NCBI GenBank assembly: GCA_951799425.1
Contig: OX637394.1
Location: forward strand, 53,013,142 to 53,077,141
Reading direction: 5' to 3'
Origin: Ilex aquifolium
Taxonomy: Eukaryota; Streptophyta; Magnoliopsida; Aquifoliales; Aquifoliaceae
Length of the DNA stretch: 64,000 nucleotides
Shown in pieces: positions 1-64,000 of the stretch. The notes under the pieces are model-generated. The model saw only the letters and a program-made list of their open reading frames with translations. It did not search any database and was not told the origin of the DNA. A program made the position numbers and the translations under genes. How positions within the stretch are numbered: position 1 is the stretch's first letter; the number at the start of each line of letters is the position of its first letter.

Positions 1-2268
1 TTCTCCCGAAATCGGATTGAGCTAACTCTTGCGGCATTGTAAAAAGAACATGAAACCCTAACCAATATATTGAGATCAAAATTGGTGATTCATCTTCTAC
101 CATGGTCGAAATGGTGATGGAAGTTTGGAATAGTTAGCCATTCCCCTCCACAAGGAAAAATAAGTAATTTCCCATTCTTTAGTATTTCTGACTTAACTTT
201 TTACTCCGGTCTCTGATTAAGATGATTCTTGCGGCATTGTAAAGAATTCTTGAATCCCTAACCACTTTATTCACATCAATAGTCATGAAAAATCCTCTAG
301 CATGGGCTATATTGTAACGCAAGTTTGGTGTAATAAGTAGTAGTCATCCTTTAAAATGAAATAGTATATCCGACATAACTTTTTCTCCCGACATCGGATT
401 GAGCTAACTCTTGCGGCATTGTAAAGAGAACTTGAAACCCTAACCAATATATTGCGATCAAAATTGGTGATTCATCTTCTAGCAAGGTCGAAATGGTGAT
501 GGAAGTTTGGTATAGTTGGCCATTCCCCTCCACAAGGAAAAATAAGTAATTTCCCATTCTTTAGTATTTCTGACATAACTTTTTACTCCGGTCTCTGATT
601 AAGATGATTCTTGTGGCATTGTAAAGAGTTCTTGAATCCCTAACCACTTTATTAACATCAATAGTCATGAAAAATCCTCTAGCATGGGCTATATTGTAAC
701 GCAAGTTTGGTGTAGTAAGTAGTCATCCTTTAAAATGAAATAGTTTATCCGACATAACTTTTTCTCCCGAAATCGGATTGAGCTAACTCTTGCGGCATTG
801 TAAAGAGAACTTGAAACCCTAACCAATATATTGCGATCAAAATTGGTGATTCATCTTCTAGCAAGGTCGAAATGGTGATGGAAGTTTGGTATAGTTGGCC
901 ATTCCCCTCCACAAGGTAAAATAAGTAATTTCCCATTCTTTAGTATTTCTGACATAACTTTTTACTCCGGTCTCTGATTAAGTTTATTCTTGCGGCATTG
1001 TGAAGAATTCTTGAATCCCTAACCATTTTATTCACATCAAAAGTCATGAAAAATTCTCTAGCATGGGCTATATTGCAACGCAAATTTGGTGTAATAAGTA
1101 GTCCTCATTTAAAATGAAATAGTCTATCGGACATAACTTTTTCTCCCGAACTTGGATTGAGCTAATTCTTGCGGTATTGTAAAGAGAACTTGAAACCCTA
1201 ACCAATATATTCAGATCAAAATTGGTGATCATCTTCTAACAAGTTCGAAATGGTGATGGAAGTTTGGTATAGTTGGCCATTCCCCTCCACAAGGAAAAAA
1301 AAGTAATTTCCCATTCTTTCTTATTTCTGACATAACTTTTTACTCCGGTCTCTGATTAAGTTGATTCTTGCGGCATTGTAAAGAATTCTTGAATCCCAAA
1401 CCACTTTATTCACATCAATAGTCATGAAAAATCCTCTAGCATGGGCTATATTGTAACGCAATTTTGGTGTAATAAGTAGTCCTTCTTTAAAATGAAATAG
1501 TATATCCGACATAACTTTCTCCCGAAATCGGATTGAGCTAACTCTTGCGGCATTGTAAAAAGAACATGAAACCCTAACCAATATATTGAGATCAAAATTG
1601 GTGATTCATCTTCTACCATGGTCGAAATGGTGATGGAAGTTTGGAATAGTTAGCCATTCCCCTCCACAAGGAAAAATAAGTAATTTCCCATTCTTTAGTA
1701 TTTCTGACTTAACTTTTTACTCCGGTCTCTGATTAAGATGATTCTTGCGGCATTGTAAAGAATTCTTGAATCCCTAACCACTTTATTCACATCAATAGTC
1801 ATGAAAAATCCTCTAGCATGGGCTATATTGTAACGCAAGTTTGGTGTAATAAGTAGTAGTCATCCTTTAAAATGAAATAGTATATCCGACATAACTTTTT
1901 CTCCCGACATCGGATTGAGCTAACTCTTGCGGCATTGTAAAGAGAACTTGAAACCCTAACCAATATATTGCGATCAAAATTGGTGATTCATCTTCTAGCA
2001 AGGTCGAAATGGTGATGGAAGTTTGGTATAGTTGGCCATTCCCCTCCACAAGGAAAAATAAGTAATTTCCCATTCTTTAGTATTTCTGACATAACTTTTT
2101 ACTCCGGTCTCTGATTAAGATGATTCTTGTGGCATTGTAAAGAGTTCTTGAATCCCTAACCACTTTATTCACATCAATAGTCATGAAAAATCCTCTAGCA
2201 TGGGCTATATTGTAACGCAAGTTTGGTGTAGTAAGTAGTCCTCCTTTAAAATGAAATAGTATATCCGA

Positions 2269-2468
2269 CATAACTTTTTCTCCCGAAATCGGATTGAGCT
2301 AACTCTTGCGGCATTGTAAAGAGAACTTGAAACCCTAACCAATATATTGCGATCAAAATTGGTGATTCATCTTCTAGCAAGGTCGAAATGGTGATGGAAG
2401 TTTGGTATAGTTGGCCATTCCCCTCCACAAGGAAAAATAAGTAATTTCCCATTCTTTAGTATTTCTGA
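2269..2468. repeat. Representative satellite A subunit (200 bp)
   Basis: This typical A subunit starts at the box CATAACTTTTTCTCCCG and ends just before the next CATAACTTTTTACTCC. It contains TTGCGGCATTGTAAAGA, then GAAACCCTAACCAATATATT, which includes the plant telo-box-like AAACCCTAA. Next come a segment rich in GATCAAAATTGG, and CCATTCCCCTCCACAAGG near the end. It is about 20 bp longer than B and aligns with it over the first half and in scattered blocks afterwards. Variant A forms differ at a few diagnostic positions: CGACATCGG, CGAACTTGG, or the ACCATGG form ending GACTTAAC. Confidence 0.9.
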
Positions 2469-2647
2469 CATAACTTTTTACTCCGGTCTCTGATTAAGAT
2501 GATTCTTGCGGCATTGTAAAGAATTCTTGAATCCCTAACCACTTTATTCACATCAATAGTCATGAAAAATCCTCTAGCATGGGCTATATTGTAACGCAAG
2601 TTTGGTGTAGTAAGTAGTCATCCTTTAAAATGAAATAGTATATCCGA
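2469..2647. repeat. Representative satellite B subunit (179 bp)
   Basis: This typical B subunit runs from CATAACTTTTTACTCCGG to ATATCCGA. It shares with A the opening box, the TTCTTGCGGCATTGTAAAGA block and CCCTAACCA, and differs across most of the second half (GGGCTATATTGTAACGCAAG, CCTTTAAAATGAAATAG). A B variant recurring about once per 1.9 kb carries GATTAAGTTGATTC, GTGAAGAATTC, CAAAAGTCATG, TTGCAACGCAAATTTGG and TCATTTAAAATG. Some B units carry an extra 3 bp (AGTAGTAGTCATCC), giving 182 bp. Confidence 0.9.
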
Positions 2648-5639
2648 CATAACTTTTTCTCCCGAAATCGGATTGAGCTAACTCTTGCGGCATTGTAAAG
2701 AGAACTTGAAACCCTAACCAATATATTGCGATCAAAATTGGTGATTCATCTTCTAGCAAGGTCGAAATGGTGATGGAAGTTTGGTATAGTTGGCCATTCC
2801 CCTCCACAAGGAAAAATAAGTAATTTCTCATTCTTTAGTATTTCTGACATAACTTTTTACTCCGGTCTCTGATTAAGTTGATTCTTGCGGCATTGTGAAG
2901 AATTCTTGAATCCCTAACCATTTTATTCACATCAAAAGTCATGAAAAATTCTCTAGCATGGGCTATATTGCAACGCAAATTTTGTGTAATAAGTAGTCCT
3001 CATTTAAAATGAAATAGTCTATCGGACATAACTTTTTCTCCCGAACTTGGATTGAGCTAATTCTTGCGGCATTGTAAAGAGAACTTGAAACCCTAACCAA
3101 TATATTCAGATCAAAATTGGTGATCATCTTCTAACAAGTTCGAAATGGTGATGGAAGTTTGGTATAGTTGGCCATTCCCCTCCACAAGGAAAAAAAAGTA
3201 ATTTCCCATTCTTTCTTATTTCTGACATAACTTTTTACTCCGGTCTCTGATTAAGTTGATTCTTGCGGCATTGTAAAGAATTCTTGAATCCCAAACCACT
3301 TTATTCACATCAATAGTCATGAAAAATCCTCTAGCATGGGCTACATTGTAACGCAATTTTGGTGTAATAAGTAGTCCTTCTTTAAAATGAAATAGTATAT
3401 CCGACATAACTTTTTCTCCCGAAATCGGATTGAGCTAACTCTTGCGGCATTGTAAAAAGAACTTGAAACCCTAACCAATATATTGAGATCAAAATTGGTG
3501 ATTCATCTTCTACCATGGTCGAAATGGTGATGGAAGTTTGGAATAGTTAGCCATTCCCCTCCACAAGGAAAAATAAGTAATTTCCCATTCTTTAGTATTT
3601 CTGACTTAACTTTTTACTCCGGTCTCTGATTAAGATGATTCTTGCAGCATTGTAAAGAATTCTTGAATCCCTAACCACTTTATTCACATCAATAGTCATG
3701 AAAAATCCTCTAGCATGGGCTATATTGTAACGCAAGTTTGGTGTAATAAGTAGTAGTCATCCTTTAAAATGAAATAGTATATCCGACATAACTTTTTCTC
3801 CCGACATCGGATTGAGCTAACTCTTGCGGCATTGTAAAGAGAACTTGAAACCCTAACCAATATATTGCGATCAAAATTGGTGATTCATCTTCTAGCAAGG
3901 TCGAAATGGTGATGGAAGTTTGGTATAGTTGGCCATTCCCCTCCACAAGGAAAAATAAGTAATTTCCCATTCTTTAGTATTTCTGACATAACTTTTTACT
4001 CCGGTCTCTGATTAAGATGATTCTTGTGGCATTGTAAAGAATTCTTGAATCCCTAACCACTTTATTCACATCAATAGTCATGAAAAATCCTCTAGCATGG
4101 GCTATATTGTAACGCAAGTTTGGTGTAGTAAGTAGTCCTCCTTTAAAATGAAATAGTATATCCGACATAACTTTTTCTCCCGAAATCGGATTGAGCTAAC
4201 TCTTGCGGCATTGTAAAGAGAACTTGAAACCCTAACCAATATATTGCGATCAAAATTGGTGATTCATCTTCTAGCAAGGTCGAAATGGTGATGGAAGTTT
4301 GGAATAGTTGGCCATTCCCATCCACAAGGAAAAATAAGTAATTTCCCATTCTTTAGTATTTCTGACATAACTTTTTACTCCGGTCTCTGATTAAGATGAT
4401 TCTTGCGGCATTGTAAAGAATTCTTGAATCCCTAACCACTTTATTCACATCAATAGTCATGAAAAATCCTCTAGCATGGGCTATATTGTAACGCAAGTTT
4501 GGTGTAGTAAGTAGTCATCCTTTAAAATGAAATAGTATATCCGACATAACTTTTTCTCCCGAAATCGGATTGAGCTAACTCTTGCGGCATTGTAAAGAGA
4601 ACTTGAAACCCTAACCAATATATTGCGATCAAAATTGGTGATTCATCTTCTAGCAAGGTCGAAATGGTGATGGAAGTTTGGTATAGTTGGCCATTCCCCT
4701 CCACAAGGAAAAATAAGTAATTTCCCATTCTTTAGTATTTCTGACATAACTTTTTACTCCGGTCTCTGATTAAGTTGATTCTTGCGGCATTGTGAAGAAT
4801 TCTTGAATCCCTAACCATTTTATTCACATCAAAAGTCATGAAAAATTCTCTAGCATGGGCTATATTGCAACGCAAATTTGGTGTAATAAGTAGTCCTCAT
4901 TTAAAATAAAATAGTCTATCGGACATAACTTTTTCTCCCGAACTTGGATTGAGCTAATTCTTGCGGCATTGTAAAGAGAACTTGAAACCCTAACCAATAT
5001 ATTCAGATCAAAATTGGTGATTCATCTTCTAACAAGTTCGAAATGGTGATGGAAGTTTGGTATAGTTGGCCATTCCCCTCCACAAGGAAAAATAAGTAAT
5101 TTCCCATTCTTTCTTATTTCTGACATAACTTTTTACTCCGGTCTCTGATTAAGTTGATTCTTGCGGCATTGTAAAGAATTCTTGAATCCCTAACCACTTT
5201 ATTCACATCAATAGTCATGAAAAATCCTCTAGCATGGGCTATATTGTAACGCAATTTTGGTGTAATAAGTAGTCCTTCTTTAAAATGAAATAGTATATCC
5301 GACATAACTTTTTCTCCCGAAATCGGATTGAGCTAACTCTTGCGGCATTGTAAAAAGAACTTGAAACCCTAACCAATATATTGAGATCAAAATTGGTGAT
5401 TCATCTTCTACCATGGTCGAAATGGTGATGGAAGTTTGGAATAGTTAGCCATTCCCCTCCACAAGGAAAAATAAGTAATTTCCCATTCTTTAGTATTTCT
5501 GACTTAACTTTTTACTCCGGTCTCTGATTAAGATGATTCTTGCGGCATTGTAAAGAATTCTTGAATCCCTAACCACTTTATTCACATCAATAGTCATGAA
5601 AAATCCTTTAGCATGGGCTATATTGTAACGCAAGTTTGG

Positions 5640-7550
5640 TGTAGTAAGGAGTCATCCTTTAAAATGAAATAGTATATCCGACATAACATTTTCTCCCGAA
5701 ATCGGATTGAGCTAACTCTTGCGGCATTGTAAAGAGAACTTGAAACCCTAACCAATATATTGAGATCAAAATTGGTGATTCATCTTCTAGCAAGGTCGAA
5801 ATGGTGATGGAAGTTTGGTATAGTTGGCCATTCCCCTCCACAAGGAAAAATAAGTAATTTCCCATTCTTTAGTATTTCTGACATAACTTTTTACTCCGGT
5901 CTCTGATTAAGATGATTCTTGCGGAATTGTAAAGAATTCTTGAATCCCTAACCACTTTATTCACATCAATAGTCATGAAAAATCCTCTAGCATGGGCTTT
6001 ATTGTAACGCAAGTTTGGTGTAATAAGTAGTCCTCCTTTAAAATGAAATAGTATATCCGACATAACTTTTTCTCCCGAAATCGGATTGAGCTAACTCTTG
6101 CGGCATTGTAAAGAGAACTTGAAACCCTAACCAATATATTGAGATCAAAATTGGTGATTCATCTTCTAGCAAGGTCGAAATGGTGATGGAAGTTTGGTAT
6201 AGTTGGCCATTCCCCTCCACAAGGAAAAATAAGTAATTTCCCATTCTTTAGTATTTCTGACATAACTTTTTACTCCGGTCTCTGATTAAGATGATTCTTG
6301 CGGCATTGTAAAGAATTCTTGAATCCCTAACCACTTTATTCACATCAATAGTCATGAAAAATCCTCTAGCATGGGCTATATTGTAACGCAAGTTTGGTGT
6401 AGTAAGGAGTCATCCTTTAAAATGAAATAGTATATCCGACATAACATTTTCTCCCGAAATCGGATTGAGCTAACTCTTGCGGCATTGTAAAGAGAACTTG
6501 AAACCCTAACCAATATATTGAGATCAAAATTGGTGATTCATCTTCTAGCAAGGTCGAAATGGTGATGGAAGTTTGGTATAGTTGGCCATTCCCCTCCACA
6601 AGGAAAAATAAGTAATTTCCCATTCTTTAGTATTTCTGACATAACTTTTTACTCCGGTCTCTGATTAAGATGATTCTTACGGCATTGTAAAGAATTCTTG
6701 AATCCCTAACCACCTTATTCACATCAATAGTCATGAAAAATCCTCTAGCATGGGCTTTATTGTAACGCAAGTTTGGTGTAATAAGTAGTCCTCCTTTAAA
6801 ATGAAATAGTATATCCGACATAACTTTTTCTCCCGAAATCGGATTGAGCTAACTCTTGCGGCATTGTAAAGAGAACTTGAAACCCTAACCAATATATTGA
6901 GATCAAAATTGGTGATTCATCTTCTAGCAAGGTCGAAATGGTGATGGAAGTTTGGTATAGTTGGCCATTCCCCTCCACAAGGAAAAATAAGTAATTTCCC
7001 ATTCTTTAGTATTTCTGACATAACTTTTTACTCCGGTCTCTGATTAAGATGATTCTTGCGGCATTGTAAAGAATTCTTGAATCCCTAACCACTTTATTCA
7101 CATCAATAGTCATGAAAAATCCTCTAGCATGGGCTATATTGTAACGCAAGTTTGGTGTAGTAAGGAGTCATCCTTTAAAATGAAATAGTATATCCGACAT
7201 AACATTTTCTCCCGAAATTGGATTGAGCTAACTCTTGCGGCATTGTAAAGAGAACTTGAAACCCTAACCAATATATTGAGATCAAAATTGGTGATTCATC
7301 TTCTAGCAAGGTCGAAATGGTGATGGAAGTTTGGTATAGTTGGCCATTCCCCTCCACAAGGAAAAATAAGTAATTTCCCATTCTTTAGTATTTCTGACAT
7401 AACTTTTTACTCCGGTCTCTGATTAAGATGATTCTTACGGCATTGTAAAGAATTCTTGAATCCCTAACCACTTTATTCACATCAATAGTCATGAAAAATC
7501 CTCTAGCATGGGCTTTATTGTAACGTAAGTTTGGTGTAATAAGTAGTCCT
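5640..7550. repeat. Local 758-bp satellite amplification (three copies)
   Basis: A two-dimer unit of 758 bp is repeated with marker phases at 5659, 6417 and 7175, and again at 5869, 6627 and 7385. Its private markers are GTAGTAAGGAGTCATCC, ATAACATTTTCTCCC, GGGCTTTATTG, and GAGATCAAAATTGG in units that keep GCAAGGTCG. These are absent or rare elsewhere in the window, so the block is a separate sub-family amplified locally, between the two copies of the 9,101-bp duplication. Confidence 0.8.
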
Positions 7551-9729
7551 CCTTTAAAATGAAATAGTATATCCGACATAACTTTTTCTCCCGAAATCAG
7601 ATTGAGCTAACTCTTGCGGCATTGTATAGAGAACTTGAAACCCTAACCAATATATTGCGATCAAAATTGGTGATTCATCTTCTAGCACGGTCGAAATGGT
7701 GATGGAAGTTTGGTATAGTTGGCCATTCCCCTCCACAAGGAAAAATAAGTAATTTCCCATTCTTTAGTATTTCTGACATAACTTTTTACTCCGGTCTCTG
7801 ATTAAGATGATTCTTGCGGCATTGTAAAGAATTCTTGAATCCCTAACCACTTTATTCACATCAATAGTCATGAAAAATCCTCTAGCATGGGCTATATTGT
7901 AACGCAATTTTGGTGTAATAAGTAGTCCTCCTTTAAAATGAAATAGCATATCCGACCTAACTTTTTCTCCCGAAATCGGATTGAGCTAACTCTTGCGGCA
8001 TTGTAAAGAGAACTTGAAACCCTAACCAATATATTGCGATCAAAATTGGTGATTCATCTTCTAGCAAGGTCGAAATGGTGATGGAAGTTTGGAATAGTTG
8101 GCCATTCCCATCCACAAGGAAAAATAAGTAATTTCCCATTCTTTAGTATTTCTGACATAACTTTTTACTCCGGTCTCTGATTAAGATGATTCTTGCGGCA
8201 TTGTAAAGAATTCTTGAATCCCTAACCACTTTATTCACATCAATAGTCATGAAAAATCCTCTAGCATGGGCTATATTGTAACGCAAGTTTGGTGTAGTAA
8301 GTAGTCATCCTTTAAAATGAAATAGTCTATCCGACATAACTTTTTCTCCCGAAATCGGATTGAGCTAACTCTTGCGGCATTGTAAAGAGAACTTGAAACC
8401 CTAACCAATATATTGAGATCAAAATTGGTGATTCATCTTCTAACAAGTTCGAAATGGTGATGGAAGTTTGGTATAGTTGGCCATTCCCCTCCACAAGGAA
8501 AAAAAAGTAATTTCCCATTCTTTCTTATTTCTGACATAACTTTTTACTCCGGTCTCTGATTAAGTTGATTCTTGCGGCATTGTAAAGAATTCTTGAATCC
8601 CTAACCACTTTATTCACATCAATAGTCATGAAAAATCCTCTAGCATGGGCTATATTGTAACGCAATTTTGGTGTAATAAGTAGTCCTTCTTTAAAATGAA
8701 ATAGTATATCCGACATAACTTTTTCTCCCGAAATCGCATTGAGCTAACTCTTGCGGCATTGTAAAAAGAACATGAAACCCTAACCAATATATTGAGATCA
8801 AAATTGGTGATTCATCTTCTACCATGGTCGAAATGGTGATGGAAGTTTGGAATAGTTAGCCATTCCCCTCCACAAGGAAAAATAATTAATTTCCCATTCT
8901 TTAGTATTTCTGACTTAACTTTTTACTCCGGTCTCTGATTAAGATGATTCTTGCGGCATTGTAAAGAATTCTTGAATCCCTAACCACTTTATTCACATCA
9001 ATAGTCATGAAAAATCCTCTAGCATGGGCTATATTGTAACGCAAGTTTGGTGTAATAAGTAGTAGTCATCCTTTAAAATGAAATAGTATATCCGACATAA
9101 CTTTTTCTCCCGACATCGGATTGAGCTAACACTTGCGGCATTGAAAAGAGAACTTGAAACCCTAACCAATATATTGCGATCAAAATTGGTGATTCATCTT
9201 CTAGCAAGGTCGAAATGGTGATGGAAGTTTGGTATAGTTGGCCATTCCCCTCCACAAGGAAAAATAAGTAATTTCCCATTCTTTAGTATTTCTGACATAA
9301 CTTTTTACTTCGGTCTCTGATTAAGATGATTCTTGTGGCATTGTAAAGAATTCTTGAATCCCTAACCACTTTATTCACATCAATAGTCATGAAAAATCCT
9401 CTAGCATGGGCTATATTGTAACGCAAGTTTGGTGTAGTAAGTAGTCCTCCTTTAAAATGAAATAGTATATCCGACATAACTTTTTCTCCCGAAATCGGAT
9501 TGAGCTAACTCTTGCGGCATTGTAAAGAGAACTTGAAACCCTAACCAATATATTGCGATCAAAATTGGTGATTCATCTTCTAGCAAGGTCGAAATGGTGA
9601 TGAAAGTTTGGTATAGTTGGCCATTCCCCTCCACAAGGAAAAATAAGTAATTTCCCATTCTTTAGTATTTCTGACATAACTTTTTACTCCGGTCTCTGAT
9701 TAAGATGATTCTTGCGGCATTGTAAAGAA

Positions 9730-12700
9730 TTCTTGAATCCCTAACCACTTTATTAACATCAATAGTCATGAAAAATCCTCTAGCATGGGCTATATTGTAA
9801 CGCAAGTTTGGTGTAGTAAGTAGTCATCCTTTAAAATGAAATAGTTTATCCGACATAACTTTTTCTCCCGAAATCGGATTGAGCTAACTCTTGCGGCATT
9901 GTAAAGAGAACTTGAAACCCTAACCAATATATTGCGATCAAAATTGGTGATTCATCTTCTAGCAAGGTCGAAATGGTGATGGAAGTTTGGTATAGTTGGC
10001 CATTCCCCTCCACAAGGTAAAATAAGTAATTTCCCATTCTTTAGTATTTCTGACATAACTTTTTACTCCGGTCTCTGATTAAGTTTATTCTTGCGGCATT
10101 GTGAAGAATTCTTGAATCCCTAACCATTTTATTCACATCAAAAGTCATGAAAAATTCTCTAGCATGGGCTATATTGCAACGCAAATTTGGTGTAATAAGT
10201 AGTCCTCATTTAAAATGAAATAGTCTATCGGACATAACTTTTTCTCCCGAACTTGGATTGAGCTAATTCTTGCGGTATTGTAAAGAGAACTTGAAACCCT
10301 AACCAATATATTCAGATCAAAATTGGTGATCATCTTCTAACAAGTTCGAAATGGTGATGGAAGTTTGGTATAGTTGGCCATTCCCCTCCACAAGGAAAAA
10401 AAAGTAATTTCCCATTCTTTCTTATTTCTGACATAACTTTTTACTCCGGTCTCTGATTAAGTTGATTCTTGCGGCATTGTAAAGAATTCTTGAATCCCAA
10501 ACCACTTTATTCACATCAATAGTCATGAAAAATCCTCTAGCATGGGCTATATTGTAACGCAATTTTGGTGTAATAAGTAGTCCTTCTTTAAAATGAAATA
10601 GTATATCCGACATAACTTTCTCCCGAAATCGGATTGAGCTAACTCTTGCGGCATTGTAAAAAGAACATGAAACCCTAACCAATATATTGAGATCAAAATT
10701 GGTGATTCATCTTCTACCATGGTCGAAATGGTGATGGAAGTTTGGAATAGTTAGCCATTCCCCTCCACAAGGAAAAATAAGTAATTTCCCATTCTTTAGT
10801 ATTTCTGACTTAACTTTTTACTCCGGTCTCTGATTAAGATGATTCTTGCGGCATTGTAAAGAATTCTTGAATCCCTAACCACTTTATTCACATCAATAGT
10901 CATGAAAAATCCTCTAGCATGGGCTATATTGTAACGCAAGTTTGGTGTAATAAGTAGTAGTCATCCTTTAAAATGAAATAGTATATCCGACATAACTTTT
11001 TCTCCCGACATCGGATTGAGCTAACTCTTGCGGCATTGTAAAGAGAACTTGAAACCCTAACCAATATATTGCGATCAAAATTGGTGATTCATCTTCTAGC
11101 AAGGTCGAAATGGTGATGGAAGTTTGGTATAGTTGGCCATTCCCCTCCACAAGGAAAAATAAGTAATTTCCCATTCTTTAGTATTTCTGACATAACTTTT
11201 TACTCCGGTCTCTGATTAAGATGATTCTTGTGGCATTGTAAAGAGTTCTTGAATCCCTAACCACTTTATTCACATCAATAGTCATGAAAAATCCTCTAGC
11301 ATGGGCTATATTGTAACGCAAGTTTGGTGTAGTAAGTAGTCCTCCTTTAAAATGAAATAGTATATCCGACATAACTTTTTCTCCCGAAATCGGATTGAGC
11401 TAACTCTTGCGGCATTGTAAAGAGAACTTGAAACCCTAACCAATATATTGCGATCAAAATTGGTGATTCATCTTCTAGCAAGGTCGAAATGGTGATGGAA
11501 GTTTGGTATAGTTGGCCATTCCCCTCCACAAGGAAAAATAAGTAATTTCCCATTCTTTAGTATTTCTGACATAACTTTTTACTCCGGTCTCTGATTAAGA
11601 TGATTCTTGCGGCATTGTAAAGAATTCTTGAATCCCTAACCACTTTATTCACATCAATAGTCATGAAAAATCCTCTAGCATGGGCTATATTGTAACGCAA
11701 GTTTGGTGTAGTAAGTAGTCATCCTTTAAAATGAAATAGTATATCCGACATAACTTTTTCTCCCGAAATCGGATTGAGCTAACTCTTGCGGCATTGTAAA
11801 GAGAACTTGAAACCCTAACCAATATATTGCGATCAAAATTGGTGATTCATCTTCTAGCAAGGTCGAAATGGTGATGGAAGTTTGGTATAGTTGGCCATTC
11901 CCCTCCACAAGGAAAAATAAGTAATTTCTCATTCTTTAGTATTTCTGACATAACTTTTTACTCCGGTCTCTGATTAAGTTGATTCTTGCGGCATTGTGAA
12001 GAATTCTTGAATCCCTAACCATTTTATTCACATCAAAAGTCATGAAAAATTCTCTAGCATGGGCTATATTGCAACGCAAATTTTGTGTAATAAGTAGTCC
12101 TCATTTAAAATGAAATAGTCTATCGGACATAACTTTTTCTCCCGAACTTGGATTGAGCTAATTCTTGCGGCATTGTAAAGAGAACTTGAAACCCTAACCA
12201 ATATATTCAGATCAAAATTGGTGATCATCTTCTAACAAGTTCGAAATGGTGATGGAAGTTTGGTATAGTTGGCCATTCCCCTCCACAAGGAAAAAAAAGT
12301 AATTTCCCATTCTTTCTTATTTCTGACATAACTTTTTACTCCGGTCTCTGATTAAGTTGATTCTTGCGGCATTGTAAAGAATTCTTGAATCCCAAACCAC
12401 TTTATTCACATCAATAGTCATGAAAAATCCTCTAGCATGGGCTACATTGTAACGCAATTTTGGTGTAATAAGTAGTCCTTCTTTAAAATGAAATAGTATA
12501 TCCGACATAACTTTTTCTCCCGAAATCGGATTGAGCTAACTCTTGCGGCATTGTAAAAAGAACTTGAAACCCTAACCAATATATTGAGATCAAAATTGGT
12601 GATTCATCTTCTACCATGGTCGAAATGGTGATGGAAGTTTGGAATAGTTAGCCATTCCCCTCCACAAGGAAAAATAAGTAATTTCCCATTCTTTAGTATT

Positions 12701-14395
12701 TCTGACTTAACTTTTTACTCCGGTCTCTGATTAAGATGATTCTTGCAGCATTGTAAAGAATTCTTGAATCCCTAACCACTTTATTCACATCAATAGTCAT
12801 GAAAAATCCTCTAGCATGGGCTATATTGTAACGCAAGTTTGGTGTAATAAGTAGTAGTCATCCTTTAAAATGAAATAGTATATCCGACATAACTTTTTCT
12901 CCCGACATCGGATTGAGCTAACTCTTGCGGCATTGTAAAGAGAACTTGAAACCCTAACCAATATATTGCGATCAAAATTGGTGATTCATCTTCTAGCAAG
13001 GTCGAAATGGTGATGGAAGTTTGGTATAGTTGGCCATTCCCCTCCACAAGGAAAAATAAGTAATTTCCCATTCTTTAGTATTTCTGACATAACTTTTTAC
13101 TCCGGTCTCTGATTAAGATGATTCTTGTGGCATTGTAAAGAATTCTTGAATCCCTAACCACTTTATTCACATCAATAGTCATGAAAAATCCTCTAGCATG
13201 GGCTATATTGTAACGCAAGTTTGGTGTAGTAAGTAGTCCTCCTTTAAAATGAAATAGTATATCCGACATAACTTTTTCTCCCGAAATCGGATTGAGCTAA
13301 CTCTTGCGGCATTGTAAAGAGAACTTGAAACCCTAACCAATATATTGCGATCAAAATTGGTGATTCATCTTCTAGCAAGGTCGAAATGGTGATGGAAGTT
13401 TGGAATAGTTGGCCATTCCCATCCACAAGGAAAAATAAGTAATTTCCCATTCTTTAGTATTTCTGACATAACTTTTTACTCCGGTCTCTGATTAAGATGA
13501 TTCTTGCGGCATTGTAAAGAATTCTTGAATCCCTAACCACTTTATTCACATCAATAGTCATGAAAAATCCTCTAGCATGGGCTATATTGTAACGCAAGTT
13601 TGGTGTAGTAAGTAGTCATCCTTTAAAATGAAATAGTATATCCGACATAACTTTTTCTCCCGAAATCGGATTGAGCTAACTCTTGCGGCATTGTAAAGAG
13701 AACTTGAAACCCTAACCAATATATTGCGATCAAAATTGGTGATTCATCTTCTAGCAAGGTCGAAATGGTGATGGAAGTTTGGTATAGTTGGCCATTCCCC
13801 TCCACAAGGAAAAATAAGTAATTTCCCATTCTTTAGTATTTCTGACATAACTTTTTACTCCGGTCTCTGATTAAGTTGATTCTTGCGGCATTGTGAAGAA
13901 TTCTTGAATCCCTAACCATTTTATTCACATCAAAAGTCATGAAAAATTCTCTAGCATGGGCTATATTGCAACGCAAATTTGGTGTAATAAGTAGTCCTCA
14001 TTTAAAATAAAATAGTCTATCGGACATAACTTTTTCTCCCGAACTTGGATTGAGCTAATTCTTGCGGCATTGTAAAGAGAACTTGAAACCCTAACCAATA
14101 TATTCAGATCAAAATTGGTGATTCATCTTCTAACAAGTTCGAAATGGTGATGGAAGTTTGGTATAGTTGGCCATTCCCCTCCACAAGGAAAAATAAGTAA
14201 TTTCCCATTCTTTCTTATTTCTGACATAACTTTTTACTCCGGTCTCTGATTAAGTTGATTCTTGCGGCATTGTAAAGAATTCTTGAATCCCTAACCACTT
14301 TATTCACATCAATAGTCATGAAAAATCCTCTAGCATGGGCTATATTGTAACGCAATTTTGGTGTAATAAGTAGTCCTTCTTTAAAATGAAATAGT
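9730..14395. repeat. Large satellite duplication, copy 2
   Basis: This is the partner of 629-5294 at a constant offset of 9,101 bp, close to 24 dimers of 379.2 bp. The two copies share all the rare variants I checked. The intervening 5.3-9.7 kb holds a different set of dimers. The pattern fits a recent unequal exchange or segmental amplification within the array. Confidence 0.85.
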
Positions 14396-16490
14396 CTATC
14401 CGACATAACTTTTTCTCCCGAAATCGGATTGAGCTAACTCTTGCGGCATTGTAAAAAGAACTTGAAACCCTAACCTATATATTGAGATCAAAATTGGTGA
14501 TTCATCTTCTACCATGGTCGAAATGGTGATGGAAGTTTGGAATAGTTAGCCATTCCCCTCCACAAGGAAAAATAAGTAATTTCCCATTCTTTAGTATTTC
14601 TGACTTAACTTTTTACTCCGGTCTCTGATTAAGATGATTCTTACGGCATTGTAAAGAAATCTTGAATCCCTAACCACTTTATTCACATCAATAGTCATGA
14701 AAAATCCTCTAGTCTGGGCTATATTGTAACGCAAGTTTGGTGTAATAAGTAGTAGTCATCCTTTAAAATGAAATAGTATATCCGACATAACTTTTTCTCC
14801 CGACATCGGATTGAGCTAACTCTTGCGGCATTGTAAAGAGAACTTGAAACCCTAACCAATATATTGCGATCAAAATTGGTGATTCATCTTCTAGCAAGGT
14901 CGAAATGGTGATGGAAGTTTGGTATAGTTGGCCATTCCCCTCCACAAGGAAAAATAAGTAATTTCCCATTCTTTAGTATTTCTGACATAACTTTTTACTC
15001 TGGTCTCTGATTAAGATGATTCTTGCGGCATTGTAAAGAATTCTTGAATCCCTAACCACTTTATTCACATCAATAGTCATGAAAAATCCTCTAGCATGGG
15101 CTATATTGTAACGCAAGTTTGGTGTAGTAAGTAGTCATCCTTTAAAATGAAATAGTATATCCGACATAACTTTTTCTCCCGAAATCGGATTGAGCTAACT
15201 CTTGCGGCATTGTAAAGAGAACTTGAAACCCTAACCAATATATTGCGATCAAAATTGGTGATTCATCTTCTAGCAAGGTCGAAATGGTGATGGAAGTTTG
15301 GTATAGTTGGCCATTCCCCTCCACAAGGAAAAATAAGTAATTTCCCATTCTTTCTTATTTCTGACATAACTTTTTACTCCGGTCTCTGATTAAGTTGATT
15401 CTTGCGGCATTGTAAAGAATTCTTGAATCCCTAACCACTTTATTCACATCAATAGTCATGAAAAATCCTCTAGCATGGGCTATATTGTAACGCAATTTTG
15501 GTGTAATAAGTAGTCCTTCTTTAAAATGAAATAGTCTATCCGACATAACTTTTTCTCCCGAAATCGGATTGAGCTAACTCTTGCGGCATTGTAAAAAGAA
15601 CTTGAAACCCTAACCTATATATTGAGATCAAAATTGGTGATTCATCTTCTACCATGGTCGAAATGGTGATGGAAGTTTGGAATAGTTAGCCATTCCCCTC
15701 CACAAGGAAAAATAAGTAATTTCCCATTCTTTAGTATTTCTGACTTAACTTTTTACTCCGGTCTCTGATTAAGATGATTCTTACGGCATTGTAAAGAAAT
15801 CTTGAATCCCTAACCACTTTATTCACATCAATAGTCATGAAAAATCCTCTAGCCTGGGCTATATTGTAACGCAAGTTTGGTGTAATAAGTAGTAGTCATC
15901 CTTTAAAATGAAATAGTATATCCGACATAACTTTTTCTCCCGACATCGGATTGAGCTAACTCTTGCGGCATTGTAAAGAGAACTTGAAACCCTAACCAAT
16001 ATATTGCGATCAAAATTGGTGATTCATCTTCTAGCAAGGTCGAAATGGTGATGGAAGTTTGGTATAGTTGGCCATTCCCCTCCACAAGGAAAAATAAGTA
16101 ATTTCCCATTCTTTAGTATTTCTGACATAACTTTTTACTCCGGTCTCTGATTAAGATGATTCTTGCGGCATTGTAAAGAATTCTTGAATCCCTAACCACT
16201 TTATTCACATCAATAGTCATGAAAAATCCTCTAGCATGGGCTATATTGTAACGCAAGTTTTGTGTAGTAAGTAGTCATCCTTTAAAATGAAATAGTATAT
16301 CCGACATAACTTTTTCTCCCGAAATCGGATTGAGCTAACTCTTGCGGCATTGTAAAGAGAACTTGAAACCCTAACCAATATATTGCGATCAAAATTGGTG
16401 ATTCATCTTCTAGCAAGGTCGAAATGGTGATGGAAGTTTGGTATAGTTGGCCATTCCCCTCCACAAGGAAAAATAAGTAATTTCCCATTC
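14152..16490. repeat. Local 1,140-bp satellite duplication
   Basis: Units from about 14152 to 15350 recur at an offset of 1,140 bp (three dimers plus the 3-bp AGT insertion). Shared private variants are TAACCTATAT at 14473 and 15613, and CTTACGGCATTGTAAAGAAA at about 14640 and 15780. A few later differences (CTAGTCTGGG against CTAGCCTGGG, TGGTCTC against CGGTCTC) separate the copies. Confidence 0.75.
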
Positions 16491-17648
16491 TTTAGTATTT
16501 CTGACATAACTTTTTACTCCGGTCTCTGATTAAGTTGATTCTTGCGGCATTGTGAAGAATTCTTGAATCCCTAACCACTTTATTCACATCAATAGTCATG
16601 AAAAATCCTCTAGCATGGGCTATATTGTAACGCAAGTTTGGTGTAATAAGTAGTAGTCATCCTTTAAAATGAAATAGTATATCCGACATAACTTTTTCTC
16701 CCGACATCGGATTGAGCTAACTCTTGCGGCATTGTAAAGAGAACTTGAAACCCTAACCAATATATTGCGATCAAAATTGGTGATTCATCTTCTAGCAAGG
16801 TCGAAATGGTGATGGAAGTTTGGAATAGTTGGCCATTCCCATCCACAAGGAAAAATAAGTAATTTCCCATTCTTTAGTATTTCTGACATAACTTTTTACT
16901 CCGGTCTCTGATTAAGATGATTCTTGCGGCATTGTAAAGAATTCTTGAATCCCTAACCACTTTATTCACATCAATAGTCATGAAAAATCCTCTAGCATGG
17001 GCTATATTGTAACGCAAGTTTGGTGTAGTAAGTAGTCATCCTTTAAAATGAAGTAGTCTATCCGACATAACTTTTTCTCCCGAAATCGGATTGAGCTAAC
17101 TCTTGCGGCTTTGTAAAGAGAACTTGAAAGCCTAACCAATATATTCCGATCAAAATTGGTGATTCATCTTCTAGCAAGGTCGAAATGGTGATGGAAGTTT
17201 GGTATAGTTGGCCATTCCCCTCCACAAGGAAAAATAAGTAATTTCCCATTCTTTAGTATTTCTGACATAACTTTTTACTCCGGTCTCTGATTAAGATGAT
17301 TCTTGCGGCATTGTAAAGAATTCTTGAATCCCTAACCACTTTATTCACATCAATAGTCATGAAAAATCCTCTAGCATGGGTTATATTGTAACGCAATTTT
17401 GGTGTAATAAGTAGTCCTCCTTTAAAATGAAATAGTATATCCGACATAACTTTTTCTCCCGAAATCGGATTGAGCTAACTCTTGCGGCATTGTAAAAAGA
17501 ACTTGAAACCCTAACCAATATATTGAGATCAAAATTGGTGATTCATCTTCTACCATGGTCGAAATGGTGATGGAAGTTTGGAATAGTTAGCCATTCCCCT
17601 CCACAAGGAAAAATAAGTAATTTCCCATTCTTTAGTATTTCTGACTTA

Positions 17649-17653
17649 ACTTT
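17649..17653. repeat. Left target-site duplication ACTTT
   Basis: The five bases ACTTT lie directly before the first LTR (TGTGACACCCC on the plus strand). The same five bases follow the last LTR at 43230. Joining them once restores the satellite box TAACTTTTTACTCC, so this is a true 5-bp target-site duplication, the size usual for Ty3/gypsy elements. Confidence 0.95.
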
Positions 17654-17890
17654 TGTGACACCCCAAATTTCCGGGGGTCCTTTATTAACCGTTGACCATC
17701 CGTCAACCCGCGGAAATACTCGTGATAGTCGTATAACCCGACACCACGTCACTCACATGCTTTTAATCAGATTTACCATCCACAAGGTCAATTATACCTC
17801 CATTTATGTCCATTTATGTCATAGAAACCAAAGAAAACAAAGCCCAAAAGCATGGCTAAGCATTTTGAAAATTTCAAGTTTTTGGAAAAA

Positions 17891-18281
17891 CCTTCCGGAA
17901 GGTCGATATACACCTACCGGAAGGTCGCTGAAGGAACTGTTACATGAAAAGGATCAATTTCAAGAACTTCCGGAAGGTCGACATCAGTAGCAAAAACCTT
18001 CCGGAAGGTCCATTCCAGTAGCCAAAACCTTCCGGAAGGTTCATTCCAGAAAACAAACCTTCCGGAAGAACTCGGCAGTCAAAAAGAAACCCAAGGCAAA
18101 ACCTTCCGGAAGGTCCACTCCAGTAGACAAGTTCTTCCGGTAGGTTTTACTCCAGTAGCTAAAATCTTCCGGAAGTTTCATTCCAGTGGGCAAAACCTTC
18201 CGGAAGGTATTAGCTGTGAGCAAGGCAAGCTGGGGTTTTTAGCAAAACCTTCCGGAAGGCCGACACACACCTTCCGGTAGG
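17891..18281. repeat. Palindromic CCTTCCGGAAGG minisatellite in LTR1
   Basis: About twelve perfect or near-perfect copies of the self-complementary 12-mer CCTTCCGGAAGG start at 17891, 17913, 17966, 17997, 18028, 18058, 18102, 18133, 18165, 18196, 18248 and 18270. Most are 30-32 bp apart, with linkers like TCCATTCCAGTAGCAAAA. The first and last pairs are both 22 bp apart and are direct copies of each other. The array lies in R/U5 of the transcript. Each unit could form a hairpin or pair with other units, and each carries a CCGG site for CG/CHG methylation. The function is unknown. Confidence 0.9.
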
Positions 18282-19873
18282 TTTTCAAACTGTGAGCATA
18301 AAAATGGATTTCTTCCCCCTCCAAACCATCCTTAAAGCTACCCCATACGCTCCAAACTCATTCAATACATGTTTAATGAGATTTTCCATATAATACCCAA
18401 CTCATACAATCTCTATTACAATTCATCCCATAATATATATACATCAAAATGGAATTTTGTTAAAGGTTTTACAAAACTTAAACTAAGGCCACAAGCCGGC
18501 CCCCTTCATGCTTGATGCTCTCCAAATGAGCCATCCGCCGGAGCAAAACCCACACCTGAAATGTTTTTCCCATAAAGGGTGAGCCACGCTCAATAGGGTA
18601 TCTCCTAGAGAGGCTACTCCCCAACCTAAATGCATATGAAATGTCACATGCTATCAATCAATAATCCACAACAAGAATATATTCCATGTTAAAACGTGTA
18701 ATGTCATGCTATGAAATGAGGTGAGACTCACTCATGCACATCAACCGAGCCCTTCCCGGCTCCTCTACACATGCAAGTGCCAATGTGTACCAATCCGTCA
18801 TTTATGTTCCACATCAAATGACATTTCATTCTAGGGTCTTTGTAAGGGGTGGATGTTCATGGACTCACACCAAAGGTCACCCAACCTACACGGAATTCAT
18901 GGACTTCCACCAACGGTTCCGCGTACACCGACACACTTTATGGGCTCTTATACCAACGGAGTGCGTATCCAATCACCGGGTCTCTCACCCGAGGGATTTT
19001 CTAGCCCTTCTTACTACCCCAACCCTATCAACATATAAACCATTCAACTCGTCTAGGTCATCGACCCATATTACCCGAGCTCACTCGTCATCCACCATGT
19101 GTGGTGAAGACAAATAACCATGCACACACACCTCCTAAAATGCGATGTTCCCGTGCATATGAAATGTGGTGCTCCATTGCAACACTAACACAATGTTCGA
19201 TATGGCATGAGTGACATATGAACATTCTCAACACATTCCTCATATTCCATGGCAAAATCATATCAAAAGCATATAATTCCCATAATACAAATTTCAAGCA
19301 TGTTATCAACATACTAAAATTTCAAGGCATATATATAAACACATAACATGCCCACAATTTCACATAACACATGAATTTACATTGGGTTCATTTCACATAT
19401 CCAATTCATAGAAATCACAATTAGTAACTTCTAATTATTCATCCAAGTTAGGATTTCCTTTACCCATTTCAATACCCAATTCACCCAATTTCACAACAAT
19501 AGGCAAGAGACACATAGGCTATCATCCTACCCATTCCATAAAAACATTATAGGCTTGGAATAAACCTTAGTAGGAAGAAACCCTACCTCTTGAAGCGTGA
19601 GGAACGACCAAGGGAAGTTCCAAGACCCGATTCAAGCAAAAACCCTCACTTCCCGAAAATCCCGTACCTTGACCTTCGGTAAAACTTGTGCTTTTTGGTA
19701 TAGCCGCGTAGCCCTCGATGAGTAGAGCGACTTTAATTCTTGGATTGAATGGATCCGAGCTTCGTAGCCTTCTAGATCGTAGAGAGAAGTGAAGATTTTC
19801 AAGCTCTCTCCCTCTCCTCTTTTCTATCGGCTGAACGGCAAGAAGAATGGGGGAAAAATCTGATTTTCCCCCC

Positions 19874-19881
19874 TTTATATA
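19874..19881 (-). promoter_or_regulatory. Predicted LTR1 TATA box
   Basis: The minus strand reads TATATAAA followed by a G run, about 390 bp from the start of the LTR. This is the best core-promoter match in the LTR. A near-perfect inverted repeat (GGGGGAAAAATC / GATTTTCCCCC, 19849-19873) lies just downstream, at the expected start region. LTR1 is the 3' LTR of the block, so transcription from this copy would run out into the left satellite arm. Confidence 0.7.
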
Positions 19882-20269
19882 CCCTTGGAACACTTGGCCC
19901 ACAACGCGCCACACGGCCTCTCTTTTCCGGGTCCGTTTTAACCCCGAAACGATTAAATTTCGTCCCGATTTAAGTTTAAAATATTTTTATTTCACTTGTC
20001 TCTAATATTTCCCCAAATTTGGAAACTTTATAAAAATTTCGTGTACAGGGTCACCCGGGCCCCGTTCGTCTCGTAAAACGCGAAAAATCCGACTATCTCG
20101 GAATTCCACGAAATTTGACGTGGTAACTAGATTTCGCGAGACGAATCCAACGGTGAGGTCCGTTTCGTCATCCGAGTTCTAGAAAAATTCAGGTTTACAA
20201 CCTGTACTGTAGTGGCAATTTACTGTTTTGCCCTTTTTCACAAAGGTTGAAATTTTCTCGGGTTTTACA

Positions 20270-20282
20270 TTCTTCCCCCCTT
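20270..20282 (-). other. Polypurine tract, copy 1
   Basis: The minus strand reads AAGGGGGGAAGAA immediately before the TGTAAAACCC start of LTR1. This is the standard plus-strand DNA primer of Ty3/gypsy elements. It lies 81 bp past the gag-pol stop codon. Confidence 0.93.
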
Positions 20283-20363
20283 AAAAGAATTTCGTCCCCG
20301 AAATTGACACACTCATGCACACACAATTACACGCATATGCAACAGTCATATAACACTAAATGA

Positions 20364-23300
20364 CTATAAGAATGTACCTCCATCCTCAAATAAGAAAGGA
20401 TAGTTGGCACGTATGGTGTCCTCACGCTCCCATGTTGCCTCCTCCACTCCTCGGTGCTGCCACAACACCTTCACTAGCCTCACGGTCTTGCCTCGCAAAA
20501 CCTGCTCTCGGCTATCCATGACACGCACTGGTCCCTCCTCGAAGGTCCCATCCGCATCAACTATGAGCTCGCCCCAATCCACAACATGTGTCGGATCTGG
20601 AGTATACTTCCGGAGCATGGAGACATGGAATACGGCGTGAACACCCGATAAAGTTGGCGGTAACGCCAATCTGTAAGCCACAGTGCCAACTCTCTCAAGC
20701 ACCTCAAAGGGCCCAATATACCTCGGCGACAGTTTTCCCCGCTTGCCGAATCTGATCACCCCTCTCTTAGGCATCACCTTTAAGAAGACGTGGTCTCCCA
20801 CCTCAAATTCCAGAGGCCGCCGCCGCCTATCGGCGTAACTCTTCTGCCGGCTCTGAGCCGTGAGAAGACGCTTCCTTATCAGGTTCACCTTCTCCGAGGT
20901 GTCTCTAATCAAGTCTGGACCCGTAGAGGGTCTTTCCCCAACTTCAGTCCAACAAACCGGAGAACGACAAGGCCTCCCATAAAGCGCCTCATAGGGTGCC
21001 ATCCGTATGCTCGCCTGATAACTGTTATTGTAGGCGAATTCCACTAAGGGCAAATGCTCTTCCCAGCTACCCTTGAGATCTAGGACGCATGCCCGTAGCA
21101 TGTCCTCTAATGTCTGGATGGTCCTCTCCGACTGACCGTCCGTTTGGGGATGGTAGGCTGTGCTCATCCTCAACTGAGTCCCCATGGCTCGCTGGAAACT
21201 CTCCCAAAAGTGAGCCGTAAACCTGGGATCCCGATCCGATACTATAGACACGGGTACCCCATGCAACCGGACTATCTCCCTTATGTACAACCTGCAGAAT
21301 TCCTCCAGAGTGAAGGTCATCCGCACCGCCAAAAAGTGTGCCGACTTCGTAAGCCGGTCCACTATCACCCACACCGCATCATGTCCCCGTGATGTCCGTG
21401 GCAAGTGGGTCACAAAGTCCATTGTGATGTGCTCCCACTTCCACTCAGCCACTTCCAAGGGCTGGAGCAACCCTGCTGGCCTCTGGTGCTCGGCTTTAAT
21501 CTGCTGACATGTGAGGCATCTACTGACAAAGTCGCCAATTTGCCTCTTCATTCCGCTCCAGTAATACTGGCGACGAAGATCATGATACATCTTCGTGCCG
21601 CCTGGGTGCACCGCAAAACGAGAGCAATGGAACTCCCTGAGGATCTCCTCTCTCAGCTCCGCCGACTGGGGAACCACTACCCTTCCCCTAAACCGAAGAC
21701 TGTCATCCGAGTGAATGGCCCAGCCCTCGTCACCAGTACCCGCCTGCACTCGGTCCCTGATAGATGATAACTCTGAGTCCTGTCTCTGTGACTCGATCAC
21801 TCTGCTCAGTAGGGAAGGCGTAGCCACCAAACTCCCTAAAACACCCTGAGTCCGACCCCGATAATGCAGCCCAAATTGGCCCACGGCCTCAAGCATCCGC
21901 CACTCCCGGGAAGCCACACTAGCTAAGACACCTCGTGACTTCCGACTAAGTGCGTCAGCCACCACATTTGCCTTACCGGGGTGGTAATGCAAAGTGAAGT
22001 CATAGTCTTCTAGGTACTCCATCCACCTACGTTGCCTCATGTTGAGGTCCCGTTGAGTGAAGATGTACTTCAGACTTTTGTGGTCCGAAAACACTTCAAA
22101 TCGTTCACCATACAAATAGTGGCGCCAAGCCTTTAAGGCAAAGACAACGGCCGCCAACTCCATGTCATGCGTGGGGTAATTCTGCTCGTGATTCTTCAAC
22201 TGTCGAGAACCATAAGCCACCACTCTCCCGGACTGCATCAAGACACAACCCAGTCCGTCTTTAGAGGCATCGCAATATATCGTGTAGTTTTGTCCCCTTT
22301 CTGGAACAATCAAGATAGGAGCTGAAGTGAGTCTCCTCTTTAGTTCTTGGAATGCCTTCTCACACGAATCATTCCACTCGAACTTGACCTCCTTCCGGGT
22401 CAATCTAGTCATAGGTGCGGCGAGTCGGGAGAAGTCCTCGATGAACCTCCGGTAATACCCTGCCAATCCCAAGAAACTACGTATCTCGAAGACTGACCTT
22501 GGCCTCTCCCAGCTCATAACTGCCTCGACTTTCTCCGGATCAACTGATACCCCCGAAGCCGACACCACGTGTCCCAAAAATTTCACCTCCGTAAGCCAAA
22601 ATTCACACTTGCTGAACTTGGCGTACAACTGGTGGTCCCTCAAGGTCTGGAGAACAATCCTTAAGTGACCCTCATGCTCCTCCTCTGTCTTGGAGTAGAT
22701 CAGGATGTCATCAACAAACACTACGACAAACTGATCTAAATAGGGCTGGAACACCCTATGCATGAGATCCATAAATGCCGCCGGGGCATTCGTCAACCCA
22801 AATGGCATCACCGTGAACTCGAAATGCCCGTACCGCGTTCTGAACGCCGTCTTAGGGATATCTGACTCCCTAATCCTCAACTGATGGTAGCCCGTGCGGA
22901 GATCTATTTTTGAATAGACCCGCGCTCCCCTCAGCTGATCAAACAGATCATCGATCCTTGGCAAAGGGTACCTATTCTTGATGGTGACCCGGTTCAACTG
23001 CCGATAGTCTATACACAATCGAAGGGTCTTATCCTTCTTCTTGGCAAACAGCACCGGAGCGCCCCAAGGTGAGGTACTCGGTCTAATAAAGCCCTTGTCC
23101 AATAATTCTTGTAATTGAACCTTGAGTTCTTGCAACTCAGCTGGCGCCATCCTATGTGGAGTCATAGAAATGGGTGAAGTACCCGGATGCAACTCAACGC
23201 TAAAGTCCACATCCCTATGGGGAGGTAATCCCGGTAACTCGTCCGGAAAAACGTCCTCATATTCACACACCACCCGAGGTAGACCCAATTCTTGTCTCGC

Positions 23301-24950
23301 CTCGTCCTCCAGGGTAAGGCTCGCAAGCCAACCCATCAATTGCCCATGCCATCGTGAATCATACACGACTTGAGGTAGAGCATCATGCTTTTCCCCCTGA
23401 AACTTGAAACAAACACCGTCCGGTGTATAGGCGGTGACCCTCTTCCTGTCACAATCAATAACGACCCGATACGCCGCCAACCAGTCCATCCCAAGGATGA
23501 CATCGAATTCCGACATGTCCATAACCCTAAGGTCCACGGTGAGTAGAATCCCCGAGATCTCTAGCTCACAACCCCGACATATCTGATTCACACACACCCT
23601 AGCTCCTAGGGGTGAATTCACATATAACGGCTCCTCCAAGGTATCAACCTCTAAGCCCAAATCCCTCACACATGATGCAGAAATGAATGAATGTGATGCA
23701 CCAGAATCAAATAACACTTTAGTCCATAGGCGAGAAAGTAGAAATGTACCCTGAATGACTGACTGGTCCACTGGCTCAACCTGAGGTGTAATGGCGTAGA
23801 CACGCCCCTGGGTCCCCGAAGTCCCGGCCTGCATGTCCTGTCCTCGGCCTCGACCCATGCCTTGGCTCATCTGGCCCGACTGCGGAGTCCCCGCTCGAAA
23901 GGTGGTAGGGGCCTGAGTAGCGCCCTGGAACTGATACTGGTTTCCCTGGCCCGTGGTGGGGTAGGGAGGAACAAAGCGTGTCTGCGACTGCCCCACTGAT
24001 GACTGGGACTGAGGTGTCCCATAGCTCTGGGATCCTTGCCTCTGCGGACAATCCCGCTTCATATGCCCCGGTTGGTGGCAATGGAAACATGTCTTCTGGC
24101 CCGCCTGGTAGGTAGTCCTGAAGTTTCTCCCGCCTTGGGAAAGCTGACCTTGGCCTTGGCCTTGATAGCCGCGGCCCTGTCCTTGAGGAGCAGAGGTCCT
24201 CTGTTTCTTCCCCGAACTAGAAGAAGAGGATTGGCCCTCCTTCTTCTTATCCTTAGCACCCGCCTCACGGATGCTTCGAGCATCGTCCACCTCCCTCTCA
24301 ATGGCCATAGCTGTCTCGACCATAGAGTCCAAGTCTTGCAGGCGGAGGCCCACAATCTTTCCCCGGATGGATAGCTTCAACCCATCCTCAAACCTTCTTA
24401 CCTTGGCCATATCCGTGGCCACGTAATCATCAGCAAATCGGGCTAATTCGGTGAACTTAGCCACATACTCCATCACTGTCATTGACCCTTGCTTCAAATC
24501 TAGAAACTCGCGGGCCTTTGCATGTCGAACGGCCGTTGGGAAATATTTACCCATGAAGAGCTCCTTGAACTCTCCCCATGTCATGGCCTCTAAGTTCTTC
24601 GAGGCCGTCACCCAATCCCACCACAATTGGGCTTCTCCTTCTAGCTGGAATGCAGCTAGCCTTATCTTAGTAGCGTCTGAGGTGACCTCCATCGCCCCTA
24701 AGATCTTGTTGACTTGCCGGAACCAATGGTCGGCCACCATCGGGTCCGCCCCTCCCATGAAGACTGGAGGTTTGTGTGCTTTAAACTGTTGGAGGTTACT
24801 CGCGCCTCCATGTCCGGCATTTGCACTAGCTTGTGCAACAGTAGCCGCCATTAGGCCCATGGTTTCCGTAAACGCTCGTTGATCGAAGACCGGTGGTGGT
24901 TGGTTATTGTTCCGCCCACCGCCTCGACGTCCTCTTCTTCCACTTGCCAT
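20364..24950 (-). CDS. gag-pol: Gag-Pol polyprotein with chromodomain, copy 1 (1,528 aa, intact)
   Basis: Single-ORF polyprotein of a chromovirus. The start Met is preceded directly by an in-frame TAG, which fixes the start. By residue: basic Gly/Arg-rich N terminus 5-13; Gag core about 75-220; zinc knuckle C288-C291-H296-C301; Gln/Gly-rich linker to about 380; aspartic protease with DSGA at 415-418 and ILGMDW at 485-490; reverse transcriptase about 600-780 with D683 and the VDD at 746-748; RNase H about 888-1003 with D894, E931, D956 and D999. Integrase follows, with zinc residues H1108, H1115, C1145, C1148 and the DD35E triad D1178, D1239, E1275. A GPF motif is at 1413-1415 and a chromodomain about 1475-1520 (W1497, W1507). 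All key residues are present and there is no stop or frameshift, so the copy may be autonomous. Gag forms the particle and Pol makes and integrates cDNA. Activity is not shown. Confidence 0.97.
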
Positions 24951-25290
24951 CTACACACAAGTCAAATGGCAATGGCACAACAACTTAGTATCCCTAGATA
25001 GGGATCAAAGTTAAAACGCTCAAATCTTTCTCATTGTCTCACTAGTAGAGCGTATGCCTCCAATAGTGGACCCTTTCGCTTTGAACCTTCCCGTTCATTT
25101 GCTTTCCCACTCCCAAGGTTAAGTTCTCTAACCCTAGTGTGTCCATTTCCATACACATTTTACCATGCATATAATACACATACCACATATCACATAACAT
25201 GTATCAATTTAAGCACATAACATGTAATGTACAATGAATGCAATGGTCTAAACCCATGCCCCATCAAGCCCTAGGTAAATCGCATACCTA
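24951..25290 (-). other. Untranslated leader between PBS and gag-pol, copy 1
   Basis: This 340-bp non-coding leader lies between the primer-binding site and the start codon. It is AT-rich with runs such as CATATAATACACATACCACA near the PBS. The packaging signal of such elements usually lies here or in the adjacent U5. I see no further recognisable element. Confidence 0.8.
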
Positions 25291-25303
25291 GGCTCTGATA
25301 CCA
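25291..25303 (-). other. Primer-binding site for initiator Met tRNA, copy 1
   Basis: The minus strand reads TGGTATCAGAGCC, complementary to the 3' end of plant initiator methionine tRNA, the usual primer of plant Ty3/gypsy elements. It is separated from LTR2 by the three bases AGC (plus strand). Confidence 0.93.
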
Positions 25304-25543
25304 AGCTGTGACACCCCAAATTTCCGGGGGTCCTTTATTAACCGTTGACCATCCGTCAACCCGCGGAAATACTCGTGATAGTCGTATAACCCGACACCAC
25401 GTCACTCACATGCTTTTAATCAGATTTACCATCCACAAGGTCAATTATACCTCCATTTATGTCCATTTATGTCATAGAAACCAAAGAAAACAAAGCCCAA
25501 AAGCATGGCTAAGCATTTTGAAAATTTCAAGTTTTTGGAAAAA

Positions 25544-25934
25544 CCTTCCGGAAGGTCGATATACACCTACCGGAAGGTCGCTGAAGGAACTGTTACATGA
25601 AAAGAATCAATTTCAAGAACTTCCGGAAGGTCGACATCAGTAGCAAAAACCTTCCGGAAGGTCCATTCCAGTAGCCAAAACCTTCCGGAAGGTTCATTCC
25701 AGAAAACAAACCTTCCGGAAGAACTCGGCAGTCAAAAAGAAACCCAAGGCAAAACCTTCCGGAAGGTCCACTCCAGTAGACAAGTTCTTCCGGTAGGTTT
25801 TACTCCAGTAGCTAAAATCTTCCGGAAGTTTCATTCCAGTGGGCAAAACCTTCCGGAAGGTATTAGCTGTGAGCAAGGCAAGCTGGGGTTTTTAGCAAAA
25901 CCTTCCGGAAGGCCGACACACACCTTCCGGTAGG
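25544..25934. repeat. Palindromic minisatellite in LTR2
   Basis: This is the same set of CCTTCCGGAAGG units with the same spacing as in LTR1, offset 7,653 bp. Unit number is unchanged, so the array has not expanded or contracted since the copies separated. Confidence 0.9.
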
Positions 25935-27526
25935 TTTTCAGACTGTGAGCATAAAAATGGATTTCTTCCCCCTCCAAACCATCCTTAAAGCTACCCCATA
26001 CGCTCCAAACTCATTCAATACATGTTTAATGAGATTTTCCATATAATACCCAACTCATACAATCTCTATTACAATTCATCCCATAATATATATACATCAA
26101 AATGGAATTTTGTTAAAGGTTTTACAAAACTTAAACTAAGGCCACAAGCCGGCCCCCTTCATGCTTGATGCTCTCCAAATGAGCCATCTGCCGGAGCAAA
26201 ACCCACACCTGAAATGTTTTTCCCATAAAGGGTGAGCCACGCTCAATAGGGTATCTCCTAGAGAGGCTACTCCCCAACCTAAATGCATATGAAATGTCAC
26301 ATGCTATCAATCAATAATCCACAACAAGAATATATTCCATGTTAAAACGTGTAATGTCATGCTATGAAATGAGGTGAGACTCACTCATGCACATCAACCG
26401 AGCCCTTCCCGGCTCCTCTACACATGCAAGTGCCAATGTGTACCAATCCGTCATTTATGTTCCACATCAAATGACATTTCATTCTAGGGTCTTTGTAAGG
26501 GGTGGATGTTCATGGACTCACACCAAAGGTCACCCAACCTACACGGAATTCATGGACTTCCACCAACGGTTCCGCGTACACCGACACACTTTATGGGCTC
26601 TTATACCAACGGAGTGCGTATCCAATCACCGGGTCTCTCACCCGAGGGATTTTCTAGCCCTTCTTACTACCCCAACCCTATCAACATATAAACCATTCAA
26701 CTCGTCTAGGTCATCGACCCATATTACCCGAGCTCACTCGTCATCCACCATGTGTGGTGAAGACAAATAACCATGCACACACACCTCCTAAAATGCGATG
26801 TTCCCGTGCATATGAAATGTGGTGCTCCATTGCAACACTAACACAATGTTCGATATGGCATGAGTGACATATGAACATTCTCAACACATTCCTCATATTC
26901 CATGGCAAAATCATATCAAAAGCATATAATTCCCATAATACAAATTTCAAGCATGTTATCAACATACTAAAATTTCAAGGCATATATATAAACACATAAC
27001 ATGCCCACAATTTCACATAACACATGAATTTACATTGGGTTCATTTCACATATCCAATTCATAGAAATCACAATTAGTAACTTCTAATTATTCATCCAAG
27101 TTAGGATTTCCTTTACCCATTTCAATACCCAATTCACCCAATTTCACAACAATAGGCAAGAGACACATAGGCTATCATCCTACCCATTCCATAAAAACAT
27201 TATAGGCTTGGAATAAACCTTAGTAGGAAGAAACCCTACCTCTTGAAGCGTGAGGAACGACCAAGGGAAGTTCCAAGACCCGATTCAAGCAAAAACCCTC
27301 ACTTCCCGAAAATCCCGTACCTTGACCTTCGGTAAAACTTGTGCTTTTTGGTATAGCCGCGTAGCCCTCGATGAGTAGAGCGACTTTAATTCTTGGATTG
27401 AATGGATCCGAGCTTCGTAGCCTTCTAGATCGTAGAGAGAAGTGAAGATTTTCAAGCTCTCTCCCTCTCCTCTTTTCTATCGGCTGAACGGCAAGAAGAA
27501 TGGGGGAAAAATCTGATTTTCCCCCC

Positions 27527-27534
27527 TTTATATA
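27527..27534 (-). promoter_or_regulatory. Predicted LTR2 TATA box (would drive copy 1)
   Basis: The same TATATAAA, with the same downstream inverted repeat, lies in the 5' LTR of copy 1. A start about 25-30 bp further along the minus strand would give a transcript that passes about 2.2 kb of R/U5 before the PBS. Confidence 0.7.
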
Positions 27535-27922
27535 CCCTTGGAACACTTGGCCCACAACGCGCCACACGGCCTCTCTTTTCCGGGTCCGTTTTAACCCCGA
27601 AACGATTAAATTTCGTCCCGATTTAAGTTTAAAATATTTTTATTTCACTTGTCTCTAATATTTCCCCAAATTTGGAAACTTTATAAAAATTTCGTGTACA
27701 GGGTCACCCGGGCCCCGTTCGTCTCGTAAAACGCGAAAAATCCGACTATCTCGGAATTCCACGAAATTTGACGTGGTAACTAGATTTCGCGAGACGAATC
27801 CAACGGTGAGGTCCGTTTCGTCATCCGAGTTCTAGAAAAATTCAGGTTTACAACCTGTACTGTAGTGGCAATTTACCGTTTTGCCCTTTTTCACAAAGGT
27901 TGAAATTTTCTCGGGTTTTACA

Positions 27923-27935
27923 TTCTTCCCCCCTT
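27923..27935 (-). other. Polypurine tract, copy 2
   Basis: The 13-purine tract directly adjoins LTR2 and is identical to that of copy 1. Confidence 0.93.
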
Positions 27936-28016
27936 AAAAGAATTTCGTCCCCGAAATTGACACACTCATGCACACACAATTACACGCATATGCAACAGTC
28001 ATATAACACTAAATGA

Positions 28017-31000
28017 CTATAAGAATGTACCTCCATCCTCAAATAAGAAAGGATAGTTGGCACGTATGGTGTCCTCACGCTCCCATGTTGCCTCCTCCAC
28101 TCCTCGGTGCTGCCACAACACCTTCACTAGCCTCACGGTCTTGCCTCGCAAAACCTGCTCTCGGCTATCCATGACACGCACTGGTCCCTCCTCGAAGGTC
28201 CCATCCGCATCAACTATGAGCTCGCCCCAATCCACAACATGTGTCGGATCTGGAGTATACTTCCGGAGCATGGAGACATGGAATACGGCGTGAACACCCG
28301 ATAAAGTTGGCGGTAACGCCAATCTGTAAGCCACAGTGCCAACTCTCTCAAGCACCTCAAAGGGCCCAATATACCTCGGCGACAGTTTTCCCCGCTTGCC
28401 GAATCTGATCACCCCTCTCTTAGGCATCACCTTTAAGAAGACGTGGTCTCCCACCTCAAATTCCAGAGGCCGCCGCCGCCTATCGGCGTAACTCTTCTGC
28501 CGGCTCTGAGCCGTGAGAAGACGCTTCCTTATCAGGTTCACCTTCTCCGAGGTGTCTCTAATCAAGTCTGGACCCGTAGAGGGTCTTTCCCCAACTTCAG
28601 TCCAACAAACCGGAGAACGACAAGGCCTCCCATAAAGCGCCTCATAGGGTGCCATCCGTATGCTCGCCTGATAACTGTTATTGTAGGCGAATTCCACTAA
28701 GGGCAAATGCTCTTCCCAGCTACCCTTGAGATCTAGGACGCATGCCCGTAGCATGTCCTCTAATGTCTGGATGGTCCTCTCCGACTGACCGTCCGTTTGG
28801 GGATGGTAGGCTGTGCTCATCCTCAACTGAGTCCCCATGGCTCGCTGGAAACTCTCCCAAAAGTGAGCCGTAAACCTGGGATCCCGATCCGATACTATAG
28901 ACACGGGTACCCCATGCAACCGGACTATCTCCCTTATGTACAACCTGCAGAATTCCTCCAGAGTGAAGGTCATCCGCACCGCCAAAAAGTGTGCCGACTT
29001 CGTAAGCCGGTCCACTATCACCCACACCGCATCATGTCCCCGTGATGTCCGTGGCAAGTGGGTCACAAAGTTCATTGTGATGTGCTCCCACTTCCACTCA
29101 GCCACTTCCAAGGGCTGGAGCAACCCTGCTGGCCTCTGGTGCTCGGCTTTAATCTGCTGACATGTGAGGCATCTACTGACAAAGTCGCCAATTTGCCTCT
29201 TCATTCCGCTCCAGTAATACTGGCGACGAAGATCATGATACATCTTCGTGCCGCCTGGGTGCACCGCAAAACGAGAGCAATGGAACTCCCTGAGGATCTC
29301 CTCTCTCAGCTCCGCCGACTGGGGAACCACTACCCTTCCCCTAAACCGAAGACTGTCATCCGAGTGAATGGCCCAGCCCTCGTCACCAGTACCCGCCTGC
29401 ACTCGGTCCCTGATAGATGATAACTCTGAGTCCTGTCTCTGTGACTCGATCACTCTGCTCAGTAGGGAAGGCGTAGCCACCAAACTCCCTAAAACACCCT
29501 GAGTCCGACCCCGATAATGCAGCCCAAATTGGCCCACGGCCTCAAGCATCCGCCACTCCCGGGAAGCCACACTAGCTAAGACACCTCGTGACTTCCGACT
29601 AAGTGCGTCAGCCACCACATTTGCCTTACCGGGGTGGTAATGCAAAGTGAAGTCATAGTCTTCTAGGTACTCCATCCACCTACGTTGCCTCATGTTGAGG
29701 TCCCGTTGAGTGAAGATGTACTTCAGACTTTTGTGGTCCGAAAACACTTCAAATCGTTCACCATACAAATAGTGGCGCCAAGCCTTTAAGGCAAAGACAA
29801 CGGCCGCCAACTCCATGTCATGCGTGGGGTAATTCTGCTCGTGATTCTTCAACTGTCGAGAACCATAAGCCACCACTCTCCCGGACTGCATCAAGACACA
29901 ACCCAGTCCGTCTTTAGAGGCATCGCAATATATCGTGTAGTTTTGTCCCCTTTCTGGAACAATCAAGATAGGAGCTGAAGTGAGTCTCCTCTTTAGTTCT
30001 TGGAATGCCTTCTCACACGAATCATTCCACTCGAACTTGACCTCCTTCCGGGTCAATCTAGTCATAGGTGCGGCGAGTCGGGAGAAGTCCTCGATGAACC
30101 TCCGGTAATACCCTGCCAATCCCAAGAAACTACGTATCTCGAAGACTGACCTTGGCCTCTCCCAGCTCATAACTGCCTCGACTTTCTCCGGATCAACTGA
30201 TACCCCCGAAGCCGACACCACGTGTCCCAAAAATTTCACCTCCGTAAGCCAAAATTCACACTTGCTGAACTTGGCGTACAACTGGTGGTCCCTCAAGGTC
30301 TGGAGAACAATCCTTAAGTGACCCTCATGCTCCTCCTCTGTCTTGGAGTAGATCAGGATGTCATCAACAAACACTACGACAAACTGATCTAAATAGGGCT
30401 GGAACACCCTATGCATGAGATCCATAAATGCCGCCGGGGCATTCGTCAACCCAAATGGCATCACCGTGAACTCGAAATGCCCGTACCGCGTTCTGAACGC
30501 CGTCTTAGGGATATCTGACTCCCTAATCCTCAACTGATGGTAGCCCGTGCGGAGATCTATTTTTGAATAGACCCGCGCTCCCCTCAGCTGATCAAACAGA
30601 TCATCGATCCTTGGCAAAGGGTACCTATTCTTGATGGTGACCCGGTTCAACTGCCGATAGTCTATACACAATCGAAGGGTCTTATCCTTCTTCTTGGCAA
30701 ACAGCACCGGAGCGCCCCAAGGTGAGGTACTCGGTCTAATAAAGCCCTTGTCCAATAATTCTTGTAATTGAACCTTGAGTTCTTGCAACTCAGCTGGCGC
30801 CATCCTATGTGGAGTCATAGAAATGGGTGAAGTACCCGGATGCAACTCAACGCTAAAGTCCACATCCCTATGGGGAGGTAATCCCGGTAACTCGTCCGGA
30901 AAAACGTCCTCATATTCACACACCACCCGAGGTAGACCCAATTCTTGTCTCGCCTCGTCCTCCAGGGTAAGGCTCGCAAGCCAACCCATCAATTGCCCAT

Positions 31001-32603
31001 GCCATCGTGAATCATACACGACTTGAGGTAGAGCATCATGCTTTTCCCCCTGAAACTTGAAACAAACACCGTCCGGTGTATAGGCGGTGACCCTCTTCCT
31101 GTCACAATCAATAACGACCCGATACGCCGCCAACCAGTCCATCCCAAGGATGACATCGAATTCCGACATGTCCATAACCCTAAGGTCCACGGTGAGTAGA
31201 ATCCCCGAGATCTCTAGCTCACAACCCCGACATATCTGATTCACACACACCCTAGCTCCTAGGGGTGAATTCACATATAACGGCTCCTCCAAGGTATCAA
31301 CCTCTAAGCCCAAATCCCTCACACATGATGCAGAAATGAATGAATGTGATGCACCAGAATCAAATAACACTTTAGTCCATAGGCGAGAAAGTAGAAATGT
31401 ACCCTGAATGACTGACTGGTCCACTGGCTCAACCTGAGGTGTAATGGCGTAGACACGCCCCTGGGTCCCCGAAGTCCCGGCCTGCATGTCCTGTCCTCGG
31501 CCTCGACCCATGCCTTGGCTCATCTGGCCCGACTGCGGAGTCCCCGCTCGAAAGGTGGTAGAGGCCTGAGTAGCGCCCTGGAACTGATACTGGTTTCCCT
31601 GGCCCGTGGTGGGGTAGGGAGGAACAAAGCGTGTCTGCGACTGCCCCACTGATGACTGGGACTGAGGTGTCCCATAGCTCTGGGATCCTTGCCTCTGCGG
31701 ACAATCCCGCTTCATATGCCCCGGTTGGTGGCAATGGAAACATGTCTTCTGGCCCACCTGGTAGGTAGTCCTGAAGTTTCTCCCGCCTTGGGAAAGCTGA
31801 CCTTGGCCTTGGCCTTGATAGCCGCGGCCCTGTCCTTGAGGAGCAGAGGTCCTCTGTTTCTTCCCCGAACTAGAAGAAGAGGATTGGCCCTCCTTCTTCT
31901 TATCCTTAGCACCCGCCTCACGGATGCTTCGAGCATCGTCCACCTCCCTCTCAATGGCCATAGCTGTCTCGACCATAGAGTCCAAGTCTTGCAGGCGGAG
32001 GCCCACAATCTTTCCCCGGATGGATAGCTTCAACCCATCCTCAAACCTTCTTACCTTGGCCATATCCGTGGCCACGTAATCATCAGCAAATCGGGCTAAT
32101 TCGGTGAACTTAGCCACATACTCCATCACTGTCATTGACCCTTGCTTCAAATCTAGAAACTCGCGGGCCTTTGCATGTCGAACGGCCGTTGGGAAATATT
32201 TACCCATGAAGAGCTCCTTGAACTCTCCCCATGTCATGGCCTCTAAGTTCTTCGAGGCCGTCACCCAATCCCACCACAATTGGGCTTCTCCTTCTAGCTG
32301 GAATGCAGCTAGCCTTATCTTAGTAGCGTCTGAGGTGACCTCCATCGCCCCTAAGATCTTGTTGACTTGCCGGAACCAATGGTCGGCCACCATCGGGTCC
32401 GCCCCTCCCATGAAGACTGGAGGTTTGTGTGCTTTAAACTGTTGGAGGTTACTCGCGCCTCCATGTCCGGCATTTGCACTAGCTTGTGCAACAGTAGCCG
32501 CCATTAGGCCCATGGTTTCCGTAAACGCTCGTTGATCGAAGACCGGTGGTGGTTGGTTATTGTTCCGCCCACCGCCTCGACGTCCTCTTCTTCCACTTGC
32601 CAT
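28017..32603 (-). CDS. gag-pol: Gag-Pol polyprotein, middle copy, with altered integrase catalytic residue
   Basis: This copy is full length (1,528 aa) with no stop or frameshift. It differs from copies 1 and 3 at three residues that I see: A283V just before the zinc knuckle, P348S in the Gln/Gly-rich linker, and D1178N in the integrase. D1178 lies in the conserved ITMDFV segment and is the first acidic residue of the DD35E triad. The codon change is GAC to AAC on the minus strand (plus-strand C to T at 29072). From established integrase chemistry, loss of this metal-binding Asp should abolish strand transfer, so this copy is probably not autonomous although its ORF looks intact. The protease, reverse transcriptase and RNase H motifs are unchanged. 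The leader and start context match copy 1. Confidence 0.96.
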
Positions 32604-32943
32604 CTACACACAAGTCAAATGGCAATGGCACAACAACTTAGTATCCCTAGATAGGGATCAAAGTTAAAACGCTCAAATCTTTCTCATTGTCTCACTAGTA
32701 GAGCGTATGCCTCCAATAGTGGACCCTTTCGCTTTGAACCTTCCCGTTCATTTGCTTTCCCACTCCCAAGGTTAAGTTCTCTAACCCTAGTGTGTCCATT
32801 TCCATACACATTTTACCATGCATATAATACACATACCACATATCACATAACATGTATCAATTTAAGCACATAACATGTAATGTACAATGAATGCAATGGT
32901 CTAAACCCATGCCCCATCAAGCCCTAGGTAAATCGCATACCTA
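32604..32943 (-). other. Untranslated leader, copy 2
   Basis: This leader has the same length as in copy 1, and I saw no difference on reading. Confidence 0.8.
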
Positions 32944-32956
32944 GGCTCTGATACCA
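32944..32956 (-). other. Primer-binding site, copy 2
   Basis: TGGTATCAGAGCC on the minus strand, 3 bp from LTR3, unchanged from copy 1. Confidence 0.93.
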
Positions 32957-33196
32957 AGCTGTGACACCCCAAATTTCCGGGGGTCCTTTATTAACCGTTG
33001 ACCATCCGTCAACCCGCGGAAATACTCGTGATAGTCGTATAACCCGACACCACGTCACTCACATGCTTTTAATCAGATTTACCATCCACAAGGTCAATTA
33101 TACCTCCATTTATGTCCATTTATGTCATAGAAACCAAAGAAAACAAAGCCCAAAAGCATGGCTAAGCATTTTGAAAATTTCAAGTTTTTGGAAAAA

Positions 33197-33587
33197 CCTT
33201 CCGGAAGGTCGATATACACCTACCGGAAGGTCGCTGAAGGAACTGTTACATGAAAAGAATCAATTTCAAGAACTTCCGGAAGGTCGACATCAGTAGCAAA
33301 AACCTTCCGGAAGGTCCATTCCAGTAGCCAAAACCTTCCGGAAGGTTCATTCCAGAAAACAAACCTTCCGGAAGAACTCGGCAGTCAAAAAGAAACCCAA
33401 GGCAAAACCTTCCGGAAGGTCCACTCCAGTAGACAAGTTCTTCCGGTAGGTTTTACTCCAGTAGCTAAAATCTTCCGGAAGTTTCATTCCAGTGGGCAAA
33501 ACCTTCCGGAAGGTATTAGCTGTGAGCAAGGCAAGCTGGGGTTTTTAGCAAAACCTTCCGGAAGGCCGACACACACCTTCCGGTAGG
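33197..33587. repeat. Palindromic minisatellite in LTR3
   Basis: The palindrome array is identical in order and spacing to the other LTRs, with the same imperfect units (CCTACCGGAAGG second, CTTCCGGTAGG last). Confidence 0.9.
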
Positions 33588-35179
33588 TTTTCAGACTGTG
33601 AGCATAAAAATGGATTTCTTCCCCCTCCAAACCATCCTTAAAGCTACCCCATACGCTCCAAACTCATTCAATACATGTTTAATGAGATTTTCCATATAAT
33701 ACCCAACTCATACAATCTCTATTACAATTCATCCCATAATATATATACATCAAAATGGAATTTTGTTAAAGGTTTTACAAAACTTAAACTAAGGCCACAA
33801 GCTGGCCCCCTTCATGCTTGATGCTCTCCAAATGAGCCATCCGCCGGAGCAAAACCCACACCTGAAATGTTTTTCCCATAAAGGGTGAGCCACGCTCAAT
33901 AGGGTATCTCCTAGAGAGGCTACTCCCCAACCTAAATGCATATGAAATGTCACATGCTATCAATCAATAATCCACAACAAGAATATATTCCATGTTAAAA
34001 CGTGTAATGTCATGCTATGAAATGAGGTGAGACTCACTCATGCACATCAACCGAGCCCTTCCCGGCTCCTCTACACATGCAAGTGCCAATGTGTACCAAT
34101 CCGTCATTTATGTTCCACATCAAATGACATTTCATTCTAGGGTCTTTGTAAGGGGTGGATGTTCATGGACTCACACCAAAGGTCACCCAACCTACACGGA
34201 ATTCATGGACTTCCACCAACGGTTCCGCGTACACCGACACACTTTATGGGCTCTTATACCAACGGAGTGCGTATCCAATCACCGGGTCTCTCACCCGAGG
34301 GATTTTCTAGCCCTTCTTACTACCCCAACCCTATCAACATATAAACCATTCAACTCGTCTAGGTCATCGACCCATATTACCCGAGCTCACTCGTCATCCA
34401 CCATGTGTGGTGAAGACAAATAACCATGCACACACACCTCCTAAAATGCGATGTTCCCGTGCATATGAAATGTGGTGCTCCATTGCAACACTAACACAAT
34501 GTTCGATATGACATGAGTGACATATGAACATTCTCAACACATTCCTCATATTCCATGGCAAAATCATATCAAAAGCATATAATTCCCATAATACAAATTT
34601 CAAGCATGTTATCAACATACTAAAATTTCAAGGCATATATATAAACACATAACATGCCCACAATTTCACATAACACATGAATTTACATTGGGTTCATTTC
34701 ACATATCCAATTCATAGAAATCACAATTAGTAACTTCTAATTATTCATCCAAGTTAGGATTTCCTTTACCCATTTCAATACCCAATTCACCCAATTTCAC
34801 AACAATAGGCAAGAGACACATAGGCTATCATCCTACCCATTCCATAAAAACATTATAGGCTTGGAATAAACCTTAGTAGGAAGAAACCCTACCTCTTGAA
34901 GCGTGAGGAACGACCAAGGGAAGTTCCAAGACCCGATTCAAGCAAAAACCCTCACTTCCCGAAAATCCCGTACCTTGACCTTCGGTAAAACTTGTGCTTT
35001 TTGGTATAGCCGCGTAGCCCTCGATGAGTAGAGCGACTTTAATTCTTGGATTGAATGGATCCGAGCTTCGTAGCCTTCTAGATCGTAGAGAGAAGTGAAG
35101 ATTTTCAAGCTCTCTCCCTCTCCTCTTTTCTATCGGCTGAACGGCAAGAAGAATGGGGGAAAAATCTGATTTTCCCCCC

Positions 35180-35187
35180 TTTATATA
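35180..35187 (-). promoter_or_regulatory. Predicted LTR3 TATA box (would drive copy 2)
   Basis: The TATATAAA on the minus strand is intact in the LTR upstream of the middle copy, which carries the integrase substitution. RNA from here could still be packaged and mobilised by proteins from other copies, if any are active; that is inference. Confidence 0.7.
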
Positions 35188-35576
35188 CCCTTGGAACACT
35201 TGGCCCACAACGCGCCACACGGCCTCTCTTTTCCGGGTCCGTTTTAACCCCGAAACGATTAAATTTCGTCCCGATTTAAGTTTAAAATATTTTTATTTCA
35301 CTTGTCTCTAATATTTCCCCAAATTTGGAAACTTTATAAAAATTTCGTGTACAGGGTCACACCGGGCCCCGTTCGTCTCGTAAAACGCGAAAAATCCGAC
35401 TATCTCGGAATTCCACGAAATTTGACGTGGTAACTAGATTTCGCGAGACGAATCCAACGGTGAGGTCCGTTTCGTCATCCGAGTTCTAGAAAAATTCAGG
35501 TTTACAACCTGTACTGTAGTGGCAATTTACCGTTTTGCCCTTTTTCACAAAGGTTGAAATTTTCTCGGGTTTTACA

Positions 35577-35589
35577 TTCTTCCCCCCTT
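35577..35589 (-). other. Polypurine tract, copy 3
   Basis: The 13-purine tract directly adjoins LTR3 and is identical to those of the other copies. Confidence 0.93.
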
Positions 35590-35670
35590 AAAAGAATTTC
35601 GTCCCCGAAATTGACACACTCATGCACACACAATTACACGCATATGCAACAGTCATATAACACTAAATGA

Positions 35671-38600
35671 CTATAAGAATGTACCTCCATCCTCAAATAA
35701 GAAAGGATAGTTGGCACGTATGGTGTCCTCACGCTCCCATGTTGCCTCCTCCACTCCTCGGTGCTGCCACAACACCTTCACTAGCCTCACGGTCTTGCCT
35801 CGCAAAACCTGCTCTCGGCTATCCATGACACGCACTGGTCCCTCCTCGAAGGTCCCATCCGCATCAACTATGAGCTCGCCCCAATCCACAACATGTGTCG
35901 GATCTGGAGTATACTTCCGGAGCATGGAGACATGGAATACGGCGTGAACACCCGATAAAGTTGGCGGTAACGCCAATCTGTAAGCCACAGTGCCAACTCT
36001 CTCAAGCACCTCAAAGGGCCCAATATACCTCGGCGACAGTTTTCCCCGCTTGCCGAATCTGATCACCCCTCTCTTAGGCATCACCTTTAAGAAGACGTGG
36101 TCTCCCACCTCAAATTCCAGAGGCCGCCGCCGCCTATCGGCGTAACTCTTCTGCCGGCTCTGAGCCGTGAGAAGACGCTTCCTTATCAGGTTCACCTTCT
36201 CCGAGGTGTCTCTAATCAAGTCTGGACCCGTAGAGGGTCTTTCCCCAACTTCAGTCCAACAAACCGGAGAACGACAAGGCCTCCCATAAAGCGCCTCATA
36301 GGGTGCCATCCGTATGCTCGCCTGATAACTGTTATTGTAGGCGAATTCCACTAAGGGCAAATGCTCTTCCCAGCTACCCTTGAGATCTAGGACGCATGCC
36401 CGTAGCATGTCCTCTAATGTCTGGATGGTCCTCTCCGACTGACCGTCCGTTTGGGGATGGTAGGCTGTGCTCATCCTCAGCTGAGTCCCCATGGCTCGCT
36501 GGAAACTCTCCCAAAAGTGAGCCGTAAACCTGGGATCCCGATCCGATACTATAGACACGGGTACCCCATGCAACCGGACTATCTCCCTTATGTACAACCT
36601 GCAGAATTCCTCCAGAGTGAAGGTCATCCGCACCGCCAAAAAGTGTGCCGACTTCGTAAGCCGGTCCACTATCACCCACACCGCATCATGTCCCCGTGAT
36701 GTCCGTGGCAAGTGGGTCACAAAGTCCATTGTGATGTGCTCCCACTTCCACTCAGCCACTTCCAAGGGCTGGAGCAACCCTGCTGGCCTCTGGTGCTCGG
36801 CTTTAATCTGCTGACATGTGAGGCATCTACTGACAAAGTCGCCAATTTGCCTCTTCATTCCGCTCCAGTAATACTGGCGACGAAGATCATGATACATCTT
36901 CGTGCCGCCTGGGTGCACCGCAAAACGAGAGCAATGGAACTCCCTGAGGATCTCCTCTCTCAGCTCCGCCGACTGGGGAACCACTACCCTTCCCCTAAAC
37001 CGAAGACTGTCATCCGAGTGAATGGCCCAGCCCTCGTCACCAGTACCCGCCTGCACTCGGTCCCTGATAGATGATAACTCTGAGTCCTGTCTCTGTGACT
37101 CGATCACTCTGCTCAGTAGGGAAGGCGTAGCCACCAAACTCCCTAAAACACCCTGAGTCCGACCCCGATAATGCAGCCCAAATTGGCCCACGGCCTCAAG
37201 CATCCGCCACTCCCGGGAAGCCACACTAGCTAAGACACCTCGTGACTTCCGACTAAGTGCGTCAGCCACCACATTTGCCTTACCGGGGTGGTAATGCAAA
37301 GTGAAGTCATAGTCTTCTAGGTACTCCATCCACCTACGTTGCCTCATGTTGAGGTCCCGTTGAGTGAAGATGTACTTCAGACTTTTGTGGTCCGAAAACA
37401 CTTCAAATCGTTCACCATACAAATAGTGGCGCCAAGCCTTTAAGGCAAAGACAACGGCCGCCAACTCCATGTCATGCGTGGGGTAATTCTGCTCGTGATT
37501 CTTCAACTGTCGAGAACCATAAGCCACCACTCTCCCGGACTGCATCAAGACACAACCCAGTCCGTCTTTAGAGGCATCGCAATATATCGTGTAGTTTTGT
37601 CCCCTTTCTGGAACAATCAAGATAGGAGCTGAAGTGAGTCTCCTCTTTAGTTCTTGGAATGCCTTCTCACACGAATCATTCCACTCGAACTTGACCTCCT
37701 TCCGGGTCAATCTAGTCATAGGTGCGGCGAGTCGGGAGAAGTCCTCGATGAACCTCCGGTAATACCCTGCCAATCCCAAGAAACTACGTATCTCGAAGAC
37801 TGACCTTGGCCTCTCCCAGCTCATAACTGCCTCGACTTTCTCCGGATCAACTGATACCCCCGAAGCCGACACCACGTGTCCCAAAAATTTCACCTCCGTA
37901 AGCCAAAATTCACACTTGCTGAACTTGGCGTACAACTGGTGGTCCCTCAAGGTCTGGAGAACAATCCTTAAGTGACCCTCATGCTCCTCCTCTGTCTTGG
38001 AGTAGATCAGGATGTCATCAACAAACACTACGACAAACTGATCTAAATAGGGCTGGAACACCCTATGCATGAGATCCATAAATGCCGCCGGGGCATTCGT
38101 CAACCCAAATGGCATCACCGTGAACTCGAAATGCCCGTACCGCGTTCTGAACGCCGTCTTAGGGATATCTGACTCCCTAATCCTCAACTGATGGTAGCCC
38201 GTGCGGAGATCTATTTTTGAATAGACCCGCGCTCCCCTCAGCTGATCAAACAGATCATCGATCCTTGGCAAAGGGTACCTATTCTTGATGGTGACCCGGT
38301 TCAACTGCCGATAGTCTATACACAATCGAAGGGTCTTATCCTTCTTCTTGGCAAACAGCACCGGAGCGCCCCAAGGTGAGGTACTCGGTCTAATAAAGCC
38401 CTTGTCCAATAATTCTTGTAATTGAACCTTGAGTTCTTGCAACTCAGCTGGCGCCATCCTATGTGGAGTCATAGAAATGGGTGAAGTACCCGGATGCAAC
38501 TCAACGCTAAAGTCCACATCCCTATGGGGAGGTAATCCCGGTAACTCGTCCGGAAAAACGTCCTCATATTCACACACCACCCGAGGTAGACCCAATTCTT

Positions 38601-40257
38601 GTCTCGCCTCGTCCTCCAGGGTAAGGCTCGCAAGCCAACCCATCAATTGCCCATGCCATCGTGAATCATACACGACTTGAGGTAGAGCATCATGCTTTTC
38701 CCCCTGAAACTTGAAACAAACACCGTCCGGTGTATAGGCGGTGACCCTCTTCCTGTCACAATCAATAACGACCCGATACGCCGCCAACCAGTCCATCCCA
38801 AGGATGACATCGAATTCCGACATGTCCATAACCCTAAGGTCCACGGTGAGTAGAATCCCCGAGATCTCTAGCTCACAACCCCGACATATCTGATTCACAC
38901 ACACCCTAGCTCCTAGGGGTGAATTCACATATAACGGCTCCTCCAAGGTATCAACCTCTAAGCCCAAATCCCTCACACATGATGCAGAAATGAATGAATG
39001 TGATGCACCAGAATCAAATAACACTTTAGTCCATAGGCGAGAAAGTAGAAATGTACCCTGAATGACTGACTGGTCCACTGGCTCAACCTGAGGTGTAATG
39101 GCGTAGACACGCCCCTGGGTCCCCGAAGTCCCGGCCTGCATGTCCTGTCCTCGGCCTCGACCCATGCCTTGGCTCATCTGGCCCGACTGCGGAGTCCCCG
39201 CTCGAAAGGTGGTAGGGGCCTGAGTAGCGCCCTGGAACTGATACTGGTTTCCCTGGCCCGTGGTGGGGTAGGGAGGAACAAAGCGTGTCTGCGACTGCCC
39301 CACTGATGACTGGGACTGAGGTGTCCCATAGCTCTGGGATCCTTGCCTCTGCGGACAATCCCGCTTCATATGCCCCGGTTGGTGGCAATGGAAACATGTC
39401 TTCTGGCCCGCCTGGTAGGTAGTCCTGAAGTTTCTCCCGCCTTGGGAAAGCTGACCTTGGCCTTGGCCTTGATAGCCGCGGCCCTGTCCTTGAGGAGCAG
39501 AGGTCCTCTGTTTCTTCCCCGAACTAGAAGAAGAGGATTGGCCCTCCTTCTTCTTATCCTTAGCACCCGCCTCACGGATGCTTCGAGCATCGTCCACCTC
39601 CCTCTCAATGGCCATAGCTGTCTCGACCATAGAGTCCAAGTCTTGCAGGCGGAGGCCCACAATCTTTCCCCGGATGGATAGCTTCAACCCATCCTCAAAC
39701 CTTCTTACCTTGGCCATATCCGTGGCCACGTAATCATCAGCAAATCGGGCTAATTCGGTGAACTTAGCCACATACTCCATCACTGTCATTGACCCTTGCT
39801 TCAAATCTAGAAACTCGCGGGCCTTTGCATGTCGAACGGCCGTTGGGAAATATTTACCCATGAAGAGCTCCTTGAACTCTCCCCATGTCATGGCCTCTAA
39901 GTTCTTCGAGGCCGTCACCCAATCCCACCACAATTGGGCTTCTCCTTCTAGCTGGAATGCAGCTAGCCTTATCTTAGTAGCGTCTGAGGTGACCTCCATC
40001 GCCCCTAAGATCTTGTTGACTTGCCGGAACCAATGGTCGGCCACCATCGGGTCCGCCCCTCCCATGAAGACTGGAGGTTTGTGTGCTTTAAACTGTTGGA
40101 GGTTACTCGCGCCTCCATGTCCGGCATTTGCACTAGCTTGTGCAACAGTAGCCGCCATTAGGCCCATGGTTTCCGTAAACGCTCGTTGATCGAAGACCGG
40201 TGGTGGTTGGTTATTGTTCCGCCCACCGCCTCGACGTCCTCTTCTTCCACTTGCCAT
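35671..40257 (-). CDS. gag-pol: Gag-Pol polyprotein with chromodomain, copy 3 (intact)
   Basis: The predicted protein appears identical to copy 1 over all 1,528 residues and retains D1178. At least one silent difference exists (CCTCAGCTGAG at about 36477 against CCTCAACTGAG in copy 1). This copy sits next to the outer 5' LTR (LTR4), so it has the conventional promoter arrangement of a complete element, LTR4-int-LTR3. Together with copy 1 it is a candidate functional source of Gag, protease, reverse transcriptase and integrase. The chromodomain at the C terminus resembles the Tekay type (conserved VKVLW and EATWE segments), known in the family to bias integration toward methylated-histone heterochromatin. 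The ORF start is again fixed by an in-frame TAG directly upstream. Confidence 0.97.
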
Positions 40258-40597
40258 CTACACACAAGTCAAATGGCAATGGCACAACAACTTAGTATCC
40301 CTAGATAGGGATCAAAGTTAAAACGCTCAAATCTTTCTCATTGTCTCACTAGTAGAGCGTATGCCTCCAATAGTGGACCCTTTCGCTTTGAACCTTCCCG
40401 TTCATTTGCTTTCCCACTCCCAAGGTTAAGTTCTCTAACCCTAGTGTGTCCATTTCCATACACATTTTACCATGCATATAATACACATACCACATATCAC
40501 ATAACATGTATCAATTTAAGCACATAACATGTAATGTACAATGAATGCAATGGTCTAAACCCATGCCCCATCAAGCCCTAGGTAAATCGCATACCTA
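40258..40597 (-). other. Untranslated leader, copy 3
   Basis: This leader has the same length as in copy 1, and I saw no difference on reading. It leads into the intact copy 3 ORF. Confidence 0.8.
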
Positions 40598-40610
40598 GGC
40601 TCTGATACCA
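40598..40610 (-). other. Primer-binding site, copy 3
   Basis: TGGTATCAGAGCC on the minus strand, 3 bp from LTR4, unchanged from the other copies. Confidence 0.93.
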
Positions 40611-40850
40611 AGCTGTGACACCCCAAATTTCCGGGGGTCCTTTATTAACCGTTGACCATCCGTCAACCCGCGGAAATACTCGTGATAGTCGTATAACCCG
40701 ACACCACGTCACTCACATGCTTTTAATCAGATTTACCATCCACAAGGTCAATTATACCTCCATTTATGTCCATTTATGTCATAGAAACCAAAGAAAACAA
40801 AGCCCAAAAGCATGGCTAAGCATTTTGAAAATTTCAAGTTTTTGGAAAAA

Positions 40851-41241
40851 CCTTCCGGAAGGTCGATATACACCTACCGGAAGGTCGCTGAAGGAACTGT
40901 TACATGAAAAGGATCAATTTCAAGAACTTCCGGAAGGTCGACATCAGTAGCAAAAACCTTCCGGAAGGTCCATTCCAGTAGCCAAAACCTTCCGGAAGGT
41001 TCATTCCAGAAAACAAACCTTCCGGAAGAACTCGGCAGTCAAAAAGAAACCCAAGGCAAAACCTTCCGGAAGGTCCACTCCAGTAGACAAGTTCTTCCGG
41101 TAGGTTTTACTCCAGTAGCTAAAATCTTCCGGAAGTTTCATTCCAGTGGGCAAAACCTTCCGGAAGGTATTAGCTGTGAGCAAGGCAAGCTGGGGTTTTT
41201 AGCAAAACCTTCCGGAAGGCCGACACACACCTTCCGGTAGG
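40851..41241. repeat. Palindromic minisatellite in LTR4
   Basis: The palindrome array in the outer 5' LTR would be part of the 5' leader of copy 3 RNA, about 1.6-2 kb from the predicted transcription start. Confidence 0.9.
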
Positions 41242-42833
41242 TTTTCAGACTGTGAGCATAAAAATGGATTTCTTCCCCCTCCAAACCATCCTTAAAGCTA
41301 CCCCATACGCTCCAAACTCATTCAATACATGTTTAATGAGATTTTCCATATAATACCCAACTCATACAATCTCTATTACAATTCATCCCATAATATATAT
41401 ACATCAAAATGGAATTTTGTTAAAGGTTTTACAAAACTTAAACTAAGGCCACAAGCTGGCCCCCTTCATGCTTGATGCTCTCCAAATGAGCCATCCGCCG
41501 GAGCAAAACCCACACCTGAAATGTTTTTCCCATAAAGGGTGAGCCACGCTCAATAGGGTATCTCCTAGAGAGGCTACTCCCCAACCTAAATGCATATGAA
41601 ATGTCACATGCTATCAATCAATAATCCACAACAAGAATATATTCCATGTTAAAACGTGTAATGTCATGCTATGAAATGAGGTGAGACTCACTCATGCACA
41701 TCAACCGAGCCCTTCCCGGCTCCTCTACACATGCAAGTGCCAATGTGTACCAATCCGTCATTTATGTTCCACATCAAATGACATTTCATTCTAGGGTCTT
41801 TGTAAGGGGTGGATGTTCATGGACTCACACCAAAGGTCACCCAACCTACACGGAATTCATGGACTTCCACCAACGGTTCCGCGTACACCGACACACTTTA
41901 TGGGCTCTTATACCAACGGAGTGCGTATCCAATCACCGGGTCTCTCACCCGAGGGATTTTCTAGCCCTTCTTACTACCCCAACCCTATCAACATATAAAC
42001 CATTCAACTCGTCTAGGTCATCGACCCATATTACCCGAGCTCACTCGTCATCCACCATGTGTGGTGAAGACAAATAACCATGCACACACACCTCCTAAAA
42101 TGCGATGTTCCCGTGCATATGAAATGTGGTGCTCCATTGCAACACTAACACAATGTTCGATATGGCATGAGTGACATATGAACATTCTCAACACATTCCT
42201 CATATTCCATGGCAAAATCATATCAAAAGCATATAATTCCCATAATACAAATTTCAAGCATGTTATCAACATACTAAAATTTCAAGGCATATATATAAAC
42301 ACATAACATGCCCACAATTTCACATAACACATGAATTTACATTGGGTTCATTTCACATATCCAATTCATAGAAATCACAATTAGTAACTTCTAATTATTC
42401 ATCCAAGTTAGGATTTCCTTTACCCATTTCAATACCCAATTCACCCAATTTCACAACAATAGGCAAGAGACACATAGGCTATCATCCTACCCATTCCATA
42501 AAAACATTATAGGCTTGGAATAAACCTTAGTAGGAAGAAACCCTACCTCTTGAAGCGTGAGGAACGACCAAGGGAAGTTCCAAGACCCGATTCAAGCAAA
42601 AACCCTCACTTCCCGAAAATCCCGTACCTTGACCTTCGGTAAAACTTGTGCTTTTTGGTATAGCCGCGTAGCCCTCGATGAGTAGAGCGACTTTAATTCT
42701 TGGATTGAATGGATCCGAGCTTCGTAGCCTTCTAGATCGTAGAGAGAAGTGAAGATTTTCAAGCTCTCTCCCTCTCCTCTTTTCTATCGGCTGAACGGCA
42801 AGAAGAATGGGGGAAAAATCTGATTTTCCCCCC

Positions 42834-42841
42834 TTTATATA
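42834..42841 (-). promoter_or_regulatory. Predicted LTR4 TATA box (would drive copy 3)
   Basis: The TATATAAA on the minus strand lies in the outer 5' LTR. This is the promoter expected to start genomic RNA of copy 3, and possibly read-through RNA of the whole trimer. Confidence 0.7.
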
Positions 42842-43229
42842 CCCTTGGAACACTTGGCCCACAACGCGCCACACGGCCTCTCTTTTCCGGGTCCGTTTTA
42901 ACCCCGAAACGATTAAATTTCGTCCCGATTTAAGTTTAAAATATTTTTATTTCACTTGTCTCTAATATTTCTCCAAATTTGGAAACTTTATAAAAATTTC
43001 GTGTACAGGGTCACCCGGGGCCCGTTCGTCTCGTAAAACGCGAAAAATCCGACTATCTCGGAATTCCACGAAATTTGACGTGGTAACTAGATTTCGCGAG
43101 ACGAATCCAACGGTGAGGTCCGTTTCGTCATCCGAGTTCTAGAAAAATTCAGGTTTACAACCTGTACTGTAGTGGCAATTTACCGTTTTGCCCTTTTTCA
43201 CAAAGGTTAAAATTTTCTCGGGTTTTACA

Positions 43230-43234
43230 ACTTT
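43230..43234. repeat. Right target-site duplication ACTTT
   Basis: ACTTT follows the end of the fourth LTR (GGTTTTACA) and is continued by TTACTCCGGTCTCTG, the normal B subunit. It matches 17649-17653 exactly. No comparable duplication exists at the inner LTR junctions. Confidence 0.95.
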
Positions 43235-46200
43235 TTACTCCGGTCTCTGATTAAGATGATTCTTGCGGCATTGTAAAGAATTCTTGAATCCCTAACCACT
43301 TTATTCACATCAATAGTCATGAAAAATCCTCTAGCATGGGCTATATTGTAACGCAAGTTTGGTGTAATAAGTAGTAGTCATCCTTTAAAATGAAATAGTA
43401 TATCCGACATAACTTTTTCTCCCGACATCGGATTGAGCTAACTCTTGCGGCATTGTAAAGAGAACTTGAAACCCTAACCAATATATTGCGATCAAAATTG
43501 GTGATTCATCTTCTAGCAAGGTCGAAATGGTGATGGAAGTTTGGTATAGTTGGCCATTCCCCTCCACAAGGAAAAATAAGTAATTTCCCATTCTTTAGTA
43601 TTTCTGACATAACTTTTTACTCCGGTCTCTGATTAAGATGATTCTTGCGGCATTGTAAAGAATTCTTGAATCCCTAACCACTTTATTCACATCAATAGTC
43701 ATGAAAAATCCTCTAGCATGGGCTATATTGTAACGCAAGTTTGGTGTAGTAAGTAGTCATCCTTTAAAATGAAATAGTATATCCGACATAACTTTTTCTC
43801 CCGAAATCGGATTGAGCTAACTCTTGCGGCATTGTAAAGAGAACTTGAAACCCTAACCAATATATTGCGATCAAAATTGGTGATTCATCTTCTAGCAAGG
43901 TCGAAATGGTGATGGAAGTTTGGTATAGTTGGCCATTCCCCTCCACAAGGAAAAATAAGTAATTTCCCATTCTTTAGTATTTCTGACATAACTTTTTACT
44001 CCGGTCTCTGATTAAGTTGATTCTTGCGGCATTGTGAAGAATTCTTGAATCCCTAACCACTTTATTCACATCAAAAGTCATGAAAAATCCTCTAGCATGG
44101 GCTATATTGCAACGCAAGTTTGGTGTAATAAGTAGTAGTCATCCTTTAAAATGAAATAGTATATCCGACATAACTTTTTCTCCCGACATCGGATTGAGCT
44201 AACTCTTGCGGCATTGTAAAGAGAACTTGAAACCCTAACCAATATATTGCGATCAAAATTGGTGATTCATCTTCTAGCAAGGTCGAAATGGTGATGGAAG
44301 TTTGGAATAGTTGGCCATTCCCATCCACAAGGAAAAATAAGTAATTTCCCATTCTTTAGTATTTCTGACATAACTTTTTACTCCGGTCTCTGATTAAGAT
44401 GATTCTTGCGGCATTGTAAAGAATTCTTGAATCCCTAACCACTTTATTCACATCAATAGTCATGAAAAATCCTCTAGCATGGGCTATATTGTAACGCAAG
44501 TTTGGTGTAGTAAGTAGTCATCCTTTAAAATGAAGTAGTCTATCCGACATAACTTTTTCTCCCGAAATCGGATTGAGCTAACTCTTGCGGCATTGTAAAG
44601 AGAACTTGAAAGCCTAACCAATATATTCCGATCAAAATTGGTGATTCATCTTCTAGCAAGGTCGAAATGGTGATGGAAGTTTGGTATAGTTGGCCATTCC
44701 CCTCCACAAGGAAAAATAAGTAATTTCCCATTCTTTAGTATTTCTGACATAACTTTTTACTCCGGTCTCTGATTAAGATGATTCTTGCGGCATTGTAAAG
44801 AATTCTTGAATCCCTAACCACTTTATTCACATCAATAGTCATGAAAAATCCTCTAGCATGGGTTATATTGTAACGCAATTTTGGTGTAATAAGTAGTCCT
44901 CCTTTAAAATGAAATAGTATATCCGACATAACTTTTTCTCCCGAAATCGGATTGAGCTAACTCTTGCGGCATTGTAAAAAGAACTTGAAACCCTAACCAA
45001 TATATTGAGATCAAAATTGGTGATTCATCTTCTACCATGGTCGAAATGGTGATGGAAGTTTGGAATAGTTAGCCATTCCCCTCCACAAGGAAAAATAAGT
45101 AATTTCCCATTCTTTAGTATTTCTGACTTAACTTTTTACTCCGGTCTCTGATTAAGATGATTCTTGCGGCATTGTAAAGAATTCTTGAATCCCTAACCAC
45201 TTTATTCACATCAATAGTCATGAAAAATCCTCTAGCATGGACTATATTGTAACGCAAGTTTGGTGTAAGAAGTAGTAGTCATCCTTTAAAATGAAATAGT
45301 ATATCCGACATAACTTTTTCTCCCGACATCGGATTGAGCTAACTCTTGCGGCATTGTAAAGAGAACTTGAAAGCCTAACCAATATATTCCTATCAAAATT
45401 GGTGATTCATCTTCTAGCAAGGTCGAAATGGTGATGGAAGTTTGGTATAGTTGGCCATTCCCCTCCACAAGGAAAAATAAGTAATTTCCCATTCTTTAGT
45501 ATTTCTGACATAACTTTTTACTCCGGTCTCTGATTAAGATGATTCTTGCGGCATTGTAAAGAATTCTTGAATCCCTAACCACTTTATTCACATCAATAGT
45601 CATGAAAAATCCTCTAGCATGGGCTATATTGTAACGCAATTTTGGTGTAATAAGTAGTCCTCCTTTAAAATGAAATAGTATATCCGACATAACTTTTTCT
45701 CCCGAAATCGGATTGAGCTAACTCTTGCGGCATTGTAAAAAGAACTTGAAACCCTAACCAATATATTGAGATCAAAATTGGTGATTCATCTTCTACCATG
45801 GTCGAAATGGTGATGGAAGTTTGGAATAGTTAGCCATTCCCCTCCACAAGGAAAAATAAGTAATTTCCCATTCTTTAGTATTTCTGACTTAACTTTTTAC
45901 TCCGGTCTCTGATTAAGATGATTCTTGCGGCATTGTAAAGAATTCTTGAATCCCTAACCACTTTATTCACATCAATAGTCATGAAAAATCCTCTAGCATG
46001 GGCTATATTGTAACGCAAATTTGGTGTAATAAGTAGTAGTCATCCTTTAAAATGAAATAGTATATCCGACATAACTTTTTCTCCCGACATCGGATTGAGC
46101 TAACTCTTGCGGCATTGTAAAGAGAACTTGAAACCCTAACCAATATATTGCGATCAAAATTGGTGATTCATCTTCTAGCAAGGTCGAAATGGTGATGGAA

Positions 46201-49200
46201 GTTTGATATAGTTGGCCATTCCCCTCCACAAGGAAAAATAAGTAATTTCCCATTCTTTAGTATTTCTGACATAACTTTTTACTCCGGTCTCTGATTAAGA
46301 TGATTCTTGCGGCATTGTAAAGAATTCTTGAATCCCTAACCACTTTATTCACATCAATAGTCATGAAAAATCCTCTAGCATGGGCTATATTGTAACGCAA
46401 GTTTGGTGTAGTAAGTAGTCATCCTTTAAAATGAAATAGTATATCCGACATAACTTTTTCTCCCGAAATCGGATTGAGCTAACTCTTGCGGCATTGTAAA
46501 GAGAACTTGAAACCCTAACCAATATATTGCGATCAAAATTGGTGATTCATCTTCTAGCAAGGTCGAAATGGTGATGGAAGTTTGGTATAGTTGGCCATTC
46601 CCCTCCACAAGGAAAAATAAGTAATTTCCCATTCTTTAGTATTTCTGACATAACTTTTTACTCCGGTCTCTGATTAAGTTGATTCTTGCGGCATTGTGAA
46701 GAATTCTTGAATCCCTAACCATTTTATTCACATCAAAAGTCATGAAAAATTTTCTAGCATGGGCTATATTGCAACGCAAATTTGGTGTAATAAGTAGTCC
46801 TCATTTAAAATGAAATAGTCTATCGGACATAACTTTTTCTCCCGAACTTGGATTGAGCTAATTCTTGCGGCATTGTAAAGAGAACTTGAAACCCTAACCA
46901 ATATATTCATATCAAAATTGGTGATTCATCTTCTAACAAGTTCGAAATGGTGATGGAAGTTTGGTATAGTTGGCCATTCCCCTCCACAAGGAAAAAAAAG
47001 TAATTTCCCATTCTTTCTTATTTCTGACATAACTTTTTACTCCGGTCTCTGATTAAGTTGATTCTTGCGGCATTGTAAAGAATTCTTGAATCCCTAACCA
47101 CTTTATTCACATCAATAGTCATGAAAAATCCTCTAGCATGGGCTATATTGTAACGCAATTTTGGTGTAATAAGTAGTCCTTCTTTAAAATGAAATAGTCT
47201 ATCCGACATAACTTTTTCTCCCGAAATCGGATTGAGCTAACTCTTGCGGCATTGTAAAAAGAACTTGAAACCCTAACCAATATATTGAGATTAAAATTGG
47301 TGATTCATCTTCTACCATGGTCGAAATGGTGATGGAAGTTTGGAATAGTTAGCCATTCCCCTCCACAAGGAAAAATAAGTAATTTCCCATTCTTTAGTAT
47401 TTCTGACTTAACTTTTTACTCCGATCTCTGATTAAGATGATTCTTGCGGCATTGTAAAGAATTCTTGAATCCCTAACCATTTTATTCACATCAATAGTCA
47501 TGAAAAATCCTCTAGCCTGGGCTATATTGTAACGCAAGTTTGGTGTAATAAGTAGTAGTCATCCTTTAAAATGAAATAGTATATCCGACATAACTTTTTC
47601 TCCCGACATCGGATTGAGCTAACTCTTGCGGCATTGTAAAGAGAACTTGAAACCCTAACCAATATATTGCGATCAAAATTGGTGATTCATCTTCTAGCAA
47701 GGTCGAAATGGTGATGGAAGTTTGGTATAGTTGGTCATTCCCCTCCACAAGGAAAAATAAGTAATTTCCCATTCTTTAGTATTTCTGACATAACTTTTTA
47801 CTCCGGTCTCTGATTAAGATGATTCTTGCGGCATTGTAAAGAATTCTTGAATCCCTAACCACTTTATTCACATCAATAGTCATGAAAAATCCTCTAGCAT
47901 GGGCTATATTGTAACGCAAGTTTGGTGTAGTAAGTAGTCATCCTTTAAAATGAAATAGTATATCCGACATAACTTTTTCTCCCGAAATCGGATTGAGCTA
48001 ACTCTTGCGGCATTGTAAAGAGAACTTGAAACCCTAACCAATATATTGCGATCAAAATTGGTGATTCATCTTCTAGCAAGGTCGAAATGGTGATGGAAGT
48101 TTGGTATAGTTGGCCATTCCCCTCCACAAGGAAAAATAAGTAATTTCCCATTCTTTAGAATTTCTGACATAACTTTTTACTCCGGTCTCTGATTAAGTTG
48201 ATTCTTGCGGCATTGTGAAGAATTCTTGAATCCCTAACCACTTTATTCACATCAATAGTCATGAAAAATCCTCTAGCATGGGCTATATTGTAACGCAAGT
48301 TTGGTGTAATAAGTAGTAGTCATCCTTTAAAATGAAATAGTATATCCGACATAACTTTTTCTCCCGACATCGGATTGAGCTAACTCTTGCGGCATTGTAA
48401 AGAGAACTTGAAACCCTAACCAATATATTGCGATCAAAATTGGTGATTCATCTTCTAGCAAGGTCGAAATGGTGATGGAAGTTTGGTATAGTTGGCCATT
48501 CCCCTCCACAAGGAAAAATAAGTAATTTCCCATTCTTTAGTATTTCTGACATAACTTTTTACTCCGGTCTCTGATTAAGTTGATTCTTGCGGCATTGTGA
48601 AGAATTCTTGAATCCCTAACCATTTTATTCACATCAAAAGTCATGAAAAATTCTCTAGCATGGGCTATATTGCAACGCAAATTTGGTGTAATAAGTAGTC
48701 CTCATTTAAAATGAAATAGTCTATCGGACATAACTTTTTCTCCCGAACTTGGATTGAGCTAATTCTTGCGGCATTGTAAAGAGAACTTGAAACCCTAACC
48801 AATATATTCAGATCAAAATTGGTGATTCATCTTCTACCAAGTTCGAAATGGTGATGGAAGTTTGGTATAGTTGGCCATTCCCCTCCACAAGGAAAAATAA
48901 GTAATTTCCCATTCTTTCTTATTTCTGACATAACTTTTTACTCCGGTCTCTGATTAAGTTGATTCTTGCGGCATTGTAAAGAATTCTTGAATCCCTAACC
49001 ACTTTATTCACATCAATAGTCATGAAAAATCCTCTAGCATGGGCTATATTGTAACGCAATTTTGGTGTAATAAGTAGTCCTTCTTTAAAATGAAATAGTA
49101 TATCCGACATAACTTTTTCTCCCGAAATCGGATTGAGCTAACTCTTGCGGCATTGTAAAAAGAACTTGAAACCCTAGCCAATATATTGAGATCAAAATTG

Positions 49201-51779
49201 GTGATTCATCTTCTACCATGGTCGAAATGGTGATGGAAGTTTGGAATAGTTAGCCATTCCCCTCCACAAGGAAAAATAAGTAATTTCCCATTCTTTAGTA
49301 TTTCTGACATAACTTTTTACTCCGGTCTCTGATTAGGTTGATTCTTGCGGCATTGTGAAGAATTCTTGAATCCCTAACCATTTTATTCACATCAAAGGTC
49401 ATGAAAAATTCTCTAGCATGGGATATATTGCAACGCAAATTTGGTGTAATAAGTAGTCCTCATTTCAAATGAAATAGTCTATCGGACATAACTTTTTCTC
49501 CCGAACTTGGATTGAGCTAATTCTTGCGGCATTGTAAAGAGAACTTGAAACCCTAACCAATATATTCAGATCAAAATTGGTGATTCATCTTCTAACAAGT
49601 TCGAAATGGTGATGAAAGTTTGGTATAGTTGGCCATTCCCCTCCACAAGGAAAAAAAAGTAATTTCCCATTCTTTCTTATTTCTGACATAACTTTTTACT
49701 CCGGTCTCTGATTAAGTTGATTATTGCGGCATTGTAAAGAATTCTTGAATCCCTAACCACTTTATTCACATCAATAGTCATGAAAAATCCTCTAGCATGG
49801 GCTATATTGTAACGCAAGTTTGGTGTAATAAGTAGTAGTCATCCTTTAAAATGAAATAGTATATCCGACATAACTTTTTCTCCCGACATCGGATTGAGCT
49901 AACTCTTGCGGCATTGTAAAGAGAACTTGAAACCCTAACCAATATATTGCGATCAAAATTGGTGATTCATCTTCTAGCATGGTCGAAATGGAGATGGAAG
50001 TTTGGTATAGTTGGCCATTCCCCTCCACAAGGAAAAATAAGTAATTTCCCATTCTTTAGTATTTCTGACATAACTTTTTACTCCGGTCTCATATTAAGAT
50101 GATTCTTGCGGCATTGTAAAGAATTCTTGAATCCCTAACCACTTTATTCACATCAATAGTCATGAAAAATCCTCTAGCATGGGCTATATTGTAACGCAAG
50201 TTTGGTGTAGTAAGTAGTCATCCTTTAAAATGAAATAGTATATCCGACATAACTTTTTCTCCCGAAATCGGATTGAGCTAACTCTTGCGGCATTGTAAAG
50301 AGAACTTGAAACCCTAACCAATATATTGCGATCAAAATTGGTGATTCATCTTCTAGCAAGGTCGAAATGGTGATGGAAGTTTGGTATAGTTGGCCATTCC
50401 CCTCCACAAGGAAAAATAAGTAATTTCCCATTCTTTAGTATTTCTGACATAACTTTTTACTCCGGTCTCTGATTAAGTTGATTCTTGCGGCATTGTGAAG
50501 AATTCTTGAATCCCTAACCATTTTATTCACATCAAAAGTCATGAAAAATTCTCTAGCATGGGCTATATTGCAACGCAAATTTGGTGTAATAAGTAGTCCT
50601 CATTTAAAATGAAATAGTCTATCGGACATAACTTTTTCTCCCGAACTTGGATTGAGCTAATTCTTGCGGCATTGTAAAGAGAACTTGAAACCCTAACCAA
50701 TATATTCAGATCAAAATTGGTGATTCATCTTCTAACAAGTTCGAAATGGTGATGGAAGTTTGGTATAGTTGGCCATTCCCCTCCACAAGGAAAAAAAAGT
50801 AATTTCCCATTCTTTCTTATTTCTGACATAACTTTTTACTCCGGTCTCTGATTAAGTTGATTCTTGCGGCATTGTAAAGAATTCTTGAATCCCTAACCAC
50901 TTTATTCACATCAATAGTCATGAAAAATCCTCTAGCATGGGCTATATTGTAACGCAATTTTGGTGTAATAAGTAGTCCTTCTTTAAAATGAAATAATCTA
51001 TCCGACATAACTTTTTCTCCCGAAATCGGATTGAGCTAACTCTTGCGGCATTGTAAAAAGAACTTGAAACCCTAACCAATATATTGAGATCAAAATTGGT
51101 GATTCATCTTCTACCATGGTCGAAATGGTGATGGAAGTTTGGAATAGTTAGCCATTCCCCTCCACAAGGAAAAATAAGTAATTTCCCATTCTTTAGTATT
51201 TCTGACTTAACTTTTTACTCCGGTCTCTGATTAAGATGATTCTTGCGGCATTGTAAAGAATTCTTGAATCCCTAACCACTTTATTCACATCAATAGTCAT
51301 GAAAAATCCTCTAGCCTGGGCTATATTGTAACGCAAGTTTGGTGTAATAAGTAGTAGTCATCCTTTAAAATGAAATAGTATATCCGACATAACTTTTTCT
51401 CCCGACATCGGATTGAGCTAACTCTTGCGGCATTGTAAAGAGAACTTGAAACCCTAACCAATATATTGCGATCAAAATTGGTGATTCATCTTCTAGCAAG
51501 GTCGAAATGGTGATGGAAGTTTGGTATAGTTGGCCATTCCCCTCCACAAGGAAAAATAAGTAATTTCCCATTCTTTAGTATTTCTGACATAACTTTTTAC
51601 TCCGGTCTCTGATTAAGATGATTCTTGCGGCATTGTAAAGAATTCTTGAATCCCTAACCACTTTATTCACATCAATAGTCATGAAAAATCCTCTAGCATG
51701 GGCTATATTGTAACGCAAGTTTGGTGTAGTAAGTAGTCATCCTTTAAAATGAAATAGTATATCCGACATAACTTTTTCT

Positions 51780-53290
51780 CCCGAAATCGGATTGAGCTAA
51801 CTATTGCGGCATTGTAAAGAGAACTTGAAACCCTAACCAATATATTGCGATCAAAATTGGTGATTCATCTTCTAGCAAGGTCGAAATGGTGATGGAAGTT
51901 TTGTATAGTTGGCCATTCCCCTCCACAAGGAAAATTAAGTAATTTCCCATTCTTTAGTATTTCTGACATAACTTTTTACTCCGGTCTCTGATTAGGTTGA
52001 TTCTTGCGGCATTGTGAAGAATTCTTGAATCCCTAACCATTTTATTCACATCAAAGGTCATGAAAAATTCTCTAGCATGGGATATATTGCAACGCAAATT
52101 TGGTGTAATAAGTAGTCCTCATTTCAAATGAAATAGTCTATCGGACATAACTTTTTCTCCCGAACTTGGATTGAGCTAATTCTTGCGGCATTGTAAAGAG
52201 AACTTGAAACCCTAACCAATATATTCAGATCAAAATTGGTGATTCATCTTCTAACAAGTTCGAAATGGTGATGAAAGTTTGGTATAGTTGGCCATTCCCC
52301 TCCACAAGGAAAAAAAAGTAATTTCCCATTCTTTCTTATTTCTGACATAACTTTTTACTCCGGTCTCTGATTAAGTTGATTCTTGCGGCATTGTAAAGAA
52401 TTCTTGAATCCCTAACCACTTTATTCACATCAATAGTCATGAAAAATCCTCTAGCATGGGCTATATTGTAACGCAATTTTGGTGTAATAAGTAGTCCTTC
52501 TTTAAAATGAAATAGTCTATCCGACATAACTTTTTCTCCCGAAATCGGATTGAGCTAACTCTTGCGGCATTGTAAAGAGAACTTGAAACCCTAACCAATA
52601 TATTGCGATCAAAATTGGTGATTCATCTTCTAGCAAGGTCGAAATGGTGATGGAAGTTTTGTATAGTTGGCCATTCCCCTCCACAAGGAAAATTAAGTAA
52701 TTTCCCATTCTTTAGTATTTCTGACATAACTTTTTACTCCGGTCTCTGATTAGGTTGATTCTTGCGGCATTGTGAAGAATTCTTGAATCCCTAACCATTT
52801 TATTCACATCAAAGGTCATGAAAAATTCTCTAGCATGGGATATATTGCAACGCAAATTTGGTGTAATAAGTAGTCCTCATTTCAAATGAAATAGTCTATC
52901 GGACATAACTTTTTCTCCCGAACTTGGATTGAGCTAATTCTTGCGGCATTGTAAAGAGAACTTGAAACCCTAACCAATATATTCAGATCAAAATTGGTGA
53001 TTCATCTTCTAACAAGTTCGAAATGGTGATGAAAGTTTGGTATAGTTGGCCATTCCCCTCCACAAGGAAAAAAAAGTAATTTCCCATTCTTTCTTATTTC
53101 TGACATAACTTTTTACTCCGGTCTCTGATTAAGTTGATTCTTGCGGCATTGTAAAGAATTCTTGAATCCCTAACCACTTTATTCACATCAATAGTCATGA
53201 AAAATCCTCTAGCATGGGCTATATTGTAACGCAATTTTGGTGTAATAAGTAGTCCTTCTTTAAAATGAAATAGTCTATCCGACATAACTT
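51780..53290. repeat. Local 758-bp satellite duplication
   Basis: Two adjacent 758-bp units share private variants: GGAAGTTTTGTATAG with AAAATTAAG (51893 and 52651), GATTAGGTTGATTC (51990 and 52748), CAAAGGTCATG, GGGATATATTG and CATTTCAAATG. The last set also occurs once at 49331-49700, about 2,659 bp to the left, which indicates a relocated or shuffled dimer. Confidence 0.78.
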
Positions 53291-56200
53291 TTTCTCCCGA
53301 AATCGGATTGAGCTAACTCTTGCGGCATTGTAAAAAGAACTTGAAACCCTAACCAATATATTGAGATCAAAATTGGTGATTCATCTTCTACCATGGTCGA
53401 AATGGTGATGGCAGTTTGGAATAGTTAGCCATTCCCCTCCACAAGGAAAAATAAGTAATTTCCCATTCTTTAGTATTTCTGACTTAACTTTTTACTCCGG
53501 TCTCTGATTAAGATGATTCTTGCGGCATTGTAAAGAATTCTTGAATCCCTAACCACTTTATTCACATCAATAGTCATGAAAAATCCTCTAGCCTGGGCTA
53601 TATTGTAACGCAAGTTTGGTGTAACAAGTAGTTGTCATCCTTTAAAATGAAATAGTATATCCGACATAACTTTTTCTCCCGACATCGGATTGAGCTAACT
53701 CTTGCGGCATTGTAAAGAGAACTTGAAACCCTAACCAATATATTGCGATCAAAATTGGTGATTCATCTTCTAGCAAGGTCGAAATGGTGATGGAAGTTTG
53801 GTATAGTTGGCCATTCCCCTCCACAAGGAAAAATAAGTAATTTCCCATTCTTTAGTATTTCTGACATAACTTTTTACTCCGGTCTCTGATTAAGATGATT
53901 CTTGCGGCATTGTAAAGAATTCTTGAATCCCTAACCACTTTATTCACATCAATAGTCATGAAAAATCCTCTAGCATGGGCTATATTGTAACGCAAGTTTG
54001 GTGTAGTAAGTAGTCATCCTTTAAAATGAAATAGTATATCCGACATAACTTTTTCTCCCGAAATCGGATTGAGCTAACTCTTGCGGCATTGTAAAGAGAA
54101 CTTGAAACCCTAACCAATATATTGCGATCAAAATTGGTGATTCATCTTCTAGCAAGGTCGAAATGGTGATGGAAGTTTGGTATAGTTGGCCATTCCCCTC
54201 CACAAGGAAAAATAAGTAATTTCCCATTCTTTAGTATTTCTGACATAACTTTTTACTCCGGTCTCTGATTAAGTTGATTCTTGCGGCATTGTGAAGAATT
54301 CTTGAATCCCTAACCATTTTATTCACATCAAAAGTCATGAAAAATTCTCTAGCATGGGCTATATTGCAACGCAAATTTGGTGTAATAAGTAGTCCTCATT
54401 TAAAATGAAATAGTCTATCGGACATAACTTTTTCTCCCGAACTTGGATTGAGCTAATTCTTGCGGCATTGTAAAGAGAACTTGAAACCCTAACCAATATA
54501 TTAAGATCAAAATTGGTGATTCATCTTCTAACAAGTTCGAAATGGTGATGGAAGTTTGGTATAGTTGGCCATTCCCTCCACAAGGAAAAAAAAGTAATTT
54601 CCCATTCTTTCTTATTTCTGACATAACTTTTTACTCCGGTCTCTGATTAAGTTGATTCTTGCGGCATTGTAAAGAATTCTTGAATCCCTAACCACTTTAT
54701 TCACATCAATAGTCATGAAAAATCCTCTAGCATGGGCTATATTGTAACGCAATTTTGGTGTAATAAGTAGTCCTTCTTTAAAATGAAATAGTCTATCCGA
54801 CATAACTTTTTCTCCCGAAATCGGATTGAGCTAACTCTTGCGGCATTGTAAAAAGAACTTGAAACCCTAACCAATATATTGAGATCAAAATTGGTGATTC
54901 ATCTTCTACCATGGTCGAAATGGTGATGGAAGTTTGGAATACTTAGCCATTCCCCTCCACAAGGAAAAATAAGTAATTTCCCATTCTTTAGTATTTCTGA
55001 CTTAACTTTTTACTCCGGTCTCTGATTAAGATGATTCTTGCGGCATTGTAAAGAATTCTTGAATCCCTAACCACTTTATTCACATCAATAGTCATGAAAA
55101 ATCCTCTAGCATGGGCTATATTGTAACGCAAGTTTGGTGTAATAAGTAGTAGTCATCCTTTAAAATGAAATAGTATATCCGACATAACTTTTTCTCCCGA
55201 CATCGGATTGAGCTAACTCTTGCGGCACTGTAAAGAGAACTTGAAACCCTAACCAATATATTGCGATCAAAATTGGTGATTCATCTTCTAGCAAGGTCGA
55301 AATGGTGATGGAAGTTTGGTATAGTTGGCCATTCCCCTCCACAAGGAAAAATAAGTAATTTCCCATTCTTTAGTATTTCTGACATAACTTTTTACTCCGG
55401 TCTCTGATTAAGATGATTCTTGTGGCATTGTAAAGAATTCTTGAATCCCTAACCACTTTATTCACATCAATAGTCATGAAAAATCCTCTAGCATGGGCTA
55501 TATTGTAACGCAAGTTTGGTGTAGTAAGTAGTCCTCCTTTAAAATGAAATAGTATATCCGACATAACTTTTTCTCCCGAAATCGGATTGAGCTAACTCTT
55601 GCGGCATTGTAAAGAGAACTTGAAACCCTAACCAATATATTGCGATCAAAATTGGTGATTCATCTTCTAGCAAGGTCGAAATGGTGATGGAAGTTTGGAA
55701 TAGTTGGCCATTCCCATCCACAAGGAAAAATAAGTAATTTCCCATTCTTTAGTATTTCTGACATAACTTTTTACTCCGGTCTCTGATTAAGATGATTCTT
55801 GCGGCATTGTAAAGAATTCTTGAATCCCTAACCACTTTATTCACATCAATAGTCATGAAAAATCCTCTAGCATGGGCTATATTGTAACGCAAGTTTGGTG
55901 TAGTAAGTAGTCATCCTTTAAAATGAAGTAGTCTATCCGACATAAATTTTCTCCCGAAATGGGATTGAGCTAACTCTTGCGGCATTGTAAAGAGAACTTG
56001 AAAGCCTAACCAATATATTGAGATCAAAATTGGTGATTCATCTTCTACCATGGTCGAAATGGTGATGGAAGTTTGGAATAGTTAGCCATTCCCCTCCACA
56101 AGGAAAAATAAGTAATTTCCCATTCTTTAGTATTTCTGACTTAACTTTTTACTCCGGTCTCTGATTAAGATGATTCTTGCGGCATTGTAAAGAATTCTTG

Positions 56201-59200
56201 AATCCCTAACCACTTTATTCACATCAATAGTCATGAAAAATCCTCTAGCATGGGCTATATTGTAACGCAAGTTTGGTGTAGTAAGTAGTCATCCTTTAAA
56301 ATGAAATAGTATATCCGACATAACTTTTTCTCCCGAAATCGGATTGAGCTAACTCTTGCGGCATTGTAAAGAGAACTTGAAACCCTAACCAATATATTGC
56401 GATCAAAATTGGTGATTCATCTTCTAGCAAGGTCGAAATGGTGATGGAAGTTTGGTATAGTTGGCCATTCCCCTCCACAAGGAAAAATAAGTAATTTCCC
56501 ATTCTTTAGTATTTCTGACATAACTTTTTACTCCGGTCCCTGATTAAGTTGATTCTTGCGGCATTGTGAAGAATTCTTGAATCCCTAACCATTTTATTCA
56601 CATCAAAAGTCATGAAAAATTCTCTAGCATGGGCTATATTGCAACGCAAATTTGGTGTAATAAGTAGTCCTCATTTAAAATGAAATAGTCTATCGGACAT
56701 AACTTTTTCTCCCGAACTTGGATTGAGCTAATTCTTGCGGCATTGTAAAGAGAACTTGAAACCCTAACCAATATATTCAGATCAAAATTGGTGATTCATC
56801 TTCTAACAAGTTCGAAATGGTGATGGAAGTTTGGTATAGTTGGCCATTCCCCTCCACAAGGAAAAAAAAGTAATTTCCCATTCTTTCTTATTTCTGACAT
56901 AACTTTTTACTCCGGTCCCTGATTAAGTTGATTCTTGCGGCATTGTGAAGAATTCTTGAATCCCTAACCATTTTATTCACATCAAAAGTCATGAAAAATT
57001 CTCTAGCATGGGCTATATTGCAACGCAAGTTTGGTGTAGTAAGTAGTCATCCTTTAAAATGAAGTAGTCTATCCGACATAAATTTTCTCCCGAAATGGGA
57101 TTGAGCTAACTCTTGCGGCATTGTAAAGAGAACTTGAAAGCCTAACCAATATATTGAGATCAAAATTGGTGATTCATCTTCTACCATGGTCGAAATGGTG
57201 ATGGAAGTTTGGAATAGTTCGCCATTCCCCTCCACAAGGAAAAATAAGTAATTTCCCATTCTTTAGTATTTCTGACTTAACTTTTTACTCCGGTCTCTGA
57301 TTAAGATGATTCTTGCGGCATTGTAAAGAATTCTTGAATCCCTAACCACTTTATTCACATCAATAGTCATGAAAAATCCTCTAGCATGGGCTATATTGTA
57401 ACGCAATTTTGGTGTAATAAGTAGTCCTTCTTTAAAATGAAATAGTCTATCCGACATAACTTTTTCTCCCGAAATCGGATTGAGCTAACTCTTGCGGCAT
57501 TGTAAAAAGAACTTGAAACCCTAACCAATATATTGAGATCAAAATTGGTGATTCATCTTCTACCATGGTCGAAATGGTGATGGAAGTTTGGAATAGTTAG
57601 CCATTCCCCTCCACAAGGAAAAATAAGTAATTTCCCATTCTTTAGTATTTCTGACTTAACTTTTTACTCCGGTCTCTGATTAAGATGATTCTTGCGGCAT
57701 TGTAAAGAATTCTTGAATCCCTAACCACTTTATTCACATCAATAGTCATGAAAAATCCTCTAGCCTGGGCTATATTGTAACGCAAGTTTGGTGTAATAAG
57801 TAGTAGTCATCCTTTAAAATGAAATAGTATATCCGACATAACTTTTTCTCCCGACATCGGATTGAGCTAACTCTTGCGGCATTGTAAAGAGAACTTGAAA
57901 CCCTAACCAATATATTGCGATCAAAATTGGTGATTCATCTTCTAGCAAGGTCGAAATGGTGATGGAAGTTTGGTATAGTTGGCCATTCCCCTCCACAAGG
58001 AAAAATAAGTAATTTCCCATTCTTTAGTATTTCTGACATAACTTTTTACTCCGGTCTCTGATTAAGATGATTCTTCCGGCATTGTAAAGAATTCTTGAAT
58101 CCCTAACCACTTTATTCACATCAATAGTCATGAAAAATCCTCTAGCATGGGCTATATTGTAACGCAAGTTTGGTGTAGTAAGTAGTCCTCCTTTAAAATG
58201 AAATAGTATATCCGACATAACTTTTTCTCCCGAAATCGGATTGAGCTAACTCTTGCGGCATTGTAAAGAGAACTTGAAACCCTAACCAATATATTGCGAT
58301 CAAAATTGGTGATTCATCTTCTAGCAAGGTCGAAATGGTGATGGAAGTTTGGAATAGTTGGCCATTCCCATCCACAAGGAAAAATAAGTAATTTCCCATT
58401 CTTTAGTATTTCTGACATAACTTTTTACTCCGGTCTCTGATTAAGATGATTCTTGCGGCATTGTAAAGAATTCTTGAATCCCTAACCACTTTATTCACAT
58501 CAATAGTCATGAAAAATCCTCTAGCATGGGCTATATTGTAACGCAAGTTTGGTGTAGTAAGTAGTCATCCTTTAAAATGAAGTAGTCTATCCGACATAAA
58601 TTTTCTCCCGAAATGGGATTGAGCTAACTCTTGCGGCATTGTAAAGAGAACTTGAAAGCCTAACCAATATATTGAGATCAAAATTGATGATTCATCTTCT
58701 ACCATGGTCGAAATGGTGATGGAAGTTTGGAATAGTTAGCCATTCCCCTCCACAAGGAAAAATAAGTAATTTCCCATTCTTTAGTATTTCTGACTTAACT
58801 TTTTACTCCGGTCTCTGATTAAGATGATTCTTGCGGCATTGTAAAGAATTCTTGAATCCCTAACCACTTTATTCACATCAATAGTCATGAAAAATCCTCT
58901 AGCATGGGCTATATTGTAACGCAAGTTTGGTGTAATAAGTAGTAGTCATCCTTTAAAATGAAATAGTATATCCGACATAACTTTTTCTCCCGACATCGGA
59001 TTGAGCTAACTCTTGCGGCATTGTAAAGAGAACTTGAAACCCTAACCAATATATTGCGATCAAAATTGGTGATTCATCTTCTAGCAAGGTCGAAATGGTG
59101 ATGGAAGTTTGGTATAGTTGGCCATTCCCCTCCACAAGGAAAAATAAGTAATTTCCCATTCTTTAGTATTTCTGACATAACTTTTTACTCCGGTCTCTGA

Positions 59201-59666
59201 TTAAGATGATTCTTGCGGCATTGTAAAGAATTCTTGAATCCCTAACCACTTTATTCACATCAATAGTCATGAAAAATCCTCTAGCATGGGCTATATTGTA
59301 ACGCAAGTTTGGTGTAGTAAGTAGTCATCCTTTAAAATGAAATAGTATATCCGACATAACTTTTTCTCCCGAAATCGGATTGAGCTAACTCTTGCGGCAT
59401 TGTAAAGAGAACTTGAAACCCTAACCAATATATTGCGATCAAAATTGGTGATTCATCTTCTAGCAAGGTCGAAATGGTGATGGAAGTTTGGTATAGTTGG
59501 CCATTCCCCTCCACAAGGAAAAATAAGTAATTTCCCATTCTTTAGTATTTCTGACATAACTTTTTACTCCGGTCCCTGATTAAGTTGATTCTTGCGGCAT
59601 TGTGAAGAATTCTTGAATCCCTAACCATTTTATTCACATCAAAAGTCATGAAAAATTCTCTAGCAT

Positions 59667-62600
59667 GGGCTATATTGCAACGCAAATTTGGTGTAATAAG
59701 TAGTCCTCATTTAAAATGAAATAGTCTATCGGACATAACTTTTTCTCCCGAACTTGGATTGAGCTAATTCTTGCGGCATTGTAAAGAGAACTTGAAACCC
59801 TAACCAATATATTCAGATCAAAATTGGTGATTCATCTTCTAACAAGTTCGAAATGGTGATGGAAGTTTGGTATAGTTGGCCATTCCCCTCCACAAGGAAA
59901 AAAAAGTAATTTCCCATTCTTTCTTATTTCTGACATAACTTTTTACTCCGGTCTCTGATTAAGTTGATTCTTGCGGCATTGTAAAGAATTCTTGAATCCC
60001 TAACCACTTTATTCACATCAATAGTCATGAAAAATCCTCTAGCATGGGCTATATTGTAACGCAATTTTGGTGTAATAAGTAGTCCTTCTTTAAAATGAAA
60101 TAGTCTATCCGACATAACTTTTTCTCCCGAAATCGGATTGAGCTAACTCTTGCGGCATTGTAAAAAGAACTTGAAACCCTAACCAATATATTGAGATCAA
60201 AATTGGTGATTCATCTTCTACCATGGTCGAAATGGTGATGGAAGTTTGGAATAGTTAGCCATTCCCCTCCACAAGGAAAAATAAGTAATTTCCCATTCTT
60301 TAGTATTTCTGACTTAACTTTTTACTCCGGTCTCTGATTAAGATGATTCTTGCGGCATTGTAAAGAATTCTTGAATCCCTAACCACTTTATTCACATCAA
60401 TAGTCATGAAAAATCCTCTAGCCTGGGCTATATTGTAACGCAAGTTTGGTGTAATAAGTAGTAGTCATCCTTTAAAATGAAATAGTATATCCGACATAAC
60501 TTTTTCTCCCGACATCGGATTGAGCTAACTCTTGCGGCATTGTAAAGAGAACTTGAAACCCTAACCAATATATTGCGATCAAAATTGGTGATTCATCTTC
60601 TAGCAAGGTCGAAATGGTGATGGAAGTTTGGTATAGTTGGCCATTCCCCTCCACAAGGAAAAATAAGTAATTTCCCATTCTTTAGTATTTCTGACATAAC
60701 TTTTTACTCCGGTCTCTGATTAAGATGATTCTTCCGGCATTGTAAAGAATTCTTGAATCCCTAACCACTTTATTCACATCAATAGTCATGAAAAATCCTC
60801 TAGCATGGGCTATATTGTAACGCAAGTTTGGTGTAGTAAGTAGTCCTCCTTTAAAATGAAATAGTATATCCGACATAACTTTTTCTCCCGAAATCGGATT
60901 GAGCTAACTCTTGCGGCATTGTAAAGAGAACTTGAAACCCTAACCAATATATTGCGATCAAAATTGGTGATTCATCTTCTAGCAAGGTCGAAATGGTGAT
61001 GGAAGTTTGGAATAGTTGGCCATTCCCATCCACAAGGAAAAATAAGTAATTTCCCATTCTTTAGTATTTCTGACATAACTTTTTACTCCGGTCTCTGATT
61101 AAGATGATTCTTGCGGCATTGTAAAGAATTCTTGAATCCCTAACCACTTTATTCACATCAATAGTCATGAAAAATCCTCTAGCATGGGCTATATTGTAAC
61201 GCAAGTTTGGTGTAGTAAGTAGTCATCCTTTAAAATGAAGTAGTCTATCCGACATAAATTTTCTCCCGAAATGGGATTGAGCTAACTCTTGCGGCATTGT
61301 AAAGAGAACTTGAAAGCCTAACCAATATATTGAGATCAAAATTGATGATTCATCTTCTACCATGGTCGAAATGGTGATGGAAGTTTGGAATAGTTCGCCA
61401 TTCCCCTCCACAAGGAAAAATAAGTAATTTCCCATTCTTTAGTATTTCTGACTTAACTTTTTACTCCGGTCTCTGATTAAGATGATTCTTGCGGCATTGT
61501 AAAGAATTCTTGAATCCCTAACCACTTTATTCACATCAATAGTCATGAAAAATCCTCTAGCATGGGCTATATTGCAACGCAAATTTGGTGTAATAAGTAG
61601 TCCTCATTTAAAATGAAATAGTCTATCGGACATAACTTTTTCTCCCGAACTTGGATTGAGCTAATTCTTGCGGCATTGTAAAGAGAACTTGAAACCCTAA
61701 CCAATATATTCAGATCAAAATTGGTGATTCATCTTCTAACAAGTTCGAAATGGTGATGGAAGTTTGGTATAGTTGGCCATTCCCCTCCACAAGGAAAAAA
61801 AAGTAATTTCCCATTCTTTCTTATTTCTGACATAACTTTTTACTCCGGTCTCTGATTAAGTTGATTCTTGCGGCATTGTAAAGAATTCTTGAATCCCTAA
61901 CCACTTTATTCACATCAATAGTCATGAAAAATCCTCTAGCATGGGCTATATTGTAACGCAATTTTGGTGTAATAAGTAGTCCTTCTTTAAAATGAAATAG
62001 TCTATCCGACATAACTTTTTCTCCCGAAATCGGATTGAGCTAACTCTTGCGGCATTGTAAAAAGAACTTGAAACCCTAACCAATATATTGAGATCAAAAT
62101 TGGTGATTCATCTTCTACCATGGTCGAAATGGTGATGGAAGTTTGGAATAGTTAGCCATTCCCCTCCACAAGGAAAAATAAGTAATTTCCCATTCTTTAG
62201 TATTTCTGACTTAACTTTTTACTCCGGTCTCTGATTAAGATGATTCTTGCGGCATTGTAAAGAATTCTTGAATCCCTAACCACTTTATTCACATCAATAG
62301 TCATGAAAAATCCTCTAGCCTGGGCTATATTGTAACGCAAGTTTGGTGTAATAAGTAGTAGTCATCCTTTAAAATGAAATAGTATATCCGACATAACTTT
62401 TTCTCCCGACATCGGATTGAGCTAACTCTTGCGGCATTGTAAAGAGAACTTGAAACCCTAACCAATATATTGCGATCAAAATTGGTGATTCATCTTCTAG
62501 CAAGGTCGAAATGGTGATGGAAGTTTGGTATAGTTGGCCATTCCCCTCCACAAGGAAAAATAAGTAATTTCCCATTCTTTAGTATTTCTGACATAACTTT

Positions 62601-63790
62601 TTACTCCGGTCTCTGATTAAGATGATTCTTCCGGCATTGTAAAGAATTCTTGAATCCCTAACCACTTTATTCACATCAATAGTCATGAAAAATCCTCTAG
62701 CATGGGCTATATTGTAACGCAAGTTTGGTGTAGTAAGTAGTCCTCCTTTAAAATGAAATAGTATATCCGACATAACTTTTTCTCCCGAAATCGGATTGAG
62801 CTAACTCTTGCGGCATTGTAAAGAGAACTTGAAACCCTAACCAATATATTGCGATCAAAATTGGTGATTCATCTTCTAGCAAGGTCGAAATGGTGATGGA
62901 AGTTTGGAATAGTTGGCCATTCCCATCCACAAGGAAAAATAAGTAATTTCCCATTCTTTAGTATTTCTGACATAACTTTTTACTCCGGTCTCTGATTAAG
63001 ATGATTCTTGCGGCATTGTAAAGAATTCTTGAATCCCTAACCACTTTATTCACATCAATAGTCATGAAAAATCCTCTAGCATGGGCTATATTGTAACGCA
63101 AGTTTGGTGTAGTAAGTAGTCATCCTTTAAAATGAAGTAGTCTATCCGACATAAATTTTCTCCCGAAATGGGATTGAGCTAACTCTTGCGGCATTGTAAA
63201 GAGAACTTGAAAGCCTAACCAATATATTGAGATCAAAATTGATGATTCATCTTCTACCATGGTCGAAATGGTGATGGAAGTTTGGAATAGTTCGCCATTC
63301 CCCTCCACAAGGAAAAATAAGTAATTTCCCATTCTTTAGTATTTCTGACTTAACTTTTTACTCCGGTCTCTGATTAAGATGATTCTTGCGGCATTGTAAA
63401 GAATTCTTGAATCCCTAACCACTTTATTCACATCAATAGTCATGAAAAATCCTCTAGCATGGGCTATATTGCAACGCAAATTTGGTGTAATAAGTAGTCC
63501 TCATTTAAAATGAAATAGTCTATCGGACATAACTTTTTCTCCCGAACTTGGATTGAGCTAATTCTTGCGGCATTGTAAAGAGAACTTGAAACCCTAACCA
63601 ATATATTCAGATCAAAATTGGTGATTCATCTTCTAACAAGTTCGAAATGGTGATGGAAGTTTGGTATAGTTGGCCATTCCCCTCCACAAGGAAAAAAAAG
63701 TAATTTCCCATTCTTTCTTATTTCTGACATAACTTTTTACTCCGGTCTCTGATTAAGTTGATTCTTGCGGCATTGTAAAGAATTCTTGAA
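59667..63790. repeat. Tandem 1,897-bp higher-order repeats (two full copies plus part)
   Basis: Equivalent units recur exactly 1,897 bp apart: MSDRL-type unit ends at 59924, 61821 and 63718, and others at 60472/62369, 60682/62579 and 61223/63120. Shared markers are CTTCCGGCATTG in B, ATAAATTTTCTCCCG with GAAATGGG, AATTGATGATTC and ATAGTTCGCC. The match breaks near 63796, where CCCTAAACATTTT replaces CCCTAACCACTTT, so another dimer type begins before the window ends. Confidence 0.82.
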
Positions 63791-64000
63791 TCCCTAAACA
63801 TTTTATTCACATCAAAAGTCATGAAAAATCCTCTAGCATGGGCTATATTGCAACGCAAATTTGGTGTAATAAGTAGTCCTCCTTTAAAATGAAATAGTCT
63901 ATCGGACATAACTTTTTCTCCCGAACTCGGATTGAGCTAATTCTTGCGGCATTGTAAAGAGAACTTGAAACCCTAACCAATATATTGAGATCAAAATTGG

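Follow-up and report, generated by a model that had tools for sequence, protein, structure and literature searches.

Tandem LTR-retrotransposon arrays, in which neighbouring elements share their inner LTRs, have been published as common in plants (PMC11899658). This IDENTAM survey of 2025 (TLI1, TLI2) reports 28 clear tandem cases in one rice genome, and, in the part of its text available, left undecided whether these arose by exchange or were inserted as a tandem. An array of this known kind, whose mutations keep a record of its formation, was found in a stretch of 64,000 nucleotides from Ilex aquifolium, referred to below as the window (Table 1).

Four 2.6-kb LTRs (L1, L2, L3 and L4 of 2,616, 2,616, 2,617 and 2,616 bp) alternate with three interiors of 5,037 bp, this copy number being that of the assembly. 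The period is 7,653 bp, and at this offset the window overlaps itself over 17.9 kb with an identity of 99.88%. The array begins and ends with an LTR, the inner LTRs are shared, and they directly adjoin the interiors, on their PPT side at TTCTTCCCCCC and on their PBS side at GATACCAAGC, with neither duplication nor foreign bases at the junctions, while ACTTT is present only at the outer ends. These features, together with the single target-site duplication (TSD) and a recoverable empty site, are those by which a tandem LTR-retrotransposon insertion is recognised. The preliminary description, which gave this order inside one perfect ACTTT duplication and had the inner LTRs abut PBS and PPT, was correct to the base; hidden duplications were looked for at the inner junctions and nothing lay between the parts. 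The stretch beside L1 is presumably the polypurine tract, and we take TGGTATCAGAGC to be a primer-binding site of the initiator-tRNA-Met type. TTCTTTCCCCC is a variant of the PPT junction.

Table 1. Features of the tandem array and its surroundings (window positions)
Feature	Position	Strand	Remarks
Host 379-bp (200+179) satellite, left	1..17653	+	
TSD ACTTT, left copy	17649..17653	+	sequence
LTR L1, outer, 3' LTR in element orientation	17654..20269	-	private differences at columns 635, 2572
Putative polypurine tract adjoining L1, plus strand TTCTTCCCCCCTT	20270..20282	-	identical at 27923 and 35577
Interior I1, 5,037 bp	20270..25306	-	
I1 ORF gag-PR-RT-RH-INT, 1,528 aa	20364..24950	-	
Putative primer-binding site TGGTATCAGAGC, 3 nt off LTR	25292..25303	-	identical in I2, I3
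LTR L2, inner	25307..27922	-	A299 (window 25605), C844
Interior I2, 5,037 bp	27923..32959	-	ORF 28017-32603
LTR L3, inner	32960..35576	-	A299 (window 33258), T844 (window 33803)
Interior I3, 5,037 bp	35577..40613	-	ORF 35671-40257
LTR L4, outer, 5' LTR in element orientation	40614..43229	-	G299, T844 (window 41457)
TSD ACTTT, right copy	43230..43234	+	sequence
Host satellite, right, in phase with left side across insertion	43230..64000	+	

The retrotransposon lies on the minus strand. Its ORF, searched in three pieces in I1, gave the domain order gag-PR-RT-RNaseH-integrase, that of Ty3/gypsy elements, to which it belongs. It is probably a chromovirus, with Tekay-like as the candidate group; a search for a C-terminal chromodomain returned a weak match to Pfam Chromo (E=0.0031; score of 17.8 bits, below the cut-off of 25.1). 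Each of the three units has kept its 1,528-aa ORF open, so a tandem LTR array can remain coding.

The host sequence is a 379-bp subtelomeric satellite, and the contig continues to telomeric repeats 150 kb away. When the insert is taken out together with one ACTTT, a satellite 39-mer is recovered of which the genome has 78 exact copies, and the 179/200-bp subunit spacing is preserved across the rejoined site. The idea that the flanking satellite is unusually diverged was rejected in view of the frequency of this 39-mer; the satellite is ordinary, the junction monomer showing 28 differences (range 3-45), many of which are gap shifts of that alignment.

We assign a probability of about 0.8 to the reading that one insertion was followed by LTR-LTR exchange in place, yielding the trimer. 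Beyond the geometry this is supported by a variant confined to the inner LTRs and by four gametes in the window, as well as by two sister arrays, one with a hybrid LTR and the other with a copied deletion. The window holds 14 variable sites altogether, so that the evidence from it alone is thin. At least one private substitution was found in each LTR and others in I2 and I3 (I1 has none), hence the units are not base-identical copies; there are as few as 1-4 differences in 5,037 positions between the interiors. A G-to-A change at column 299 (A299) was present at 2 of the 160 sites with the exact 23-base context genome-wide, and these are exactly L2 and L3. T844 is found genome-wide at 14 of 1,134 sites with the exact context, L3 and L4 accounting for two of the 14. 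Columns 299 and 844 split the LTRs differently and give the four gametes GC, AC, AT and GT, for which gene conversion between LTRs could be an alternative source; the CpG at column 844 and the 12 further sites that carry T844 make repeated mutation possible. Variable sites are more frequent in the LTRs of the window (10/2,617) than in the interiors (4/5,037; p=0.008), an excess which weakens to p=0.08 when singletons are counted per copied base, there being four LTR copies against three interiors.

According to this reading of exchange in place, a Ty3/gypsy element would have inserted once into the subtelomeric satellite with a clean ACTTT duplication. Misaligned LTRs on sister chromatids or homologues would then have exchanged, by crossover or double-strand-break repair, to give a dimer with a hybrid middle LTR, and a second exchange would have converted the dimer into the trimer; we infer the order of dimer and trimer as well as the choice of crossover or repair with conversion. 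In one possible history that needs no repeated mutation, T844 would have originated in L4, which would then have supplied the left part of the dimer's middle LTR, including T844, while L1 supplied the right part. A299 would then have arisen in this middle LTR, and an exchange with L1 between 299 and 844 would have produced L2 (A299, C844) and left L3 as (A299, T844). T2572, which is found only in L1 and lies to the right of two L4-only sites, would postdate the exchange.

Nine arrays of the same family were examined, namely the window array and eight more (A, B, C, D, E, C7, C8 and N). One perfect 5-bp duplication was found in seven of them; there was no TSD test for B, which lacks an LTR at the expected right end, or for C8, whose right end is rearranged. 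Dimer E has a middle LTR that is exactly a hybrid of its two outer LTRs. All 5 L1-only events lie on the left (columns 18-1150) and all 6 L3-only events on the right (1755-2614; p=0.002), and no event is private to the middle LTR. The interiors of E differ at 2/5,037 positions, compared with 11 LTR events (p=0.0003). Trimer D, which as a whole is surrounded by the TSD AGTTT, has lost the PBS together with the LTR edge, through an identical deletion, at each of its three interior-LTR junctions, whereas the edge of L1 is intact.

A rank test for first-LTR events on the left and last-LTR events on the right was devised after E had been seen. To be included, an array needed both of its outer LTRs and no fewer than two events of each class, first-only and last-only, which excluded A, C7 and N for having too few events, and B and C8 for want of a usable outer LTR. 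Changes lying next to each other were merged (E 2496-2501; C 472-482 and 1180-1182; D 311-315, 356-358 and 2121-2122), and columns 61 and 781 of D were dropped as they had three states. Neither the window (2 and 3 events, p=0.40) nor dimer C (p=0.38) gave a significant result; the combined p=0.002 for window, C, D and E rests on D and E. Without merging, p was 0.002 for E and 0.18 for C.

Arrays other than those in the window, D and E were uninformative or weak. The three LTRs of B carry 7 L1-only, 6 L3-only and 2 L2-only events, which were left out of account, since the outer LTR of B is not L3. In C8, the LTRs showed 3 L1-only events and 1 L4-only event over their first 2,093 bp, a part in which the inner LTRs are identical. 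Dimers C7 (1 outer-LTR difference) and N (zero differences in the parts compared) have too few differences to tell the routes apart. Array A, with outer LTRs 1/2,620 apart and inner ones more, was considered as evidence for tandem insertion and rejected as a likely case of consensus error: 4 of the 5 private changes in its L3 are 1-bp indels, and its I2 has several such indels as well. A variant at column 2412 common to its inner LTRs remains after the indels are discounted. A single-element control at C4:2.10 Mb was dropped, its second LTR being missing at the expected place.

It is unlikely that the trimer integrated as such, in a single event, after reverse transcription of a tandem transcript or cDNA (e.g. 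by read-through of a one-LTR circle). The single TSD fits this route equally, the available part of PMC11899658 leaves it open, and N and C7 are compatible with it. A tandem template would also produce the states shared by inner LTRs and absent from both outer LTRs, which were seen in the window (column 299), A (column 2412) and D (two sites). However, the outer LTRs would have been identical at insertion, so T844, present in L3 and L4 and missing from L1 and L2, demands either conversion or repeated mutation. Nowhere else in the genome is A299 found with its exact 23-base context, and the LTRs of E are far more diverged than its interiors. Reverse transcription of LTR elements needs a PBS, and the outer LTR of D that is 5' in element orientation is also without one, so that array D is not reverse-transcribable as it stands.

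We consider it very improbable that the extra units stem from integrase-independent homologous recombination between the resident element and extrachromosomal cDNA or a one-LTR circle. Such a process, reported in yeast according to the available part of PMC11899658, would likewise leave an LTR-int-LTR order and one TSD. Donor variants would be expected, yet A299 in its exact context is confined to the window array and the window interiors are only 1-4/5,037 apart; moreover, the middle LTR of E is built from the outer LTRs of its own locus and the inner LTRs of D carry the edge deletion of L4. A circle derived from the same element is a possible source of units.

That the array is an assembly artefact, produced by repeated passage of the assembler around a repeat loop, is scarcely credible: 7.65-kb units at 99.88% identity are difficult to assemble, one unit of A has the scattered 1-bp indels that are a sign of local consensus error, and N lacks copy-specific variants over the parts that were compared, but there are private substitutions in every window LTR, I2 and I3, copy-specific variants in 8/9 arrays (all but N), clean flanks and a contig reaching the telomeric repeats.

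Thus A299, the four gametes, E and D uphold the preliminary interpretation of a single insertion multiplied by unequal LTR-LTR exchange, but its views on rarity and satellite seeding find no support. Such arrays were thought to be rarely caught intact. Apart from the rice cases (PMC11899658, in the part available), multimers make up 5/93 loci (about 1 in 19) among the matches listed (first 100 junctions) and 5/37 (about 1 in 7) among the listed loci in which at least two LTRs were matched. The element was also said to have become a tandem repeat inside a satellite, and such arrays to show, perhaps, how retroelements seed new ones. The site was already satellite, and instead of a long array of many units there are three interiors in the window and, in the largest of the nine arrays (C8), four interior segments, one of them partial. 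At these frequencies among the loci listed, the family might conceivably be a standing LTR-LTR exchange system, a tentative idea, in which the datable arrays formed in place well after insertion and the near-identical N and C7 were maybe inserted as dimers. If this is true, both routes are separable within one family by tests of hybrid LTRs and of LTR-versus-interior divergence.

The novelty of the Ilex array is modest and consists in mechanistic evidence that was beyond the reach of the 2025 rice study, as far as its available text goes (PMC11899658). The variants of outer and inner LTRs, the hybrid middle LTR and the copied deletion favour exchange in place over tandem insertion, and the same LTR-variant test is applicable to any long-read genome. 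TRIMs are not known to be coding. The tandemly arrayed TRIMs L3I2 and L5I4, in the part of PMC4717578 available, likewise have several LTRs and interiors in one TSD, confirmed by sequencing in their case, but TRIMs are miniature whereas the window element is full-length and coding. Maize CRM1TR and CRM4TR, in the accessible text of PMC3648361, also contain retrotransposon sequence in tandem; there, element segments form long arrays of sub-kilobase monomers, in contrast to three units of whole elements here. LTR elements are linked to tandem repeats in the retrotransposon-derived satellites of Lathyrus sativus as well, although in the available part of that account (PMC7004042) it is short tandem arrays inside elements that expand. 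There is also a likeness to TLI1 and TLI2 as described in the accessible part of PMC11899658, with alternating LTRs and interiors, shared inner LTRs, a 5-bp TSD and recent LTRs; these are mostly gypsy, with Tekay enriched in rice, and the window element is gypsy as well. What sets the window array apart is its place in a subtelomeric satellite, its three units and the evidence for exchange that it contains.

The array of the window consists, in the assembly, of four LTRs and three interiors (L1-I1-L2-I2-L3-I3-L4), and comparison of the window with itself gave 99.88% identity over a 17.9-kb overlap at an offset of 7,653 bp. The inner LTRs are directly adjoined by the polypurine tract (PPT) and primer-binding site (PBS) sides, and ACTTT is present at the outer ends of the array only and absent from the inner junctions. 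Thus the trimer within a single target-site duplication (TSD) proposed in the preliminary description was borne out. When the flanks are joined with one ACTTT removed, the 179/200-bp spacing of the surrounding satellite is preserved and the resulting 39-mer occurs 78 times in the genome (800 Mb in 103 contigs searched). Therefore the insertion was clean.

The element lies on the minus strand, with AAGGGGGGAAGAA as PPT and TGGTATCAGAGC, assigned to the initiator-tRNA-Met type, as PBS. A frame of 1,528 aa is open in each of the three interiors. I1 gave Pfam matches to gag, aspartic protease, RT, RNase H and integrase, and the element belongs to the Ty3/gypsy class. At the end of the frame a chromodomain matched below the Pfam threshold, and the element is probably a chromovirus. 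All four LTRs contain 31-bp subrepeats with the palindrome CTTCCGGAAG; the LTRs of two related arrays, C and D, show length steps of 28-29 bp, seemingly in the same region.

The genome contains 467 exact PPT-LTR junctions, and the first 100 listed fell into 93 loci, of which 5 were arrays. An LTR-internal site gave 160 matches; among the first 100 listed, 37 of 56 loci had at least two LTRs and 5 had three or four. Array A was in both lists and the window in the latter. Nine arrays were examined (the window, A, B, C, D, E, C7, C8 and N), and seven had one perfect 5-bp duplication. Array B, whose right LTR was absent from the expected place, and C8, whose right end is rearranged, therefore stand outside this count. 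The paired copies on contig C1 suggest a segmental duplication.

Positions and target-site duplications of the arrays and associated features
Feature	Position	TSD	Remark
Window	G000:C4:53013142-53077141
Array of the window	17654..43229 of the window	ACTTT
LTR subrepeats	17880-18300 of the window		same place in L2-L4
Left satellite	1-17653 of the window		higher-order repeat of ~5 monomers; 98.0% self-match at an offset of 1,898
Array A		GTATA
Array C		CAAAT
Array D		AGTTT
Array E		ACATT	right-hand LTR terminus TA, not CA
Array C7		GGTAA
Right end of array C8	C8:30.505-30.509 Mb		partial LTR, partial interior, another LTR, inverted LTR piece
Array N	C2:25.067-25.082 Mb	CTCTG	shorter relative, dimer; period 5.8 kb, LTR ~3.9 kb, interior ~1.95 kb
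Paired element copies	C1:126749-157381		near contig end; 22.8 kb apart, spacing matches

Such arrays might have arisen from one insertion by exchange between LTRs in place, or have been inserted as tandems. Unequal exchange within one element would produce a middle LTR with its left part from the right-hand LTR and its right part from the left-hand LTR. The dimer E fits this prediction at all variable sites (five L1-only events on the left, six L3-only events on the right; p=0.002), and its middle LTR has no private events. Its outer LTRs are separated by 11 events, against 2 differences in 5,037 positions between its interiors (p=0.0003); the duplication is thus much younger than the insertion. 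In the trimer D, where other sequence interrupts the second interior and the third was compared without its middle, an identical deletion of the PBS and LTR edge occurs at all three interior-LTR junctions, and the edge is intact in the outer LTR adjoining the left TSD. Since normal reverse transcription is impossible for an element without a PBS, this deletion most likely postdates the insertion and was copied at the locus itself thereafter.

A rank test of the first-left/last-right placement of outer-LTR variants, framed only after the data for E had been seen, gave p=0.005 for D, p=0.008 for E (neighbouring changes merged), p=0.38 for C, p=0.40 for the window and p=0.002 for the four combined. 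In C the best single breakpoint misfits 7 of 28 events (permutation p=0.04). Between its outer LTRs these 28 events were counted, and between its interiors 26 in about 5,048 bp; C is an older case.

In the window, variation was seen at 10 LTR and 4 interior positions. Of the LTR changes, eight are private (two in L1, one in L2, two in L3, including an inserted base, and three in L4), and two are shared: A299 by L2 and L3, T844 by L3 and L4 (LTR alignment columns). All four combinations of these columns occur (GC, AC, AT, GT), so that either exchange between LTRs or repeated mutation is needed. A299 was found in 2 of 160 genome matches with G or A, only L2 and L3, a count confined to the exact 23-base context and leaving out LTRs otherwise changed there. 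T844 occurred in 14 of 1,134 exact matches; repeated mutation is possible at this column because it is a CpG site, with a rate of about 1% in the family (12 other sites). Variability was higher in LTRs than in interiors (10/2,617 vs 4/5,037, p=0.008; p=0.08 when counted as singletons per copied base). With 1.3e-8 substitutions per site per year, a rate for plants, hand calculation roughly dates the insertion to ~90,000 and the duplication to ~20,000 years ago, loose values from few changes.

Some states shared by the two inner LTRs are absent from both outer LTRs (column 299 in the window, column 2412 in A, two sites in D). Under exchange in place these would stem from a mutation that the middle LTR of the dimer acquired before the second exchange; insertion from a tandem template would also account for them. 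C7 (outer LTRs differing at one site, interiors at two) and N (three LTRs compared over 2,786 bp each, and the remaining LTR end and interior compared in two copies, all without a difference) are uninformative as to timing and could already have been dimers when they inserted. The local 1-bp indels of A look like consensus errors.

The satellite that surrounds the array has a 379-bp repeat unit with subunits of 200 and 179 bp, and was found in all three 10-kb stretches read beyond the window on the same contig. This contig ends in TTTAGGG repeats 151 kb past the window (770 in the last 10 kb), and the setting on this chromosome arm is subtelomeric. The TTTAGGG telomere, together with the type of element, points to a plant. 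Similarity of LTR and interior to 3.4 kb of the satellite was at chance level (best E about 1). The earlier suggestion that the element was becoming a satellite is not supported, because there are only three units and the surrounding satellite was there first and is dissimilar to the element.

The structure of the window array belongs to a kind already known. According to PMC11899658, rice commonly carries tandem LTR elements that have shared inner LTRs within a single TSD, and such elements occur also in Arabidopsis, almond and cotton; both exchange and tandem insertion are judged possible there. Tandem TRIMs were described earlier (PMC4717578). New here is the sequence evidence for exchange in place within the family of the window element.
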